The position numbers and the translations under genes are program-made. Shown piece by piece: positions 1 through 64,000 of a stretch of 64,000 nucleotides of DNA; positions within the stretch are counted from its first letter, which is position 1, and each line of letters opens with the position of its first letter. The notes beneath the pieces are model-generated. The model worked only from the letters and a program-made list of their open reading frames with translations, was not told where the DNA came from and did no database searches. Source of the stretch: Acuticoccus sediminis (GTDB lineage Bacteria; Pseudomonadota; Alphaproteobacteria; Rhizobiales; Amorphaceae); assembly GCF_003258595.1 (NCBI RefSeq), contig NZ_QHHQ01000004.1, positions 496,001-560,000 on the forward strand, written 5' to 3'.

Positions 1-1
1 A

Positions 2-67
2 CTGATGCTGGAGGCCGACATCGAGCGCATCGTCGCCGACGCCCCGGCCTATCCCTCCGCGCAGTAG
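2..67 (+). CDS. 3' end of an unidentified gene (partial)
   Basis: The window opens inside a plus-strand reading frame that reads LMLEADIERIVADAPAYPSAQ and stops at TAG 65-67. Only 21 residues are visible, too few to assign a family. A strong hairpin follows 9 bases after the stop, which supports this being a real gene end. Confidence 0.55.
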   Translation: MMLEADIERIVADAPAYPSAQ

Positions 68-75
68 GACCCACC

Positions 76-108
76 CGTCACGGCAGGGCCCTTCCCCTTG
101 CCGTGACG
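76..108. terminator. Strong hairpin terminator between convergent genes
   Basis: A 10-bp perfect stem (CGTCACGGCA at 76-85, TGCCGTGACG at 99-108) has extra G:C pairing inside the loop. It lies between the stop of the upstream partial gene and the end of the convergent serine hydrolase gene at 225. There is no U-tract, so it may stop transcription with help or simply protect 3' ends. It could act in both directions. Confidence 0.6.
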
Positions 109-224
109 CCCGCGCCGCCGCGGATCGCCCTGGCGCGACGGGTCGGCGCCCGATCCCGGTGTGACGTTCCGGCTGGCCCGGCCGCGCCCCGCGCGACCGT
201 CGCCTCTCCGGGAGGCGGCGCGCC

Positions 225-1367
225 TCAGCCGTATACGGCGTTGCGGATCTCGAGCGGGAACGCGCCGGCCATTCCCTCGAACGTCGTGTTGGTCAGGGTG
301 ACGACCGAGAGGCCGTTGGCCGGATCGACGAACCATTTGTGCCCGTACGCCCCGCCCCACTGGAGCGTTCCGGCGGCCTGCGGCGTCCCGGCCGGCGCCG
401 GGTCCGCCAGTACGGCCCAGCCGTAGCCGAACCCCCAGCCCGGTCCCTGCGTCTCGGCCCCGGCGCCGACGTGGTCGAGCGCCATCGTCGCGACGGTGTC
501 CGGCTTCAGGATCGGTGCGCCGCCGGTGCGGATCACCTCGAGGAAGCGCAGGACGTCGCCCGCCGTCCCCGCCATTCCGGCCCCGCCCGAGGGGTAGGAA
601 CCCGGGTCGAGGATGCGCGACGGAGCGAACGTCGCGGCGGCGTCGTAGACCGGAACGGACATGCCGTCCGTCAGCGGGACCGGCTCCGGTTTCCCGTCGG
701 CATAGGGCATGGCGAGGCGGGCCGGATCGCGCACCGCGAAGCCGGTGTCGTCCATCCCGAGCGGCCCGGTGACGCGGTCGCGCACGATGTCGGCGAGGCC
801 ACGCCCCTCCACCTTTTCCAGGATGCCGCCGAGAACGTCGATCCCGAGGGAGTACAGCCAGCCCGTCCCGGGCGCGAAGGCGAGCGGCGCCGCCGCGAGC
901 CGGTCGAGATTTTCGGCGAGAGAGAGCCCCGGCTGATCGAGCCCGTCCGACACGTTCAGCCGGTGATAGGGCCCGTCCGCCGCCTCAAGGAAGCCGTAAC
1001 CAAGGCCGGAGGTGTGGGTCATCAGCTGATGGACCGTGATCTCCGGGCGTGCCCCGTCCGGCGCCGCGGGACGGAAGGCGGGAAACCAGCGCGTCACCGG
1101 GGAATGGAGGTCGAGCCGCCCCTCCTCCACGAGCCGCATAGCGGCGGCCGTCACGTAGGGCTTGGTGATCGAGGCGAGGCGGAAGATCGCATCCTCGCGC
1201 ATCGCCGTCCCGGCCTCGCGGTCCAGATGGCCAGCGGCGGTCCGGGCGATGAGCTCGCCGTTCCGGGCCACGAGCACCACCGCGCCGACGATCCGCTTCT
1301 CGTCCAGCGCCCTCGCGATCACGGCGTCGATGCGGCCGGACGCCTCGGCGAATTCGGGGAGACCCAT
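225..1367 (-). CDS. Class C beta-lactamase-fold serine hydrolase (family VIII esterase-like)
   Basis: A 380-residue serine hydrolase of the beta-lactamase/PBP-like superfamily. The nucleophile motif SITK is at residues 66-69. The expected second-motif Tyr is in LYSLG near residue 172, and a WGGAYGHKW stretch near the C-terminus replaces the KTG box, as in family VIII carboxylesterases rather than true beta-lactamases. There is no obvious signal peptide, so it is probably cytoplasmic, with an ester or small amide substrate. The start at 1367 (MGLPEF) is chosen because the fold begins there and the frame further upstream runs through the divergent TetR gene. The two starts are only 66 bp apart, so the neighbour is the likely regulator. 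Beta-lactam hydrolysis is not supported by the motifs. Confidence 0.85.
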   Translation of the reverse strand: MGLPEFAEASGRIDAVIARALDEKRIVGAVVLVARNGELIARTAAGHLDREAGTAMREDAIFRLASITKPYVTAAAMRLVEEGRLDLHSPVTRWFPAFRPAAPDGARPEITVHQLMTHTSGLGYGFLEAADGPYHRLNVSDGLDQPGLSLAENLDRLAAAPLAFAPGTGWLYSLGIDVLGGILEKVEGRGLADIVRDRVTGPLGMDDTGFAVRDPARLAMPYADGKPEPVPLTDGMSVPVYDAAATFAPSRILDPGSYPSGGAGMAGTAGDVLRFLEVIRTGGAPILKPDTVATMALDHVGAGAETQGPGWGFGYGWAVLADPAPAGTPQAAGTLQWGGAYGHKWFVDPANGLSVVTLTNTTFEGMAGAFPLEIRNAVYG

Positions 1368-1381
1368 GTGCGATGACCCTA

Positions 1382-1446
1382 TATAATCACAATGACCGTT
1401 CCTGAATAATCCGTATCGCGGGACATTTCCAGAGTGACCGTTGTGA
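1382..1446. promoter_or_regulatory. Candidate TetR operator and promoter between divergent genes
   Basis: The intergenic region carries a direct repeat (AATGACCGTT at 1391-1400, AGTGACCGTT at 1433-1442) flanked by an inverted pair (TCACAA 1387-1392, TTGTGA 1441-1446). A TATAAT hexamer lies at 1382-1387. The second repeat overlaps the GTG start of the TetR gene, consistent with autorepression. Assignment is inferred from position and symmetry only. Confidence 0.4.
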
Positions 1447-2066
1447 AAAATGAGAAGCCCGCCGCGCGCCCTCGCGGTCGCCCCCGGGCGTTCGACCGCG
1501 ACGAGGCGCTGGCGAAGGCGGCGGAGACGTTCTGGGCGCTCGGCTACGAAGGGGCGTCGATCGCCGACCTCACGACGGCGATGGGCATCACGCCGCAGAG
1601 CCTCTACGCGGCCTTCTTCTCCAAGGCCGACCTCTATCGCGAGGCGCTTGGCTGGTATCAGGCCAACATCGGCGCCGCCGCCGGCTGCGCGCTGGACGAG
1701 GAGCCCGACGCCGTGGCCGCGCTGTCGCGCGTCCTTCGCGACAGCGCGGCCGAGTTCGCGCGGCCGGGCCGCCCCCGCGGCTGCATGGTGTCTACCGCCG
1801 TGCTCACCTGCGCCGTCGAGAACGCGAGCGTCGCACACCACGTCAGCGACCTGCGCGGCATGACCCTCGACGCCATCAGGACCCGGATCGAACGCGGTCT
1901 CGAGGAGGGGCAGCTCCGGGCCGACGTCGACCCGGCCCCCCTCGCCCGCTTCGTCGGCGCGATGATCCAGGGGATGTCCGTCCAGGCCCGGGACGGCGCG
2001 GGCGAGGACGCCCTGCTGGCGCTCGCCGCCCACGCGATCGCCCACCTCGAGAGCCTCCGCCCCTGA
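1434..2066 (+). CDS. TetR/AcrR-family transcriptional regulator
   Basis: A 210-residue TetR-type repressor. After a basic N-terminus (PRGRPRAFDRDEAL), the helix-turn-helix spans about residues 25-60. It includes the characteristic tail of TetR DNA-binding domains, TPQSLYAAFFSKADLYREAL. The C-terminal ligand and dimer domain fills residues 70-205. The start is GTG at 1434, preceded by AT-rich sequence. It is divergent from the serine hydrolase, so the two probably form a small regulated pair in which the ligand relates to the hydrolase substrate. The inducer cannot be read from sequence. Confidence 0.9.
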   Translation: MTVVKNEKPAARPRGRPRAFDRDEALAKAAETFWALGYEGASIADLTTAMGITPQSLYAAFFSKADLYREALGWYQANIGAAAGCALDEEPDAVAALSRVLRDSAAEFARPGRPRGCMVSTAVLTCAVENASVAHHVSDLRGMTLDAIRTRIERGLEEGQLRADVDPAPLARFVGAMIQGMSVQARDGAGEDALLALAAHAIAHLESLRP

Positions 2067-2827
2067 CGGTCCCTGCGGGTCGCCCGTGTGCCTGCCCGGA
2101 GCACTCGCCACGGCCAATTCGTCGGCCCGCATGATCTGGGGAGATCACGGCCCGTCGCGTCTGCGTTCCGGGCGCTCGGCAGACCGGATTGTGGCAACGG
2201 AGATGATTCCCGGAACACCACGGGTCCGGGTCGAAGCCCCGCCGGAATGCCAGACGCTCCCTTCGCGAGGTTTTCCACCGACAGCGTCGCCCGGCGACGG
2301 GTCAACCCACCCGGCCCGCCGCCGGCGTCGACGGCAACCACAAATTTCAGCCACTTAGGAGACCACGCAGGGTCCTCGACATCGGTTCGTCGCCCCGCCC
2401 GCGCGCCCGATATAGTCCGAACTAATGCGATCGGCGCGGTCGAGCCGTCCTGGTTCTCCATCCCAGTATTGAAATATTCTGCACCTATGGTTTCATCCCG
2501 GTGCAACCATGTCGCACGACCCGCCTGGCTCACAGTCGCGATTATGCGCCGGCCCGCAGGTCACCAAGGGCGTCAGAACTATGAAAAAATTGCACAATCC
2601 CGACAATGGTGGACACAATGGCGCCAACCCTTATGGTTGCTTGTCGCGGTGCCGAAGCTTTTTCTACCGTGCCCCGACGATTAACGAATAAGTCAATTCC
2701 ATGGCTCACGTATCCCAACGCCCATGCGTGGGACGCCATGACCGGGAGCGTATGAACACCTTGAATCAATCGGTTGGCAGACCCCGGTCCCTGGGGACGG
2801 GGGCGCATTGCCTGGATTCCGGTTCCG
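2067..2827. other. Long intergenic region upstream of the glycan/acyl operon
   Basis: No convincing gene is seen in about 760 bases. Open frames here (for example 2088-2684) lack recognisable domains and have unusual composition. GC falls in the right half (about 2440-2770), as expected for a promoter region. A 27-codon frame starting ATG at 2752 (MNTLNQSVGR...) ends at 2833-2835 and overlaps the next gene's ATG at 2828, so a leader peptide or a missed N-terminus is possible. Confidence 0.5.
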
Positions 2828-3496
2828 ATGCTTGAGCGGCGGGACGACCCTAGGTTCGCGGCGATCTCGACGCCGAGCGAACACGCCCTGCGCCTGCTCG
2901 ACCAGGTCCTGGCCGACAATCCCGAGCCCCGGATCGCCGAGGTCGGCATCGGAATCGGCGCCACCACGATCGAGTTCTGCCGCCGGCTCGACGGGCACGG
3001 CGAGATATCGCTGTACGATTTCGCCGAGAAGCTCGACGACCTCTCCAAGGACCTGACGGCCGAGGGCATCACCAATTTCCAGACCTATGGAAATACCCGG
3101 CGCACGTTCGACAGCTACTGCTGGGCGCTCGCCAAGGTGGTGCAGGACATGCGCCGCGCCAAGGAGGACGGGATCTACGATTTCATCTATCTCGACGGCT
3201 GCCACATGTTCCACCACGACGCGCCGGCGACGCTGTTGTGCAAGGAACTCGTCAAACCCGGCGGGATCCTGCTGATGGACGACTACGACTGGTCGATCGC
3301 GGTGTCGCCGACGATGCGCCCGTCCGTCATGCCGGACATCACCAAGCACTACACCGACGACCAGATCGAGACGGCGCACGTCGCCCTCATCTGCGACCTC
3401 TTCCTCGATTCGGACCCCGAATTCGAGATCCTCGACATCGGCTACCGGGGGCGCGAGCATCGCCGCGCCTATCGTCGAACACCCGCGCCGGCATGA
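2828..3496 (+). CDS. SAM-dependent methyltransferase (Methyltransf_24-like)
   Basis: A 222-residue class I methyltransferase. The SAM-binding loop is the acidic-glycine motif AEVGIGIGATTIEF near residues 36-50. The later strand FIYLDGCHMFHHD and the LKPGG-type turn (LVKPGGILLMDDYDW) are typical of family 24 enzymes that methylate small molecules or glycan units. ATG 2828 is chosen over TTG 2774 because the conserved region starts just after it; the longer form would add 18 residues of atypical composition. It is the first gene of the cluster and its TGA overlaps the next ATG (ATGA at 3493). The substrate is unknown; a sugar or acyl group made by the same operon is likely. Confidence 0.8.
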   Translation: MLERRDDPRFAAISTPSEHALRLLDQVLADNPEPRIAEVGIGIGATTIEFCRRLDGHGEISLYDFAEKLDDLSKDLTAEGITNFQTYGNTRRTFDSYCWALAKVVQDMRRAKEDGIYDFIYLDGCHMFHHDAPATLLCKELVKPGGILLMDDYDWSIAVSPTMRPSVMPDITKHYTDDQIETAHVALICDLFLDSDPEFEILDIGYRGREHRRAYRRTPAPA

Positions 3497-5199
3497 GCGC
3501 GGGCCTGCCCGATCCGCTGCTCGTCGACGGGGCCGGCGCGCTGGCCCGGGCGCTCGAGTCGGCGGCGCCCGGCGCCACGATCCTCCTGCCGCCGGACGTC
3601 ATCGACATCGATGCGTCGCTGACGATCCGCGTGCCCCTGGCTCTCGCCGCGGCGGCCGGCACGCGGCCCCTGCTGCGGTTCGTGTCGGCGGACGCGCGGC
3701 TGGTCGTCGGTCCCGGCGCCGGCGGTGGCAGCGTGTCCGGCATCGATTTCACCGGCACGCGGCACCGGCACGCTCCGCTCGTGGAGCTTGCCGGCGTCGA
3801 CGGCTTCACCCTCGCCGATGTCGGCATCGGACGCTGTGAGGGGTCCGCCTTCCAGGCGCGCGACTGTGCGCGCCTGCGGATGGAGCGGACCTTCATCTCC
3901 GATGTCGGCCTCGGCGGCGGTGAGATCGTCGACTGCGACGACGTCGCCCTCGATCTCACCATGACCATGATCGGCCGCCGCGCGCGCTCTGCCGGGCTCG
4001 TCCTCTCCGCGAGCTCGGGCACGGTCTCGCTCGCAGCGCGGGACGTGTCGGGCAATGCCGTCACGGTGCGCCGGCCGCCACGGCCCGAGACCGGCCCCAC
4101 CGCGCCGCTCGACCTCCGCCTCAACGCCGTCGAATGCCACCGCGCCCTCGCCGTGGTCGGCGATGCCGACGACCCGGTCGACGCCTTGACCGCCGACGTC
4201 TTCGCCGAAGACATGGAGGACTGGGCCGTCCTCCTCAGCAACTGTGCAGGGCTGAACGTCAGGATGCAGACCCGGCGCGCCGAGCCGCTCCGGCTCGACG
4301 GAAAGGCCGGTGCGCAACGCTGCACGATCGAACTGGCGAGCGATCGGCCCGACCGCGTCACCGTCGCCGGAAAGAGCGCCCGCAACACGGTCACGCCCCT
4401 CGCCGCACGGCCCTGGCCTCCCCGCCCGGACGCGCCGGCAAGTGCCGCGTTCGAGCCGAGGTTCCCTGCCCGCACCGTCGAGGACACGTGCGCCGTGTGC
4501 GGCTGGCAAGGGCGCTTCCGGCGCACGCACGAGGGTATCCGCGAGACCTTCGCCTGCTCGCGATGCCGCGCGTCGCTGCGCTACCGGGCCCAGGCGCAGG
4601 CGCTCCTCTCCGTCGTCGGCAACACTCGCCACCCGACGCTCGAGGCCCTGTCGGACGCCGGCGGACTGGACGCGCTGTCGATCTTCGAGCCGGGACAGGC
4701 CGGCCCGTTCCGCCCCTATCTCGCGAACGCCGCGGTCTACAGGGCGTCGGTGTACGCCCCGGGCCGCCGGAGCGGCGAGCTGGTCGACGGGGTCGAGTGC
4801 CAGGACATCACCGCGACCAGCTTCGAGGACAAGACATTCGACCTCGTCGTCACATCCGACATCATGGAGCACGTGCGCCGGCCGGAAGAGGCGTGGCGCG
4901 AGATCCATCGCATCCTCAAGCCGGGTGGTCACCACGTCTTCTCGATTCCGCTGACCGCGGAGATGCCGCCCCGCTCGGTCTCGCGCGTCGACACCAGCGG
5001 CGAGGAGGACCGCCTGCTGATGCCCGCGGTCTATCACGGGGATGGGGCGGCCGGCCTGTCGCTCGTCTACACGGACTTCGGCGCCGACCTCCTGGACACG
5101 CTCGCATCGCTCGGACTGCCGACGGCGGCGCTCCCCTACCGGTCGAGCGACCCGCTGTGCGCCAGCGTCCTCACCTTCGTGTCGCAGCGCCTCCCATGA
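3493..5199 (+). CDS. Beta-helix / zinc-ribbon / methyltransferase fusion protein
   Basis: A 568-residue multidomain protein. Residues 1 to about 310 show short repeating hydrophobic strands and Gly/Asp turns of a right-handed parallel beta-helix, like pectate-lyase or carbohydrate-binding folds. A four-cysteine zinc ribbon follows (C333, C336, C355, C358). Residues about 375-568 are a class I methyltransferase, with TFDLVVTSDIMEHVRRPEEA and ILKPGGHHVFSIPL as the motif II/III region. Motif I is degenerate (SIFEPGQAGPF). The start is fixed by the ATGA overlap with the gene before it, and its own stop overlaps the acyl-AMP ligase start. The combination suggests a methyltransferase that docks on a polysaccharide. 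I do not recognise this architecture as a characterised enzyme. Confidence 0.75.
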   Translation: MSAGLPDPLLVDGAGALARALESAAPGATILLPPDVIDIDASLTIRVPLALAAAAGTRPLLRFVSADARLVVGPGAGGGSVSGIDFTGTRHRHAPLVELAGVDGFTLADVGIGRCEGSAFQARDCARLRMERTFISDVGLGGGEIVDCDDVALDLTMTMIGRRARSAGLVLSASSGTVSLAARDVSGNAVTVRRPPRPETGPTAPLDLRLNAVECHRALAVVGDADDPVDALTADVFAEDMEDWAVLLSNCAGLNVRMQTRRAEPLRLDGKAGAQRCTIELASDRPDRVTVAGKSARNTVTPLAARPWPPRPDAPASAAFEPRFPARTVEDTCAVCGWQGRFRRTHEGIRETFACSRCRASLRYRAQAQALLSVVGNTRHPTLEALSDAGGLDALSIFEPGQAGPFRPYLANAAVYRASVYAPGRRSGELVDGVECQDITATSFEDKTFDLVVTSDIMEHVRRPEEAWREIHRILKPGGHHVFSIPLTAEMPPRSVSRVDTSGEEDRLLMPAVYHGDGAAGLSLVYTDFGADLLDTLASLGLPTAALPYRSSDPLCASVLTFVSQRLP

Positions 5200-6965
5200 G
5201 CCTCCTCGCAGCGCCCCCGTCCGCATCCAGCCCGAGAGACCTCGTGGCGACGCTGATGCGCCACGCCGGGACGCACGGCGACCGGCTCGCCCTGCGGTTC
5301 CTGCGCCGGGGCGAACACGTCGAGGAGGAAGTCACCTACGCCGAGCTCGACCGGTCCGTCCGCATCGTCGCCGCCAACCTCCGCGCCGCCGGGCTGGCGC
5401 GGCGTCCCGTCCTGATCGCCCTGCCGCAGGGGCTCGACTTCGTCCGCTGCTTCCTCGGCTGCCTCTATGCCGGCGCCATCGCCGTCCCCACGACGGCGCT
5501 CGGCGACCCGCGCGGAGCCGAGCGACTGGCGCGCATCATCGAGCACGCGCAGCCCGCGGCCCTCGTGGCCCCGCAGGAGCGGCGCGAGCTCGTCCCATGG
5601 GCGGATCTCTGCCAGCGGGCGCCGGGGCTTCGGTTCCTCGCCGCGCACGACCTCCTGTCGGGCACGCCGTCGGCGGACCTTCCGGCGCGGGCGCCGGAGG
5701 AGATCGCCTTCCTGCAGTACACGTCCGGCGCGACGAGCGCGCCGAAGGGCGTTGCCGTGACCTGCGGCAACATCTCCGCCAACCTCGCCATGATCGAGGC
5801 CGCGTTCGGGCAGGACGCGACGAACAGTTCGGTCAGCTGGCTGCCGCTGCACCACGACATGGGCCTGATCGGCTGCGTGCTGGAGCCACTGATCCTCGGC
5901 GCGTCGACGACGCTGATGTCCCCCCTCGCCTTCCTGCAGCGGCCGATCCGGTGGCTGCGGGCGATGGACCGGTTCGAGGCGACGACGGCCGGCGCGCCGA
6001 ACTTCGCCTACGACCTGTGCGTCCGCGCGGTCGATGCCGAGACGGCCCGGACCCTCGACCTGTCGCGCTGGAGCCTCGCGTTCTGCGGCTCCGAGCCGAT
6101 CCGCGCCGCGACCTTGACGCGCTTCGCCGGTCATTTCGCGGCGGCGCGGTTCCCGGCGACGTCCTTCTACCCGTGCTACGGCCTCGCCGAGGCGACGCTG
6201 TTCGTCACCGGGAACGAAGCCGGACGAGGCGTCGAGACGGTCGACCTGCCCCGCGAGAGCGGCGGCGCGGTGGCCGCGGTCTCGTGCGGATTTCCGCGCC
6301 GCGGCACCAGCGTCGCGGTCCTCGACCCGGAGCGCGACGCCCTCACAGCGCCCGGATCGGTCGGCGAGATCGCGGTGGCCGGTGACGCCGTCAGCCCCGG
6401 ATTCTGGCACCCCGGCGGCGACGTGCGGCCGGACCCTGATCGTGCCGCCACCGTCGACGGGAAGCGCTACCTGCGCACCGGCGATCTCGGAGTGCTGCGG
6501 GACGGGGCGCTGTTCGTCGTCGGCCGGCGCAAGAACATGATCATCGTGCGCGGCACGAACATCTACGCCGAGGACATCGAGCAGACGGTGATGGCCCACC
6601 CCGCCGCCGCGCCCTTCGGGGCGATCGCGGCTCTCGGCGTGCTGGATCAACCCGACGCGGCGGACCCCGAGGGCGTGCGCATCGTCTGCGAGCTCTCGCG
6701 CGCCGCAGGGCTCCCCGACACCGAAACGTTGCCCACCCTCGGACGCGCGGTCGCCGAGGCCCACGGGGTGCTGCCGGTCGAACTCGTCATCGTCCCGAAC
6801 GGCGCGATCGAGCGGACGGTCAGCGGCAAGCTGAGGCGGGACGCGACACGCTCGCGCCTCGACGACGGCGCGCTGCCCGTCCTGCAACGCCACGAGCCCC
6901 GCGCGGGCAACCCCTCATCGAACCCATCCGTGACCGAAGTTGCCCATGCCCACAGCATCTCCTGA
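5196..6965 (+). CDS. Fatty acyl-AMP ligase (FAAL, AMP-binding enzyme)
   Basis: A 589-residue member of the ANL adenylating superfamily. The P-loop is QYTSGATSAPKG at residues 174-185. The block SWLPLHHDMGLIG followed by LMSPLAFLQRPIRWL is typical of fatty acyl-AMP ligases, which activate fatty acids as acyl-adenylates and pass them to an acyl carrier protein instead of CoA. The C-terminal subdomain has GRRKNMIIVRGTNIYAEDIE and ends with the SGKLRR lysine motif. An ACP gene lies five genes downstream, the usual partner. The start overlaps the previous stop (ATGA). Together with the P450 and glycosyltransferases it suggests assembly of an acylated glycan or lipid. Chain length cannot be predicted. 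Confidence 0.9.
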   Translation: MSLLAAPPSASSPRDLVATLMRHAGTHGDRLALRFLRRGEHVEEEVTYAELDRSVRIVAANLRAAGLARRPVLIALPQGLDFVRCFLGCLYAGAIAVPTTALGDPRGAERLARIIEHAQPAALVAPQERRELVPWADLCQRAPGLRFLAAHDLLSGTPSADLPARAPEEIAFLQYTSGATSAPKGVAVTCGNISANLAMIEAAFGQDATNSSVSWLPLHHDMGLIGCVLEPLILGASTTLMSPLAFLQRPIRWLRAMDRFEATTAGAPNFAYDLCVRAVDAETARTLDLSRWSLAFCGSEPIRAATLTRFAGHFAAARFPATSFYPCYGLAEATLFVTGNEAGRGVETVDLPRESGGAVAAVSCGFPRRGTSVAVLDPERDALTAPGSVGEIAVAGDAVSPGFWHPGGDVRPDPDRAATVDGKRYLRTGDLGVLRDGALFVVGRRKNMIIVRGTNIYAEDIEQTVMAHPAAAPFGAIAALGVLDQPDAADPEGVRIVCELSRAAGLPDTETLPTLGRAVAEAHGVLPVELVIVPNGAIERTVSGKLRRDATRSRLDDGALPVLQRHEPRAGNPSSNPSVTEVAHAHSIS

Positions 6966-7638
6966 TATGGCTCTGTCGCTCGAAAGCAGAGGGGTGCCCT
7001 TCGCGTGCCCCTCGCCGCAGTCGCTGCACGGCAAGTCCCTGTTCCAGCTGTCCTACCGGCTGCGCGTCTTCGACCTCATCCTGACCGAGCTGGGCGACCC
7101 GGCCGGGCGGCGTTACGTCGACCTCGGGGCCGGGCCGCTGATGTTCGCGCAGCGCGCGCGCAACTACGGCTTCGACGTCACCGCCGTCGACGCGCGGCCG
7201 CCCTGGACCGGCGCCGACCCGGAGGGCGTCAAGCACGTTCTGGCCGACATCCGCGAGTTCCCGCTCGACGGGTTCGACGTCATCGGCATCGTCGGCCTGC
7301 TCTACCATCTCCGCCTCGACGAGCAGATCGACCTGCTGCGCCGCTGCGAAGGCCGGCCGACGATCATCGACACCGAGGTCTGGTGCCCCGATCTCGTCAA
7401 GTCGCTGGGCCTCGAGTCCCCGCGCGTCCGGTCCGTCGACAGCGAGTCCGGGTACTCCGGCGCGATGCTGCAGGAGACGGGCAACCTGTGGTCCTCGTAC
7501 GGAAATCCGGAGTCCTTCTGGCTGGACGAGCCGAGCCTCCTGCGCCTCGCCTCCGCCTGCGGCTGGCAGACCGCGATCACCATGGAGCCGCCGTACTTCT
7601 CCCAGTTCGGCAGACGGCGCTGGTATCTCCTGAAATGA
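6946..7638 (+). CDS. SAM-dependent methyltransferase
   Basis: About 230 residues. It carries a clear SAM-binding motif, YVDLGAGPLMFAQRARNYGF, with the acidic ribose-binding residue in VTAVDARPPW, followed by GLLYHLRLDEQIDLLRRC. This resembles methyltransferases in polysaccharide and lipooligosaccharide loci. ATG 6946 overlaps the ligase gene by 20 bases; ATG 6967, two bases after that gene's stop, is an equally plausible start and would remove seven residues. The downstream stop overlaps the pyruvyl transferase start (ATGA). The target is not determinable, but operon position points to a sugar hydroxyl or carboxyl in the same product. Confidence 0.82.
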   Translation: MPTASPDMALSLESRGVPFACPSPQSLHGKSLFQLSYRLRVFDLILTELGDPAGRRYVDLGAGPLMFAQRARNYGFDVTAVDARPPWTGADPEGVKHVLADIREFPLDGFDVIGIVGLLYHLRLDEQIDLLRRCEGRPTIIDTEVWCPDLVKSLGLESPRVRSVDSESGYSGAMLQETGNLWSSYGNPESFWLDEPSLLRLASACGWQTAITMEPPYFSQFGRRRWYLLK

Positions 7639-8888
7639 GCGCGCCGGACCCCGGCGCATCCGGCCGCCGCGCCCTCCTCTTCGGGACGTTCGATGTCGCC
7701 AACTACGGCGACCTCCTGTTCCCCATCGTCGCCGCGCATCGGCTGCGGCCGCTCGGATGGGAAGTCGTCCCGGTCGCGCCGACGATGCGGCAGACGGGTC
7801 TCGAGGATGCCCTCCAGCCGCACGCGCTCGGCAGGCTGCCGGGCGGGATCGCCGGCGATGCCGTCCTGATCGGCGGCGGGGAGATCGTCCACGCCTGGCC
7901 GGCGGCGTTCCTGGAGGAGTACCGCGTCGGCGACCTGCCGGCGTGGGCCTACCCGTCGCTCTGGCTCGGCGCGTCGCTCGTCGGCGCATTGAACGATCTG
8001 CCCATCGTCTGGAATGCCCCCGGCGTACCCTCGCCTTTTCCGGAACCCCTTCGCCACACGGCCGTGGAATCCGCGCTCGCCGCCGCCGACTACGTCGCGG
8101 TGCGGGACGATGCCAGCATGCGCTTCCTCGGGACCGGGCACAGCGCGAACGTGACCGTGGTCCCGGACACCGTCCTCGATCTGGCGTGCGTCTGGCCGCT
8201 TGAGACGCTGGCCCCCGCCTACACCGCGCTGGCAGCGCGCAAGGGGATCCCCGCCGACGCGGCGCTCCTCGCCGTCCACGTGCGCACCGCCGGCCTCGGA
8301 TCGCTGGCGATGGAGGACCTCGCGGCGTCGATCGACGCCTTCGCCTCGGCGCGCGGGCTGACGCCGCTGCTGGTCGCCATCGGACCCTGCCTCCACGACG
8401 CCGAGGCGGCGCGGAGCCTCAGCTCGGCGCTGACGCTGCCGCACATCTGCCTCGACGATCCCCGCAGCCTGCGCGAGATCGCCTCCGCGATCGCCTTTTC
8501 GCGCGGCTACGTCGGCAACTCGATGCATGGGTACGTGACCGCGCTCGGGTACGGCAAGCCGGGGGTGATCGTCGCGAGACCCGCCTTCCGCAAGTTCTCC
8601 GGCATCGCCGACCATGTCGGGCGCGCGCAGGACGTGGTGCGCGAGTGGCAGGACGGACTGGCCCGGCTCGCCGACACGCTGGGCGACACGGTCGCCGTGC
8701 CCCCGTCCGTCTTCGACGCGCTCGACCGCCACTGGAGCGCCGTTGCGGCGGCGATCGCCGACCGGGACGCGGGCCGCGATCGCCGGGCCGCCTTCCTGCG
8801 GCGCTACGTGTCGAGCACGCTCGGAACGGCCGGCATGGGCTGGCTCCTTCAGCCTGTCACCGGCAGAGCCGTGGTGCGAGCGGCATGA
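7635..8888 (+). CDS. Polysaccharide pyruvyl transferase family protein
   Basis: A 417-residue protein of the polysaccharide pyruvyl transferase family, which transfers pyruvate from phosphoenolpyruvate to a sugar to form a ketal. The N-terminus ALLFGTFDVANYGDLLFPIV is the family's opening signature. VLIGGGEIVH and the C-terminal YVGNSMHGYVTALGYGKPGV match the two conserved nucleotide/PEP-site regions. Some members are adapted to other donors, so the exact transfer is inferred. Both ends overlap neighbours by four bases (ATGA). Pyruvylation would give the glycan a negative charge, often used for cell-wall or S-layer anchoring. Confidence 0.85.
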   Translation: MSAPDPGASGRRALLFGTFDVANYGDLLFPIVAAHRLRPLGWEVVPVAPTMRQTGLEDALQPHALGRLPGGIAGDAVLIGGGEIVHAWPAAFLEEYRVGDLPAWAYPSLWLGASLVGALNDLPIVWNAPGVPSPFPEPLRHTAVESALAAADYVAVRDDASMRFLGTGHSANVTVVPDTVLDLACVWPLETLAPAYTALAARKGIPADAALLAVHVRTAGLGSLAMEDLAASIDAFASARGLTPLLVAIGPCLHDAEAARSLSSALTLPHICLDDPRSLREIASAIAFSRGYVGNSMHGYVTALGYGKPGVIVARPAFRKFSGIADHVGRAQDVVREWQDGLARLADTLGDTVAVPPSVFDALDRHWSAVAAAIADRDAGRDRRAAFLRRYVSSTLGTAGMGWLLQPVTGRAVVRAA

Positions 8889-10486
8889 CCGTGACCCAAC
8901 CTTCCACCGCCGAGCGGGTCGCCGCGGTGCGGCAGACGCTGTCGGCGGGCAGCCTCGACGAGGCCGTGACGGACGCGCGCGCCCTCCTCGAGGCTCATCC
9001 CAGCGATCTGCGCTGCCGCCTCCTATGGGCCGAGCTTCTTGCCGCGCAAGACAAGCGCGCGGAGGTCGTCGACTACGCCAGCTCGCTCCTGAAGCAGTGG
9101 CCCGACAACCCCTGGGTCCTCTCCCGTCTCGTCAGCGCGTACGTCGCCAACGGCGACGCCGATGCCGCCCTCTCGCTCTACCGGGACAAGGTGGAGCCGA
9201 GCGCGCTCCCGGAGGCGGACAAGACGCGGATCGCGCGCAACCTCGCCGCCGCGAACCGGAGCCATCCGCAGGCGCTCGTCATTCTGGAGCAGCGCCTGTC
9301 CGCCGCTCCGGACGATCCCGCGCTAGCGCGCGATTCCGCCAGCGCGCTGTTCGCCCTCGGCCGCCTCGACGAGGCGGTCGACCGGTTCGAGCGCGCGGCG
9401 CGGCTGGCGCCGCTGCCGGCGTGGGCCGCCTTCCTCCACGTCACGTCGCTCGTCCAGCGGCGACGCCTGGCGGGGACGGTCCCGGTGGTGGATGCCGCGA
9501 TCCTCGATTGCCTCGGCGACGCGTTGAAGCGCTTCCCCGACGACGCGCTCTTCGTGCGCGCCTTCAACGGGCTGCCGATCGCCTCGCCGGACTGGCACCG
9601 GCTCTATCGCCTCATCCGCAGCCACGTCAGCCCGGCGCGGACGAACGGGCTGCTGCAGTTCGAGACGGCGAAGGCGTGCCTGCAGGCCGGCGAACCGGAG
9701 ACCACCCGGGCGATCCTTCAAGGTCTCGACCCGGCCTCGCACTGGGGCACCGTCGCGAAACCTCTCCTGAGCGTCCTCGACACGCTGCCGGATACGGTCT
9801 GGCAGCGGGCGCGGTTCGACGACGACCCCGCGGCGGAGGTCCAGATCGTCCGCCGGGAGGGCGCGCGGCGGACCATCGTCGTGTTCGCGACGCTCACCGG
9901 CAACTTCATGATGCTGCCGCTCGCGTGCCTCGACGCGCTGCTGGCCGACGTTCCGGCGAACGTCGTCTACCTGCGCGACACGGTGTTCGGATCGGCCATC
10001 TCGGGCCTGCGCTCGCTCGGCCCGGACATCAGTTCGACCGTCTCCCACCTTCGGCGGCTGATCGCCGACCTCGGCGCGCCGGAGCTGACGATGGTCGGCG
10101 CCTCGGTCAGCGGCCTCTCGGCGATCCGTTACGGCGCCCGGCTCGGGGCCGATCGCGCCACCTGCTTCGGCGCCCTCACCACCGTCGACCCGGAGTTCCA
10201 GGGCACGCCGAGCCGGCTCCAGCGGACGCTCCGTGTGATGCAGCAGGACTCCGCCGCGACCGAGCGGTTCGACGACGTCGTGACCGAACTCGCCCAGGCC
10301 CCCGGCATGGGGGTCGAGATGTTCGTCGGCGACGCCTGCGAACTTGATCTCAAGCAAGCCGCGCGCCTCGAAACAATTCCACAAATCCACATCCACCACG
10401 AAGCGGATGTGGCCCATCACTACGTGGCCCTCGCGATGATCGCCCGCCATCGCTTCGTCGAAGCGATCACCGGACAGGCCAACTGA
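8885..10486 (+). CDS. TPR-repeat protein fused to an alpha/beta-hydrolase-like domain
   Basis: A 533-residue protein. Residues about 10-300 are degenerate tetratricopeptide repeats (for example ALFALGRLDEAVDRFERAAR). From about 325 an alpha/beta-hydrolase-like fold begins (RTIVVFATLTGNFMMLPLAC), with a nucleophile elbow MVGASVSGLSA near residue 405 and a histidine-rich stretch HIHHEADVAHHYVALA near the end that could supply the catalytic His. In an operon with an acyl-AMP ligase and ACP, it could be a thioesterase or acyltransferase that releases or moves the acyl chain. That role is inferred; no close characterised homologue is recognised. The ATG overlaps the previous stop. Confidence 0.65.
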   Translation: MTVTQPSTAERVAAVRQTLSAGSLDEAVTDARALLEAHPSDLRCRLLWAELLAAQDKRAEVVDYASSLLKQWPDNPWVLSRLVSAYVANGDADAALSLYRDKVEPSALPEADKTRIARNLAAANRSHPQALVILEQRLSAAPDDPALARDSASALFALGRLDEAVDRFERAARLAPLPAWAAFLHVTSLVQRRRLAGTVPVVDAAILDCLGDALKRFPDDALFVRAFNGLPIASPDWHRLYRLIRSHVSPARTNGLLQFETAKACLQAGEPETTRAILQGLDPASHWGTVAKPLLSVLDTLPDTVWQRARFDDDPAAEVQIVRREGARRTIVVFATLTGNFMMLPLACLDALLADVPANVVYLRDTVFGSAISGLRSLGPDISSTVSHLRRLIADLGAPELTMVGASVSGLSAIRYGARLGADRATCFGALTTVDPEFQGTPSRLQRTLRVMQQDSAATERFDDVVTELAQAPGMGVEMFVGDACELDLKQAARLETIPQIHIHHEADVAHHYVALAMIARHRFVEAITGQAN

Positions 10487-10488
10487 CC

Positions 10489-10776
10489 ATGGAGGCTCCC
10501 ATAGAAACGAACGATACGAAGACGGTGCCGGCGCGGGCGGAGGTCTCCGAATGGATGATCGCCTACGTCGTGTCCGCGCTCGGCATCCAGCGGGACGATT
10601 TCTCGCCGGAGGCCCGCTTCGATTCCTACGGCCTGGATTCGGCGGAACTCGTCATCATGACCGGCATCATGGAGGAGCAGTTCAACATCGAGATCGATCC
10701 CGAGCTGCTGTTCGAGACGCCGACGGTGACGGGCGTGCTCGACAACCTGGTCGCCGCCGGCACGGTCCGGCCGTAG
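10489..10776 (+). CDS. Acyl carrier protein
   Basis: A 95-residue acidic carrier protein. The phosphopantetheine attachment motif is YGLDSAELV with Ser51, and helices before and after match the ACP/PCP four-helix fold (DDFSPEARFDSYG, FNIEIDPELLFETPTV). It starts two bases after the TPR-hydrolase stop. It is the expected acceptor for the fatty acyl-AMP ligase of the same operon. The loaded chain could then be modified by the P450 and transferred to the glycan. No phosphopantetheinyl transferase is present here, so a housekeeping one must load it. Confidence 0.93.
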   Translation: MEAPIETNDTKTVPARAEVSEWMIAYVVSALGIQRDDFSPEARFDSYGLDSAELVIMTGIMEEQFNIEIDPELLFETPTVTGVLDNLVAAGTVRP

Positions 10777-10790
10777 GAGGCGCGGCCGGG

Positions 10791-11651
10791 ATGGAGCCCG
10801 AGATCAGCCTGGTGCTCGTCAGCTACGACATGACGGCACAGCTTCGACGCACCCTCATGTCGCTCGCACCGGCATACCAGCTCGGCTGTCCGCCGGGACG
10901 GTGCGAGGTGATCGTGGTCGACAACGGCTCGCCCGTTCCGCCCACGCCCGAGGAGCTTGCGACACCGGGCCTCGACGTGACGCTGCACGCCTGGCGCGAC
11001 GCGCCGCCATCGCCGGTGCCGGCTCTCAACTTCGGCATCGCGCAGGCTCGTGCGCCCGTCGTCGCGGTATGGATCGACGCCGCCCGGCTGGCCTCGCCGG
11101 GCCTCGTCGATGCGTACCTGCGCGCCTCTGCGCTCCACCCGCGTCCGGTGATCGCGAGCTACAACTACCATCTCGGCAGCAAGCCGCAGTACCACAGCGT
11201 GCGCGAGGGCTACGACGAGACGGCCGAAGCGGCCCTCCTCGCCTCGATCGACTGGCCGAGCGACGGCTACCGGCTGTTCGAGGTCTCGGTCCTCGAGGTC
11301 GGCCAGACGTGGCCCGGTCCGATGCTGGAGAGCAACGCGCTCTGCATGCCGCGCGCGCTCTGGGACGAGATCGGCGGCTACGAGAAGCGCTTCAGCGGCC
11401 CCGGCGGCGGAGCGGCCAATCCGGACGTCTTCCACCGCGCCTGCTCGCTGCCGGACACCCAGCTCATCAAGATCGCCAACGAGGGGACGATCCACCAGGT
11501 CCACGGCGGGATCGCGACCAACGCGACGGACCACAAGATCTTCCGCAAGCTGGCGATAGAGTACATGAAGATCCGCAAGCAGCCGCTGGCCCCCGTGCGC
11601 ACGCCCGGGTGGCTCTACGACGCGCGGACCGGCGCGGTGATGCAGCCGTGA
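10791..11651 (+). CDS. Glycosyltransferase family 2
   Basis: A 286-residue GT-A fold enzyme. It opens with ISLVLVSYDMTAQLRRTL, followed by VIVVDNGSP, the nucleotide-sugar binding part of GT2 enzymes. The acidic DXD equivalent is probably VWIDAAR near residue 87, so the canonical DXD is weak. Later conserved parts (MLESNALCMPRALWDEIGGYEKRF) match the acceptor-side region of GT2 proteins. It starts 14 bases after the ACP gene, and the GTG of the P450 overlaps its stop. It probably adds a sugar in the same product. Donor and acceptor are unknown. Confidence 0.82.
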   Translation: MEPEISLVLVSYDMTAQLRRTLMSLAPAYQLGCPPGRCEVIVVDNGSPVPPTPEELATPGLDVTLHAWRDAPPSPVPALNFGIAQARAPVVAVWIDAARLASPGLVDAYLRASALHPRPVIASYNYHLGSKPQYHSVREGYDETAEAALLASIDWPSDGYRLFEVSVLEVGQTWPGPMLESNALCMPRALWDEIGGYEKRFSGPGGGAANPDVFHRACSLPDTQLIKIANEGTIHQVHGGIATNATDHKIFRKLAIEYMKIRKQPLAPVRTPGWLYDARTGAVMQP

Positions 11652-12832
11652 GTGCCCTTGCGACCGTCGACCCCGCAGCGTTCGGGCTGGGCGACATCGC
11701 CGAATGCGGTCCGCCCGCGCCCACGCACCACCCGCGCATCTGGCGGATCACGCGGCACGCCGACTGCGTCGCGGCGCTCCGCAACCGCGCGGTCCAGACG
11801 ATCGACGTCACCGAGGAACTCCGGCTGCTGCAGCGCGCGCGATCGGTGACCCTCCCCGGTCTCGCGGCCTTCATGAGCGGTGTCCTCGTCGCCCGCCGCG
11901 ACCCTTTCCATCGGTCGGGGCGGGAGTTCCTGCGTTCGGTCCAGTCCGGCCCCACCCCGCCCGGAACAGTCCGGACTCACCTGCAGACGATGCTTGGCGC
12001 CGCGCCGCAAGGGGAGCCGATCGACCTCGTTCCGGTCATGAACCGGCTGCCCCTCGTGGTTCTCTCCGGCTTTATCGGACTCGATCCCGGGACGCTGGAC
12101 CGGCTGGACCACCTGCTCCGACAGGCCATGGTCGACTGGGCGATGGGACCGCACCGGATGTCCCTGGCCCGCATGGAAGAGTCATGCTCACAGGCCATGG
12201 CGATCATCGCCGGCGAGTTCGCAGCGGCCCGAGCCAGCGGCGAGGGCCGGCTCTACGAAACGCTGGTCGCCGGGTGCCGGACGCATGGGTTCGACGACGA
12301 GGTGATCAGCGGTCTCCTCTTCTTCCTGATCGTCGCGAGCATCGAGACCACGGCAGGGTTCCTCGCCAATCTGGCGATCCTCCTCCAGAGGCTTCCCGAA
12401 TTCTCCGACGCGGCCCGCCGGCCCGGCAAGGCGCAGCGGGAGACCGTGGAGGAAGCCCTTCGCTTCATCGGCCCGGTGCGGCGCCTCGGCCGGCGGACCG
12501 CGCTCGAGCCCATCGAGATCGGCGGCCAGGTGATCCCGGCCGGGAGTTCGCTCCATATCGACATCGAGGCCGCCCATCGCGACCCGCTCGCCTACCCCGA
12601 CCCCTGGTCGTTCGATCCGTCCCGCAACAGCCCGACCTCCCTCGCCTTCAGTGCCGGCGCGCACGCCTGTCTCGGCGGCAGGATCTCCCGGCAGATGGCC
12701 GGCGAGGTTCTCGACGTCCTCGCCGGCTACGACATCTCCCCGGCCGAGGACGGCCCGCCGGACTGGACCGCCCACCCCGGCTTCCGCATCCCGCACACGC
12801 TCATGAGCGTCATCCGGGCGCGCGACGCATGA
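11648..12832 (+). CDS. Cytochrome P450
   Basis: A 394-residue bacterial class I-type P450. The heme-binding loop is FSAGAHACLGGRI with the axial Cys, the ExxR motif is in VEEALRF, and the I-helix oxygen-activation motif is ASIETTAGFLAN. It starts at GTG 11648, overlapping the glycosyltransferase stop, and ends overlapping the next ATG. There is no membrane anchor. No ferredoxin or reductase partner lies nearby, so electrons must come from elsewhere. In an operon with an ACP and acyl-AMP ligase it is a good candidate to hydroxylate an ACP-bound fatty acyl chain, as known for carrier-protein-dependent P450s. That substrate is an inference. Confidence 0.9.
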   Translation: MSALATVDPAAFGLGDIAECGPPAPTHHPRIWRITRHADCVAALRNRAVQTIDVTEELRLLQRARSVTLPGLAAFMSGVLVARRDPFHRSGREFLRSVQSGPTPPGTVRTHLQTMLGAAPQGEPIDLVPVMNRLPLVVLSGFIGLDPGTLDRLDHLLRQAMVDWAMGPHRMSLARMEESCSQAMAIIAGEFAAARASGEGRLYETLVAGCRTHGFDDEVISGLLFFLIVASIETTAGFLANLAILLQRLPEFSDAARRPGKAQRETVEEALRFIGPVRRLGRRTALEPIEIGGQVIPAGSSLHIDIEAAHRDPLAYPDPWSFDPSRNSPTSLAFSAGAHACLGGRISRQMAGEVLDVLAGYDISPAEDGPPDWTAHPGFRIPHTLMSVIRARDA

Positions 12833-14154
12833 GCGAGCGGTATGTCCCGCCCGCCTTCGAATGCCCGCTCGGCCCGGCCTGGGCGGGGTCGAGCGTCAAC
12901 GCCTCGGCCTTCCGCTGCGAGGGACTGCTCACCGTCGGCAACAAGCAGGTCGGCGCGTTCTACGATCCGGACGGCGACGTCGTCGTCTTCCGCCGCGACC
13001 TCGCGACCGGCGAGATCGCGCGGACGCGGCTCCCGTGCGGCGGTCCAGGCGATCTGCCCTGGGACGCCCACCGCTCGATCAGCCTCGGCGTCGACGGACA
13101 GGGCGCCATCCACCTCGCCTACGGCGCGCACGCCAGCGTGGTGAAGCTCCTGAAGGGCGAACCGCAGCTCGCCCTCTCGGGCTTCACTGCGACACGGCCC
13201 GGACTGGAGCGGATCACGCATTCGGTGACATACCCGTCGTTCGTCCGCCTCGGCGATCCGGCGCGGCTCGCACTCGTCTACCGCGAGGGTGTTCCCGATG
13301 GCGGAGCCCTGCGCGTGCGGCACTACGACGAGGCCGAGGGCAGATGGGTCGACCCCCGGGAACCGCTCGTCGACGGCCGCGGCCACCGGAACAGCTCGGG
13401 GCCCTACTTCAACCGGCCCGTCGCGCTGGACGACGGCACCGTGTGCGCCTTCCTGGTGTGGCGCCTCCGCCTCCCCGACTCCGCCGGCGACGCCGTGGTG
13501 AACGTGGGGCTCGACCTCGCCGCCTTCCGGGGCGAGACGCTGGAGCGCGTGGAAACGCTGTCGGGCTTCGCGCTGCCGCGCCCCGCCGGGCCGCTCCACA
13601 CGGAGCGGGTCGCCGCGGTGCCGTTCGCGAGCGAACTGATGAATCAGGCCGGCGCCGCCGTCGACCCCGACGGCTGGCCCGCCGCGGTGACCTGGTGGCG
13701 CCATACCGCCGTGGGCGTCCCCCAGATCCGGCTGATCTATCGCAGGAACGGTGCCTGGCAGATCTCGAACGTCAGTGCCTTCACCACCGACTTCACCCTG
13801 TCGGGGACCGGCACCCTCCCCCTGCCGCACAGCCGTCCCGCCCTCCTATTCGCTCCCGACGGCCGAGCGCTCGTCGTCTTCCGGAGCGCCGAGTACGGGG
13901 GACGCCTCGTGGCCGTCGTACTCGAACCGGACGACCGCTCGTTCTACGTCGCACGCGAGACCGCAGTATTATGCAGCTTCGACCTCGGCTATTATGAGCC
14001 GGTTATTGACAACCATGCATGGCACTCGAGAGGCCAACTCTCGATGTTTGTTCAGTCATGTGCCCAGAGAGTGGGCGACGACCCCGGCCCGGACCTCCGC
14101 TCGGCGGAGTGTTCCGTCATCGAATGGGACCGGCGTGCCCTTCTGGATGGCTGA
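12829..14154 (+). CDS. BNR_4 beta-propeller protein (possible polysaccharide-active)
   Basis: A 441-residue protein with the pattern of BNR_4 repeat propellers, a group that includes some polysaccharide lyases and many uncharacterised proteins. Diagnostic stretches are WDAHRSISLGVDGQGAIHLA, THSVTYPSFVRLGD, YREGVPDGGALRVRHYDEAE and RNSSGPYFNRPVALDDG. It has no signal peptide, unusual for a secreted lyase, so it may act in the cytoplasm or bind the glycan product. The start overlaps the P450 stop (ATGA). The last 60 codons are markedly less GC-rich than the rest and include a rare TTA codon. Catalytic residues are not assigned. Confidence 0.7.
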   Translation: MSERYVPPAFECPLGPAWAGSSVNASAFRCEGLLTVGNKQVGAFYDPDGDVVVFRRDLATGEIARTRLPCGGPGDLPWDAHRSISLGVDGQGAIHLAYGAHASVVKLLKGEPQLALSGFTATRPGLERITHSVTYPSFVRLGDPARLALVYREGVPDGGALRVRHYDEAEGRWVDPREPLVDGRGHRNSSGPYFNRPVALDDGTVCAFLVWRLRLPDSAGDAVVNVGLDLAAFRGETLERVETLSGFALPRPAGPLHTERVAAVPFASELMNQAGAAVDPDGWPAAVTWWRHTAVGVPQIRLIYRRNGAWQISNVSAFTTDFTLSGTGTLPLPHSRPALLFAPDGRALVVFRSAEYGGRLVAVVLEPDDRSFYVARETAVLCSFDLGYYEPVIDNHAWHSRGQLSMFVQSCAQRVGDDPGPDLRSAECSVIEWDRRALLDG

Positions 14155-14237
14155 TTGTGCACAACACATACGCGTACGGCGTCTGGCTGCCGATGAAAGC
14201 AATTTCGATTCGGGTCGCCCCATAAAAAGGACGAACT
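14155..14237 (+). promoter_or_regulatory. AT-richer gap with two perfect palindromes before the tandem glycosyltransferase
   Basis: The only sizeable gap in the cluster. It contains TTGTGCACAA (14155-14164) and TACGCGTA (14169-14176), both perfect palindromes, and ends with a good ribosome-binding site (AAAAAGGACG) before the ATG at 14238. This may be an internal promoter or operator. No clear -35/-10 pair is seen. Confidence 0.35.
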
Positions 14238-16994
14238 ATGGCGATCGGTAATATTGATCACATCAGTGACGGCAGGATCCACGGCTGGTTGTTTGCCGAA
14301 GACGCGCTGACACGGCCCTATATTACAGTCAACGGTCAGCCCGCGCGTATCGAGGCCGTCAACGTCCCCCGCACTGATGTGGAGCGGGCGCTGGGCGTCG
14401 AGGGCGCCTACGGCTTCTTTGCCGAGATGCCCGGCTCCTGTCACGGCACCGCATCGATCGAGCTCTACGCCGTCGACGTCGACCGTGTCCGCTTCGTCAA
14501 GGCGCGCCAGATGGACGTCTGCCACAACGACGGCTTCTCGCCGCTCGACCTCGAAGCGGCGCTGGCGACCGCCCGCGAGCCGGGAAGCGTCGCCATCGTG
14601 GTGTGGGACGCGGCGCACAACCCCGCCGGCCGGGCGAAGGTCCTCTACGACATCGTCGCCTCGCGCCGGCCGGCCGTGCTGTTCGGGTTCTGCCACGACG
14701 AGTTCGGGACCGGGCTCTGGGAACCGCTTCAGTCGAGCGCGATCAAGACGTGCCTCATCCGCCCCGAATCGTTCGAGCGGTTCAAGGGCGAGGCACGGGC
14801 CATCGGGCTGTCGTTCGATACGGTCTGGATGTGCAAGCCGCGCCTGCCGACCTTCGCGCTGACCGAAGTCCTGTCCCATCCGCGAACGGCGCTGATCCTC
14901 GACATCGACGACAACGAGGAAGCCTTCTCGCGGGGAAGCGGCTCGTGGGGCCGCTGGTACGGCGAGACGAGCATCAACAAGGCGGCCCTCTACCGCGACC
15001 GGATCTCCATTCGCTCCGTCGCCAGCGTCTCGCTTCAGGAGCGGTTCGGCGGCGAGATCGTCCGCCATGCCCGCAGCCGGCTCGACGGGCCCGAGGCGGG
15101 CGGCCCGGCCGCCGCGCGACCGGCACCGGGGAGCGCCGAACGCCAGGGCGAGGCGCTGCGGGTGGTGTTCATCGGCACGGTGCGCCCGCACAAGGGCCTG
15201 CTCGAGGCGGCGCGGGCGATCCGGATGATCGCGTTCCAGCGCAAGGTGCCGGTCACGCTGACGGTCGGGGGCACGTTCTCGCCGCCGGGCCTCGAGGACG
15301 AACTCGTCGGGGCCGGCGTCGAGACCATCGGCATGGTGCCGTCGGCCGACCTGACCCGCACGCTCGCCCAATACGACGTGGTCCTGACCGGCTACCCCGG
15401 GAGCGCCGGCTCGCAGGACATCAACACCTACCAGATCTCCTCAAAGATCGGCGACGCGCTGCAGGTCGGCCTCCCCGTCCTCGTCCCGCGCTCGCCCGCG
15501 ACGCTCGATCTCGAGGGCATCCCCGGCGTCCACCTCTTCGAGGTCGATTCGTTCGAGACGGTCCTCGTCGAGCTCGCGAAGAACCCCCGTCCCGCTCCGG
15601 ACCTGCCGGACAGCTTCTCCCTGCCCGCTGCCTACCGGACGTTCGTCAGGCTCGAGCAGGAGGCCCGCGCGCTCGCCTCGAAGAACCGTCTCCGCCCGTC
15701 GCCCCCGTCCGACGGACGGCGCAACATCGTCCTGCTCTGGAAGCAGCACGACAGCGGCCTCTACGGCCGGCGCGTCGACCAGATCGCCCGGGTTCTCGCC
15801 GAGCGGGTGAAGGACGCGTGCGTGAGGGTCGTGGAGTTTGGTGAGCCGAGGGCGCTCGCGGTGCAGAACACGGCGGCGATGTCCACCTCGGCGGAGGCGC
15901 TCTGCGTCGGCGACACCCGGCGCAAGCTCTCGGGCATCGTGCAGAACGGCGTCCACTATCACTCGATCATCGCCGAGGACCGGCATGGCGAGGACGCGTC
16001 CGGACCCGCGTTCGGGTTCGCCGAAGCGTTCGACGCGTTTCTTCACAGCCACCAGATCTGCGCCGCGAACTCGATCGTCATAGCCTTCCCGCTCCACTAT
16101 CTCGGCGCCGTCGTCGACGACCTGCTGCCGATCTTCCGGCGCTTCCAGACCATCGTCGACGTCGTGGACAATCAGCTGAGCTGGAGCGCCCGCACGCTCT
16201 GGCCGGAGCGGATCGCCCGTTACCGCACGTTGTGCGACCTCGCCCACAGCGTCATCTTCAACTCCATCAACAACCAGGAGAGCATGCTGAAGTCCTCGAT
16301 CGTGGAGGAGTCGAAGCTGCGCCTCATTCCCAACTGGTACCTGCCGCCGAAGACGCGCGCGCCGCTCGACGAACTGTGGTGCTCGCGCGCGTCGGACGAG
16401 ATCCACGTCCTCTATTCGGGCGACCTCAACAACCGCATCGACTGGGACCTCCTCGATGCCGTGGCCGCGCAGATCGGCTCTCGCGGCGGGATGCTGCACA
16501 TCGTCGGCGCCAGCGAGCGGGTGTCGAAGGACCTCGAGCACCTGCTGCGCCGCCCCCACTGCATCTACCACGGGCCGATGCGCGAGGAGGCGGTGCTCGC
16601 CATCGCGGAGATGTGCCGGTTCGCGGTCGTGCCCCACATCCTCAACGACCTGTCCGCGCTGATGAATCCGCTCAAGATCAGGATGTACGCCGCCGTCGGC
16701 CTCCCGCACGTCGTGACCGACGTCCCGGGCCTCGATCGCGGCTCGGACCTCACGATCGTCGCGCAGGACCACGACCAGTTCCTCGCCCACGTCCGCGAGC
16801 TTCTCTCAAGGAACGACGACCCGCATCGGCGGATCCCGCCGGCCCCGGCCTTCCCTCCGGAGGCGGCGGCGTATTGCGCGGTCGTCGAGGCGGTCTTCGA
16901 GACCGTCAGGCAGCGCTACGAGCTCCGTCCCCCCAGGCTGCCGCAGATGGAACCGGTCGAGCTGTTTTCCGTGATCGAGGAACCGGTCGCCTGA
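14238..16994 (+). CDS. Tandem GT-B glycosyltransferase
   Basis: A 918-residue protein with two glycosyltransferase units. Residues 1-75 form a small beta-rich domain (GNIDHISDGRIHGWLFAED) seen at the start of some surface-glycan enzymes. The first GT4-like unit (about 80-480) contains FIGTVRPHKGLLEAARAIRM and VVLTGYPGSAGSQDINTYQ. The second (about 495-900) contains DVVDNQLSW, HSVIFNSINNQESM, IPNWYLPP, VLYSGDLNNRIDWDLLDA and the Glu-rich region ALMNPLKIRMYAAVGLPHV. Two active sites would let one protein add two sugars in sequence, as in bifunctional polymerases. It is the last gene of the cluster and has its own ribosome-binding site after an 83-base gap. Donors are unknown. Confidence 0.8.
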   Translation: MAIGNIDHISDGRIHGWLFAEDALTRPYITVNGQPARIEAVNVPRTDVERALGVEGAYGFFAEMPGSCHGTASIELYAVDVDRVRFVKARQMDVCHNDGFSPLDLEAALATAREPGSVAIVVWDAAHNPAGRAKVLYDIVASRRPAVLFGFCHDEFGTGLWEPLQSSAIKTCLIRPESFERFKGEARAIGLSFDTVWMCKPRLPTFALTEVLSHPRTALILDIDDNEEAFSRGSGSWGRWYGETSINKAALYRDRISIRSVASVSLQERFGGEIVRHARSRLDGPEAGGPAAARPAPGSAERQGEALRVVFIGTVRPHKGLLEAARAIRMIAFQRKVPVTLTVGGTFSPPGLEDELVGAGVETIGMVPSADLTRTLAQYDVVLTGYPGSAGSQDINTYQISSKIGDALQVGLPVLVPRSPATLDLEGIPGVHLFEVDSFETVLVELAKNPRPAPDLPDSFSLPAAYRTFVRLEQEARALASKNRLRPSPPSDGRRNIVLLWKQHDSGLYGRRVDQIARVLAERVKDACVRVVEFGEPRALAVQNTAAMSTSAEALCVGDTRRKLSGIVQNGVHYHSIIAEDRHGEDASGPAFGFAEAFDAFLHSHQICAANSIVIAFPLHYLGAVVDDLLPIFRRFQTIVDVVDNQLSWSARTLWPERIARYRTLCDLAHSVIFNSINNQESMLKSSIVEESKLRLIPNWYLPPKTRAPLDELWCSRASDEIHVLYSGDLNNRIDWDLLDAVAAQIGSRGGMLHIVGASERVSKDLEHLLRRPHCIYHGPMREEAVLAIAEMCRFAVVPHILNDLSALMNPLKIRMYAAVGLPHVVTDVPGLDRGSDLTIVAQDHDQFLAHVRELLSRNDDPHRRIPPAPAFPPEAAAYCAVVEAVFETVRQRYELRPPRLPQMEPVELFSVIEEPVA

Positions 16995-17062
16995 CGGGCG
17001 CGCCGCGGCCGCGTCGGTCGGGGGGCATCCCGCATACCCGATCGACGGCGCAAGACCGCCCG

Positions 17063-17464
17063 CTAGATTCGGCGGGCCGCGCCTGCGCGTGTTGCGCGGA
17101 CGCGGTCCAGGAGGTTTTCGTCGAACACCGGGTCGGCCTCGACCGGCGCATGTTGCGCCAGCGCAATCGCCGCTGCCTGGACGCAATGGGTACGGTAGTA
17201 GGCTGCCGTAAGGGCGGTCAGGACGCGGGCGAAGGGCTCCGGCGCCTCCCGCGCGAGCTCGGCCGTCCGTTCGATGCGCGTCTCGGCCGGCGCGTCGGCG
17301 ACGCGCCGCGCCGCGGCAGCGAGCCACCGGCCGTCCTCCTCGCTCAGCGGGAGAACTGGGCCCTCGCGGAGCGCGACCGACGCCGGTGGAAAATGCTTGT
17401 CGCCGGGGAGCAGAATGTCGAACAAGGCTGCCGAGGCAGCCCATAGTGGATGGGGAATCGCCAT
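17063..17464 (-). CDS. Small protein, possibly gluconate 2-dehydrogenase subunit 3-like
   Basis: A 133-residue protein beginning MAIPHPLWAASAALFDILLP, with LPGDKHFPPAS and the later YYRTHCVQAAAIALA. The LPGD-FP pattern and mostly helical make-up resemble the small subunit that accompanies GMC-type membrane dehydrogenases, but the match is by eye. It has a strong ribosome-binding site (AGGAGG), directly preceded by a predicted GntR operator. It is divergent from the Gfo/Idh/MocA gene. A GMC oxidoreductase under the same predicted operator lies at 32243-33862 and would be the partner. No Tat or Sec signal is evident. Confidence 0.5.
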   Translation of the reverse strand: MAIPHPLWAASAALFDILLPGDKHFPPASVALREGPVLPLSEEDGRWLAAAARRVADAPAETRIERTAELAREAPEPFARVLTALTAAYYRTHCVQAAAIALAQHAPVEADPVFDENLLDRVRATRAGAARRI

Positions 17465-17475
17465 CCACGCCTCCT

Positions 17476-17493
17476 TTGTCTAACAGTCAGACA
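17476..17493. promoter_or_regulatory. Predicted GntR operator, site 1
   Basis: TTGTCTAACAG at 17476-17486 matches the TTGT-N3-ACA core shared by three other intergenic regions. It is embedded in a further inverted repeat TGTCT...AGACA (17477-17493). It sits between the divergent small-subunit gene and the Gfo/Idh/MocA gene, next to the ribosome-binding site of the former. Confidence 0.55.
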
Positions 17494-17537
17494 CATCCTA
17501 CCGTCCCGCAATCGCCCTGCCCAGGAGAACCGACCCC

Positions 17538-18536
17538 ATGCCCGCCGCCACCCAACTCGCCATCGTCGGCCTCGGACGCTGGGGCAAGGTCCTCGTCGAC
17601 TCGGTGCAGAACAAGAGCGAGACCGTCCGCTTCGTCGCCGCCGTCAGCCGCGACCCCGCCCGCATCGCCGCCGACGCCGCCGAGCGAGGCCTCACCACCT
17701 ACGACAACCTCGACGCCGCGCTCGCCGACCCCGCGGTCGAGGGCATCGTCCTCGCCTCGCCGCACTCGCTGCATGCCGAGCAGATCGCGACCTGCGTCGC
17801 CGCCGGAAAGCCGGTGCTGGTGGAGAAGCCCTTCACGCTGACCAGGGCGACCGCCGCCGAAGCGCTCGGCAAGGCGGCCGACGCCGGCGTCCTCGTCACC
17901 TCCGCGCACAACCGGCGCTTCCTGACGCCGATCACCAGGCTGAAGGCGATGCTGGACGCGGGCGAGCTCGGCACGCTGCTGCATCTTGAGACGAACTTCT
18001 CCTCCAACGTGGTGGGCCGCTACTCCGCCGATCACTGGCGCGTCGCGCCCGGCGAGAGCCCGGCGGGCGGGCTCGCCGGCTCCGGCATCCACCACATCGA
18101 CGGGATCATCTTCCTCGCCGGGCCGATCAGCGAGGTGTTCGCCGTCTCCTGCCAGCGGGTCCACGAGGTGCCGCTCGACGACACCACCGTCGTCACCATG
18201 CGCCTCGCCTCCGGCGCCACGGCCTCGCTGCTGATGATCACCGCGACCACGCCCACCTTCCGCATCGTCGCCTACGGCACGAAGGGCAAGGCCGAGATCA
18301 ACGGCGACGCGGCCAAGCGCGGGACCGAGACGATGGTGGTCACCGCCCTCGACGGCACCGAGACCCGGCATGAATTCGAGGCGTTCGACATCGAGCGCGC
18401 CGAGGTCGAGGCGTTCGCCGCGTCGATCCGCGACGGTGCGCCCGCGCAGGTCCCGGCGGCGGATATCCTCAACGGCATCGCCGCCTTCGAGGCGGTCCCC
18501 CGCTCGGCCGAGACCGGCCAGCCGATCAAGCTCTGA
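17538..18536 (+). CDS. Gfo/Idh/MocA-family NAD(P)-dependent oxidoreductase
   Basis: A 332-residue oxidoreductase. The Rossmann motif is IVGLGRWGKVLVDSV at the N-terminus, and the family's EKP motif is in GKPVLVEKPFTLT, whose Lys helps catalysis. The second domain includes GGLAGSGIHHIDGIIFLAG, with the His pair expected near the active site. Family members oxidise or reduce sugars, inositols and related hydroxy compounds. It has a good ribosome-binding site (AGGAG) and lies 45 bases after a predicted GntR operator, shared with the divergent small gene. It is placed in the catabolic regulon on that basis. The substrate is unknown. Confidence 0.88.
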   Translation: MPAATQLAIVGLGRWGKVLVDSVQNKSETVRFVAAVSRDPARIAADAAERGLTTYDNLDAALADPAVEGIVLASPHSLHAEQIATCVAAGKPVLVEKPFTLTRATAAEALGKAADAGVLVTSAHNRRFLTPITRLKAMLDAGELGTLLHLETNFSSNVVGRYSADHWRVAPGESPAGGLAGSGIHHIDGIIFLAGPISEVFAVSCQRVHEVPLDDTTVVTMRLASGATASLLMITATTPTFRIVAYGTKGKAEINGDAAKRGTETMVVTALDGTETRHEFEAFDIERAEVEAFAASIRDGAPAQVPAADILNGIAAFEAVPRSAETGQPIKL

Positions 18537-18766
18537 ACCTCCCGCTGGAGCCGGCGTCCGCGCCGCGCTCCGGCCTCCCCCCGCGCACGCGTCGCGCCCC
18601 CGCCCGTCAGGCGCCTCCGCGCCGCGCGCGGCCTCCCGGATAGGACATCGCACCGACACCGAACCGCGGCCGCCCGACGGCGCGGGAGCGATGCCGCGCG
18701 TCGTCGTCATGCCGCCGGGTGGCGCGGAAATCCGTGCCCCCCGGGCAGCCGCCGCATTCCTTTGGA

Positions 18767-18785
18767 TTGACTAATTGTCTAACAT
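18767..18785 (+). promoter_or_regulatory. Predicted GntR operator, site 2, with -35-like hexamer
   Basis: TTGTCTAACAT at 18775-18785 repeats the core seen at 17476. A TTGACT hexamer (18767-18772) lies immediately upstream and could be a -35 element, so a bound repressor would cover the promoter. The RraA-like gene starts at 18813. The preceding 230 bases (from 18537) hold no gene. Confidence 0.5.
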
Positions 18786-18812
18786 ACTCGCGGTGACTGA
18801 CGAGAGGCACAC

Positions 18813-19529
18813 ATGCACGCACTATCGGACGACGTGAGGCGGAAGCTGATGGGAGTGTCCGTTCCCGCGGTCGTCTCCCTCCTGTGGCGCAACGGCTACA
18901 AGAACACGATGCTGTTCGGCCCCCGTCCGGTGAACCCGAACACCAACCGCTTCGTGGGCACCGCCTTCACCGTCCGCACGATCCCGGTCCGCGAGGACTT
19001 CGTCGACGCGCAGAACCGTGGCGACCGGCCCAACCTGCAGGCCCAGGCGGTCGCCGAGATCGGCCCCGGCGAAGTGCTCGTGGTCGCGATGGACGGCGAG
19101 ACCCGCACCGCCTTCATGGGCGACATCATGTCGACCCACCTCGCCGTGAAGGGTGTCGCGGCTGTGGTCACCGACGGCTCGGTGTCGGACGCGGCGATGA
19201 TCGCCACCATCCCCCTCCCGGTGATCGCCGGCGGCAACGCGGCGACGACGTACCTGTCGCACCGCTACGTCACCGACCTCAATGTGCCGGTGGGCCTCGC
19301 GGGCGTCGCGGTGTGTCCGGGCGACGTACTGATGGGCGATGCCAACGGCGTCGTCGTGATCCCCGCCGACATGGCCGAGACGATCGCCGACCTCGCCGTC
19401 GAGCGCGAGCTTCTCGAGGAGTTCGTGCTCGCCAGGGTGAAGGACGGCGCCCCGCTCATCGGCACCTATCCGCCCAACGAGGAGACGCTGGCCGCGTTCG
19501 AGGCCTGGCGCAAGGCCGAGGGCCGCTGA
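18813..19529 (+). CDS. RraA / HMG-aldolase-like family protein
   Basis: A 238-residue member of the RraA-like fold, which includes 4-hydroxy-4-methyl-2-oxoglutarate aldolase and many sugar-acid catabolic proteins. The core reads GVAAVVTDGSVSDAAMIA. In aldolases this motif is DGxxRD, with the Arg orienting pyruvate and the Asp on the metal side; here the Arg is Ser125 while Asp126 is kept. Activity may therefore differ from classical aldolases. The N-terminal VSVPAVVSLLWRNGY matches the family. It has a GAGAGG ribosome-binding site and a predicted operator 28 bases upstream. It could cleave a 4-hydroxy-2-oxo acid formed by the neighbouring pathway. Confidence 0.8.
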   Translation: MHALSDDVRRKLMGVSVPAVVSLLWRNGYKNTMLFGPRPVNPNTNRFVGTAFTVRTIPVREDFVDAQNRGDRPNLQAQAVAEIGPGEVLVVAMDGETRTAFMGDIMSTHLAVKGVAAVVTDGSVSDAAMIATIPLPVIAGGNAATTYLSHRYVTDLNVPVGLAGVAVCPGDVLMGDANGVVVIPADMAETIADLAVERELLEEFVLARVKDGAPLIGTYPPNEETLAAFEAWRKAEGR

Positions 19530-19537
19530 CCCCGCAC

Positions 19538-19565
19538 GGACCCGGCGCCATCACGCGCCGGGTCC
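19538..19565. terminator. Bidirectional hairpin between convergent genes
   Basis: An 11-bp perfect stem (GGACCCGGCGC at 19538-19548, GCGCCGGGTCC at 19555-19565) with a six-base loop lies between the convergent RraA-like and hydroxyacid dehydrogenase genes. A second stem, TCCGCGT/ACGCGGA, follows at 19581-19602. Neither has a U-tract. Confidence 0.65.
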
Positions 19566-19622
19566 CTCCGAAGCCCACCATCCGCGTCCGGACGAACGCG
19601 GACGGGCCCCGGGGGTCAGGCG

Positions 19623-20660
19623 TCAGGCGTCGAAGCGATGCCCGTGGCGCTCCAGTTCCCTCAGGTTGACGCAGCTCCTGAGGCGTCCTTCCGTCAGGTA
19701 CCCCATCACCGCCCGAGTCGACAGGCGCCGCATGTCGGCAAGACCTTCCGGCGAATAGAAGGCCGCGTGGGGGGTAATGATGAGCCGCCCGTCGAGCCAG
19801 CCCTCCCGTGCGCCCCAGGCCGCGATCAGCGGGTGGCTGCGGTCGAGCGGCTCCCTCGGCAGCACGTCGAGCGCGGCCGCGTTGAGCTTGCCCGAGCGCA
19901 GGCCACGCTCGATCGCGTCGAGGTCCACCGTCCCCCCGCGCGAGGTGTTGATGAGCACCGCTCCCGGCTTCATCGCCGCGATGGCGTCGTCGTCGATGAT
20001 CTGCGCCGTCTGCGGCGTCAGCGGGCAATGGACGCTGACGATGTCGGCCTGGGCGAGCAGGTCCTCCAGCGTCGCCGCCCGCGTGAAGCCGAAGGACAGC
20101 TCCGTCCCGGCCGGCAGGAAGGGGTCGTAGAACGCGACGGTCATCCCGAACGCCTTCGCCCGCAGCGCCGCCGCGGTGCCGATCCGCCCCATGCCGATGA
20201 CGCCGAATGTGCGGATCGAGAGGCGCCGCACCGGCGGGAGCGGCAGTGCGTGCGTCCCCCAGGCGTCGTCGCGGGTCCACAACCGCTCGGCGTAGGTCGG
20301 GATGCCGCGCGAGAGGGCGAGCATCAGACCGATCGCGTGATCGGCGACCTCCATGGTCCCGTAGTCCGGCGTGTTGCACACCGGGATGCCGCGCGCCGCG
20401 CAGGCGTCGAGGTCGATGTGGTTGAAGCCGACGCCGGCCTGCACCACCACCTTGACCGTCGTCATCCCGGCGACGAGGTCGGCCGGGATATAGTGGCGGC
20501 TGCGGCAGTTCACGACGGCGTCCGCCCCGTCGAGATCGGCCGGACTCACCGGGTCGTAGCCCGGCCGGAGGATCGTGAACTCGGTGTCCGCCCCCGCCTC
20601 GTCGAGCTCGATGTCGGGCGTCCCGTCGAACTGCGGGTCGATGATGGCGATGCGGGTCAT
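19623..20660 (-). CDS. D-2-hydroxyacid dehydrogenase, NAD(P)-dependent
   Basis: A 345-residue dehydrogenase of the D-isomer-specific 2-hydroxyacid family. The Rossmann motif is FGVIGMGRIGTAAALRA. Catalytic Arg is in NTSRGGTVD, Glu in DVLPREPLD and His in TPHAAFYSPEG, the standard Arg-Glu-His set. It would interconvert a 2-oxo acid and a D-2-hydroxy acid in the cytoplasm. It is the last gene of an eight-gene minus-strand operon and its ATG overlaps the aminotransferase stop by four bases. Pairing with an aminotransferase suggests amino acid, oxo acid and hydroxy acid steps in one route. The substrate is not known. Confidence 0.9.
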   Translation of the reverse strand: MTRIAIIDPQFDGTPDIELDEAGADTEFTILRPGYDPVSPADLDGADAVVNCRSRHYIPADLVAGMTTVKVVVQAGVGFNHIDLDACAARGIPVCNTPDYGTMEVADHAIGLMLALSRGIPTYAERLWTRDDAWGTHALPLPPVRRLSIRTFGVIGMGRIGTAAALRAKAFGMTVAFYDPFLPAGTELSFGFTRAATLEDLLAQADIVSVHCPLTPQTAQIIDDDAIAAMKPGAVLINTSRGGTVDLDAIERGLRSGKLNAAALDVLPREPLDRSHPLIAAWGAREGWLDGRLIITPHAAFYSPEGLADMRRLSTRAVMGYLTEGRLRSCVNLRELERHGHRFDA

Positions 20661-21775
20661 GCGGGCTCCGTCGCCACGCCGATTTCAGCGAGCGATTCGT
20701 CGATGGCAGCGAGGACGAGGGTCATGTCGCTCTCGTCGAGATCGCCCATGACGCCGATGCGGAAGGTGCCGGCGGCGGTCAGCCGGCCGGGGAAGATGAT
20801 GAAACCCCGCTTCTCCATCGCCGCGTAGAAGCTCCGGAAATCGTAGGCGGGGTCCGCGGGATCCTTGAAGGTGGCGATGATCGGCGCCGCGATCTCGTCC
20901 GGCAGCAGCGTCTCGAACCCGCGCTGGCGCAGACCGTCGACGAGGCGGCGCCAGTTGGCCCGGTAGCGGGCCGCACGCGCCTCCAGCCCCTCCGCCCGGT
21001 GCCGCTCGCAGCCCTTTGCGAGCGCCGCCACGACGTGCGTCGGCGGGGTCCAGCGCCACGCTCCCTTCTCCTCCATGAAGCGCCACTGCGCGTGAAGATC
21101 GAGCACCACCGCGGGCGACCGGCCGGCGCTCGCCTCGAGCGCGTCGCGGCGTGCGACCACGAGGGCGACGCCGGGGACACTCTCCAGGCACTTGTTGGGG
21201 GAGATGAAGATCGCGAGCGCGTCGAGCGCCGCGGCATCGATGGGGAAGCCCCCGAAGGAGGCGACCGCGTCGATCATCAGCTCCTTGCCGTGGCGCCGCG
21301 CGACGTCGGCCACCATCGCGACGGGATTGAGGACACCCGTCCCCGTCTCGGCGTGGCAGATCATGATGTGGGTGATCGCCGGGTCGGCCTCCAGCGCCGC
21401 CTCGATGTCGGCCTCGGTCGGCAGCGGCAGCATCGGCAGCGACAGGACGGACACCGAGAACCGTGCCCCGGTGGCGATCTCCGCAAGGCGCTGGCCGTAG
21501 AACCCGTTCTCCACCACAAGGATGCGGCTCGTCTCGCGCGGGACCAGGGTGTGGAGCCCGGCCTCGACGCCGTAGGTGGCGCTCCCCTGGATCGGCACGC
21601 ACGCGTGCGTGTCCGTACCGTTGCAGATCTCCAGACAGTAGGCGCGGATGGCGCTGGTCATCGCCATGTGCGTCGCCGCGTTGGGGCTGTGGTCGCGCAG
21701 CATCTCGGCCTTGATCTCGGCCGGAACGGTCAGCGGACCGGGCGTCAGAAGGTAGGTCTTCTTCGTTTCTTCCAT
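20657..21775 (-). CDS. Class V aminotransferase, PhnW-like
   Basis: A 372-residue PLP enzyme resembling 2-aminoethylphosphonate-pyruvate transaminase and serine-glyoxylate transaminase. The N-terminal LLTPGPLTVPAEIKAEMLRD, QGSATYGVEAGLHTL and the PLP lysine region FISPNKCLESVPGV are PhnW-like. The C-terminal FRIGVMGDLDESDM also fits. However, no phosphonatase or phosphonoacetaldehyde gene is present, so a non-phosphonate amino donor is more likely in this context. It lies nine bases after the hydantoinase B gene and overlaps the dehydrogenase start. Confidence 0.85.
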   Translation of the reverse strand: MEETKKTYLLTPGPLTVPAEIKAEMLRDHSPNAATHMAMTSAIRAYCLEICNGTDTHACVPIQGSATYGVEAGLHTLVPRETSRILVVENGFYGQRLAEIATGARFSVSVLSLPMLPLPTEADIEAALEADPAITHIMICHAETGTGVLNPVAMVADVARRHGKELMIDAVASFGGFPIDAAALDALAIFISPNKCLESVPGVALVVARRDALEASAGRSPAVVLDLHAQWRFMEEKGAWRWTPPTHVVAALAKGCERHRAEGLEARAARYRANWRRLVDGLRQRGFETLLPDEIAAPIIATFKDPADPAYDFRSFYAAMEKRGFIIFPGRLTAAGTFRIGVMGDLDESDMTLVLAAIDESLAEIGVATEPA

Positions 21776-21784
21776 GGGCCTCCC

Positions 21785-23803
21785 CTATGCGGCCTGCGCG
21801 GCGACGTCCGCGCGAAGCCGCGTCATTTCCTCGTCGAGCCGGACGCGGGCGGCGGCGATGTCGCCGATCACCTCCTCCATCGGCACGGGGCCGACGTCGG
21901 CGAGGCGCGGCACGACGGCCTCGAACAGGGCGCGGCGGCGGAGCGGCCTGTGCCCCGGCGCCAACGCCATGAAGAGCGCGTTCATCTCGCACATGGTGGC
22001 GTCGTCGAAGAGCGCGTCCCACGCCCCTCGCTCGGGTCCGAGCGCGAAGGCGGGCGGCGGCGCGTTGGTGCGCCGTCCCGCGCGCTCCGCCTCGGTCGCC
22101 GCCGCGTCGAGGACGCCGTCCGCGATCACCACGCCGTAGTCCCGCAGCGCCGCGGCTACGCTCACGTAACCGAGGCGGACGTCCGACAGGACGGTCCCGG
22201 CCGGGCGCTCCAGCGGGTCGCCGTAGCCGCCGCCGCCGGGCGTCATGATGGTCACGGTATCGCCCGGCTCGGGATGGAAGATGTCGAGCTTGCCGAGGTC
22301 GCGCTCGCCCGGCGTGCCGAGGTTGAGGACGACGCGCGCCTTCTCGCCCGGCTGCCCGCCCGCCATGCCCCAGGGCCGGAAGACGAAGCGCTCCATGCCG
22401 CGACCGAGCACCGCGCTGCCGGCCCGCGCGATCTTCACCTGGAACACCACGCCCGTGCCGCCGCGCCACCGCCCCGCACCGCCGGAGTCGGCGCGCAGGG
22501 CATAGTCGGTGATGATCGCCTCGGCCTCCTCCTCGGTCTTCTCCATCGGCGTGTTGCGCTGGTTGGCGAGCGAGGAATCGCGCCCGTCCACTCCGTCCGC
22601 GCCGTCGCGCGCGCCGGTGCCGCCGACCAGCGACTGCAGCACCATCACGTGCCGGTCGCCGGTGCGCGCGTCCTGCTCGACGAGGACGGCAGGAATCATG
22701 ATGCCCCCGCTGGCCGCCGGCATCACGCCGGGCCGGGCCGCCGACATCGCCCCCACCAGCGCCTCGTTGAGGCGGATGGCGGTCGCCGAGCGGATGCCCA
22801 CCGCCGCGCCCGGCGTCGGGTTCATCACGGAGCCGCGCGGCGCCTCGACGGTGATGTTCTCGAAGATACCGTGGTTGAGGGGGATCGTCTTGTCGTTGCT
22901 GAAGATGAAGTGCATCAGCTTCAGCGTCAGCCACGGGTGGCGGTGGCCACCGGTCGGGATGTTGTAGGCCGAGAGGACCTGCGGGTCCGAACCGGTGAAG
23001 TCGAGATGGATCCGCCCGGCATCGGCCGTCAGCGTGCAGCGCACGCGGATCGGGACCCTGGAATTGTAGTCGTCGTCCATCAGGTCCCAGAAGGTGTAGG
23101 ACCCGTCCGGGATCATCTTCTGGACCGCGAGCGCCTTCGTGGCGGCGACCTCCGCGAGGTCCGCCTGGGCGTCGAGGAAGGTCTCGACCCCGTGCAGCGC
23201 GATGAGCTGCCTGACCCGCCGCTCGCCCACCAGAAGCGCCGAGAGCATCGCCTTGATGTCGCCGAGGTTGACGTCGGGCGTGCGGCAGTTGGCGCGGTAG
23301 AGGGCGAGGACGTCCTCGTTCATCACCCCCTCCTTCACCAGCTTCAGCGGCGGGATCTGGAGCCCCTCCTGGAAGTTGTCGCTGAAGCGGGGCGAGATCG
23401 ACGAGGGCACACCGCCGCCGATGTCGGCGGAGTGGATGAAGTCCCACGCGTGGCAGACGATCTCCCCCTCGTGGAAGATCGGCCGGATGAGATGAAGGTC
23501 CGGCATGTGCGTCGCCAGCCCCTCGGAGAGGTAGGCGTGGTTGGTGATGACGACGTCGCCGGGACGCAGATCCTTCACGTGGGCGAGTGTCGGCCCGACG
23601 TGGCTGTCGAGGAACCCCGAGACGCCCATCACCTTCGGGTAGGCGAAGAAATGCCCTTCCGGGTTGGCGAGCGCGGTGCCGTAGTCGCCCGCCTCCTTCA
23701 CGTAGGTGGTGCGGGCGGTGCGCTGGAGGGCGATGGCCATCTCCTCGGCGATGGCCGTCACCTTGTGGGACATGATTTCGACGAGGACGGGGTCGAGCCT
23801 CAT
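21785..23803 (-). CDS. Hydantoinase/oxoprolinase subunit B (HyuB/HydB family)
   Basis: A 672-residue protein matching the hydantoinase B/oxoprolinase domain over its length. It starts LDPVLVEIMSHKVTAIAEEM, with the early block GDYGTALANPEGHFFAYPKV, FTGSDPQV, YNIPTGGHRHPWLTL and the glycine-rich GGGGYGDPLERP near the C-terminus. With subunit A it forms an ATP-dependent amidohydrolase opening cyclic amides such as hydantoins or 5-oxoproline, or in related enzymes carboxylating ketones. Its ATG overlaps the subunit A stop by four bases, so the two are translationally coupled. Confidence 0.93.
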   Translation of the reverse strand: MRLDPVLVEIMSHKVTAIAEEMAIALQRTARTTYVKEAGDYGTALANPEGHFFAYPKVMGVSGFLDSHVGPTLAHVKDLRPGDVVITNHAYLSEGLATHMPDLHLIRPIFHEGEIVCHAWDFIHSADIGGGVPSSISPRFSDNFQEGLQIPPLKLVKEGVMNEDVLALYRANCRTPDVNLGDIKAMLSALLVGERRVRQLIALHGVETFLDAQADLAEVAATKALAVQKMIPDGSYTFWDLMDDDYNSRVPIRVRCTLTADAGRIHLDFTGSDPQVLSAYNIPTGGHRHPWLTLKLMHFIFSNDKTIPLNHGIFENITVEAPRGSVMNPTPGAAVGIRSATAIRLNEALVGAMSAARPGVMPAASGGIMIPAVLVEQDARTGDRHVMVLQSLVGGTGARDGADGVDGRDSSLANQRNTPMEKTEEEAEAIITDYALRADSGGAGRWRGGTGVVFQVKIARAGSAVLGRGMERFVFRPWGMAGGQPGEKARVVLNLGTPGERDLGKLDIFHPEPGDTVTIMTPGGGGYGDPLERPAGTVLSDVRLGYVSVAAALRDYGVVIADGVLDAAATEAERAGRRTNAPPPAFALGPERGAWDALFDDATMCEMNALFMALAPGHRPLRRRALFEAVVPRLADVGPVPMEEVIGDIAAARVRLDEEMTRLRADVAAQAA

Positions 23804-25881
23804 TGCGCCGCCTCCCGCGACAGGTGGAGTGTGCCGAGGCGGTCGGCGACGGCGCGCCAGCCGGGCAGGATCAGCGTGGTGGTGTCCAGCTGCTCGATGA
23901 TGGCGGGACCGGGTACCACCGCGCCGCGGCCGACGTCGGCGCGCTGGTAGACCGCCGCGCCGACCACCTCGCCGCGATGCCAGAGGGGGCGATGGCCCCT
24001 CGGGGCGGGCGCGGTCGCGTCAGGCTCGGGCAGCGCCACCGGGGCGACGCGGCCGATCACCCCGAGGCGCACGGTTGCCGTCTCGATCGGCGTCTCGTCC
24101 TCGCGGAACCCGTAGAGGCGGTCGTGCTCCGCGTGGAAGCGGGCAACGATGCCCGCCTCGTCGATGGTGTCGCGCTCGGCCGGCGGCACGATGATCTCGA
24201 TCTCGTAGGCCTGCCCGCCGTAGCGCAGGTTGAACGAGACGGAGACGTCCGCCTCCCCCACGAGCCGCCCCTCGCGCGAGAGCCAGTCGCGGGCCTCGGC
24301 CTCCAGCGCCTCGATGAGGCTCTCGATGGTGGCCCAGCCGGAGCGGCCGGGCATGACCGCGCCGATCGTGTGGCGCGCGGTCCGCACGTAGTCCCGCCGC
24401 ACGTCGGCGAGGATGGCGCCCAGCGCGCAGAACGTGCCGGGCGCAGTCGGCACCAGAACGGTGTCGAGCTGGGCCTCCTCCGCGAGGAGGCTCGCGTGGG
24501 TCGGCCCCGCGCCGCCGTAGGCGACGAGCGCGAAGTCGCGCGGATCGACGCCCGCAGTGGCGAGGAGCTTGGTGATCTCGGTCGCCATCTTGGCGCTGGC
24601 GACGCCGATGGCGGCGGTCGCCGCGCGCACCGCGCGGTCCTCACCGGCCGGGTAGCCGAGCCTGTCGGCGATGCCCTCCAGCGCCTGCCGCGCGGCCGCG
24701 ACGTCGAGCGTCATCCGTCCGCCGAGGAACGTCGCCGGGTCGATGATGCCGAGCGTGATGTAGCAGTCGGTCATGGTCGGTTGCGTGCCGCCGCGGCCGT
24801 AGGACACCGGGCCCGGATCGGCACCCGCCGACAGCGGTCCCACCTTGAGGAGCCCCTGCGCGTCCACCCACACGATGGACCCGCCGCCCGCACCGATCGC
24901 GCCGACGTTGACGACCGGCATCATCAGCGGGAAATCGCCGACGAAGGTGGTCGTCGTGAACTCGGGCACCCCCGTCTGGCAGACCGCGATGTCGGCCGAG
25001 GTGCCACCCATGTCGAAGGTGACGAGTTGCAGCCGCTCCGCCGCGCCGCCCACCTTGGTGGAGGCGACGACGCCGGACGCCGGTCCCGACAGCACCGTGT
25101 CGATGGGCCGGTCGCGCGCGGTCTTGAGGCTCAGCGTCCCGCCGTTGTTGGCGGTGATGTAGATCGGCGCGGTCACGCCGTGCTTCTCGACCCGCGCTTC
25201 CAGGCGGTCGAAGTAGTCCGTCATCAGCGGGTGGATGTAGGCGTTCAGGCCGGCCACCAGCCCGCGCTCGTACTCGCGCACCTCCGGCCAGATGACACCG
25301 GACGAGGTGACCAGCACGTCGCCGAGGCGCGCGCTCAGCGCGTCGGCGAGCTCCGTCTCGAGCGATGCGTCGCGGTAGGCGTTGAGGAGGACGATGGCGA
25401 CGGCATCGACGTCCGCGGCGCGCAGCGTCCCGGCCAGCGCATCCACCTCGGCCATGTCGAGCGGGGTGATGAGGCTGCCGTCCGAGCGCATCCGCGCCGA
25501 CACCTCGAACACGAGGTCGCGCGGCACCAGCGGCATCTCGCGCGGGACGGTGAAGTCATAGGAACTCGGCAGGCGCAGCCGCGCGATCTCGAGGAGGTCG
25601 CGATTGCCTCTGGAGACGACCAGCGCCATCCGCGCGCCGCGCCGCTGGATGATCGCGTTGAGCCCGATGGTGGTGCCGTGGACGATCAGCTCGACGTCGC
25701 CGGGCGCGATGCCGTGCGCCCTGAACAGCGCATCGAGGCCGCGTTCGACCGCGAGGGAGGGATCGTCCGGGACGCTCGGCTCCTTGTAGAAGGCCAGCGT
25801 CGCGCGGGTCCGGTTGGCGAGAACGAAGTCAGTGAACGTACCGCCGACGTCGATGCCGATGCGGTAGGACGCGTCGCTCAT
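23800..25881 (-). CDS. Hydantoinase/oxoprolinase subunit A (HyuA/HydA family)
   Basis: A 693-residue ATP-binding subunit. The N-terminal phosphate-binding motif is IGIDVGGTFTDFVLANR. The central actin-like motif is TFDMGGTSADIAVCQTG, followed by GAIGAGGGSIVWVD and YGGAGPTHASLLAEE. These define the hydantoinase A/N-methylhydantoinase family. ATP hydrolysis activates the amide for cleavage by subunit B. The gene lies 89 bases after the transporter binding-protein gene, with a hairpin in between, so its level may be lower than that of the binding protein. The substrate is presumably what the transporter imports. Confidence 0.93.
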   Translation of the reverse strand: MSDASYRIGIDVGGTFTDFVLANRTRATLAFYKEPSVPDDPSLAVERGLDALFRAHGIAPGDVELIVHGTTIGLNAIIQRRGARMALVVSRGNRDLLEIARLRLPSSYDFTVPREMPLVPRDLVFEVSARMRSDGSLITPLDMAEVDALAGTLRAADVDAVAIVLLNAYRDASLETELADALSARLGDVLVTSSGVIWPEVREYERGLVAGLNAYIHPLMTDYFDRLEARVEKHGVTAPIYITANNGGTLSLKTARDRPIDTVLSGPASGVVASTKVGGAAERLQLVTFDMGGTSADIAVCQTGVPEFTTTTFVGDFPLMMPVVNVGAIGAGGGSIVWVDAQGLLKVGPLSAGADPGPVSYGRGGTQPTMTDCYITLGIIDPATFLGGRMTLDVAAARQALEGIADRLGYPAGEDRAVRAATAAIGVASAKMATEITKLLATAGVDPRDFALVAYGGAGPTHASLLAEEAQLDTVLVPTAPGTFCALGAILADVRRDYVRTARHTIGAVMPGRSGWATIESLIEALEAEARDWLSREGRLVGEADVSVSFNLRYGGQAYEIEIIVPPAERDTIDEAGIVARFHAEHDRLYGFREDETPIETATVRLGVIGRVAPVALPEPDATAPAPRGHRPLWHRGEVVGAAVYQRADVGRGAVVPGPAIIEQLDTTTLILPGWRAVADRLGTLHLSREAAQ

Positions 25882-25937
25882 GACGGCCTTTCATGATCAG
25901 GAAGGGGACGCCCGCGACGAGGCGCGGGCGGGAAGAC

Positions 25938-25964
25938 GGCCGGCCCCGCTGCGGCGCCGGCCGG
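25938..25964 (-). terminator. Intra-operon hairpin after the binding-protein gene
   Basis: An 8-bp perfect stem (CGGCCGGC at 25938-25945, GCCGGCCG at 25957-25964) with an 11-base loop directly follows the binding-protein stop. Such stem-loops commonly raise binding-protein expression over downstream genes by mRNA stabilisation or partial termination. There is no U-tract. Confidence 0.5.
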
Positions 25965-25970
25965 GTGGGG

Positions 25971-27563
25971 TCAGTCCATCGTGACCCAGCGGATCTCCAG
26001 CCAGTTGTCCGGGCGGACCGGCGCCGAGACGCTGTCCTTCATCGCGTAGACGAGGACCTGGTTGTAGAGCGGGACGTAGAGCTCCGCCTCGGTGATCTCG
26101 GCGTAGATGTCCTTCATCATCTGCGTGCGCTTGGCGGCGTCGAGCTCATCGCGCGCGGCGCGGATCTTCTCGTCGAGGGCCGGGTCGGAGTACTGGTTGT
26201 AGTTGTAGATGCCCTCGCCCGCCTCGTCGTTGCGGGTCATCAGCATCGTCTCCAGCGCGTACATGCCGTCCGCGAAGGGCGAGTTGAAGCCCATCATGAA
26301 CGCCGACGTGTCCCGCTCCCACAGCTTCGGGAAGTACTGCGCGCGCGGCATCGCGTTGAGGGTGATGTCGAGGCCGATGCGCGACAGCATCGTCACCAGC
26401 GTCTTACAGACCTGCTCGTCGTTGATGTAGCGGTTGTTCGGGCAGTCGAGAGTGTAGGCGAAGCCGTTCGGGTAGCCGGCCTCGGCGAGGAGCGCCTTCG
26501 CCTTCTCCGGGTCATACGCCGGTGCCTCGTCGAGCGCGGCGTCGTAGCCGTTGTTCTTCGGCGCGAGGATCTGGTTCGTCTTCGAGGCGAGGCCGCGCAT
26601 CACGGTCTTGATGATGGCGTCGCGGTCGATCGCGTAGCTGATCGCCTCGCGCACGTCCTTCTTCTTGAAGGGATTGCCCTCGGCCTCGACGTACTTCGGG
26701 TCGTCGCTGGCGAGGTCGAAGCCGAAGAAGACCGTGCGGAACTCGTCCACCTGCTCCAGCTTGATGCCGGGCGAGGCCTCGAGACGGGCGACCGCCTGGC
26801 TCGGCACGTCGATCACGAGGTCGAGCTCACCGGAGAGGAGCGCCGCGACGCGCGTCGGATCGCTGGAGATCGGCATGAACTCGATCGTATCGATGGAGTC
26901 GGCCATCTCGCCCCAGTAGTCCGGGTTGATCGAGAGGACCGTCTTGGTGTCCGGCTGGCGGCTCTCCAGGGTGTAGGGGCCCGTGCCGTTGGCGTGCAGC
27001 GCGGTGTAGCTCTCCTCGCCGGACTTGAGGTCCTGCGGCTTCAGCGCGCCGTTCGCCTCGGTCCACTCCTTGTCCATGATGGGGATGTTGGCGAGACGGT
27101 CCGGCAGCAGCGGATCGGGCTTCGCGGTGATGACGTCGACGGTGTGGTCGTCCACCACCTCGACCTTGAGGCCCGCGGTGTAGCCGGAGAACTGCGAGGT
27201 CTCCGCCTGGCTACGCTCGATGGTGAACTTCACGTCCTCGGCGGTGAACGGCGCGCCGTCGTGGAACGTCACGCCCTCGCGCAACTTGAAGCGCCACGTC
27301 GTGTCGCCGGTCTGCTCCCACTCGGTCGCGAGCATCGGCGCCTTGGCCATCTGCTGGTCACGGGTCACGAGCGGCTCGTAGATCCAGGACAGCACCGTGA
27401 TGGTCGTCTGGATGTTCTGCGCCTGCGGGTCCATCGTTCCGGCGTCGGCCTGCGCGCCGATGCGCAGCGTCTTGGCATCCGCCGCCCCCGCGAGGAGGGT
27501 CAGCGCTGCGGCGCTTGTGAGCACCAGGCCGGCGAGCCGGGCCCTAAGGGTTCGTCCGCTCAT
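25971..27563 (-). CDS. ABC transporter substrate-binding protein (peptide/SBP_bac_5 family)
   Basis: A 530-residue periplasmic binding protein. The N-terminal segment RARLAGLVLTSAAALTLLAG ending at AADA is a Sec signal peptide. Mature features of family 5 are TLRIGAQADAGTMDPQ, WRFKLREGVTFHDGAPFTAE and the C-terminal lobe with QMMKDIYAEITEAELYVPLY. Family members bind di- and oligopeptides, opines, glutathione or nickel. It captures the substrate for the two permeases encoded just upstream, and the ATPases come from a separate unit at 33864-35722. The gap to the permease gene is 60 bases. Confidence 0.93.
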   Translation of the reverse strand: MSGRTLRARLAGLVLTSAAALTLLAGAADAKTLRIGAQADAGTMDPQAQNIQTTITVLSWIYEPLVTRDQQMAKAPMLATEWEQTGDTTWRFKLREGVTFHDGAPFTAEDVKFTIERSQAETSQFSGYTAGLKVEVVDDHTVDVITAKPDPLLPDRLANIPIMDKEWTEANGALKPQDLKSGEESYTALHANGTGPYTLESRQPDTKTVLSINPDYWGEMADSIDTIEFMPISSDPTRVAALLSGELDLVIDVPSQAVARLEASPGIKLEQVDEFRTVFFGFDLASDDPKYVEAEGNPFKKKDVREAISYAIDRDAIIKTVMRGLASKTNQILAPKNNGYDAALDEAPAYDPEKAKALLAEAGYPNGFAYTLDCPNNRYINDEQVCKTLVTMLSRIGLDITLNAMPRAQYFPKLWERDTSAFMMGFNSPFADGMYALETMLMTRNDEAGEGIYNYNQYSDPALDEKIRAARDELDAAKRTQMMKDIYAEITEAELYVPLYNQVLVYAMKDSVSAPVRPDNWLEIRWVTMD

Positions 27564-27623
27564 GTACGTCCTTTCGGTCAGTTCGAGGGCAGTTCCGGCT
27601 GCGGCGGGAGGTCAGGGCCCCGC

Positions 27624-28577
27624 TCATCGCAGCCGCGGATTGAGCGCGTCGCGCAGCCAGTCCCCCAGCAGGTTGACCGCGAGAACGAGGATGAGGAGCG
27701 CGAGGCCGGGGAAGATGGCGAGCCACCATTCGCCGGACAGGAGGTAGGCGTTGCCCACCCGGATCAGCGTTCCGAGCGACGGCTGCGTCGGCGGCAGGCC
27801 GAGACCCACGAACGAGAGCGTCGCCTCCAGGATGATCGCCACCGCGAGCTGGATCGTCGCCAGCACGAACACCGGCGTCATCACGTTCGGCAGGATGTGG
27901 CGGAACAGGATGAACGAGGACGACTGGCCGATGATGCGCGCGGCGGCCACGTAGTCCTGCCGCGCCTCCACCATCGTCGCGGCGCGGATGGTGCGGGCGT
28001 ACTGCACCCACCCGGCGAGGGCGATGGCGACGATCATCACCCAGATCGCGAACCGGTTGTGCGCCGCCTGCCCCAGCGCCGCGCGGATGACGCCGTCGAT
28101 CAGCACCGCCACCAGCATCGCCGGGAAGGTGAGCTGAATGTCGGCGATCCGCATGATGACGGCGTCGACGATGCCGCCCCGGAACCCCGCCACGAGCCCC
28201 AGCCCGACGCCGATGACCAGCGACAGGGCCACCGCCGCGACGCTGACGAAGAGCGAGATCCTGAGGCCGTAGATGATGGCCGAGAGGATGTCGCGGCCCT
28301 GGTCGTCCCCGCCGAGCGGCAGCGACCACGAGCCGCCCTCGAGCCAGGCCGGCGGCCGGAAGGCGTCGGAGAAGTCGAGCGTCGAGAGGTCGTTGACGTT
28401 GTGCGGCGCGACGAGGTCCGGAAACGCCGCCGCCACCGCGAAGGCGATCACCACGACCAGCGACAGGAGCGCGACCGGGCTGCGCAGGAGATCGTGGAGG
28501 ACGTCGTTGTCGCGCAGCACCGACCACAGCCCGAGCGGCGACCGGCGCGCGGCGGAGCGCGGGGCCATCTCGCTCAT
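27624..28577 (-). CDS. Peptide-type ABC transporter permease (DppC-like)
   Basis: A 317-residue inner-membrane permease. One N-terminal membrane segment (ALLSLVVVIAFAVAAAFPDL) is followed by the DppC-type loop SLPLGGDDQGRDILSAIIYG. The transport domain carries the EAA-like motif DYVAAARIIGQSSSFILFRH, which contacts the ATPase. About six membrane helices are visible. The start overlaps the DppB-type stop by four bases (28574-28577). Confidence 0.93.
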   Translation of the reverse strand: MSEMAPRSAARRSPLGLWSVLRDNDVLHDLLRSPVALLSLVVVIAFAVAAAFPDLVAPHNVNDLSTLDFSDAFRPPAWLEGGSWSLPLGGDDQGRDILSAIIYGLRISLFVSVAAVALSLVIGVGLGLVAGFRGGIVDAVIMRIADIQLTFPAMLVAVLIDGVIRAALGQAAHNRFAIWVMIVAIALAGWVQYARTIRAATMVEARQDYVAAARIIGQSSSFILFRHILPNVMTPVFVLATIQLAVAIILEATLSFVGLGLPPTQPSLGTLIRVGNAYLLSGEWWLAIFPGLALLILVLAVNLLGDWLRDALNPRLR

Positions 28578-29560
28578 GCCCGGCCCCCGCTCGCGACGGT
28601 CGCCCGAAGGCGCGGGTCGATCGCGTAGTAGAGGAGGTCGACGACGAGGTTGATGGTCACGAAGAAGACCGCGATGAGGATGAGGTAGGCCGACAGCACC
28701 GGCACGTCCGCCGCCGCGACCGACTGCAGGAAGAGGAGCCCCAGCCCCGGCCACTGGAAGACCTGCTCGGTGATGACCGCGAACGCGATGACCGAGCCGA
28801 GCTGCAGCCCCGCCACCGTGATCACCGGCACCAGCGTGTTGCGCAGCGCGTGGTGGATGTGGACCGAGCGCCCCGGCAGGCCCCGCGCCTGGGCGAAGCG
28901 GATGTAATCCATCCGCAGCACTTCCAGCATCTCCGCCCGCACGAGACGCATGATCATCGCGATCTGGAACACCGAGATCGTGACCGCCGGCATGATGAGG
29001 GCCTTGATCCCGCTCGCGGTGAGGAAGCTCGTCGTCCAGCCGCCGAGGTCGGTCACCTGGCCGCGCCCGAAGGAGGACAGCCAGCCGAGCTTGACCGAGA
29101 AGATCCAGATGAGGAGGAGCCCCATGAAGAAGGACGGCATGGAGATACCGATGAGGGAGACCGCCAGCGCGAGGTTGCTGCCGACCCTGCCGCGCTTGAG
29201 CGCGGCGTAGATCCCGGCCGGGATGCCGACGGCGAGCGCCAGCACCATCCCCGTCGTGGCGAGCTCGATGGTCGCGGGGGCGCGTTCGGCGAGGACCCGC
29301 GCGACGGGCGTTCCGAGGCGGTAGGATATGCCGAAATTGCCCTGCAGCGTCTTCCACACGTAGTCGGCGAACTGCAGCACGAGCGGCCGGTCGAGGCCGA
29401 GTTCGGCGCGCAGCGCGTCGCGCTGGATCCCGGTCGAGTTGGCGCCGAGGATCGAGACGATGGGATCGCCGAGAAAGCGGAACATCAGGAAGGCGAGCAC
29501 CATCACCACGGCGATCACCACCACCGCCTGCAGGACGCGCTGCACCAGGAAGAGGCTCAC
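28574..29560 (-). CDS. Peptide-type ABC transporter permease (DppB-like)
   Basis: A 328-residue inner-membrane permease that starts with GTG at 29560, giving MSLFLVQRVLQAVVVIAVVM, a typical DppB first helix. GNFGISYRLGTPV is the family's periplasmic block, and the EAA motif is DYIRFAQARGLPGRSVHIHH. Six membrane helices are apparent. The GTG overlaps the aminotransferase stop (29557-29560), so the transporter is co-translated with an enzyme gene. The start is chosen because any upstream extension would lie inside the aminotransferase gene. Confidence 0.92.
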   Translation of the reverse strand: MSLFLVQRVLQAVVVIAVVMVLAFLMFRFLGDPIVSILGANSTGIQRDALRAELGLDRPLVLQFADYVWKTLQGNFGISYRLGTPVARVLAERAPATIELATTGMVLALAVGIPAGIYAALKRGRVGSNLALAVSLIGISMPSFFMGLLLIWIFSVKLGWLSSFGRGQVTDLGGWTTSFLTASGIKALIMPAVTISVFQIAMIMRLVRAEMLEVLRMDYIRFAQARGLPGRSVHIHHALRNTLVPVITVAGLQLGSVIAFAVITEQVFQWPGLGLLFLQSVAAADVPVLSAYLILIAVFFVTINLVVDLLYYAIDPRLRATVASGGRA

Positions 29561-30894
29561 GCGCCCCCCTCCCCGCGCTCCAGCGCGACGGCTTCGGCCA
29601 CCGCCGCGCCGAGGCCTCGGTAGTCGGCCGCCTCGTTGTAGACCTGCGCGCTGATCCTCAGCCACACGGCGCCGGCCAGCGTGGTGAAGGCCGCCTCGAT
29701 GCCGTGCGCGTCGTAAAGGTGCGCACCGAGGCGGGCGACGCCCTCGCGCGTCGGCTCGGCGCCGGCCGGGAGCGATACCGTGACCATCGACTGGAACGCC
29801 GAGGGCACCGCGCCGAGGCCCGTTCCGAGGGCCGCGGCCGCGTCCTCGGCCGCCGCCAGCGCCAGATCCCGGTTGCGGTCCCGCAGCGCCGGTCCGCCGA
29901 GCGAGCGATGCAGCGCGACCGCCAGCGGCAGCGTCAGCACGGCGGACATGTCCCGCGTCCCCTGCTTGTCGAACTCCGGCGCGAAGCCCTGGCCGTAGGC
30001 GTGGGAAATGGCGAGCGGGTGAACCGGCGCGGCCGAGCGGCCCACCGCGACGAAGGCCGCGCTCTTGGCGCCGCACAGCCATTTGTGACCGTTGCCGACG
30101 TAGTAGTCCGCCCCGATCGCATCGACGTCGAGGTCGAGGAGGCCCGGGGCGTGCGCGCCGTCCACCAGAAGCGGCACGGCCCTCGCCCGGCACAGCGCCG
30201 CGACGGCGGCGACGGGGAACGTCACGGCCGAGCCCGACGCCACATGGTCGACGATGACGAGCCGCGTGCGCGCGCCGATCGCCTCGCCGATGGCGTCGGT
30301 CACCACCGCCGGGTCGGCAATCGGCATGCCCAGCGGCACGGTGACGACGCGCGCGCCGGTCGCTGCCGCGGCAAACGCCAGCAGCTGGCGCACGGCGTTG
30401 TACTGGTGGTCCGTCACGACGATCTCGTCGCCGGGCTCCAGCGCGAGCCCCCGGACGACGGTCGCCACCCCCTCGGTGGCGTTGACGACGAAGCCGAGAC
30501 GCTCCGGATCGGTGCCGACGAAGTCCGCGACGGCGTCGGCCGCCTGCCGCAGCGCCCCCGGCAGCTCGCGCATGAAGAATCGGGCGGGATTGCGCTCCAT
30601 CCGCGCGCGCCAGTCGGCCTGCCCGGCCTGGATCGCGCGCGGGGTGGCTCCGTATGCCCCATGGTTCAGGTAGCGCGTATCCGCGTCGAGCGTGAACAGC
30701 GCCCGTGCCGGCGCACCCCACAGCGCCGCGCCGGTGGCCGGCTCGCCGCGCCAGACCTCGCCCGGGTCCGCGCGGCGAGGCGGCTCCCCGAAGACCGCGT
30801 CGTCCGCCGCGCCCGCGCCGGACGCCGCCGACGCATCGTCGCGGCATGACAATTGCGAGGTCTCGTCAGGGCTCACGGCGGTCATCAACGGCAT
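29557..30894 (-). CDS. Class V aminotransferase, isopenicillin-N-epimerase-like
   Basis: A 445-residue PLP-dependent enzyme. Key blocks are TRYLNHGAYGATPRAIQ, NATEGVATVVRGL, the cofactor Asp/His in LVDGAHAPG and the PLP lysine in YYVGNGHKWLCGAKSA. These resemble the CefD/cysteine-desulfurase-like branch, which includes epimerases, lyases and aminotransferases. An Ala/Asp-rich stretch of about 55 residues precedes the fold; start 30894 or the Met at 30885 are both possible. It is the first gene of the eight-gene operon and a predicted GntR operator lies 18 bases upstream. An epimerase or C-N lyase role is as likely as transamination. Confidence 0.85.
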   Translation of the reverse strand: MPLMTAVSPDETSQLSCRDDASAASGAGAADDAVFGEPPRRADPGEVWRGEPATGAALWGAPARALFTLDADTRYLNHGAYGATPRAIQAGQADWRARMERNPARFFMRELPGALRQAADAVADFVGTDPERLGFVVNATEGVATVVRGLALEPGDEIVVTDHQYNAVRQLLAFAAAATGARVVTVPLGMPIADPAVVTDAIGEAIGARTRLVIVDHVASGSAVTFPVAAVAALCRARAVPLLVDGAHAPGLLDLDVDAIGADYYVGNGHKWLCGAKSAAFVAVGRSAAPVHPLAISHAYGQGFAPEFDKQGTRDMSAVLTLPLAVALHRSLGGPALRDRNRDLALAAAEDAAAALGTGLGAVPSAFQSMVTVSLPAGAEPTREGVARLGAHLYDAHGIEAAFTTLAGAVWLRISAQVYNEAADYRGLGAAVAEAVALERGEGGA

Positions 30895-30904
30895 TCCAGA
30901 GCGT

Positions 30905-30922
30905 CGTTAGACTGTATAACAA
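30905..30922 (-). promoter_or_regulatory. Predicted GntR operator, site 3
   Basis: Read on the minus strand this is TTGTTATACAGTCTAAC, with core TTGT-N3-ACAG at 30912-30922. The flank ACAGTC also occurs at site 1. It lies between the amidohydrolase stop (30939) and the start of the aminotransferase-transporter-hydantoinase operon (30894). Confidence 0.55.
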
Positions 30923-30938
30923 TTAGCCATGCCTTCAA

Positions 30939-32240
30939 TCAAGGCAGAACTGGCCGATCGGCCCCGGCGCCGCACCACCTTCCACCCTTCATCACGCTGA
31001 GCCGGGCGGGATCGCCGAGGATGGAGAGGTCGGCCAGCGGGTCGCCGTCGACGAGCACGAGATCGGCGAGGAGACCCGGCCGGATCCGCCCCGCTTCGAG
31101 CTCCAGGAGATCGGCGTTCGTGGCCGTCGCCGCGCAGAGCGCCTCCATCGGCGACAGCCCGCCCTCCACCAGAAGCGCCAGCTCGCGCCAGTACATCGCG
31201 CCGTGGGTGACCTGGAAGCCGGCGTCGGTGCCGCAGGCGATGGTGACGCCGGACGCCTTCGCGCGTGCCATCGTCTCCCACTTCGCGGTGCGCGAGGCCT
31301 CCAGCCAGCGCCAGTGCACCGGGCTCACGCCCTGCGTCGCCCGGTCGATCTCGAAGTTGCGCTCGTTGACGAGCAGGGTCGGCACGAACACCGTCCCGGA
31401 CCGGACCATCAGCTCGACGACCGCGTCGTCGGTGAAGTGGGCGTGCTCCACGCAGTCGACTCCCCGGCGGATCGTCTCGGCAAGCGCCTCCTCTCCCGTG
31501 GTGTGGGAGGCGACCTTGAGGCCCTTGCGGTGCGCCTCGTCGCACGCCGCCCCGATCTCGTCGGGCGCCATCTCCAGCCGGCACCACGCACCCGGTCCGC
31601 CATACGCCGGCCCGCAGGTGTTGAGCTTGATGAAGTCCGCGCCGCGCTTGGCCTCGAGGCGCACGCCGCGCCGGAATCCGTCGGCGCCGTCGCACGGCTG
31701 CGTCAGGCCGTCGAAGCGGGTCTGGTCGCCCCAGCCCGGCTGGTCCATGTGCCCGCCGGTCACCGACAGCCCACGCCCGCACGCGCGGATGCGCGGCCCC
31801 TCGACGTGCCCGGCCGCGATCGCGTCGCGCAGGTCGATGATGACGCCGCCCGGCGCGTGCATGTCGCGCACCGCGGTGATGCCGTGGGCCAGCGTCGCGC
31901 GCGCGTACCCCGCCGCGCGCAGGGCGATGGCGGGGTAGGACATCTCCGCGTGCTCGTTGCGGAAGGCCGCCTTCGTCGGCGCGCCGCTGTAGGCGAGGTG
32001 GACATGGGCGTCGATGAGGCCGGGGACGAGCGTGCGGCCCGCCGCGTCGATCACCTCGGTGCCGTCGGGGAAGCCGATGTCGTCCGCCGCGCCGACCGCC
32101 GCGATCCGGTCTCCCTCCACCAGCACGGCGCCCGGAAAGGGCGCGGCGCCGGTGCCGTCGACGATCGACGCCCGGAGGAGCGTCCGCGCGGGCCGGGCAG
32201 GCGCGGCGGGGACGACGGACAACGAGGTGGAATCGGCCAT
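30939..32240 (-). CDS. Amidohydrolase (imidazolonepropionase-like)
   Basis: A 433-residue metal-dependent hydrolase. The metal motif HVHLAYSG follows LVPGLIDA. Lys in FIKLNTCGPAYG, His in VASHTTGEEA, EHAHFT and the Asp in CGTDAGFQV complete the amidohydrolase metal site. Members of this branch act on cyclic amides, prolidase-type dipeptides or aryl amides. It is cytoplasmic and the last gene of the unit starting with the transporter ATPases, two bases after the GMC gene stop. It could act before or after the hydantoinase in breaking amide bonds. Confidence 0.9.
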   Translation of the reverse strand: MADSTSLSVVPAAPARPARTLLRASIVDGTGAAPFPGAVLVEGDRIAAVGAADDIGFPDGTEVIDAAGRTLVPGLIDAHVHLAYSGAPTKAAFRNEHAEMSYPAIALRAAGYARATLAHGITAVRDMHAPGGVIIDLRDAIAAGHVEGPRIRACGRGLSVTGGHMDQPGWGDQTRFDGLTQPCDGADGFRRGVRLEAKRGADFIKLNTCGPAYGGPGAWCRLEMAPDEIGAACDEAHRKGLKVASHTTGEEALAETIRRGVDCVEHAHFTDDAVVELMVRSGTVFVPTLLVNERNFEIDRATQGVSPVHWRWLEASRTAKWETMARAKASGVTIACGTDAGFQVTHGAMYWRELALLVEGGLSPMEALCAATATNADLLELEAGRIRPGLLADLVLVDGDPLADLSILGDPARLSVMKGGRWCGAGADRPVLP

Positions 32241-32242
32241 CT

Positions 32243-33862
32243 CTAGTGCTCCGTGACGATGTGGTCGGCGGTGCGCAGGGCCAACGCCTGCGCCGTGCTG
32301 GTCGGGTTCATCGCGCTGCCGGTCACGAAGACGCTGGAGTCCGCGAGGAAGAGGTTGGAAACGTCGTGGCAGCGGCCGAACCGGTCGGTGACCGACGTCT
32401 CGCGGTCGTTGCCCATCCGCGCGGTGCCCATGAGGTGAAACCCGGCCTGCGCCTTCAGCGGATCGACCGCGATCGCCCGCGCCCCGGCGGCGCGCAGCAC
32501 CTCCTCGGCCCGGGCGATGGCGAAGTCGAGCGCGGCCCGGGACTCCGGCGCGAGGCGGTAGGTCATCTTCGCCGCCGGGTAGCCGTCGCGGTCGGTCACC
32601 GCGTCCGACAGGGTCACGCGATTGTGCGCCTCCGGCAGGTCCTCCGCGCAGATCGTGAGGCGCGCGACGTGGTCGAAGCGGGACGCGAAGGCGGCGTGGT
32701 GCCCCGTGCCCCATGGGAGCGGCCCGCCCACCGCGTCGGGCAGCGCCGCCTCGGCGGGACCCGGCCCCGGCCCGAGCTGCATCTTGAAGCCGCGCGGAAA
32801 GCCGCGCGCGGGATCGGGGACGAGGAACTCCAGGCAGACGATCCCGGCCTTCTGCCCCGGCGTCCAGCTCCCGACCGGCGCGTCGAGCAGCCCGTCGACG
32901 CGTGCGTGCGGGTGCAGCATCAGGTTCCGGCCGACGAGGCCGGAGCGGTTGGCAAGCCCCGCGCCGGTGCCCGACATCAGGAGCAGGCGCGGCGTCCCCA
33001 CCCCTCCTGCCGCCAGCACGTAGCGCGACGCCCGCACCCGCACGGCGCCGTCGTCGGTGCCGCAGACCAGCGCCGTCACGCGGCCGTCCGGCCCGGTCTC
33101 GAACGTCAGCGCGCGGTGCCCCGTCAGGAGGCGCGCTCCGGCGGCGATCGCGGGCGCCATGTACGTCCGGTCCGCGCCGGCGGCGACGCGCGCCGGGCAG
33201 CCCGCGTCGCAGGGACCGGCGTGCGTGCAGAGCGCGCTGTCGCCGCGCGAAAGCTCCACCGGCCAGTGATGCCAGCCGAGCGCGTCGAAAGCCCGGGCCA
33301 TCCGCCGGCCGACCGGACCGGCGGTCGGCACCGTCCGCGGCGGCGCCCCCAGCCCCGGCCCGCCGCCCCCCGGGGCGCGGTCGGGACCGGCCGGATCGCC
33401 CGGCACGGCGGCAAGGCCCATCACCCTCTCGTTGATGGCGTAGTAGCGGGCGAGGTCCGCGTGCGCGATCGGCCAGTCGTGCGCCACCCCGTCGAGGGTG
33501 CGCACGCGAAAGTCCTCCTCGCGGAACCGCGGAATGTGCGCCGCCCACCACAGGGTCGTGCCGCCGACCGCGTTGCCGATGGAGGCCTTGATCGGGCTGT
33601 CGCGGTCGTCGACCGGCAAGTCGCCGGCGCCTCGCCTGACATTCGGATTCTCGTGCAGCGGGCCGCTCCGCGCCGCGCCGTAGTCGTCGGCGCCGAAGCC
33701 GAACGCCGCCGCGTCGCGCGCGGCCCCCGCCTCCACACAGACGACGTCGATGCCGGAGGTCGCGAGGCGCCACGTGGCCGCCGCCCCGCACGCCCCTGCC
33801 CCGACCACCACGACGTCGGCCTCGACCGTCGCGCCGGCCGCCGCCGGCCCGCCGCGCGGCAT
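32243..33862 (-). CDS. GMC-family FAD-dependent oxidoreductase
   Basis: A 539-residue flavoprotein. The FAD-binding Rossmann motif is VVVVGAGACGAAATWRL near residue 17, with the adenine-ribose Glu in VVCVEAG. The C-terminal catalytic part has HLMGTARMG and the closing GMC block SAMNPTSTAQALALRTADHI. The start at 33862 (MPRGG) places the FAD motif correctly; one base separates it from the preceding ATPase stop. It oxidises alcohol or sugar hydroxyls. Membrane-linked relatives work with a subunit-3 protein, and a candidate for that is encoded at 17063-17464 under the same predicted operator. Confidence 0.9.
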   Translation of the reverse strand: MPRGGPAAAGATVEADVVVVGAGACGAAATWRLATSGIDVVCVEAGAARDAAAFGFGADDYGAARSGPLHENPNVRRGAGDLPVDDRDSPIKASIGNAVGGTTLWWAAHIPRFREEDFRVRTLDGVAHDWPIAHADLARYYAINERVMGLAAVPGDPAGPDRAPGGGGPGLGAPPRTVPTAGPVGRRMARAFDALGWHHWPVELSRGDSALCTHAGPCDAGCPARVAAGADRTYMAPAIAAGARLLTGHRALTFETGPDGRVTALVCGTDDGAVRVRASRYVLAAGGVGTPRLLLMSGTGAGLANRSGLVGRNLMLHPHARVDGLLDAPVGSWTPGQKAGIVCLEFLVPDPARGFPRGFKMQLGPGPGPAEAALPDAVGGPLPWGTGHHAAFASRFDHVARLTICAEDLPEAHNRVTLSDAVTDRDGYPAAKMTYRLAPESRAALDFAIARAEEVLRAAGARAIAVDPLKAQAGFHLMGTARMGNDRETSVTDRFGRCHDVSNLFLADSSVFVTGSAMNPTSTAQALALRTADHIVTEH

Positions 33863-33863
33863 G

Positions 33864-34727
33864 TCAGGGCGCCTCCCCGGAGACCGCCTGCCCCGGCGCG
33901 CCGACCCGCTCCTCGACCGCATCGACGGTGGGAACGGCGGCGATCAGGCGCCGCGTGTATTCATGGCGCGGCGCCTCGAAGATCGCGGCGGCGGGCCCGT
34001 CCTCGACCAGCCGGCCGCGCGACAGGACGCCGATGTCGTCAGCCATGAAGCGCACGACGGCAAGGTTGTGGCTGATGAAGAAGTAGGTCAGCCCAAGCTC
34101 GTCCTGCAGCTCGCGCATCAGGTTGAGGATCTGCGCCTGGACCGAGACGTCGAGCGCGGACGTCGGCTCGTCGCAGATGATGAAGTCGGCGCGCGTCGCG
34201 ATCGCCCGTGCGATGGCGATCCGCTGGCGCTGGCCGCCGGAGAACTCATGCGGATAACGCACACCGTCATCCGGATGAAGGCCGACCCGCTCCAGCAGCG
34301 TCCCCACCGCGCCGAGCGTCTCCGCCCGGCCCTTGCGCTCGCCCGGCCCCATCAGCGGCTCGCCGATGATCGCGTTCACCTTCCACCGCGGATTGAGGCT
34401 CGAATAGGGGTCCTGGAAGATCATCTGCAGCCGCCGCCGGCCGGCCGCGTCGGCCGCCGCCTGGCCGGCACCCGTCACGGCGGCGTCGCCGATGCGGACC
34501 GTCCCGCGCGTCGGCTCCAGGAGCCCCGCGACCATGCGTGCGATGGTGGACTTGCCGGACCCCGACTCGCCGACGAGCGCATAGGTCGTGCCCTTGCGGA
34601 TCGTGAAGGAGACGTCGTCCACCGCCGTGAGGGCGGGCGGCGTGCGGCCGGCGATGCGCATGGCGACGGTGCGGCGCGGGGCGAACACCTTGGTGAGCCC
34701 CTCGACCCGGACGAGCGGCGCGTTCAT
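33864..34727 (-). CDS. Peptide-type ABC transporter ATPase (DppF/OppF-like)
   Basis: A 287-residue ATPase. Walker A is GESGSGKST, the signature is FSGGQRQR, Walker B is FIICDEPTSALD, and the H-loop is FFISHNLAVVR. The Met at 34727 is chosen because it overlaps the preceding ATPase stop (34724-34727) and starts the ABC fold. It lacks the Cys-rich C-terminal tail of its neighbour, the usual F versus D difference. It powers the permeases encoded about 5 kb downstream on the same strand but in another predicted unit. Confidence 0.92.
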   Translation of the reverse strand: MNAPLVRVEGLTKVFAPRRTVAMRIAGRTPPALTAVDDVSFTIRKGTTYALVGESGSGKSTIARMVAGLLEPTRGTVRIGDAAVTGAGQAAADAAGRRRLQMIFQDPYSSLNPRWKVNAIIGEPLMGPGERKGRAETLGAVGTLLERVGLHPDDGVRYPHEFSGGQRQRIAIARAIATRADFIICDEPTSALDVSVQAQILNLMRELQDELGLTYFFISHNLAVVRFMADDIGVLSRGRLVEDGPAAAIFEAPRHEYTRRLIAAVPTVDAVEERVGAPGQAVSGEAP

Positions 34728-35722
34728 CGCGCGGCGTCCGCGTCGAAGAGGTGGCAGGCGACGTCGACAGGTCCGTCCCGCCGCAGCGACGGGCGCGACC
34801 GCTCGCACGGCCCGAACGATGCCTCGCAGCGCGGGTGGAACGCGCACCCCACCGGGATCGCGGAAAGGCGGGGCATGGACCCGGGGATCTGCACGAGCCG
34901 CTCAGGGCGGTGGGTGAGCGGCGGGATCGCCGCCATCAGGCCCCGGGCGTAGGGATGGCGCGGGCGGCGCACCACCTCGTCCACCGGCCCGACCTCGACG
35001 ACGCGCCCGGCGTACATCACCGCCACCCGGTCGGCCATCCTGGCGATCACGCCCATGTCGTGGGTGATCAGCAGCAGCGCCGTGCGCCGCTCCCGGCAGA
35101 GCTTGCGCAACAGCTCCAGGATCTGCGCCTGGACGGAGACGTCGAGCGCTGTCGTCGGCTCGTCGGCGATGACGAGTTCCGGCTCGCCCGCCAGCGCGAG
35201 GGCGATCACGACGCGCTGGCGCATCCCGCCCGAGAATTCGTGCGGGTAGCTGGAGAGGCGCTGCTCGGCGTTGGCGATGCCGGTCTCCTCGAGGAGCTCG
35301 ACCGCCCGCCGCCGGGCGCCCGCCGCATCGACGTTGAGGTGGACACGGATGGTCTCGGTAAGCTGGTCGCCGATGGTCAGGAGCGGGTCGAGGCTGACCG
35401 ACGGGTCCTGGAACACCATGCCGATCCGCTTGCCCCGGATGGGGCGCATCTGCCGCTCCGGCAGATTGTCGATCCTGAGCCCGGAGAGACGGATCTCGCC
35501 GCCGGTGATCCGCCCGCCGCCGGCGAGCAGTCCGATCACCGCCGCCCCGGTCACCGATTTTCCGGCACCGGACTCCCCGACGACGCCAAGGACTTCGCCC
35601 TTGGAAATTTGCAGCGAGATGCCGTCCAGTGCCGTCAGCGATCCCCGCCGGGTCCGGAACTCTACTGTCAGATCACGAACCGACAGGACCGGTTCGCTCG
35701 GCGCGGACTGTGGTGCGCTCAT
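34724..35722 (-). CDS. Peptide-type ABC transporter ATPase (DppD/OppD-like)
   Basis: A 332-residue ATPase with Walker A GESGAGKS, signature FSGGMRQR, Walker B LVIADEPTTALD and H-loop LLITHDMGV. The C-terminal tail CAFHPRCEASFGPCE is the Cys motif of oligopeptide transporter D subunits. The start at 35722 (MSAPQSAP) precedes the fold; an upstream Met at 35797 is less likely. It is the first gene of a unit that continues with the F ATPase, GMC oxidoreductase and amidohydrolase. A predicted GntR operator lies about 140 bases upstream. Confidence 0.92.
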   Translation of the reverse strand: MSAPQSAPSEPVLSVRDLTVEFRTRRGSLTALDGISLQISKGEVLGVVGESGAGKSVTGAAVIGLLAGGGRITGGEIRLSGLRIDNLPERQMRPIRGKRIGMVFQDPSVSLDPLLTIGDQLTETIRVHLNVDAAGARRRAVELLEETGIANAEQRLSSYPHEFSGGMRQRVVIALALAGEPELVIADEPTTALDVSVQAQILELLRKLCRERRTALLLITHDMGVIARMADRVAVMYAGRVVEVGPVDEVVRRPRHPYARGLMAAIPPLTHRPERLVQIPGSMPRLSAIPVGCAFHPRCEASFGPCERSRPSLRRDGPVDVACHLFDADAAR

Positions 35723-35862
35723 CGGGAAACTGTGGCTTCCTCTCCGGACCCTCGATTGCCCGCTGCGAGGCAAAGCCCGTGCCATGGACGGTGCCATCTC
35801 GCCGGGAACAGCCCTGCATTCTTAACCGGTTGCCGCATCGGAGCAGGCCCCACAGCCGTACA

Positions 35863-35879
35863 AGTTTGTATAACAAACT
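35863..35879. promoter_or_regulatory. Predicted GntR operator, site 4 (17-bp palindrome)
   Basis: AGTTTGTATAACAAACT is a palindrome with 7-base arms and a 3-base centre, the best form of the TTGT-N3-ACAA core. It lies between the divergent ATPase-led unit and the SDR gene, next to the GntR gene. It is the strongest candidate for the regulator's primary site. Confidence 0.65.
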
Positions 35880-35966
35880 AACATGATTGGGGGTATTGGC
35901 AATCCGCCCGATGCGCGCTGCACTGCCCGTCCCCACACGCGCCCCACAGCTGCCGAGAGGATGCCG

Positions 35967-36725
35967 ATGCGATTGAAGGACAAGGTCGCCGTGATCACCG
36001 GGGGCGCGTCGGGCATCGGCCTCAGCGCCGCCCGGACCTTCGCCTCGGAGGGCGCCCGCGTCGTCCTCGTCGACCGTGACGAGGCCGCGCTCGGGCGCGC
36101 GGCGCAGGCGATCGGCCCGGCGGTGGCGCTCATCCTCCCCGGCGACGTCGGCGAGGAGGCCGACGTCCTCGCCCACGCCGCGGCCATCGACCGCGCGCTC
36201 GGCCCGCCCGACGTGCTCCTCACCGCCGCCGGCTGGTCCACGGGGCTGCGCGCGGCTGACTGCGACCTCGCATCATGGGAGGCGGTGCTGAAGACCAATC
36301 TGACCGGCACATTCCTCTGGGCACGGGAGACGGTGAACCGCATGACCGCAACGGGGCGCGGCGGCTCGCTCGTCTTCGTCTCGTCGCAGGTGGCGTTTGC
36401 GGGCGCGCGCGGCAACGCGGCCTACGTCGCCGCGAAGGGCGCCGTCGTCAGCCTCGCCAGATCGATGGCGAACGATCACGCGGCGGACAGCGTCCGCGTC
36501 AACGTGCTCGTGCCCGGGGCCGTCCAAACGCCGCTGCTGGAGGAGAGCTTCGCCCGCAATCCGGCGCCGGACGCGGCGCGGGCGAGGTCGCTGTCACGCC
36601 ACCCGCTGGGCCGGCTCGGCCGGGCTGACGAGGTGGCGCGCGCCGCCCTCTTCCTCGCCAGCGAGGACAGCTCGTTTACGACCGGGTCTTGCCTGATGGT
36701 GGACGGCGGGTGGCTCGCCGGGTAG
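35967..36725 (+). CDS. Short-chain dehydrogenase/reductase (SDR)
   Basis: A 252-residue classical SDR. The cofactor motif is ITGGASGIGLSAARTF, with an Asp after the second strand (VVLVDRDE) that favours NAD(H). The active-site Ser is in FVSSQVAFAG and the YxxxK pair is YVAAKGAV. ATG 35967 is chosen because GAGAGG lies six bases upstream; ATG 35961 is too close to it and an ATG at 35883 adds an atypical N-terminus. It is divergent from the transporter ATPase unit around operator site 4. Its 3' end overlaps the convergent GntR gene by 50 bases. Confidence 0.9.
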   Translation: MRLKDKVAVITGGASGIGLSAARTFASEGARVVLVDRDEAALGRAAQAIGPAVALILPGDVGEEADVLAHAAAIDRALGPPDVLLTAAGWSTGLRAADCDLASWEAVLKTNLTGTFLWARETVNRMTATGRGGSLVFVSSQVAFAGARGNAAYVAAKGAVVSLARSMANDHAADSVRVNVLVPGAVQTPLLEESFARNPAPDAARARSLSRHPLGRLGRADEVARAALFLASEDSSFTTGSCLMVDGGWLAG

Positions 36726-37635
36726 GCGGCGTCCCCTCAGCGTCCGACGACTTGGCGGCCGCCTTCGCTACCCCGGCCTTCACCGCCGCGCGCCGCTTCG
36801 GGGCGGCCGGTGCCGCCTCCGCCGTGGCCCGCTCGCCGCCGGCGCGCTGGTCCGCGGGTCGCGCCCGGACCGGCTTCGCCGCCTTGGCCGGCCCCTTGGC
36901 GGCGGTCTTCGCCGTCCCGCCCGCCTCGGCGGACGCCGCGGCCCCGGCGGACGACGCACCCTGACGCTCGGCGAGAATGTGGTTCTCCAGGATCGGGCGG
37001 ATCTCCGCCGCGTCGACGTCGCCCTCGACCGCGCTCACGATGAGGTCGCGCAGCGCCTCGTGCCGGCGCACCACGACCCAGAGATCGACGTCGCGGAAGC
37101 GCGCCAGGTTGAGGATGATGAGGACGTGCCGGGCGATCGCCGTCCACAACGTCATGTAGATCGGGTTCTGCGCCGCCTCGCAGATGAGGGTGTGGAAGGC
37201 GACGTCCGCCTCCAGCATCTCCGACATGTCGCCGTTGCGTGCGGCGCGGGCCATCGCCTCGATGCCGTGGTTCAGCACCGAGACGTCGGACCGACCGTCG
37301 CGCCAGGCGGCGATGGCGTCGCGCATGAACAGCGTCTCGACCGCGAACCGGGCCTCCTGCACGCTGGCGACGGTGCGCTCGGAGAACGACACCACCTTGT
37401 AGCCGCGGTGCCCGCCGCCTTCGAGGATGCCCTGGGTGGCGAGGATCTTGAGCGCCTCGCGGACCGGCACGCGGCTGACGCCGAGCTCGGCGGCGAGCGC
37501 CGTCTCGACGATCCGTTCGCCGTCCGTCAGGTGGCGCGAGGCGACGGCCTGGGCGATATGGTTCGCGATCGCCTCCGGCAGGGCCTCGGCACGCTTGAAG
37601 GACGACGCTCCGGCCATTCCAGATCTTTTGCTCAT
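36676..37635 (-). CDS. GntR/FCD-family regulator with long basic Ala-rich tail
   Basis: A 319-residue repressor or activator. The winged helix (about 16-85) contains ETALAAELGVSRVPVREALK. The FCD ligand domain (about 95-222) has the usual metal ligands, for example D144, H148, H192 and H219. Residues 226-319 are an extra tail rich in Ala, Lys, Arg and Pro (AAKGPAKAAKPVRARP), like histone H1-type or nucleoid-binding tails, and far beyond the normal 220-250 residue length. The family binds TNGTNNNACNA-type operators, matching the four sites found here. It probably senses a pathway acid and controls the whole catabolic region. Its gene overlaps the SDR 3' end. Confidence 0.9.
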   Translation of the reverse strand: MSKRSGMAGASSFKRAEALPEAIANHIAQAVASRHLTDGERIVETALAAELGVSRVPVREALKILATQGILEGGGHRGYKVVSFSERTVASVQEARFAVETLFMRDAIAAWRDGRSDVSVLNHGIEAMARAARNGDMSEMLEADVAFHTLICEAAQNPIYMTLWTAIARHVLIILNLARFRDVDLWVVVRRHEALRDLIVSAVEGDVDAAEIRPILENHILAERQGASSAGAAASAEAGGTAKTAAKGPAKAAKPVRARPADQRAGGERATAEAAPAAPKRRAAVKAGVAKAAAKSSDAEGTPPTRRATRRPPSGKTRS

Positions 37636-38228
37636 CGCGGCAAATGCAGGCCTTCGCCACCAGTGTTTCGAGGAACGGACGGACCGCAACGTGTTGTGAC
37701 GTGCCGCCGGAGCGAAGGCAAGCAGCAGCGCCGCCGGTCCGGCGGCGTCCGTCACCCGCGCCCCGGCACCGACATGGGGCGGGCGCCCGCGCCGCGGGCC
37801 GCGCCGCGGCGCCCGCGCTCCGGTACAACGGCCCGGAACACTGGCGAACCGCGATTTCGCATTGGTCGCGTCGACCCGCGATGGTGGCTGCAGGGTGCCG
37901 CCGCGGGGCCGTGGCCGGAACGGGTCATGGAACCGGGGATAACCTTGGGTGGGTACGGGCGCAGCGGCCGGACCGGGCGACAACACGCGCTAACCCTCGG
38001 ACGGACCGCCGCCGGCGCCCGCCGCGCTGTCACAGCAATACTCCCCGCGCACCAACAAATCGCGAAAGCACAACCCAGACGTCATGAAGCCATTTGTAAA
38101 TGACGTCGCGCCGGCTCGGGCGAATTCTGGCGGGCGAGCGTGTATTTCGGTTCAACTCTACTCTGAATTGCGGTAAAAATCCATAGCGAAATCGACAGCG
38201 AGACAAGAACCGGGATCGGGAGGAGACG
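37636..38228. other. Intergenic region between GntR and FAD-oxidase genes
   Basis: About 590 bases divergent between the two genes, with no credible coding frame. GC drops in the last 150 bases (38080-38225). A strong ribosome-binding site (GGGAGGAGACG) precedes the FAD-oxidase ATG. No copy of the TTGT-N3-ACA operator was seen here. Confidence 0.55.
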
Positions 38229-39608
38229 ATGCTGCAACGACCTTTCGCACTGCCATTCCGAGGCGAGCTCACCGCGCCGGGCGACGGCGGTTACGACCAG
38301 CGCCGCGGCCTCTACAACGGCCTGATCGACAAGCGCCCCGCCCTCATCGCGCACTGCACCGCGACCGCCGACGTCGTCGCCGCCCTCGCCTACGGGCGCG
38401 AGGCGGGACTGCCGATCGCCATCCGCGGCGGCGGCCACAACGGCGGCGGCCTCGGCTCCTGCGACGACGGCCTCGTGATCGACCTGTCGGGCATGAAGGG
38501 CGTCCGGGTCGACCCCCGCGCCCGCACCGCCCGCGTCGCCGCCGGCTGCCTGCAGGGCGAGGTCGACCACGCGACCCACGTCTACGGCCTCGCGGTGCCG
38601 AGCGGGATCTTCTCGACCACCGGCATCTCCGGACTGACGCTCGGCGGCGGCACGGGCCACCTGTCGCGCGCGTTCGGGCTCACGCTCGACAACCTGCTCG
38701 AGGCGGACGTCGTCCTCGCCGACGGCCGCATCGTCACCGCCAGCGAGGACCGCGAGCCCGACCTCTTCTGGGCGCTCCGCGGCGGTGGCGGCAACTTCGG
38801 GATCGTGACGAGCTTCCTGTTCCGCGCCCACCCCGTCAGCACGGTCTTCGGCGGACCGGTCTTCTGGGACATCGCCCACGCCGGCGCGGTCCTGCGCCGC
38901 TACCGCGACAGGCTGCCCGCCGCGCCGGAGGCGCTCGGCCTCTTCTTCGGCATCAAGACCGTGCCGCCGGTCGACATGTTCCCTGAACATACCCGCGGCC
39001 GGCGCGTGTGCGTCCTCATCGCCTGTTACAACGGTCCGGAGGACGAAGCACGCCTCGCGCTCGCGCCGTTCCGCAGGGGCCTGCCCGACCCGCTGATCGA
39101 CGCCACCGGGCCGATCCCCTTCCCGTCGCTGCAGGCGATGTTCGACCCGCTCCTGCCCCCGGGGCTCCACTGGTATTGGAAGGGCGACTTCTTCGAGGCT
39201 CTCAGCGACGAGGTGATCGACATCCACCTCGCGCATGCCGCGCGCATCCCCACCAACTACAGCCTGATGCACCTCTACCCGATCGACGGGGCGGTGCAGC
39301 GCGTCCCGCCCCGGGCGACGGCGTGGAGCCGGCGCCACGCGCGCTGGTCGATGGTCATCGCCGGGATCGACACCGAGCGCGAGAACGCCGAGGCGATCAC
39401 CCGCTGGGCCAAGGACTACTGGGCCGACCTCCACCCGCACAGCGACGGCGGCGGCTACGTCAACTTCCTGATGGGCGACGAGGGGGCCGACCGCGTCGCG
39501 GCCACCTACGGGGAGAACTACGACCGCTTGCGGCGCGTGAAGGCGGTCTACGATCCGCAGAACCTGTTCCGCATCAACCAGAACATTCCGCCCGCGGTGA
39601 CGCACTGA
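38229..39608 (+). CDS. FAD-linked oxidase, berberine-bridge-enzyme type
   Basis: A 459-residue FAD-binding PCMH oxidase. The N-terminal block AIRGGGHNGGG carries His70, the usual 8-alpha-histidyl FAD attachment site. The second attachment Cys of bicovalent members is absent from GIFSTTGISGLTLGGGTGHL, so monocovalent binding is expected. The C-terminal BBE segment is YDRLRRVKAVYDPQNLFRIN. Relatives oxidise sugars, alkaloids and aromatic alcohols. No secretion signal is present. It stands alone, 32 bases before the cyclase gene. The substrate is unknown. Confidence 0.9.
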   Translation: MLQRPFALPFRGELTAPGDGGYDQRRGLYNGLIDKRPALIAHCTATADVVAALAYGREAGLPIAIRGGGHNGGGLGSCDDGLVIDLSGMKGVRVDPRARTARVAAGCLQGEVDHATHVYGLAVPSGIFSTTGISGLTLGGGTGHLSRAFGLTLDNLLEADVVLADGRIVTASEDREPDLFWALRGGGGNFGIVTSFLFRAHPVSTVFGGPVFWDIAHAGAVLRRYRDRLPAAPEALGLFFGIKTVPPVDMFPEHTRGRRVCVLIACYNGPEDEARLALAPFRRGLPDPLIDATGPIPFPSLQAMFDPLLPPGLHWYWKGDFFEALSDEVIDIHLAHAARIPTNYSLMHLYPIDGAVQRVPPRATAWSRRHARWSMVIAGIDTERENAEAITRWAKDYWADLHPHSDGGGYVNFLMGDEGADRVAATYGENYDRLRRVKAVYDPQNLFRINQNIPPAVTH

Positions 39609-39640
39609 CGCGCCCTGGTCCGGTCCCCGGGGGGCGCACG

Positions 39641-42600
39641 ATGGCGGGTGACATCGGCCCATGGCTGAAGGCGAACGGTCTCGAGCGCTATGCCGGGGCC
39701 TTCGCCGAGAACGACGTCGACATGCGGGCGCTGCCGCTCCTGACGGAGGCGGACCTGCGCGACCTCGGCCTCTCGCTCGGCCACCGCCGCATCGCGCTCG
39801 CCGCGATCGCCGCGCTCGCCGGTCCGCTCCCGCCGGCCGCCGACGCGCAGGAGGACGAGCGGCCCCACGCCAGGCTCGACGCCGAGTTCCGGCTGCTGTC
39901 GATCCTCTTCTGCGACCTCGTCGGCTCCACGGCCCTGTCGCAGGAGATCGACCCGGAGGCGATGCGAGAGATCCTGACCCGCTATCAGGACGCCGTCGCC
40001 GTCGCGGTGACCCGGTTCGACGGCTACGTCGCGAAGTGCTTCGGCGACGGCGTCCTCGCCTACTTCGGCTGGCCGCGCGCCTACGAGGATCACGCCGAGC
40101 GCGCCGTCCGCGCGGGCCTCGAGGCGCTCGAGCGGGTCGACGGCATTACCGCCGGCACGGGGCGCCTCGCCGCCCGCGTCGGGATCGCGACGGGCCAGGT
40201 GGTGGTCGGCGACCTGCAGACGGAGTACAGCCGGGAGGACGCCGCGGTGGCGGGCGAGACACCCAACCGCGCCGCCCGCATCCAGACCGCAGCGGAGCCC
40301 GGCGGGCTCTTGATCGACACCGAGACGGCGAACCTCACCGGCCGCGCCTTCCGCCTCGTCGACCGGGGGGAGATGGAGCTGAAGGGCTTCGCCCAGGCGG
40401 TGCACCTCTTCGCCGTCACCGGCGAGGCGGACATCGAGAGCCGCTTCATGGCGCACCACTGGGGCTCGCTCTCCCCCCTCGTCGGCCGCGGTCCCGAACT
40501 CGACCTCCTCAAGGCGCGGTGGCGGGCCGCGCAGGACGGCGAGGGCCAGGTCGTCGCCATCTCCGGCGAGGCGGGGATCGGCAAGTCGCGCCTTGTGGAA
40601 GCGTTCCTGGAGTCGCTCGGGAGCGAGCCGCACCGGCTCGTCCGCCTCCAGGGCTCGCCCTACCACACGCACAGCCCGCTGCACCCCGTCGCCGAGCGGC
40701 TGCGGCGCATCGCCGGGATCGGTGCGGACGACCCGCCGGCGACCCAGTTCGCCAAGCTGAAGGCGGAGCTCACCAAGTACTCCGGCGACCTCTCGTCCCT
40801 CGTGCTCCTCGCGGACCTGCTGTCGATCCCGATCGACGCCACGGTCGCACGGCCCAACCTGACGCCGCAGGAGGTTCGCGAGCGGACGTTCGACGCGCTG
40901 CTCGTCCGGCTCACCGGCTACGCCCATCAGGCGCCGACGGTCCTCGTCGTCGAGGACGCGCACTGGTTCGACCCGACCACGCTGGACCTTCTCGCCGTCT
41001 CGGCCGAACGAGCGGCCCACCTGCCGATCATGATCGTCATCACCCACCGCTCGGACTGGCACGCGGACTGGATCCAGGAGGCCGACGCCAGCATCATCGC
41101 CCTCCACCGGCTGGAGCGGCAGGAGGTCGGCGAGCTCGTCGGCCGCATCGCCTCCGGCCAGGCCGACCGGCTGCTCGACGACATCCTCGCCCGCACCGAC
41201 GGCATCCCGCTCTTCGTCGAGGAGCTGGCGCGCGCGGCAACCGAAGGCCGCCTCACAAACGCCAGCGTACCGGACAGCCTGCGCGGCTCGCTCACGTCGC
41301 GTCTCGACCGGCTGTCGGTGGAGGCGCGGCTCGTGGTCCAGCTCGCCGCCGCAATCGGGCGCGAGTTCGACATGAGCCTCCTCCTCGACATCACCGGCCT
41401 CGATCCGGCCGGCCTCGACCGCGCCGTGGTGGACCTGCGGCGGGAGCGCCTCATCAGCGAGTCGCCGGCCGGACCCGGCGCCTACATGTTCCGCCACGCG
41501 CTCATTCAGGACACGGCCTACGGCGCCCTCCTCGCCTCCACCCGGAAGGCCTTCCACGGACGCATCGCGGCCGCGCTCGAGGCGCGCCCGTCGATGGTGG
41601 ACGCCGAACCCGAGCTCCTCGCCCACCACCTCGACAGCGCCGGCGAACCCGGCAAGGCGGCCTGCTACTGGATGCGCGCCGCCCGCCGCGCGCTCGACCG
41701 CGCGGCCAACTTCGAGGCGGTGACGCTCGCCGGCCGGGCGCTGGAGGGCGTCACGCGCGCCACCCCCGACGACGACGACCGGCGCATGCGCGCCCGGCTT
41801 CTGCTCGGCACCGCGCTCGGCAACGCCGGGCGGCTGCGAGAGTCGCTCGGGCCGCTGGAGACCGCCGTCGAGCTCGCGACCGAACTCGGCGACCGCAAGG
41901 CGCTGCAGGAGGCCATTTTCGAGCTGGAGCGCTCGTGTTTCCTGCTCGGCGATCCCGACCACGACGCCGTCGACGGGCTGCAGACCCTGCTGCGGATCAT
42001 CGACGCCGACGATGCGGCGACCGAGTGCCAGATCTCCTGCCGTCTCTCGCGCGCCTCGCTTTTGCGCGGCGACGTCGAAGGCGGGCGCCGCTACATCGCC
42101 CGCGCCGAACAGCTCGCGCGGCGCACGAAGGACAACGCCGCCCTTTTCGATGTCCTCTTCACGGCCTTCCAGCTCCCCGCCGGGCCGCAGTCCGAGATCC
42201 ACACCGACCGCTGGGAGGAGCGCGTCGACGAGCTGATCACGCTCGCCGAGCAGCTCGGCGAGGACGACGCGCGCGGGCGGGCGCGCAGCATGGCCTTCGC
42301 CACCGCCGCGGAAATGGGCGACCGGAACCGGATGGACCGCGAGCTGCAATGGATGACCGACTTCGGGGAGGAGCGCGAACGCCTCCACATCAAGTGGATC
42401 GCCGCCCACGGCCGCGCGATGGTCGCCATCATGGAGGGCGACTTCGCCGCCGCCGAGGCCAATGCCGAGCAGGCCTTCGCGCTCGGACCGCAGACCTACG
42501 GCAGCAACCTCGAGGGCGTCTACGGGGTGCAGATGTTCGCGATCAGGCGCGAGCAGGCGCGGCTCGCCGAAGTGGCGCCGATCATGAAACGCCTGATCGA

Positions 42601-43153
42601 GCAGAACCCGTCCCAGTCGACGTGGCGGCCCGGATTCGCGATCGTCGCCAGCGACCTCGGCTTCGAAACGGCGGCCCGGCGCATTCTGGACGAGATCGCC
42701 GAGGAAGGGTTCACCGTCCCGTTCGACGGCATGCGCTCGACCACCCTCTCCTTCCTGGCGGAGGTGGCGGCGCGGCTCGGCGACGAAGCCCGCTCCGCCA
42801 CGCTCTACGACCTGCTCGTGCCTTACGGGGCGATGACGATCACGGCCGGGATCACGACGCTCTGTTCCGGCGCCGCGGGCCGGTGCCTCGGCAACCTCGC
42901 CGCCACCTCGGGGCGGTGGGACGCGGCGGCCGAGCACTTCGAGACCGCGCTCGCCATCAACGAGGCGATGCGCGCGCCCGTCTGGCTGGCGCACACCCGG
43001 GCCGACTACGCCGCGATGCTGGAGCGTCGCGGGCGCCCGTGTGACCGGGCGGAACGGGAGCGCCTCCGGCGCGAGGCCCGCGCCACGGCCGTGCGGCTCG
43101 GCCTCGTCGCGCTGGGCCACCGCCTGGACACACCGGGCGGCGGGGCCGGATGA
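39641..43153 (+). CDS. SAM-CHD adenylate/guanylate cyclase fused to AAA ATPase and TPR repeats
   Basis: A 1170-residue signalling protein. An N-terminal sterile-alpha-motif-like domain (1-65, WLKANGLERYAGAFAENDVD) is followed by a class III cyclase domain (about 82-265) with metal Asp residues D92 (LFCDLVGSTALS) and D136 (KCFGDGVLAYFG). An AAA/NACHT-like ATPase follows, with Walker A ISGEAGIGKSRL near 307 and Walker B VLVVEDAHWFD. The C-terminal 500 residues are TPR-like helices. No membrane segment is seen. It makes cAMP (or cGMP) in response to an unknown cytoplasmic cue. It lies 32 bases after the FAD oxidase and may be co-transcribed with it. Confidence 0.9.
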   Translation: MAGDIGPWLKANGLERYAGAFAENDVDMRALPLLTEADLRDLGLSLGHRRIALAAIAALAGPLPPAADAQEDERPHARLDAEFRLLSILFCDLVGSTALSQEIDPEAMREILTRYQDAVAVAVTRFDGYVAKCFGDGVLAYFGWPRAYEDHAERAVRAGLEALERVDGITAGTGRLAARVGIATGQVVVGDLQTEYSREDAAVAGETPNRAARIQTAAEPGGLLIDTETANLTGRAFRLVDRGEMELKGFAQAVHLFAVTGEADIESRFMAHHWGSLSPLVGRGPELDLLKARWRAAQDGEGQVVAISGEAGIGKSRLVEAFLESLGSEPHRLVRLQGSPYHTHSPLHPVAERLRRIAGIGADDPPATQFAKLKAELTKYSGDLSSLVLLADLLSIPIDATVARPNLTPQEVRERTFDALLVRLTGYAHQAPTVLVVEDAHWFDPTTLDLLAVSAERAAHLPIMIVITHRSDWHADWIQEADASIIALHRLERQEVGELVGRIASGQADRLLDDILARTDGIPLFVEELARAATEGRLTNASVPDSLRGSLTSRLDRLSVEARLVVQLAAAIGREFDMSLLLDITGLDPAGLDRAVVDLRRERLISESPAGPGAYMFRHALIQDTAYGALLASTRKAFHGRIAAALEARPSMVDAEPELLAHHLDSAGEPGKAACYWMRAARRALDRAANFEAVTLAGRALEGVTRATPDDDDRRMRARLLLGTALGNAGRLRESLGPLETAVELATELGDRKALQEAIFELERSCFLLGDPDHDAVDGLQTLLRIIDADDAATECQISCRLSRASLLRGDVEGGRRYIARAEQLARRTKDNAALFDVLFTAFQLPAGPQSEIHTDRWEERVDELITLAEQLGEDDARGRARSMAFATAAEMGDRNRMDRELQWMTDFGEERERLHIKWIAAHGRAMVAIMEGDFAAAEANAEQAFALGPQTYGSNLEGVYGVQMFAIRREQARLAEVAPIMKRLIEQNPSQSTWRPGFAIVASDLGFETAARRILDEIAEEGFTVPFDGMRSTTLSFLAEVAARLGDEARSATLYDLLVPYGAMTITAGITTLCSGAAGRCLGNLAATSGRWDAAAEHFETALAINEAMRAPVWLAHTRADYAAMLERRGRPCDRAERERLRREARATAVRLGLVALGHRLDTPGGGAG

Positions 43154-43160
43154 GCGGGCG

Positions 43161-43424
43161 TCAGGCGAACATCGCCGGCGTCACCTCGTCGACCGGCGTG
43201 ATGACGTCGGCCGGCACGTTCGCCTTGCGCGCCGCCTCCCGGATGGCCTCCGCGTTGGGGGCTTCGTAGAGGCAATAGGTCTTGCGCTTGTCGGCCGAGA
43301 GGAAGGAATAGATCCACTGCACGCCGACCTCGTCGTTGACCGCCTCGATGCGAGGATTGTTCGCCCGCCAGTCTTCGAGCTCAAGCTGCTCGGCGAAATT
43401 CCGTTCGATCAGGAACTTGGGCAT
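43161..43424 (-). CDS. DUF4242 (SCO4226-like) small protein
   Basis: An 87-residue protein starting MPKFLIERNFAEQLELED, with VQWIYSFLSADKRKTYCLYE and ANVPADVITPVDEV. This is the DUF4242 ferredoxin-like fold; one Streptomyces member is reported to bind nickel. The start at 43424 has a GGAGGA ribosome-binding site. It converges on the cyclase gene with only seven bases between them. Function in this organism is unknown. Confidence 0.8.
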   Translation of the reverse strand: MPKFLIERNFAEQLELEDWRANNPRIEAVNDEVGVQWIYSFLSADKRKTYCLYEAPNAEAIREAARKANVPADVITPVDEVTPAMFA

Positions 43425-43754
43425 CGTGTCCTCCGAATTGTTATCGAATTGTGCCGGCTCGATCGAGACGACGACGATACCATTCGCGCCGGACGGGATC
43501 CACACGACCGGCCCGGAGACGGGGGCCACGTCCTTATTGTGCCAGATCTTCGTGTAATGAAGACTGCGCGGGGATTAACGGAGACGCAACTCGAACCCGT
43601 GCATCCACCGCCCGTCCTCCAATGGACGACGGCAGGCCGCATCCTCGCCGCAGACCGGTCCGCACGTCACACCACGAACGTCGCCTCACACGAACTCCGG
43701 CCTAAGGATGGGTGAATCATGTCAAATGTTTGCGCGCGAGATTCGCTTCGGGTT

Positions 43755-43790
43755 GTCACACGTAGGTCAGATCTGCAGTGTGACCTGCAG
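43755..43790. promoter_or_regulatory. Nested inverted repeats upstream of the RND efflux operon
   Basis: GTCACAC (43755-43761) pairs with GTGTGAC (43778-43784), and AGGTCA (43764-43769) pairs with TGACCT (43781-43786). CTGCAG occurs twice (43773-43778, 43785-43790). The site lies about 70 bases before the adaptor gene in a 430-base region (43425-43855) that otherwise shows no gene. It is a likely operator for a repressor not encoded nearby. Confidence 0.5.
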
Positions 43791-43855
43791 GGGCCAATCC
43801 CATCCCTTGGGCGCGGCGTCGTAACCAACCCCGCAGTGTTCGATTGAGCCGCCAC

Positions 43856-45406
43856 ATGAAATTTCGACCGTCGTCCGTCGCCGTGCTTGCCCGCGTCCCG
43901 CGATGGCAGGCCCTGTCCGTCGCGATCATCATGAGTGTGAACGCCGCCGGCCCGGCCTTCGCGCAGCAAGGCAACGCCGCGCCGCCCGCGGTGGTGGTCG
44001 CGCCGATCGCCGAACAGGACGTCTCGCGGAGCGACCGCTTCGTCGGCCGCGTCCAGGCGATCCAGTCGGTAAACCTCGTCGCCCGCGTCGAGGGCTTCCT
44101 CGAGCAGATCAATTTCAAGGAAGGGTCGACGGTCAAGAAGAACGACCTCCTGATCGGGATCGAGAAGGCGCCGTACCAGGCGCAGCTGGCCGCCGCGCAG
44201 GGCCAGCTCGCGTCGGCCAACGCCACGCTCGTCGGCACCCAGGCGAAGCTCAAGAACGCCGACGTCGTCCTCGCGCGGCAGAAGAACCTCCTGCAGCGTG
44301 ACGTCGCAAGCCAGGCGCAGGCCGACGACGCCCAGGCCAACCGCGACGTCGCCGCGGCGAACGTCCAGGAGGCGCAGGCCGCCATCGAGCAGGCCAAGGC
44401 CCAGGTCCAGACAGCCGAACTGAACCTCAGCTACACCGACATCATCTCGCCGATCGACGGGCGCACCGGCGTCGTCTCGATCACCGAGGGCAACCTCGTG
44501 AACACCCAGAGCGGGACGATCGCGACGGTGGTCCAGATCGACCCGATCCGCGTCGCCTTCTCGATCCCGGAGACGCTGTTCACCAGGATCGCGCAGGCCG
44601 GGTTCACGAAGTCCGACAGGGGGCAGACCGTCCCCAACGTCGCCGGCTTCACCCCCGAGATCATCCTGCCGGGCGGCACTGCCTACGGTCACGACGGCAA
44701 GATCACCTTCGCCAGCAACCAGATCGACGCCGCGACCGGCACGCTGGTCATCTACGCCGACTTCCCGAACCCGGACGGGGTTCTCCTGCCCGGCGCCTTC
44801 GTCAACGTCGTGGTGAAGCAGGCTCAGGGGCAGCTTCTGCCGATCGTGCCGGTCTCCGCGGTCCTTCAGGACCAGCAGGGGCGCTACGTCTTCGTCATCG
44901 ACAGCGACAACAAGGCCGAGGTGCGGCGCATCGAGACCGCCGGCCAGATCGAGAACGGCTTCCCGGTCACCAAGGGCCTGACCGCCGGTGAAACGGTGAT
45001 CGTCCAGGGCCTGCAGAAGGTTCGCCCCGGCATCGAGGTGACGCCGACGCCGGCGAAGCCGACCCAGCCGGGCGACTCGACCTCCAGCGCCGCCAGCACA
45101 TCGCCGGGCGCCGGCAGTTCGTCCGGCACCGCGCCCGCGAGCGGCGGCTCCGGCACCGCGCCGGCCGCATCCGGCGGCACCTCGACGACGAGCGCCCCGG
45201 CACCCGCGAGCGGGAACACATCCTCCGCCCCGGCGAGCACGAGCGGCAGCGGTTCGGACACGTCCGGCGACAGCGCCGGTCCCAGCGCCGCGAGCGACAG
45301 CGCCGGCGCGACCGACAGCAGCGGCTCGGCCGACAGCTCGGGCGGCAGCGCGGCCCCCGCGAGCGGTAACGACGCGTCCTCCTCTACTCCGGCCAGCGCC
45401 CAATGA
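43856..45406 (+). CDS. RND efflux periplasmic adaptor subunit (membrane fusion protein)
   Basis: A 516-residue AcrA-type adaptor. A Sec signal (ALSVAIIMSVNAAGPAFA) is followed by the lipoyl-like half VEGFLEQINFKEGSTVKKND, a coiled-coil hairpin (about 95-165, rich in Ala/Gln) and the second half SYTDIISPIDGRTGVVSITE. The beta-barrel and membrane-proximal domains end near residue 395. The remaining 120 residues are a Ser/Ala/Gly/Thr/Pro low-complexity tail not found in usual adaptors. It links the inner-membrane pump to an outer-membrane channel. ATG 43856 is chosen over a TTG 12 bases upstream. Its stop overlaps the pump start. Confidence 0.92.
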   Translation: MKFRPSSVAVLARVPRWQALSVAIIMSVNAAGPAFAQQGNAAPPAVVVAPIAEQDVSRSDRFVGRVQAIQSVNLVARVEGFLEQINFKEGSTVKKNDLLIGIEKAPYQAQLAAAQGQLASANATLVGTQAKLKNADVVLARQKNLLQRDVASQAQADDAQANRDVAAANVQEAQAAIEQAKAQVQTAELNLSYTDIISPIDGRTGVVSITEGNLVNTQSGTIATVVQIDPIRVAFSIPETLFTRIAQAGFTKSDRGQTVPNVAGFTPEIILPGGTAYGHDGKITFASNQIDAATGTLVIYADFPNPDGVLLPGAFVNVVVKQAQGQLLPIVPVSAVLQDQQGRYVFVIDSDNKAEVRRIETAGQIENGFPVTKGLTAGETVIVQGLQKVRPGIEVTPTPAKPTQPGDSTSSAASTSPGAGSSSGTAPASGGSGTAPAASGGTSTTSAPAPASGNTSSAPASTSGSGSDTSGDSAGPSAASDSAGATDSSGSADSSGGSAAPASGNDASSSTPASAQ

Positions 45407-48400
45407 TCTCGAAGGTCTTCGTCGAACGGCCGCGACTCGCGATCGTCATCTCGCTCGTCCTCACCATCGCGGGCGCGCTCGCGCTCTACTCGATGCCGGT
45501 GGCCCAGTTCCCCGACATCACCCCGCCGGTGGTGCAGGTCACCGCGTCCTACCCGGGCGCCGATTCTGAGACCATCGCCGACACGGTCGGCGGTCCGATC
45601 GAGGAGCAGGTCAACGGCGTGAAGGACATGATCTACATGTCCTCGACGTCCTCCTCCTCCGGCACCTACACCCTGAGCGTCACCTTCGACATCGGCACCG
45701 ACCCCGATATCGCCCAGGTGAACACGCAGAACCGCGTCTCCCAGGCGCTCGCGACGCTGCCGTCGACGGTGCAGGCCCTCGGCGTCAGCACCCAGGCCCA
45801 GTCGACCAACATGCTGGGCGTGATCAACGTGTTCTCGCCGGATGACTCGTTCGATCCGATCTACATTTCGAACTACACGACCATCAACGTGCGCGACCCG
45901 CTGTCGCGCATCAACGGCGTCGGCGAGGCCACCCTCCTCGGCGGCCTCGACTACTCGATGCGTGTCTGGCTCGACCCGATCAAGCTCGCCGCCGTCGGCC
46001 TCTCGACCTCGGACATCGGCAGCGCGATCCAGGCGGAGAACATCCAGGCCTCGCTCGGCACCATCGGCGGTCCGCCGATCGGCGACTCGCAGGTCGTCCA
46101 GTACACCGTCACCAGCCAGGGCCAGCTCCCCGACCCGACGGCGTTCGGCAACATCATCGTGCGGACCGGCAGCGACGGCGCCATCGTGCGCCTGCGCGAC
46201 GTCGCCCGCATCGAGCTCGGCGCGCAGACCTATTCGTCGATCTCCAAGCTGAACAACAAGCCGGCCGCCTCCGTCGCGATCTACCAGGCTCCGGGCGCGA
46301 ACGCGCTCGAGGTGATGAAGAACGTGCGGGCGCAGATGGAGACGCTTTCCCAGCGCTTCCCCAGCGGCCTCAAGTACGAAGTCGTCTACGACTCCACCCT
46401 CTTCGTCTCCGCGTCGATCAACGAAATCATCATGACGCTCGGCATCACCGCCGTGATCGTCATGATCGTGACCTTCGTCTTCCTGGGGAACCTGAGGGCG
46501 ACGATCATCCCGGCGGCGACTATTCCGGTGTCGCTGATCGGCGTGTTCCTGGTGCTCGCGGCATTCGGATTCTCGGCCAATACCATCAGCCTGTTCGCGG
46601 TGGTGCTCGCCATCGGCCTCGTCGTCGACGACGCCATCGTTGTGGTCGAGAACGTGTCCCGCATCATGGAGGAAGAGGGCAAGGACAGACGCGAGGCCAC
46701 CCTCGAGGCGATGCGACAGGTGCAGGGGCCGATCATCTCGACCACCCTCGTCCTCTTCGCCCTCTTCGGTCCGGTCGCCTTCTTCCCCGGGATCACCGGC
46801 GAGCTCTTCCGCCAGTTCGCGGTCACCATCTCGGCAGCGGTGTTCATCTCCTCGATCAACGCCCTGACGCTGTCGCCGGCGATCTGCGCCCTGGTGCTCA
46901 ACCCGGCGACCAAGAAGGTGCTGCCGCTCGCGCTGTTCGACCGCGGGCTCGACAAGGTGCGTAACGGCTATGTCGGCCTCGTCAGCGCCATCGCCCGCCG
47001 CTCGCTGATCGCCGGCATCGCGATCCTGGCGGCCGGCATCGCGTCGGGCATCCTCATCGAGCGGACGCCGGGCGCGTTCATCCCGAACGAGGACCAGGGC
47101 GCGCTGTTCGTCGACGTGTCGCTTCCCGCCGGCGCCGCCCTCCCCCGCTCGCTCGAAGTGATGCAGCAGGTGACCGACATCGCCAACTCGCATCCGGGCA
47201 TCGCGAACGTCATCACCGTGGCGGGCTACAGCCTCCTGACCGGCGCGCCGAGCTCCGGCTCGGGCCTCGCGGTCATCGTGATGGATCCGTGGGACCAGCG
47301 CACGACGCCCGAGCTCAGCCTGAAGTCGATCTACGCGAGCCTGAACGAGAAGTTCGCGGCGATCCCGGAGGCGAACGTCTTCGCCTTCCCGCCGCCGCCG
47401 ATCCCCGGCCTCGGCGCCGCGGCCGGCTTCGACTACCGCCTCCAGGGCTTCAGCGGGCAGACCCCGCAGGAGCTGACGGAAGCCCTGCGCTCCCTGCTGG
47501 TGGCCGCCAACCAGGACCCGCGCATCGGCCGCGCCTACTCCAGCTACTCTGCCGACATCCCGCAGATCTACCTGGACGTCGACCGTGCCAAGGCGCAGAG
47601 CCTCAACGTGCCGATCTCGGCGCTCTACGAGACGCTCCAGGCCCAGCTCGGCTCGCAGTACATCAACAACTTCACCTACCTGGGGCGCGTGTTCCAGGTG
47701 AACATCCAGGCCGATGCGCAGTTCCGCAAGAACCTCGCCGACCTGAACCAGATGTACGTGCGCTCGACGGACGGCAACATGGTGCCGATCTCCACACTGG
47801 TGGAGCCGAGGTACACGCTCGGCCCGGACCTCTCGTTCCGGTACAACCAGTTCATCTCCGCCGCCGTGAACGGCAGCGCCGCAGCCGGCTATTCGGACGG
47901 CCAGGCCATGGAGGCGATGGAGGAGATCTCGGCCAAGACGCTGCCGGAGGGCTTCGGCTTCTCCTGGTCGAGCATGTCCTACCAGTCGGCGCAGCAGGGC
48001 AACGCCCTCGGCATCCTGCTGGGCCTGTCGGTGCTCTTCGGCTACCTCTTCCTGGTCGGCCTCTACGAGAGCTGGATGAACCCGTTCGCGGTGCTGGGGT
48101 CGGTGACGATCGCGGCACTCGGCGCGGTCGCCGCCATCTCCGCCTTCGGCATCGCCCTCAACGTCTACGTCCAGATCGGCCTCGTGCTCCTCGTCGGTCT
48201 GGCGGCCAAGAACGCCATTCTGATCGTGGAGTTCGCCAAGGAGGCGCGGGAGGCCAACCACACCCGCGTGGAAGCGGCGCGGCAGGCCGCCGAGATGCGT
48301 TTCCGCGCGGTGCTGATGACGGCTTTCGCCTTCATCCTCGGCGTGGTCCCGCTGGTGACGGCGACGGGCGCGGGCGCTGTGTCGCGCTTCGTGCTCGGCA

Positions 48401-48570
48401 CGACGGTGCTCGGCGGCATGTTCGCGGCCACCTGCATCGGCATCGTGTTCATCCCGGGCCTCTACGTGATGTTCCAGTGGCTGGGTGACACGGTCAGCAA
48501 CAACAAGCGCACGGTCGAGCGGCGTGGCAACGCCGCCCCGGTGCCCGGCGCCGCCCCGTCGGCGGAGTAA
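45403..48570 (+). CDS. RND multidrug efflux pump, HAE1 (AcrB) family
   Basis: A 1055-residue inner-membrane transporter. The first helix (RPRLAIVISLVLTIAGALAL) is followed by the porter segment VAQFPDITPPVVQVTASYPG. Helix 4 holds the proton-relay aspartates in GLVVDDAIVVVEN, and the late LVGLAAKNAILIVEFAKEA carries the relay Lys. Length and layout match tripartite hydrophobic and amphiphilic drug exporters. The ATG overlaps the adaptor stop by four bases. The outer-membrane partner is likely the TolC-family protein at 56224-57597. Substrates cannot be predicted. Confidence 0.95.
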   Translation: MISKVFVERPRLAIVISLVLTIAGALALYSMPVAQFPDITPPVVQVTASYPGADSETIADTVGGPIEEQVNGVKDMIYMSSTSSSSGTYTLSVTFDIGTDPDIAQVNTQNRVSQALATLPSTVQALGVSTQAQSTNMLGVINVFSPDDSFDPIYISNYTTINVRDPLSRINGVGEATLLGGLDYSMRVWLDPIKLAAVGLSTSDIGSAIQAENIQASLGTIGGPPIGDSQVVQYTVTSQGQLPDPTAFGNIIVRTGSDGAIVRLRDVARIELGAQTYSSISKLNNKPAASVAIYQAPGANALEVMKNVRAQMETLSQRFPSGLKYEVVYDSTLFVSASINEIIMTLGITAVIVMIVTFVFLGNLRATIIPAATIPVSLIGVFLVLAAFGFSANTISLFAVVLAIGLVVDDAIVVVENVSRIMEEEGKDRREATLEAMRQVQGPIISTTLVLFALFGPVAFFPGITGELFRQFAVTISAAVFISSINALTLSPAICALVLNPATKKVLPLALFDRGLDKVRNGYVGLVSAIARRSLIAGIAILAAGIASGILIERTPGAFIPNEDQGALFVDVSLPAGAALPRSLEVMQQVTDIANSHPGIANVITVAGYSLLTGAPSSGSGLAVIVMDPWDQRTTPELSLKSIYASLNEKFAAIPEANVFAFPPPPIPGLGAAAGFDYRLQGFSGQTPQELTEALRSLLVAANQDPRIGRAYSSYSADIPQIYLDVDRAKAQSLNVPISALYETLQAQLGSQYINNFTYLGRVFQVNIQADAQFRKNLADLNQMYVRSTDGNMVPISTLVEPRYTLGPDLSFRYNQFISAAVNGSAAAGYSDGQAMEAMEEISAKTLPEGFGFSWSSMSYQSAQQGNALGILLGLSVLFGYLFLVGLYESWMNPFAVLGSVTIAALGAVAAISAFGIALNVYVQIGLVLLVGLAAKNAILIVEFAKEAREANHTRVEAARQAAEMRFRAVLMTAFAFILGVVPLVTATGAGAVSRFVLGTTVLGGMFAATCIGIVFIPGLYVMFQWLGDTVSNNKRTVERRGNAAPVPGAAPSAE

Positions 48571-48577
48571 CCGGACG

Positions 48578-48602
48578 GGCGGGCGGCCACGGGTCGCCCG
48601 CC
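48578..48602. terminator. Hairpin between convergent pump and subtilase genes
   Basis: An 8-bp stem (GGCGGGCG 48578-48585, CGCCCGCC 48595-48602) with a nine-base loop begins seven bases after the pump stop. It has only a weak TT run after it. It serves the pump operon and perhaps the convergent protease gene ending at 48667. Confidence 0.5.
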
Positions 48603-48666
48603 TTCCCGCCGCCGCGGTCCCTGCCTCGCGGCCGCCACGTTCCGGCAGGCACTACAGTCAGCCCCC

Positions 48667-51600
48667 CTACAGAATGAAGTCCGACGCCGTGATGTGGTCG
48701 ACCCCGTTGAGCTGGAGCTGCAGCTCGATCGCCGCGTCGTCGTCCAAGTTGACGCTGACGATGAGCGCGTCGCCGTAGACCACCGCGCCGACCTCTCCGG
48801 CGCCGGGGGCGGCCGTGCCGCCGAAGAAGCGGAACGCCTGGTTGCCGGCGACGCCGGCATCGGCGTCGAGTGCCGAGAGGTCGATGACGTCCTCCCCCGA
48901 GGTGAAGTCGCGGATCATGTCGCGCCGGCTGAACCCGTAGCCGGAGTCGCCCGCGCCGATCACCACCCGGTCCGCGCCCTCGCCCAGCACGTAGTAGTCC
49001 GATCCGGCACCGCCGTTCAGCGTGTCGTCGCCGGCACCGCCCACCAGCGTGTCGCGGCCCCCCTCCCCGAACAGCCGGTCGCCGCCGCCCTCGCCATAGA
49101 GCGCATTGCCGGCCCCGTTGCCGATCATCGTGTTGCGAAGGTCGTTGCCGTAGCCGACCTGTGCGCCGGAGCGCAGCTCCATCCGCTCCACATTGTCGTC
49201 GAGGCGGAAGGTCCCGGCGTAGCTGACGACGGTGTCGTAGCCGGCGCCCGTCTCCTCGACCACGACGTCGCTGCGCAGGCCGACGATGTAGGTGTCGTCA
49301 CCGGTGCCGCCGATCATCGTGTCGTCGCCGGCGCCGCCGCTGATCGTGTCGTCGCCCGCCTCGCCGCGGATATGGTCCTGCCCGCCGAGGCCGTTCAGCA
49401 TGTTCCCGAAGCTGTTGCCGACGAGCGAGTTGGCAAGGTCGTTGCCCGATCCGTTGAGCGCCGACTTCAGCAGCTCCAGCCGCTCCACGTCGTCCCCCAG
49501 CGTGAAGCTGATGTAGCTGCGCACGGTGTCGAAGCCCTCGCCAACGGTCTCGCGCACCACGTCGCCGGCATTGCTGACGGTGTAGCGGTCGTCACCGGCG
49601 CCGCCGATCATGGTGTCGGCCCCGCCGCCCCCGTCCAGCGTGTCGTCACCGTCGTGGCTGGTGAGGTAGTCATCGCCCGCCCGGCCGGTGATCCGGTTGC
49701 AGGCCGCGTTGCCGATCATCGTGTTGTCGGCGGACGAGCCCTGCACCGACCACGCCGCGCCGCGCAGGATCACACGCTCCACGTTCGCCGGCAGCGTGAT
49801 GTTGAGGGCGGTCTCGATGGTGTCGATGCCCTCGTCCGCGCGCTCGATCACCCGGTCGCCCGGCTGGTCGACGATGTAGCGGTCGTCCCCGGCGCCGCCG
49901 ATCAGCGTGTCGGTCCCGGCCCCGCCGTCGAGCGTGTCGTCGCCGCGCCCGCCGGAAAGGCGGTTGCCGAGCGCGTTGCCGGTGAGGAGATCGTCGCCGT
50001 CCCCCGACGTGGCGTTCTCGATCGCCGCGTCGGCGGCGAGGCTGAACGTCACGCCGTCGATGCGGCCGATGGCGCCGGCGACCAGACTGATCACGCTGTC
50101 GCTGAAGACGGCGGCGGCGTTGATCTCGTCGATGCCGCCGTCCGTGTCCGTCAGCGCGCGCCGGCCCGGACCGCCGGCGAAGTCCGCATACTCCTCGGTG
50201 TATATGTAGACGTCGTCCGTCGCGTCATGGCCGACGATGGAGAGCGCGGCGTTGGACGCCGTGCCGGAATCGCCGAGGTAGTCGTCGGTGATCGTCAGGG
50301 TCCATGTCCCCGCGCTCAGTTCGCCGAGGAAGGCGTTGCTGGCCAGCGTGAGGTCGCGGGCGCCGTAGTCCGTCGCGTCGGCACTGCCGAAGTTGTCGCG
50401 CATCAGCTCGCTCACGGTGCCGTCCGGCGAGGTGAGCTGGATCTCGAGGTCGCTGAGCCAGGTGTGACTCAGTCCGAGGTCGATCGCGACGCGCTCCACC
50501 GCGATGGTCTCGGCGACATCGAACGTCATCGTCACGGTGGCGAGGTCGGTGATCGCTACGCTCCCCTCGTTCGCCGCGACGCCCTCCACCAGCGCGCGGC
50601 TCTCCCACGTGCCGGTGCCGGTCCAGCTCTCGGCGAGGCGGACGGCGGCGAGCACGTCGACGAGGCCGAAGCCGTAGTCCTCGGAGAAGTGGAACCCGCC
50701 GCCGTTCCAGCCGTCGGCGCCGTTCCAGTCCCACTGGTAGCGCTCCGCCCCGGTGAGGCCGCTGCCGTCGAAGCTGTCCGCGCCGGTATGGACGGCGGTG
50801 GCGGCGAGGATCGTCTGCACGTCGCGGTAGCCGAGGTCCGGATTGGCCTCCAGCATCAGCGCCGCGACACCGGAGACCATCGGCGCCGCCGCCGAGGTAC
50901 CGTTGAAGCCGCTCGTCACCTCGTCGCCGACGGTCGCGCGGTTGTAGCCGAGGTGCCCGGTGCGGTCGGTCGTCACCACGTCGCCCGGCACCGGCCCGCC
51001 GAAGGCGGAGACGAGGACGCTCGCCCCTTCGGTGGAATAGCTGGAGACGCGCCCGTCCCGCTCCACCGCCGCCACCGCGATCGTGCCCCACGACGCGGTG
51101 GTCCACGACCCCGCCGTATTGTCGAGCGAGCCACGCCCGTTGCCGGCCGACTTCACGATGATGCCGCCGAGCCCGTCCCGTCCCTCCGCGACGACGTCGG
51201 CGAGTGTCGCGTGAAGCTCCGCCTGCCGGGCGTTGAAGGCCGAATCGTAGAACGGCGTGACGTAGCCCCAGCTGTTGTTGACGACGTCGTAGTTCGCGAA
51301 GTTGGCGAACGCGTCCCGGAGCGAGATCGTCGGCCCGGCCGCGAGACCGTCGCCGGAGAGGTCGGAGGCCGGGATGGCGGGCATCGACACCAGCGTTGCC
51401 TCGTGCGCGATGCCGACCGCGCCGGTCTGGTTGCGCTGGGCCGCGATGATGCCGGCGACGGCGGTGCCGTGAGCCCCGTCGCGGTCCGGGTGATAGCCGT
51501 CGACCCCGGCGACCTCGAGGCTGAAATCGTAGTTCGGAAAGAGGTCCGGGTGCAGGTAGTCGACCCCGTCGTCAATCAGCGCGACGCGCACGCCCGCGCC

Positions 51601-51828
51601 GGTATAGTCGTCCCAGACCGACGCGCCCCCGGAGAAGAGGTTGAGGTCGCGCTGCCCGCCGGCGCCGTTGGCGAGGTGATACTGCGAGGCGAAGTAGGGG
51701 TCCGCCGGGCCGAGGTCGAGCACGACGAGGCCCGTGCCTGTACCCGTGCCGGGGTCGGCGCCGCCTTCCCGCCCCCCCGGGCCCGGGCCAGGGTCGATCG
51801 TCTCCACCCCCGTGTGGATGAGCGTCAT
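48667..51828 (-). CDS. RTX subtilisin-like serine protease with P domain
   Basis: A 1053-residue secreted protease. The S8 domain (about 45-400) has Asp86 (VALIDDGVD), His120 (DGAHGTAVAG), oxyanion Asn230 (KSAGNG) and Ser312 (FNGTSAAAPMVSG). A proprotein-convertase P domain follows (about 405-535, TWLSDLEIQLTSPDG). RTX calcium-binding nonapeptides of GGxGxDxxx type fill about 605-960. The C-terminus has a serralysin-type block ending TASDFIL, the signal region for type I secretion. No Sec signal is present, in keeping with that route. The start at 51828 begins just before the conserved region; upstream frame is low quality. Its C-terminal pattern is shared with the next RTX protein. Confidence 0.93.
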   Translation of the reverse strand: MTLIHTGVETIDPGPGPGGREGGADPGTGTGTGLVVLDLGPADPYFASQYHLANGAGGQRDLNLFSGGASVWDDYTGAGVRVALIDDGVDYLHPDLFPNYDFSLEVAGVDGYHPDRDGAHGTAVAGIIAAQRNQTGAVGIAHEATLVSMPAIPASDLSGDGLAAGPTISLRDAFANFANYDVVNNSWGYVTPFYDSAFNARQAELHATLADVVAEGRDGLGGIIVKSAGNGRGSLDNTAGSWTTASWGTIAVAAVERDGRVSSYSTEGASVLVSAFGGPVPGDVVTTDRTGHLGYNRATVGDEVTSGFNGTSAAAPMVSGVAALMLEANPDLGYRDVQTILAATAVHTGADSFDGSGLTGAERYQWDWNGADGWNGGGFHFSEDYGFGLVDVLAAVRLAESWTGTGTWESRALVEGVAANEGSVAITDLATVTMTFDVAETIAVERVAIDLGLSHTWLSDLEIQLTSPDGTVSELMRDNFGSADATDYGARDLTLASNAFLGELSAGTWTLTITDDYLGDSGTASNAALSIVGHDATDDVYIYTEEYADFAGGPGRRALTDTDGGIDEINAAAVFSDSVISLVAGAIGRIDGVTFSLAADAAIENATSGDGDDLLTGNALGNRLSGGRGDDTLDGGAGTDTLIGGAGDDRYIVDQPGDRVIERADEGIDTIETALNITLPANVERVILRGAAWSVQGSSADNTMIGNAACNRITGRAGDDYLTSHDGDDTLDGGGGADTMIGGAGDDRYTVSNAGDVVRETVGEGFDTVRSYISFTLGDDVERLELLKSALNGSGNDLANSLVGNSFGNMLNGLGGQDHIRGEAGDDTISGGAGDDTMIGGTGDDTYIVGLRSDVVVEETGAGYDTVVSYAGTFRLDDNVERMELRSGAQVGYGNDLRNTMIGNGAGNALYGEGGGDRLFGEGGRDTLVGGAGDDTLNGGAGSDYYVLGEGADRVVIGAGDSGYGFSRRDMIRDFTSGEDVIDLSALDADAGVAGNQAFRFFGGTAAPGAGEVGAVVYGDALIVSVNLDDDAAIELQLQLNGVDHITASDFIL
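48980..50010 (-). repeat. RTX calcium-binding repeat array in the subtilase
   Basis: Several blocks of GGxGxDxxx nonapeptides (for example GGRGDDTLDGGAGTDTL) alternate with beta-rich spacers such as VERLELLKSALNGSGNDLAN. At DNA level this gives GC-rich near-repeats that may be prone to recombination and misassembly. Confidence 0.85.
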
Positions 51829-52304
51829 CGGCGCATGTCCTGTCCCCGCGCCGCTGCCACCGGTCGATGACCTGCGGGCGTCGGCGCACACCTCGGAAAA
51901 TGGGCAGCGCCTCTCCGGCGCTCTGTTGTTGGAGGGCCGCCCGGAGGACGGGTGGGTGCGCCGCGCGGCCAAAGCCGGTCACGCCTCGTCCGTGCCGGCG
52001 GCATCGCGCCTTCGGCACGGCGGATCGCGTCGGACCCGCCCCCCATCGCCCCGGGACGCCGAGCCCGACCCCGCCCGCGGCGTGGCGCCGGCGGCGAAGG
52101 GCGGCCCGACGGACCTCGGTCGCTGCGAGCCGGGAGAGCGCCCGGCGGTACGCCATGACGCACCGCCGGGCCCCCTCGCGACCCGGGACGGAGGCTAGGC
52201 GACGAAGATGGGTCGAGGCTGTGGCGCGCGCCCGCCGGTCACGCGCGGGGCTGTGACCTCGGCGAGGGCGACGGTCTGCGGCCTTGGTCGGCCGTCAGGC
52301 GGGA
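51829..52304. other. Intergenic region upstream of the RTX subtilase
   Basis: About 475 bases without a credible gene. It should hold the subtilase promoter. A six-base stem GGTCAC/GTGACC (52237-52242, 52253-52258) about 50 bases after the large RTX gene's stop is a weak terminator candidate. No clear promoter hexamers are seen. Confidence 0.45.
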
Positions 52305-55300
52305 TCAGAGGATGAAGTCGGTTCCGGTCAGGTAGACGACGTTGTTGAACTTCATCTGCAATTCGATCTCGGGGTCGCTGTCGACGTTGACGTAGAGGAT
52401 CGACGTGTTGCCGAAGCTGTAATAGTTCATCTGGCCCGGCTCGGTGATCTCCGCGGTGCCGATGAAGTCGAACGCCTGGTTGCCGCTCCGGGTCCGGTCC
52501 GCGTCGAGCGCGGACATGTCGATCCTGTCGTGGTCGGCCCGGGTGAAGTCGACGATGATGTCCCGCGTCTCGGGCGTGTTGCCGGAATCGCCGTAGGAGA
52601 TGTAGCGGATCGTGTCCGCCCCCTTGCCGAGCGTGATCCGGTCCTGGCCGGAGTTGCCGACCAGCGTGTCGTTGCCCTCATCGCCCATCAGCGTATCGTC
52701 GCCGCCGCCGCCCGAGATGGAATCGCCGCCGCCGGCCCCGTAGAGGCGGTTCGCGTCGCTGTTGCCCTGGATCACGTTGGCGAGGCCGTTGCCGGTCCCC
52801 ACCGGACGCCCCGACCCCAGGGTCAGGTTCTCGACGTTGGCGGGCAGCGTGTAGCTCGGCATGTAGGAGAGGACATGGTCCGTCCCTTCGCCGCTCGCTT
52901 CCACGACGAGGTCGCCGCTGGCGGCGACCACATACTCGTCGTTGCCGGTGCCTCCGGTCATCGTGTCGTGGCCGCTGCCGCCGTTCAGCGTGTCGTCGCC
53001 GCCGCCGCCGGTCAGGGTGTCGCTTCCGTCGAGGCCCTGGAGGTCGTTGCTCGCGTCGTTGCCCGTCAACACGTTGTCCAGCGTGTTGCCGATGCCCCGG
53101 CGCGGACCGGACCCGCGGATGGTCAGGTTCTCGAGATTGTCGCCCAGCGTGTAGTCGAGATAGGCGAGGACGAGGTCCGTCCCCTCCCCGGCGTTCTCCG
53201 TGATCCGATCGCCGGCGACCGCGACGGTGTAGGTGTCGTTCCCCGTGCCGCCGATCATGCTGTCGTTGCCGTCGTTGCCGTTCAGCGTGTCGTCGCCGTC
53301 GCGGCCGACGATGTAGTCGTCGCCGTCCTTGCCCGTCAGCGTATTGTCCCGGGCATTGCCGAGGATCGTGTTGTCGAGGGCGTTGCCGATGCCCTGCGTG
53401 GCGTTGCCGAAGAGCTCCAGCCGCTCGAAGTGGTCGCCCAGCGTGAAGTTGAAGTAGGCGGCGATGGTGTCCCGCCCGTCCGAGGCCGCCTCCACGACGC
53501 TGTCGGTCGCGAGCGTCATGATGTAGCGGTCGTCTCCGGAGCCGCCTTCCAGCGTGTTGAACCCCTCTCCGCCGTCCAGCGTGTCGTTGCCGGCCCCGCC
53601 GATCAGCGTGTCGTTGCCGCCGAGGCCGCGCAGGACGTTGCCGCTGCCGTTGCCGACGATCAGGTTGTTCGCCGCGTTGCCGCTCCCGGTGATCGCGTTG
53701 CCGGCGAGCTCGAGGCGCTCGAAGTTCTCCGCCAGCGTGACGTTGTCGACGTAGGTGACGACCGTGTCGTTCCCCTCGCCCGGCTTCTCCACGGCGATGT
53801 CCTCGGGCAGGCCGACGACGTAGGTGTCGTCCCCCGTGCCGCCCGTCATGCTGTCCACCCCGGCGCCGCCGTCCAGCGTATCGTTCCCGCTCCCGCCCTC
53901 GATGGTGTCGTTGCCGCTGTTGCCGACGAGGCTGTCGTTGCCGCCGAGCCCGCTGAGGATGTTGGCCTCGGCGTTGCCGATGATGACGTTGGCGACGTCC
54001 GTCCCCGTCCCGGCGATCACCGAGCCCAGGAGCGTCAGGTTCTCGAGATCGCTCGTCAGCGTGAAGTCGCGGTAGGTCTGGACCGTATCGTTGCCGGAGC
54101 TCTCGATGATGGTGTCGCCGGCCGCGGCGACGACATAGGTGTCGTCCCCGTCGCCGCCGTCCATCGTGTCATTGCCGGCGCCGCCGTTCAGCGTGTCGTT
54201 GCCGGGGCCGCCGACCATCGCGTCGTCGCCGCCGCCGGCGTCGAGGCTGTCGTTGCCGGCCCCGCCGGCGAGCGTCGAATCGTAGTCGCCGATGCTGGTC
54301 AGCGTGTTGTCGCCCGCGCTGCCGATCAGCGTCGCGCCGTTGTAGACGGTGACGTTCTCGATCCCCCGCAGCACGTCGCGGGTGTCGCCCTGGTACTGGA
54401 TGTAGCCGGCCGTCAGGTGCACCGCCCAGTGGGCGTCCACGTCGAGGTCGATGGCCGACCACACCAGCGTGTCGACCCCGTCCCCGCCGTCCCAGGTCGA
54501 CGAGGCGGCGCCCGTCCCGGCATTCTTGATGAGCACGTCGTCGCCGGAGCCGCCGCCGTACTCGTCCGCGGCGCGGAAGGCGCTGCCGACCACCGTGTCG
54601 TTGCCCGAGCCGCCGTCGACGGTGTCGCGGTCTGCGCCGCCGACGATCGAGTCGTTGCCGCTGCCGCCGAGGAGCAGGCTCGGCCCGCCGCCGCCGTGGA
54701 TGGTGTCGTTCCCGGCCCCGCCGTCGATCGTGTCCTCGCCGCCGCCGCCGGTCAGCACGTTGTCGAAGGTGCCGATCGCCAGGATGACGTTGTTGCCGCT
54801 GCTGCCGATCACCGGCGCGTCGTGGAAGATGGTGATGTTCTCGATGTTGATCAGCCGGTCGTAGCGAACGCCGTTGAGGTCGATCCGCCCGGCTTCGAGG
54901 TTCGCCGACCAGCCGGCCGCGGCACTGGCCCCGGCGACCGACCACTCCAGCGTGTCGCTGCCGAAGCCGCCGTCCCACGTGACCCCGTTCGGCCCGGCGT
55001 CGGCGGACTTCACGAAGACGTCGTCGCCGTCCTCGCCATAGAGCCGCTCGCCGGCGTCGCCGCCGGCCCGCAGCGTATCGTCCCCGTCGCCGCCGTAGAG
55101 CGTGTCGAGGCCGCTCTCCCCGTCGAGATCGTCGTTGCCGAGGCCGCCGAGCAGCCGGTCCTCGGCGGCCCCGCCCTTCAGCGTGTCGTCGCCGTCGTCG
55201 CCGCTCAGCGTGTCGGCGCCGTTGTCGCCCAGGACGAGGTCGTCGCCGGTGCCCCCGAAGATCTGATCGGCGGACCCGCCGCCGTCCAGCGTGTCCTCGC

Positions 55301-55943
55301 CCGCGCCGCCGAGAAGCGTGTCGTTGGAGGCATCGCCCCTAAGGACGTCGTTGCCCGCCTCGCCGTCGAGGAGGTCGTTTCCGCCGCCCCCCTCCAGCGT
55401 GTCCTGATCGTAGCCGCCGCGGATGCTGTCGTCGCCGTCGCCCCCCTCGAGGAGGTCGTCGTCGAAGCCGCCGTGGATGGAGTCGTTGCCGGCCTCACCG
55501 AGGATCGTGTCGTCCGCGTAGCTGCCGATCGCCGAATCGTTGCCGTTGCCAAGCCGGATGTCGTCGTCGCCGTAGGTGCCGTGGACCGAGTCGTCACCAT
55601 CGCGCGAGCGGATCGTGTCGTCGCCCGCCCCTGCGAAGATGGTGTCGTTGCCCGAGCCGGTGGTGATGCTCTCCGCACCGTCGCCGCCGACGAAGTCCAC
55701 GGCCGCCGTCCCCTCGTAGGCGAAGCCCTCGAAGCCGGAGACGAGGGAGCGGATCCGGTCGACCTCCATCCGGCCCGTGACGTAGTCGACCTCGATGGTT
55801 GCGGTCGTACCGGTCTCGAGGAGCAGCGTGTCCCGTCCGCCGCTGCCGTCGTAGCGCTCGCCGGCCTTCGGATCGTCGGCGACGATGACGTTGTCCGCCG
55901 CATCGCCGATCGGCCCCGGGATGACCTCGGCGTCCTCATCCAT
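52305..55943 (-). CDS. Large RTX calcium-binding repeat protein
   Basis: A 1212-residue protein made almost entirely of RTX repeats. The first 60 residues are acidic with no recognised domain. From about residue 64 to 1125 there are repeated GGxGxDxxx blocks (SGSGNDTIFAGAGDDTI) and spacer units like ERLELAGNAITGSGNAANN. The C-terminal 80 residues form a serralysin-type block (DFTRADHDRIDMSALDAD) ending TGTDFIL, as in the neighbouring protease. No catalytic domain is visible, so a calcium-dependent surface layer, adhesin or matrix role is more likely than enzyme activity. Type I secretion is expected, but no dedicated ABC/HlyD pair lies here. Confidence 0.88.
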   Translation of the reverse strand: MDEDAEVIPGPIGDAADNVIVADDPKAGERYDGSGGRDTLLLETGTTATIEVDYVTGRMEVDRIRSLVSGFEGFAYEGTAAVDFVGGDGAESITTGSGNDTIFAGAGDDTIRSRDGDDSVHGTYGDDDIRLGNGNDSAIGSYADDTILGEAGNDSIHGGFDDDLLEGGDGDDSIRGGYDQDTLEGGGGNDLLDGEAGNDVLRGDASNDTLLGGAGEDTLDGGGSADQIFGGTGDDLVLGDNGADTLSGDDGDDTLKGGAAEDRLLGGLGNDDLDGESGLDTLYGGDGDDTLRAGGDAGERLYGEDGDDVFVKSADAGPNGVTWDGGFGSDTLEWSVAGASAAAGWSANLEAGRIDLNGVRYDRLINIENITIFHDAPVIGSSGNNVILAIGTFDNVLTGGGGEDTIDGGAGNDTIHGGGGPSLLLGGSGNDSIVGGADRDTVDGGSGNDTVVGSAFRAADEYGGGSGDDVLIKNAGTGAASSTWDGGDGVDTLVWSAIDLDVDAHWAVHLTAGYIQYQGDTRDVLRGIENVTVYNGATLIGSAGDNTLTSIGDYDSTLAGGAGNDSLDAGGGDDAMVGGPGNDTLNGGAGNDTMDGGDGDDTYVVAAAGDTIIESSGNDTVQTYRDFTLTSDLENLTLLGSVIAGTGTDVANVIIGNAEANILSGLGGNDSLVGNSGNDTIEGGSGNDTLDGGAGVDSMTGGTGDDTYVVGLPEDIAVEKPGEGNDTVVTYVDNVTLAENFERLELAGNAITGSGNAANNLIVGNGSGNVLRGLGGNDTLIGGAGNDTLDGGEGFNTLEGGSGDDRYIMTLATDSVVEAASDGRDTIAAYFNFTLGDHFERLELFGNATQGIGNALDNTILGNARDNTLTGKDGDDYIVGRDGDDTLNGNDGNDSMIGGTGNDTYTVAVAGDRITENAGEGTDLVLAYLDYTLGDNLENLTIRGSGPRRGIGNTLDNVLTGNDASNDLQGLDGSDTLTGGGGDDTLNGGSGHDTMTGGTGNDEYVVAASGDLVVEASGEGTDHVLSYMPSYTLPANVENLTLGSGRPVGTGNGLANVIQGNSDANRLYGAGGGDSISGGGGDDTLMGDEGNDTLVGNSGQDRITLGKGADTIRYISYGDSGNTPETRDIIVDFTRADHDRIDMSALDADRTRSGNQAFDFIGTAEITEPGQMNYYSFGNTSILYVNVDSDPEIELQMKFNNVVYLTGTDFIL
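52590..55690 (-). repeat. RTX repeat array of the large repeat protein
   Basis: About 3.1 kb of imperfect repeats encoding GGxGxDxxx nonapeptides. There are three arrangements: nonapeptide-only near the N-terminus, a middle part with VTWDGGFGSDTLEWS-type spacers used twice, and a C-terminal part with a repeated unit of roughly 100 residues carrying DDTYxV and NLE(N/R)LxL motifs. Confidence 0.8.
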
Positions 55944-56150
55944 GGCGTGGTACGCCTCCCGAGCGCCGGCGGCGCGCGGACCCGGGCGGTCGCTCCGGGC
56001 GGTTCGCGGAAATGGAGATGCGTGATCGCACCCGGGTGCAGCGTCCTCTCATGGACGCGCATCAGACCACATCACCCTAAGATTGAAAAGAACCAGTATC
56101 GCAACTTTTCGGTGGGTCGGCCGCGCATGCCGGATGCGCCCTCCGCCGCA

Positions 56151-56184
56151 AACGAAAAGGCGGCGGCCCCGGGGGACCGCCGCC
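56151..56184 (-). terminator. Rho-independent terminator of the TolC-family gene
   Basis: Read on the minus strand, an 8-bp stem (GGCGGCGG/CCGCCGCC, 56159-56166 and 56177-56184) with a ten-base loop is followed by TTTTCGTT. It begins 40 bases after the TolC-family stop at 56224 and is the best intrinsic terminator in the window. Confidence 0.8.
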
Positions 56185-56223
56185 TGAAACGTGGAGCTGA
56201 GATGCCGCCCGAAGGCCGTGCGG

Positions 56224-57597
56224 TCAGCGACCGTCCGGGGTCTTGGCGCCGTACCACTTGTTGCGGACGGCGTCGGTGTGCTCCTCGGGACGGTAGTTGT
56301 CGACGTTGATGCCGAGCGAGGCGACGTTGAGGCGGCCGACGTTGGACAGGAGCTGGAACGCGGCCGCGTCCTTGTCGCGCTGCGCCTGCACCAGCGTGAT
56401 CTGCGCGCTGATGAGGTCGCGCTGCGAGTCCAGAACGTCGAGCGTGGTGCGCTGGCCGACCCGCTGCTCCTCGATGACGCCTTCGAGGGCGAGCTGGGCG
56501 GAGAACACGCCGGTCTGTGCGTCGAAGATCGAGCGGACCGAGGCCTGGTAGGCCGACCAGGACGTGGCGACCGACTGGCGCACGATGTTGCGGTTGAGGT
56601 CGACCTGGATGCGCGCCGCGCCCAGGTTCTCCTTCGCCTGACGCACCTGCGCCGACACCTGGCCGCGCTGGTACAGCGGGATCGTCAGGTTGAGGCCGAA
56701 GCGGGCGTCGTCGGTGCGGTCGGCGAGGCCGACCGTGTCCACCGTCGAGCTCGCCGACGCGGTGGCCGACAGGCTCGGCAGGAACTGGCCTTCCAGCGCT
56801 GCCACGTTGAAGATGTTCACGTCGACGTTGAACAGCGAGGCCATGATCGCCGGGTGCCCCTGCTGGCCGGTGTTCAGCGCGGCGGCGAGGTCCTTCGGCA
56901 GCAGCCGCTCGACGTTGAAGTTGTCACGCAGGTTGTTGGCGACGAGGTTCGTCTGGCGCTGGTAGGTCGCCCGGGCCGCCTCGTAGTTCGCCTCGGAGGC
57001 GTTCAGCAGCGACTGCGACTCGGCGCGCCGGGCCTCGGCCTGCGAGACGTCCGTGCGGGTCCCCTCGCCGACCTCGAAGCGGTCGCGCGCCGCGCGGACC
57101 TGCTCGCCGAGGAACTCGACGTCGTTGCGGCGCAGGTTCACGATCTGGCGGTAGAGGATCACGTCGAGGAACGCGACCGCCGAGTTGAGGAGGATGTCCT
57201 GCTCGGTCACCTGCAGGTCCGCCCGCTGCGCCTGAACCGACGACTCGGCCTGCCGGATCGTGTTGCGGACCTGGAAGCCCTGGAAGATCGGCTGCTGGAG
57301 CTGCAGCGCGAACTCCACCTGGTTGTTGGATGTGTAGCCGCGCACGGCGCGAGCGCCATACACCTGCGTCGCCGAGGTCAGATAGGAAATGGACGCCTGC
57401 ACGAGCGGCCGGTTCTGGGACCGGGCGATCGCGATATCCTCGTCCACGGCCCTGAGCTGGGCTCGCGCCACATTCAGCTGCGGGTTGGTCGAGTATGCTG
57501 ACGCCAGGGATTCCGTCATCGTCTGAGACGACGCCGGGTTCCCCCAGACGGCCAGTGCGACCGCGGCCAAGGCTGAAACTCGGATACGACTTGGCAT
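56224..57597 (-). CDS. TolC-family outer-membrane channel protein
   Basis: A 457-residue outer-membrane factor. The signal peptide RIRVSALAAVALAVWG ends near ASSQ. The two internal repeats of the family are visible: ESLASAYSTNPQLNVARAQL with FQVRNTIRQAESSVQAQRAD in the first, and QVSAQVRQAKENLGAARIQV with TTLDVLDSQRDLISAQITLV in the second. It forms the trimeric exit duct for RND pumps and type I secretion systems, so it may serve the RND pump and the RTX proteins encoded next to it. The Met at 57597 has a GAGGG ribosome-binding site; the Met nine residues earlier is less likely. It is followed by a good terminator. Confidence 0.94.
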   Translation of the reverse strand: MPSRIRVSALAAVALAVWGNPASSQTMTESLASAYSTNPQLNVARAQLRAVDEDIAIARSQNRPLVQASISYLTSATQVYGARAVRGYTSNNQVEFALQLQQPIFQGFQVRNTIRQAESSVQAQRADLQVTEQDILLNSAVAFLDVILYRQIVNLRRNDVEFLGEQVRAARDRFEVGEGTRTDVSQAEARRAESQSLLNASEANYEAARATYQRQTNLVANNLRDNFNVERLLPKDLAAALNTGQQGHPAIMASLFNVDVNIFNVAALEGQFLPSLSATASASSTVDTVGLADRTDDARFGLNLTIPLYQRGQVSAQVRQAKENLGAARIQVDLNRNIVRQSVATSWSAYQASVRSIFDAQTGVFSAQLALEGVIEEQRVGQRTTLDVLDSQRDLISAQITLVQAQRDKDAAAFQLLSNVGRLNVASLGINVDNYRPEEHTDAVRNKWYGAKTPDGR

Positions 57598-57826
57598 GCT
57601 CACGCCCTCTAGGAACCAGAGCATGTTTTAAGTGCAGGTCAATTCCTTGAGCCAGACCCCAGTTCCCCCCGACAGGGTCAGAACCATCAGGCCATCAGCG
57701 TGTGCGTCTTTCCTGCAACGACACATGAACCATACATGAAGGTCGCCGAGGATTGTCCACAGAGCGCAACGATCAGAGGTGGAACCGTGTCCGATCCGCC
57801 GTCTCCCGTCGACCGCGCCGCGGCGG

Positions 57827-58495
57827 TCAGAAGACGAACGCGGGCTCGGCCTTGAACCCGGGGAGAATCGTCGCCGCCGCGTTGATGCTGTAGCGCATCG
57901 AAACGCCGTGCTCGCCCTTGGCGAAGATCTGCACGCGGCCCGCCAGTCCCTCGCCGTGGATCGCGACGAGGCGGCCTCCGACCTTGAGCTGCTCGATGAG
58001 CTTGACCGGCTCCACGAGGATGGCACCGTCGACGAAGATCACGTCGTACGGCGCTTCCTTCGGCCAGCCCTCCTCGAGCGGACCGGTCACGACGACCACG
58101 TTGGAGACGTCCTCCTCGAGGTCGGCGGTGGCCCTGTCGGCGAGCTCCTCCTCGCACTCCAGCGCGATCACGGAGCCGGCGAGCTGTCCAAGGATCGCCG
58201 CGGTGTAGCCGAGGCCGGCGCCGACCAGCAGCACCACGTCGTCCTCGACCGGCTGGGCGGTCTGGATCATGCGCGCCAGGATCGCCGGTCGCGTCATGGT
58301 GCGGACCGGGCGGCCGATGGCGTCACGCTGGATCGGGAGGGCCTCGTCGGAATACGCGATGGCGCGCAGCTCGCCCGGCACGAACTTCTCGCGCTGGATC
58401 GAGAGGAACGCGTCCTGGATCCGGTGGTCTGTGACGTCGAACGTACGCAGCTGGTTGTTGACCATCCGAGTGCGCAGAATCGCCTCGTCACCCAT
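57827..58495 (-). CDS. Protein-L-isoaspartate O-methyltransferase family protein
   Basis: A 222-residue methyltransferase of the PIMT family. The N-terminal RMVNNQLRTFDVTDHRIQDA and REKFVPGELR are the family's opening. SAM motif I is VLLVGAGLGYTAAILGQLA, and YDVIFVDGAI and LKVGGRLVAI are the later motifs. The usual substrate-loop Ser/Gln residues are replaced by MTRPAILARM, common in the alphaproteobacterial branch next to tolC, so true isoaspartyl repair is not certain. Met 58495 has an AGGAGA ribosome-binding site. It lies upstream of the TolC gene in the same direction, a pairing often seen in Alphaproteobacteria. Confidence 0.88.
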   Translation of the reverse strand: MGDEAILRTRMVNNQLRTFDVTDHRIQDAFLSIQREKFVPGELRAIAYSDEALPIQRDAIGRPVRTMTRPAILARMIQTAQPVEDDVVLLVGAGLGYTAAILGQLAGSVIALECEEELADRATADLEEDVSNVVVVTGPLEEGWPKEAPYDVIFVDGAILVEPVKLIEQLKVGGRLVAIHGEGLAGRVQIFAKGEHGVSMRYSINAAATILPGFKAEPAFVF

Positions 58496-58567
58496 CGTCG
58501 TTCTCCTCACGGGTCAATACCCGCGTCGTTGGGCGCACCGGCGAAGCCACCACCGCGCCGGTCAAGC

Positions 58568-58641
58568 TGGAGGCGACGGCCGGAATCGAACCGGCGTACA
58601 CGGATTTGCAGTCCGCTGCGTAACCACTCCGCCACGTCGCC
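58568..58641 (-). tRNA. tRNA-Cys (anticodon GCA)
   Basis: A 74-base cloverleaf on the minus strand with encoded CCA. The acceptor stem GGCGACG pairs with CGTCGCC. The anticodon arm reads GGACTGCAAATCC, with GCA as anticodon, and the T-arm GCCGGTTCGATTCCGGC is intact. It lies upstream of the methyltransferase gene and about 4.3 kb from cysS. Confidence 0.95.
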
Positions 58642-58791
58642 GCAGCCGGTTCGATACGCGAAAGCCCGGTGGACGGCAAGCCTGACATGTGCCCTCCTTA
58701 CTTCACCCACAAGTACGACACCCCGGTGTTGCTGGCATGCGGCGGACTTGCCGGGGTAAGCACGCGTGCGAAACGAGCGTTCAAAGGTCCG

Positions 58792-60717
58792 ATGGCGAAA
58801 TTGATCCTCATCCTGATGGCAGCGCTGCTCGCGGTCGGTGAAGCGCAAGGCGCGCCGCAGGTGAGCGACCTCGTCTCCAGCGAGGCCCGCCTCAGCGCGA
58901 ACGTGCGCGAGGACTGGCAGACCGGATCGGTTGTCGACGTGACGATGTCCGTCACCGAACCGGTCGACGGCTGGACCGTCGAGCTCGACGCCGGCGGCAG
59001 CATCGTGAACATCTGGAACGCGGTCGTGATGTCGCAGCGGGGGACGCGCTACGTGCTGGGTCCGGCGAGCTACAACCACCAGATCCGCGCCGGGACCAGC
59101 ATCGAGTTCGGGATGGAGATCGACGGCGGCGGCGCCTTCTCGCTGGTCACCGCCGAGGTCAAGCTCGCCGCGGACGTTGCGGGCCAGGCCGCCGATGCCG
59201 CCATCGCCCCCCCGCCTCCGCCGCCGGGCACGGCGATCCCGACGCCGGGCGGCCAGCGGGCGCCGGCGGCACCCGCGGCGCCCGCCACCACCGCCGTCCC
59301 GGCTCAGGCCGTCGGCCTCGGCGTCTCCAATCCCACCGTCGCCGAGCCGCCGGGCGCCGCGCTCCAGCTCGCCGCCTTCGCGCCCGGGCCGTTCTCCGTC
59401 CGCGGCACGCGCATCGTCGATTCCGGCGGTCGCCCGGTCGAGATCCACGGCATCAACTGGTTCGGCTTCGAGACCGAGATCTACGTCCCCCACGGGCTCT
59501 GGGCACGCAACTGGCGCGACATGATGGACGAGGTGCGCTCGCTCGGCTTCAACACGCTGCGCATCCCCTTCTCGGGCGAGCTGGTCGCCACCGGCGGCGA
59601 CGTCTCGGGCATCGACTTCGCCCTCAACCCGGACCTCGCCGGCCTCAACGGCATCCAGATCCTCGACCTCATCGTCGACTACGCCGACACCATCGGCCTC
59701 AGGGTCCTGCTCGACTATCACCGCGGCAAGCCGGGCGGCGGGCCGAACGACAACGGCCTCTGGTACGGCGACGGCCGCACCGAGGCCGACGTCATCGCCG
59801 AGTGGCAGGCCATGGCCGAGCGGTACCGCGACAAGCCGGCGGTGATCGGCGCCGACCTCATGAACGAGCCGCACATGGCCACCTGGGGGGACGGCTCGGC
59901 CACCGACTGGGGCGCGGCGGCGGGGCGCATCGGCAACGCCGTCCTCGAGGTGGCGCCGGACTGGCTCGTCATCGTCGAGGGCACCGCGGTCTACGACGGC
60001 GACACCTACTGGTGGGGCGGGAACCTGCAGGGCGTGCGCGACCATCCGGTCCGCCTCAGCGCGCCGGACAAGCTGGTCTACTCGATCCACGACTACCCGC
60101 CGTCGGTCTACGAGCAGCCCTGGTTCAGCGACGGGCGCCCCCTAAGGGAGGTGTGGGACAAGAACTGGGGCTACATCGTCAGGGACGGCATCGGGCCGGT
60201 GCTGATCGGCGAATGGGGCAGCTTCCTCGAGACCCACGCCGACCTCACCTGGGCGGCCGAGCTCTCCGACTACATCACGTCGCTCGGCGTTCCGTGGTTC
60301 TGGTGGTCGCTGAACCCCAATTCCGGCGACACCGGCGGCCTCCTCGCGGACGACTGGACCACGGTGCGGCCAGAGGTGATCCGCGTCCTCCAGCCGTTCC
60401 TCGCCACCAGCCGCCCGCCGGTCCCGCTCGCCGCGAGCGCGACGAACGCCGGCGCGGTGTTCGCGGTCACGCTGGACGCGCCGGCGGCGGAGAGCGTCGC
60501 GGTCAGGTTCGCGACGGTCGACGGCACGGCGACGGCCGGCAGGGACTACGTCGCCACCGCCGGCACCCTGACGTTCGATCCCGGCGAGACGCGCAAATCG
60601 GTCTCCGTTCCGATCCTGCCGGACGGCGGCGCCGGGGGCGACACGCACTTCTACCTCGTCGTCGGCGACGCCAGCGGCTCGCGCGCCTCCGGCACCGCGA
60701 TCATCACCGGCGACTAG
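58792..60717 (+). CDS. Secreted CBM2-GH5 endoglucanase with C-terminal Calx-beta domain
   Basis: A 641-residue modular glycoside hydrolase. The Sec signal is KLILILMAALLAVGEAQG. Residues about 25-125 resemble a family 2 carbohydrate-binding module with conserved Trp residues (DGWTVELD, VNIWNAVV). A Pro/Ala-rich linker (about 139-195) leads to the GH5 domain (about 197-540), with acid/base Glu359 (LMNEPHM), nucleophile Glu474 (LIGEWGSF) and the substrate-site SIHDYPP and WFWWSLNPNSGDTGG. A Calx-beta domain (about 545-640, ATVDGTATAGRDYVATAGT) closes the protein. ATG 58792 has AAAGG upstream and the signal peptide; earlier in-frame starts overrun the tRNA side. It probably cleaves beta-1,4-glucan outside the cell. 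Confidence 0.93.
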   Translation: MAKLILILMAALLAVGEAQGAPQVSDLVSSEARLSANVREDWQTGSVVDVTMSVTEPVDGWTVELDAGGSIVNIWNAVVMSQRGTRYVLGPASYNHQIRAGTSIEFGMEIDGGGAFSLVTAEVKLAADVAGQAADAAIAPPPPPPGTAIPTPGGQRAPAAPAAPATTAVPAQAVGLGVSNPTVAEPPGAALQLAAFAPGPFSVRGTRIVDSGGRPVEIHGINWFGFETEIYVPHGLWARNWRDMMDEVRSLGFNTLRIPFSGELVATGGDVSGIDFALNPDLAGLNGIQILDLIVDYADTIGLRVLLDYHRGKPGGGPNDNGLWYGDGRTEADVIAEWQAMAERYRDKPAVIGADLMNEPHMATWGDGSATDWGAAAGRIGNAVLEVAPDWLVIVEGTAVYDGDTYWWGGNLQGVRDHPVRLSAPDKLVYSIHDYPPSVYEQPWFSDGRPLREVWDKNWGYIVRDGIGPVLIGEWGSFLETHADLTWAAELSDYITSLGVPWFWWSLNPNSGDTGGLLADDWTTVRPEVIRVLQPFLATSRPPVPLAASATNAGAVFAVTLDAPAAESVAVRFATVDGTATAGRDYVATAGTLTFDPGETRKSVSVPILPDGGAGGDTHFYLVVGDASGSRASGTAIITGD

Positions 60718-61025
60718 CGCGCGCCGGGCCGCCGCGCCGACCGGCGGCGCATGGAACGGAGCGGTCGCCCCCGGGTGCGTCAATCAATTTCGGTTTCATC
60801 GAATACCCGGAGATATCCTGCACAATCGGCAGTCTGGCGAGGCGCAGCCCGGCCTCGCTGTCCAATAACTGCGCAGACGGTGTTGAACGGTTGAGCGACT
60901 TGTACGTTGACTGGCCGAAGTGGGCGCCGCCGCGCCCTCTTGGCGCCCGACCGCGCAGACGCCCTGCCGCGGTCCCATTCCTCACGCGGGCCCGCTGGCG
61001 CAGGGCCGCAGTCCGGGAGCGTTCC
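60718..61025. other. Intergenic region after the cellulase gene
   Basis: About 310 bases with no credible gene. The first 60 bases are very GC-rich and the middle (60780-60920) is AT-richer, probably promoter sequence for the small membrane protein gene. No clear terminator hairpin was found. Confidence 0.45.
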
Positions 61026-61238
61026 ATGAACGTGACGAACACTATCATCACCATCATCATCGTGGCCCTCATCGCGGCAGGTGGCGCCTACTACCTGGGC
61101 TACTTCGATGAGACCCCGCTGGAGCAGACGGGCGACGCGATCGAGAACGCGACCGACCGTGCTGGCGACGCGGCCGAAAACGCGGCGGACAGCGCGCAGG
61201 AGGCGGCCGACGACGCGGCCGCGGCGACCAACAACTAA
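61026..61238 (+). CDS. Small membrane-anchored Ala/Asp-rich repeat protein
   Basis: A 70-residue protein. Residues about 5-27 are one hydrophobic membrane helix (ITIIIVALIAAGGAYYLGYF). The rest is an acidic amphipathic repeat of the A-x-D-x-A-x-x-A-A type (DRAGDAAENAADSAQEAADD), similar to small stress-linked or apolipoprotein-like helical proteins. GGGAG precedes the ATG at 61026. It could sit in the inner membrane with the helix facing the periplasm. No family name is assigned. Confidence 0.7.
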   Translation: MNVTNTIITIIIVALIAAGGAYYLGYFDETPLEQTGDAIENATDRAGDAAENAADSAQEAADDAAAATNN

Positions 61239-61299
61239 GGGCACTTCGCACGCCATCATCAGCGTCGCGCGATCCGTTCGGCCGTGCTAGCGTATTGCT

Positions 61300-61902
61300 A
61301 TGCAAGGTATGAACAGCGTCTGTGTTTATTGCGGATCGGCGACAGGCCATGATCCTCGTTTCGCTGCCGCCGCAGACGAGCTGGGCACGGCGCTCGCGCG
61401 CGCGTCCATCACGCTCGTCTATGGCGGCGGGTCCCTCGGCCTCATGGGCCGGATTGCACACAGAGTTCTGCAGGAAGGCGGCCGGGTCATCGGCATCATC
61501 CCCCGCTTCCTGCACGACCGTGAGGTGATGCTCACGGAGGTCACGGAACTCATCGTCACCGAGGACATGCACGAGCGGAAGCGGCTCATGTTCGAGCACG
61601 CGGACGGCTTCGTCGCCCTCCCCGGTGGCATCGGCACGCTGGAGGAGGTCGTCGAGATGATGACCTGGTCCCAGCTCGGCCGGCACGAAAAGCCGATCGT
61701 CCTCGCCAACGTGGCGGACTTCTGGGCCCCCCTCAACGCACTCATCCAGCACATGGTGCAGGCCGGCTTCATCCGCCCCGGCTGGGATGTCTCCTACGAC
61801 GTCGTGGACACGATCTCCGAGGTCGTGCCGGTCCTGGTGGAGCGGCACGACGCCCTCGTGCGCGAGCGCACACCCGAGCAGGCCATGCTGCGCCGCCTCT
61901 GA
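61300..61902 (+). CDS. LOG-family protein (cytokinin riboside 5'-monophosphate phosphoribohydrolase-like)
   Basis: A 200-residue Rossmann-like protein of the TIGR00730/LOG family. The opening VCVYCGSATG, the nucleotide loop YGGGSLGLMGRIA and the signature HERKRLMFEHADGF with PGGIGTLEEV are all intact, including the catalytic Arg/Glu set. Members hydrolyse nucleoside 5'-monophosphates to base and ribose phosphate. ATG 61300 or 61309 may be used. Its stop lies inside an inverted repeat (CGCCGCCTC/GAGGCGGCG, 61891-61909) that may act as a terminator. Confidence 0.93.
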   Translation: MQGMNSVCVYCGSATGHDPRFAAAADELGTALARASITLVYGGGSLGLMGRIAHRVLQEGGRVIGIIPRFLHDREVMLTEVTELIVTEDMHERKRLMFEHADGFVALPGGIGTLEEVVEMMTWSQLGRHEKPIVLANVADFWAPLNALIQHMVQAGFIRPGWDVSYDVVDTISEVVPVLVERHDALVRERTPEQAMLRRL

Positions 61903-62227
61903 GGCGGCGCCGGCAACCCCGCCCTCCCCCCGCACAACACCGCCCGCGCCACCCCACCGGTTGGACACCGATCCCGCCCGGTTCCCTGCGGCGCGCGCGA
62001 CACCGCGGATGCCGATCCCGCCCCGGTACCCTGCGGCGCGGCGATCATGCCCGCATCGAGAACCGACCCCGTTCGGACGCCAGAAGGCCGGCACCGCCGG
62101 GCCTGTCCACCGGCGTGACCGGGGCGGCGGTCCGCACGCGGCCGGTCCCGCCGGCCGGAAGGGCTCGCGGCACCGGTGCGGATGCGATATCCGAGCGGCA
62201 TCCGAGAGCCCCCACCCAGAGACCCCC
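61903..62227. other. Intergenic region with an imperfect direct repeat
   Basis: About 325 bases with no credible gene between the LOG and methyltransferase genes. Two near-identical 28-29 base copies lie at 61968-61995 and 62012-62040, sharing CCGATCCCGCC and CCCTGCGGCGCG. No good ribosome-binding site precedes the next ATG at 62228. Confidence 0.5.
61968..62040 (+). repeat. Imperfect direct repeat, two copies
   Basis: Copies at 61968-61995 and 62012-62040 differ by about one insertion and one substitution and are spaced 44 bases start to start. Their meaning is unknown; a small intergenic repeat family or local duplication is possible. Confidence 0.6.
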
Positions 62228-62956
62228 ATGCGTGACGAGAACGGCTGGACCGCCTCCGCGGAGGCGTGGATCGCCGACATGAACGGCGACGACGGGGACT
62301 GGAGCCGCCAATGCGTCCTCGATGCGCCGATGACGGCGCGCGCGCTCGCCGCACCGGTCGGCCGAATGCTCGACGTCGGCTGCGGCGAGGGGCGGTTCTG
62401 CCGGAAGCTGGCGGCGCACGGGATCGCGGCGGTGGGTCTCGACCCGGTGCCGGCCCTGCTGGAGTCCGCCCGCGCGCGGCACCCCGATGGTCCGGGCGGA
62501 GCGGGCGCGTACCTGTGCGGCCATGCCGAGGCGCTCCCCTTCGCGGCGAGCAGCTTCGACCTCGTGGTCTCGTACCTGACGCTGATCGACATCGACGATT
62601 GCGCCGCGGCGGTCGCGGAGATGAGCCGCGTCCTGACGCCCGGCGGACGGCTGCTGGTCGCGAACCTCGCGCCGCACTTCACCGCCAGCTCCGGCGGGTG
62701 GACCGAGGACGCGGAGGGCCATCCGCTATTCTCCATCGACCGGTACTACGAGGCGCGGTCGGAGTGGTTCAGCTGGCGCGGCATCAACGTGCGCAACTGG
62801 CACCGGCCGCTGAGCCTCTACATGGAGGCGTTCCTGTCCGCCGGCCTCGCCCTCACCCACTTCGACGAGCCACGTGCGGCCGGCACCGACGAGCGCGCCG
62901 TGCGTTACCGGCGCGTCCCCTGGTTCGTGATCATGGAGTGGCGGAAGCCGGCGTGA
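62228..62956 (+). CDS. Class I SAM-dependent methyltransferase (Methyltransf_11)
   Basis: A 242-residue methyltransferase. SAM motif I is MLDVGCGEGRFCRKLAAHGI with the acidic residue in VGLDPVPALL. Motifs II and III are SSFDLVVSYLTLIDIDD and LTPGGRLLVANLAPH. The C-terminal part has aromatic residues (WFSWRGINVRNWHRPL) that probably form the substrate pocket. It converges on cysS with 12 bases between the genes. The substrate is unknown; similar proteins methylate small metabolites or quinone precursors. Confidence 0.88.
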   Translation: MRDENGWTASAEAWIADMNGDDGDWSRQCVLDAPMTARALAAPVGRMLDVGCGEGRFCRKLAAHGIAAVGLDPVPALLESARARHPDGPGGAGAYLCGHAEALPFAASSFDLVVSYLTLIDIDDCAAAVAEMSRVLTPGGRLLVANLAPHFTASSGGWTEDAEGHPLFSIDRYYEARSEWFSWRGINVRNWHRPLSLYMEAFLSAGLALTHFDEPRAAGTDERAVRYRRVPWFVIMEWRKPA

Positions 62957-62968
62957 CCGGCGCCGCCG

Positions 62969-64000
62969 TCAGGTCGCGAGGGACCAGGTGGTCGCGGGCC
63001 TGCCGTCGGCGTCCTTGCCGTCCTTGAGGACGACACCCTCGGCCTGGAGCTGATCGCGGATCGCGTCGGCGCGGGCGAAGTCCTTCGCGGCGCGCGCCGC
63101 GAGCCGCTCGGCCACCAGCGCGTCGACGTCGAGCGACAGGCCCGCCGCCTTCTCGGCCACGGCCGCGTCGACCGACGCCCGCACCCGGTCGAGGTCGATG
63201 CCGAGGAGCATGGCGCTCGCGCCGACGCCGGGCGCCCCGGTCCGCGCCATCTCGCCGAGACGGGCGATGGCGAGCGGGGTGTTGAGGTCGTCGGCGAGGG
63301 CGGCCACCACCGCCCCGTCCGCCTCGCCGTCCGCCGAAGGGGCGGCGGCCCAGGCACGCAGCATCGTACGCGCCTCGTCGAGGCGGCGCTCGGTCCAGTC
63401 GATGGGCTGGCGGTACTGCGTCATCAGCATCGCGAGGCGCAGCGTGTCGCCGTCGGCGCTGCCGAGCGCCTGCCGGATGGTGATGAAGTTGCCCTCCGAC
63501 TTCGCCATCTTGCGCCCCTCCACCTGGAGGAAGCCGTTGTGCATCCAGACCGAGGCCATCTCGTCGTGGCCGAAGGCGCAGCAGGTCTGGGCGCGCTCGT
63601 TCTCGTGGTGCGGGAAGGCGAGGTCGATGCCGCCGCCGTGGATGTCGAACTCCTCGCCGAGATAGCGGTGGGCCATCGCCGAGCACTCGATGTGCCAGCC
63701 CGGCCGCCCCTCGACCTCGATGCCGGCGGGGCTCGGCCAGGACGGCTCGCCGGGCGCGGACGGCTTCCACAGCACGAAGTCCATCGCGTCGCGCTTGTAG
63801 GGCGCCACCTCGACGCGCGCGCCGGCCATCATCTCGTCCAGCGAACGCTTGGAGAGCGCGCCGTAGGCGCCGAACGAGGCGACCGCGAAGAGGACGTGCC
63901 CGTCGGCCACGTAGGCGTGGCCCCGCTCTACCAGGCGCTCGATGAGGTCGCGCATCTCGCCGATATTGTCGGTCGCGCGCGGCTCCACCGTCGGCGGCAG
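62969..64000 (-). CDS. cysS: Cysteinyl-tRNA synthetase (3' part; gene continues past the window)
   Basis: The visible 343 residues are the C-terminal part of a class I synthetase that charges tRNA-Cys. The zinc-site region has WHIECSAMA and HHENERAQ, and the KMSKS motif is present as KMAKSEGNF. The C-terminal DALR-like helical domain and the end segment [11 protein letters not shown]-type tail are present. The N-terminal HIGH-containing part lies beyond base 64000. The tRNA-Cys gene lies 4.3 kb away on the same strand. Confidence 0.96.

Follow-up and report, generated by a model that had tools for sequence, protein, structure and literature searches.

A candidate operator for an FCD-type GntR regulator shared by import and catabolic genes in Acuticoccus sediminis

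Operators of the FadR subfamily of GntR regulators follow, according to PMC4494728, the consensus TKGT/ACMA, mostly with GT and AC 3 nt apart, and extra boxes 7-12 nt out are frequent. In the same source, Arg at HTH position 28 prefers G/C at the K/M position and Pro at position 40 avoids it. Here we analyse a window, the whole 64,000-nucleotide stretch of Acuticoccus sediminis DNA, in which a GntR-family regulator with an FCD domain is encoded at 36676-37635 on the minus strand and is the proposed binder of four sites. The initial annotation assigned this protein to the FadR subfamily, and both Pfam domains are indeed present: the N-terminal GntR winged-helix domain (PF00392, 1.1e-12, 47.8 bits, cutoff 27) and the C-terminal FCD ligand-binding domain (PF07729, 5.3e-13, 49.9 bits, cutoff 24.3). 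Over 235 columns it is 80% identical to its A. yangtzensis orthologue and 50% identical to that of a second family genome, G002. When the recognition-helix Ser-Arg is taken as the anchor for HTH numbering, positions 28 (Thr45), 38 (Arg55) and 40 (Pro57) are invariant in the three orthologues. The FadR subfamily has a metal/carboxylate site made of one Asp and three His; D144, H148, H192 and H219 of the GntR protein are, judged from sequence, invariant in the three orthologues.

The four sites stand before genes of transport and catabolism. Operator 1 (17476-17485, plus strand; TTGTCTAACA) is the weakest among them and lies 53 bp upstream of a Gfo/Idh/MocA oxidoreductase gene (17538-18536, +). 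Operator 2 (18771-18788, +; CTAATTGTCTAACATACT) has its core 29 bp upstream of the gene for an RraA-like protein (18813-19529, +; NF006093, above cutoff). In the genome G004 (locus L068) RraA adjoins HyuA-HyuB, an arrangement that links the stand-alone RraA unit with the operon behind Operator 3. That operator, a 28-bp block (30905-30932, minus strand) including TTGTTATACA (30913-30922), has its core 19 bp upstream of an eight-gene operon, also on the minus strand. The operon begins with a class V aminotransferase-fold protein (29557-30894) and continues with Dpp-type ABC permeases 1 (28574-29560) and 2 (27624-28577), both assigned from sequence and gene context, an ABC substrate-binding protein (SBP_bac_5; 25971-27563), HyuA (hydantoinase/oxoprolinase A; 23800-25881) and HyuB (hydantoinase B; 21785-23803), whose nearest NCBIfam models are caprolactamase alpha and beta respectively, each under cutoff. 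A PhnW-like class V aminotransferase (20657-21775; over the NF010006 and TIGR03301 cutoffs, under that of TIGR02326) follows, and a D-2-hydroxyacid dehydrogenase family protein (19623-20660) comes last. Operator 4 (35863-35884), AGTTTGT-ATA-ACAAACT plus a CTAAC box, sits between divergent units, 144 bp from the start of the DppD unit and 91 bp from that of an SDR-family dehydrogenase (35967-36725, +). The DppD unit, on the minus strand, comprises a DppD-type ABC ATPase (34724-35722), a DppF-type ABC ATPase (33864-34727), a GMC oxidoreductase (32243-33862) and an amidohydrolase (30939-32240), for which the nearest NCBIfam model is Xaa-Pro dipeptidase, under cutoff. An ORF at 17063-17464, previously labelled "small-subunit", matches no family, nor do the A. 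yangtzensis loci that were fetched contain a significant relative.

Conservation in A. yangtzensis was assessed blind to the motif, as the longest exact stretch common to the upstream regions of both species, compared with 200 resampled pairs. In all four upstream regions this stretch is the site. It amounts to 28 identical bp at Operator 3 and 18 identical bp at Operator 2 (each 0/200), and at Operator 4 to 12 identical bp (1/200), or 20 bp with one mismatch (0/200); Operator 1 shares 10 bp with the Gfo upstream region of A. yangtzensis, a length that 3/200 resampled pairs reach. The same comparison gave no such conserved stretch upstream of the GntR gene. The orthologous units of A. yangtzensis carry the sites on two contigs, those of Gfo and RraA on C12 and the remaining pair on C24. 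A single conserved locus therefore does not account for the sharing, and the common site links two gene groups which that species has on separate contigs.

A cross-species matrix gave a similar picture. It was built from five sites of other species that had first been located by a pattern fitted to the window, four of which are also motif-blind stretches. Over all window positions Operators 3, 4 and 2 rank first (35.9), second (32.3) and third (26.9), and Operator 1 scores 10.2, hardly over background, with the best unrelated place reaching 9.3. A matrix from the four window sites gives 18.7-22.6 at places without apparent link (L014, L018, L023, L067) and 20.3 at the A. yangtzensis Gfo site, a score that unlinked places equal. 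Separately, A. yangtzensis has another site at C12:1242729, in front of what looks like an amidase gene; the window-trained matrix scores it below 9, and we treat it as a lead.

A motif scan of the window recovered the cores where the initial annotation had placed them: TTGTCTAACA(G) at 17476 and TTGTCTAACA(T) at 18775 on the plus strand, TTGTTATACA(G) at 30912-30922 on the minus strand, and TTGTATAACAA at 35866-35876, which matches on both strands. In the window TTGTNNNACA gives 8 rows against 0.72 expected, a number reached by 0/100 shuffles. The claim that the cores occur only in intergenic regions was not confirmed: the literal motif has three further matches in the window, at 17416 (-, within ORF 17063-17464), 23763 (+, within HyuB) and 60152 (-). 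The TNGTNNNACNA-type operator invoked for the sites holds in full only at 35866, and not at the other three; these three each lack one outer base of the palindrome, a deviation from the full TKGT-N3-ACMA. The spacers differ among sites (CTA, TAT, ATA). All nine sites from the three species contain TGTNNNACAA, all having been picked with a TTGTN3ACA-type pattern.

A genome-wide scan had been suggested, with frequent occurrence of the motif counting against a shared operator. The literal TTGT-N3-ACA is in fact common, with 199 rows in the 7.76 Mb genome (reversed control, 361); because of this number the objection applies to the literal motif, which we dropped as evidence. With an A/T-rich spacer the motif is rare: the pattern TTGTHWWACA, fitted to these sites, yields 8 rows, or 7 places, genome-wide with 4 here (reversed control, 14 rows), and TGTWWNACAA yields 11 rows, or 10 places (reversed control, 14 rows), of which 4 fall in this 18.4 kb. 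Clustering therefore exceeds the control, whereas the total count does not. By eye, the other six TGTWWNACAA places are within an M20-peptidase-like gene, before recA, before a BMP-type binding protein gene, between two other genes, within a doubtful ORF and where no gene is called, which makes at least two or three of them intergenic too; none is convincing as a regulon member.

From the observed sites, their conservation, the gene families and the co-occurrence with a GntR relative described below, we propose as the likely reading that the FCD/FadR-type GntR protein encoded at 36676-37635 uses the four sites as its operators and that it would thereby repress the uptake and degradation of an amino compound resembling a lactam or hydantoin. 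A GntR dimer would bind the near-palindromic core TTGT-N3-ACA(A), assisted at some sites by a GTTAG/CTAAC box that stands 7-11 nt off the centre. It would repress, rather than activate, five units: Gfo; RraA; the eight-gene operon; DppD-DppF-GMC-amidohydrolase; and SDR. A small carboxylate in the FCD domain, probably a substrate or intermediate of the pathway, would free the DNA from GntR, and the two parts of the split ABC importer would then be induced together with the catabolic enzymes. What the pathway degrades is probably an amino compound, either peptide-like or lactam/hydantoin-like. The one argument for repression is the closeness of the sites to the gene starts, because a consensus scan for one sigma type found no sigma-70-like promoter in 17000-36500. 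A known RNA element was rejected, Rfam giving no match at gathering score anywhere in 17000-38300, and autoregulation of GntR was dropped, as the region upstream of its gene has no site. The shared GntR operator of the initial annotation is thus supported by the motif-blind comparison and by GntR co-occurrence, and corrected in that the literal motif is common, Operator 1 is weak and binding by GntR is a prediction.

The operators could instead be real and conserved, but bound by another of the FCD/GntR regulators or by another regulator family, with the neighbouring GntR controlling something else. We regard this as unlikely. The genome has 55 FCD genes, and by simple arithmetic about one such cluster in four would, by chance, have one of them no more than 20 kb away; proximity alone is therefore a weak argument. 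The GntR gene without an upstream site of its own also favours another regulator, as does G008, which has a good-scoring site (L067), yet no GntR match at E <= 1e-20. Against it, the extended pattern GTTAGNTTGTNNNACAA, written after three sites had been seen and present at Operator 4, occurs exactly once each in G000, G002 and G007 of ten family genomes. These are also the only three whose GntR match reaches E <= 1e-60, and the other seven have neither (G004 has only a weak 35% match). Moreover, the exact site of G002 lies less than 2 kb from the GntR gene despite an otherwise different neighbourhood, where one site is upstream of a deacetylase-SDR unit. Two counts speak against the main reading: when up to 2 mismatches are allowed, the extended pattern matches less often than its reversed control in each of the ten genomes, and the short TTGTHWWACA occurs in all ten (1-15 rows each), including those without a GntR relative. 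Relatives of the aminotransferase match at E <= 1e-60 in 37 of 385 class genomes, the own genome included. In favour of the main reading, the best 20 of the other 36 (41-50% identical), viewed with flanks of up to about 10 kb each side, several on short contigs, had neither a GntR match at E <= 1e-6 nor a regulon-like neighbourhood, and no A/T-spacer site lay less than 3 kb from the aminotransferase. Plasmids held no GntR or Gfo relatives at E 1e-25 and 1e-60.

It is less probable still that a single sigma factor uses the conserved blocks as core promoter elements and that no specific repressor is involved. At Operators 3 and 4 the sequence TGT-TATACA does resemble an extended -10 box and, by eye, a TTGATT/TTGATC hexamer stands 18 nt upstream of TATACA at the eight-gene operon in both species; however, the sites are near-palindromic with unequal spacers, one is common to divergent genes, a general element would exceed 10 places in 7.76 Mb with 4 in one cluster, and the consensus scan gave no promoter, though for one sigma type only. 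That a chance match was recognised post hoc in a GC-rich genome finds some encouragement in the abundance of the literal motif, below its reversed control, but is hardly credible given the motif-blind footprints, the cross-species matrix and sites conserved at a relocated locus; the first two rule it out for Operators 2-4, and for Operator 1 alone a chance match is possible.

Regulation by the neighbouring GntR would group fifteen genes of a little-studied genus into one testable pathway, including both transporter halves and the Gfo/RraA pair located elsewhere in A. yangtzensis, and the defined operator offers a handle for an inducer search. The regulatory mechanism itself would be ordinary. 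More tentatively, and with the odds somewhat against it, the FCD regulator may be an undescribed one that uses a composite one-sided operator (palindromic core plus conserved GTTAG box, possibly with more than one dimer) and turns on a new catabolic pathway for one natural compound, made of the split Dpp importer, an ATP-dependent lactamase/hydantoinase of the HyuAB type, the pair of class V aminotransferases, GMC and SDR oxidoreductases, Gfo and an RraA-type enzyme.

In the literature searched we saw no description of this regulon. The best NCBIfam match of the GntR protein is the PhnR-like phosphonate regulator (TIGR03338), and the proposed regulon contains a PhnW-like aminotransferase; however, the match, at 65.8 bits, is below the cutoff of 271.5, and among the cluster genes scanned we recognised nothing else specific to phosphonate use. 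Against the caprolactamase CapA/CapB models HyuA (501.2 bits) and HyuB (234.9 bits) fall far under the cutoff of 1000, yet here, as in the caprolactamase CapAB and hydantoinase HyuAB clusters, HyuA and HyuB share an operon with transport and amino-group enzymes. From the FadR subfamily the locus departs in the imperfect outer base of most sites and in having no visible autoregulatory site. Set beside that subfamily as described in PMC4494728, it is alike in its HTH and FCD domains, the 3-nt GT-AC spacer (itself part of the pattern by which sites were picked), the A/T-rich flanks, the single site in a divergon, the extra box lying 7-12 nt off the centre, and the metabolic targets.

Conservation in the closest named relative that was found, Acuticoccus yangtzensis JL1095 (NZ_MJUX01000004.1; listed in the same genus), marks all four TTGT-N3-ACA-type sites proposed as a shared operator. 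Orthologous proteins of the two species are 62-95% identical by segment, with 46-57% identity in the aligned upstream stretches. The longest ungapped stretch common to each pair of between-gene regions was sought with the motif left out, and its significance was judged from 200 first-order Markov resamples of both sequences. Exact and one-mismatch stretches span 28 and 30 bp before the eight-gene operon (both 0/200), 18 and 22 bp before RraA (both 0/200), 12 bp (1/200) and 20 bp (0/200) between DppD and SDR, and 10 and 12 bp before Gfo (both 3/200); every one of them contains the proposed site. Before the GntR gene, sharing is at chance level (10 bp, 140/200; with one mismatch 15 bp, 12/200) and there is no site. 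The Gfo and RraA sites of A. yangtzensis are at 82456 and 84455 of contig C12 (1,392,722 bases), and the other two at 317225 and 322292 of C24 (467,907 bases); provided the assembly is correct, the two groups are separated by at least some 220 kb. Between its Gfo and RraA genes A. yangtzensis has an extra SDR gene (L062:10593-11372), divergent from RraA with the conserved site between them, which may belong to the regulon in that species. The operator 3 core, ACTGTATAACAAT, also occurs before an apparent amidase gene (C12:1242729; L063:2230-2239), with a matrix score below 9.

The short motif is a poor guide by itself. A motif search of the window recovered the four cores at 17476, 18775, 30912 (minus strand) and 35866. 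The initial annotation had confined the motif to intergenic regions, and this did not hold: TTGTNNNACA has three further matches, at 17416, 23763 and 60152. The window (bases 496001-560000 of contig C4, 71% GC) has 8 rows against 0.72 expected, a number reached in 0/100 shuffles. Across the draft genome (7.76 Mb, 44 contigs) the literal motif proved frequent, with 199 rows (reversed control, 361); what stood was the clustering of forms with an A/T spacer. TTGTHWWACA, a pattern fitted to the window sites and present in 10/10 family genomes, has 4 of its 7 genomic places here, and TGTWWNACAA, designed to include the sites of A. yangtzensis and G002 with the window sites already known and hence no blind test, has 4 of 10, where its density predicts about 0.02 per 18.4 kb. 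Neither total exceeds its reversed control (14 rows each), and the clustering alone is out of the ordinary. The A/T-rich spacer and flanks are what distinguish the four sites from the literal motif.

A matrix built from five sites, four of A. yangtzensis and one of G002, another family genome, scored 35.9 (30904), 32.3 (35857) and 26.9 (18766) in the window, followed by overlapping readings of the same sites and then Gfo at 10.2 (17467); the best unrelated place scored 9.3. The A. yangtzensis sites were first located by a window-fitted pattern, yet coincide with the motif-blind stretches. Three window sites are clear and the Gfo site is weak, its A. yangtzensis counterpart scoring 20.3 and 24.2. 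The reverse scan, with a four-site window matrix, was less specific, giving L014 (21.1), L018 (19.6), L023 (18.7) and L067 (22.6), with no apparent link.

The proposed binder, encoded at 36676-37635 (minus strand), has both GntR and FCD domains, as expected of the FadR subfamily. Matches at E <= 1e-20 occur in 4/10 family genomes, its own included: A. yangtzensis (80%), G002 (47%) and, weakly, G004 (35%, 4.6e-31). GTTAGNTTGTNNNACAA, composed after sight of the three sites concerned, matches exactly once each in the window's genome, G002 and A. yangtzensis; the other seven have no exact match. One mismatch adds the eight-gene operon site in both Acuticoccus genomes, two places in G001 and one each in G005 and G006; at up to two mismatches there are fewer matches than for the reversed control. 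In G002 the site (TTGTTACACA core) precedes a deacetylase-SDR gene pair adjoining GntR, in otherwise different surroundings. At the K/M position of TKGT/ACMA, G/C is reported to be favoured by Arg28 of the helix-turn-helix and disfavoured by Pro40 (PMC4494728). In that numbering our protein has Thr28, Arg38 and Pro40, and T/A at this position in 9/9 sites would fit these residues, as consistency rather than proof because the sites were chosen by a TTGT-type pattern.

Another FCD protein could be the binder: the genome encodes 55, and the G008 site TTTAGACACTTGTCTAACAAACC (L067:8251-8278) stands in a locus with no match to this GntR protein, which together weaken the case for the neighbouring regulator. 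The G008 site, near an apparent LigB-type dioxygenase gene, possibly serves a different regulator. The neighbouring GntR protein carries a C-terminal tail of about 85 residues beyond FCD (36676-36940), rich in Ala, Lys and Arg; in the A. yangtzensis orthologue the tail is a different one, though its end is similarly rich in Arg. The last 50 bp of the window's GntR gene are shared with the SDR gene, which is convergent to it.

The start codons that follow operators 2 and 3 are 29 and 19 bp away, leaving little space for a downstream promoter, which argues for repression as the predicted mode of control; a scan of 17000-36500 for sigma-70-like promoters recognised none. Operator 4 is 144 bp from the DppD unit and 91 bp from SDR. 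Divergent from Gfo across operator 1 is a 133-residue ORF (17063-17464), previously called a small subunit, for which neither Pfam nor NCBIfam gave a family and the fetched loci gave no significant relative; its sequence gives an impression of vague likeness to small subunits of GMC dehydrogenases.

The importer is split: one unit holds the binding protein and permeases, another the ATPases. HyuA/HyuB, the PhnW-like and the other class V aminotransferase-fold protein, and the D-2-hydroxyacid dehydrogenase plausibly form one predicted catabolic set with the amidohydrolase, GMC, SDR, Gfo and RraA. Gene neighbourhoods in G004 support one pathway: an RraA relative (47%) directly precedes HyuA-HyuB (59-60%) and, elsewhere, HyuA/HyuB stand beside Dpp permeases, binding protein, an amidohydrolase relative and DppD/DppF. 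The part of the literature on Acuticoccus and on GntR/FCD/hydantoinase regulons that was covered does not describe this regulon; its mechanism is that of a standard FadR-type regulon.
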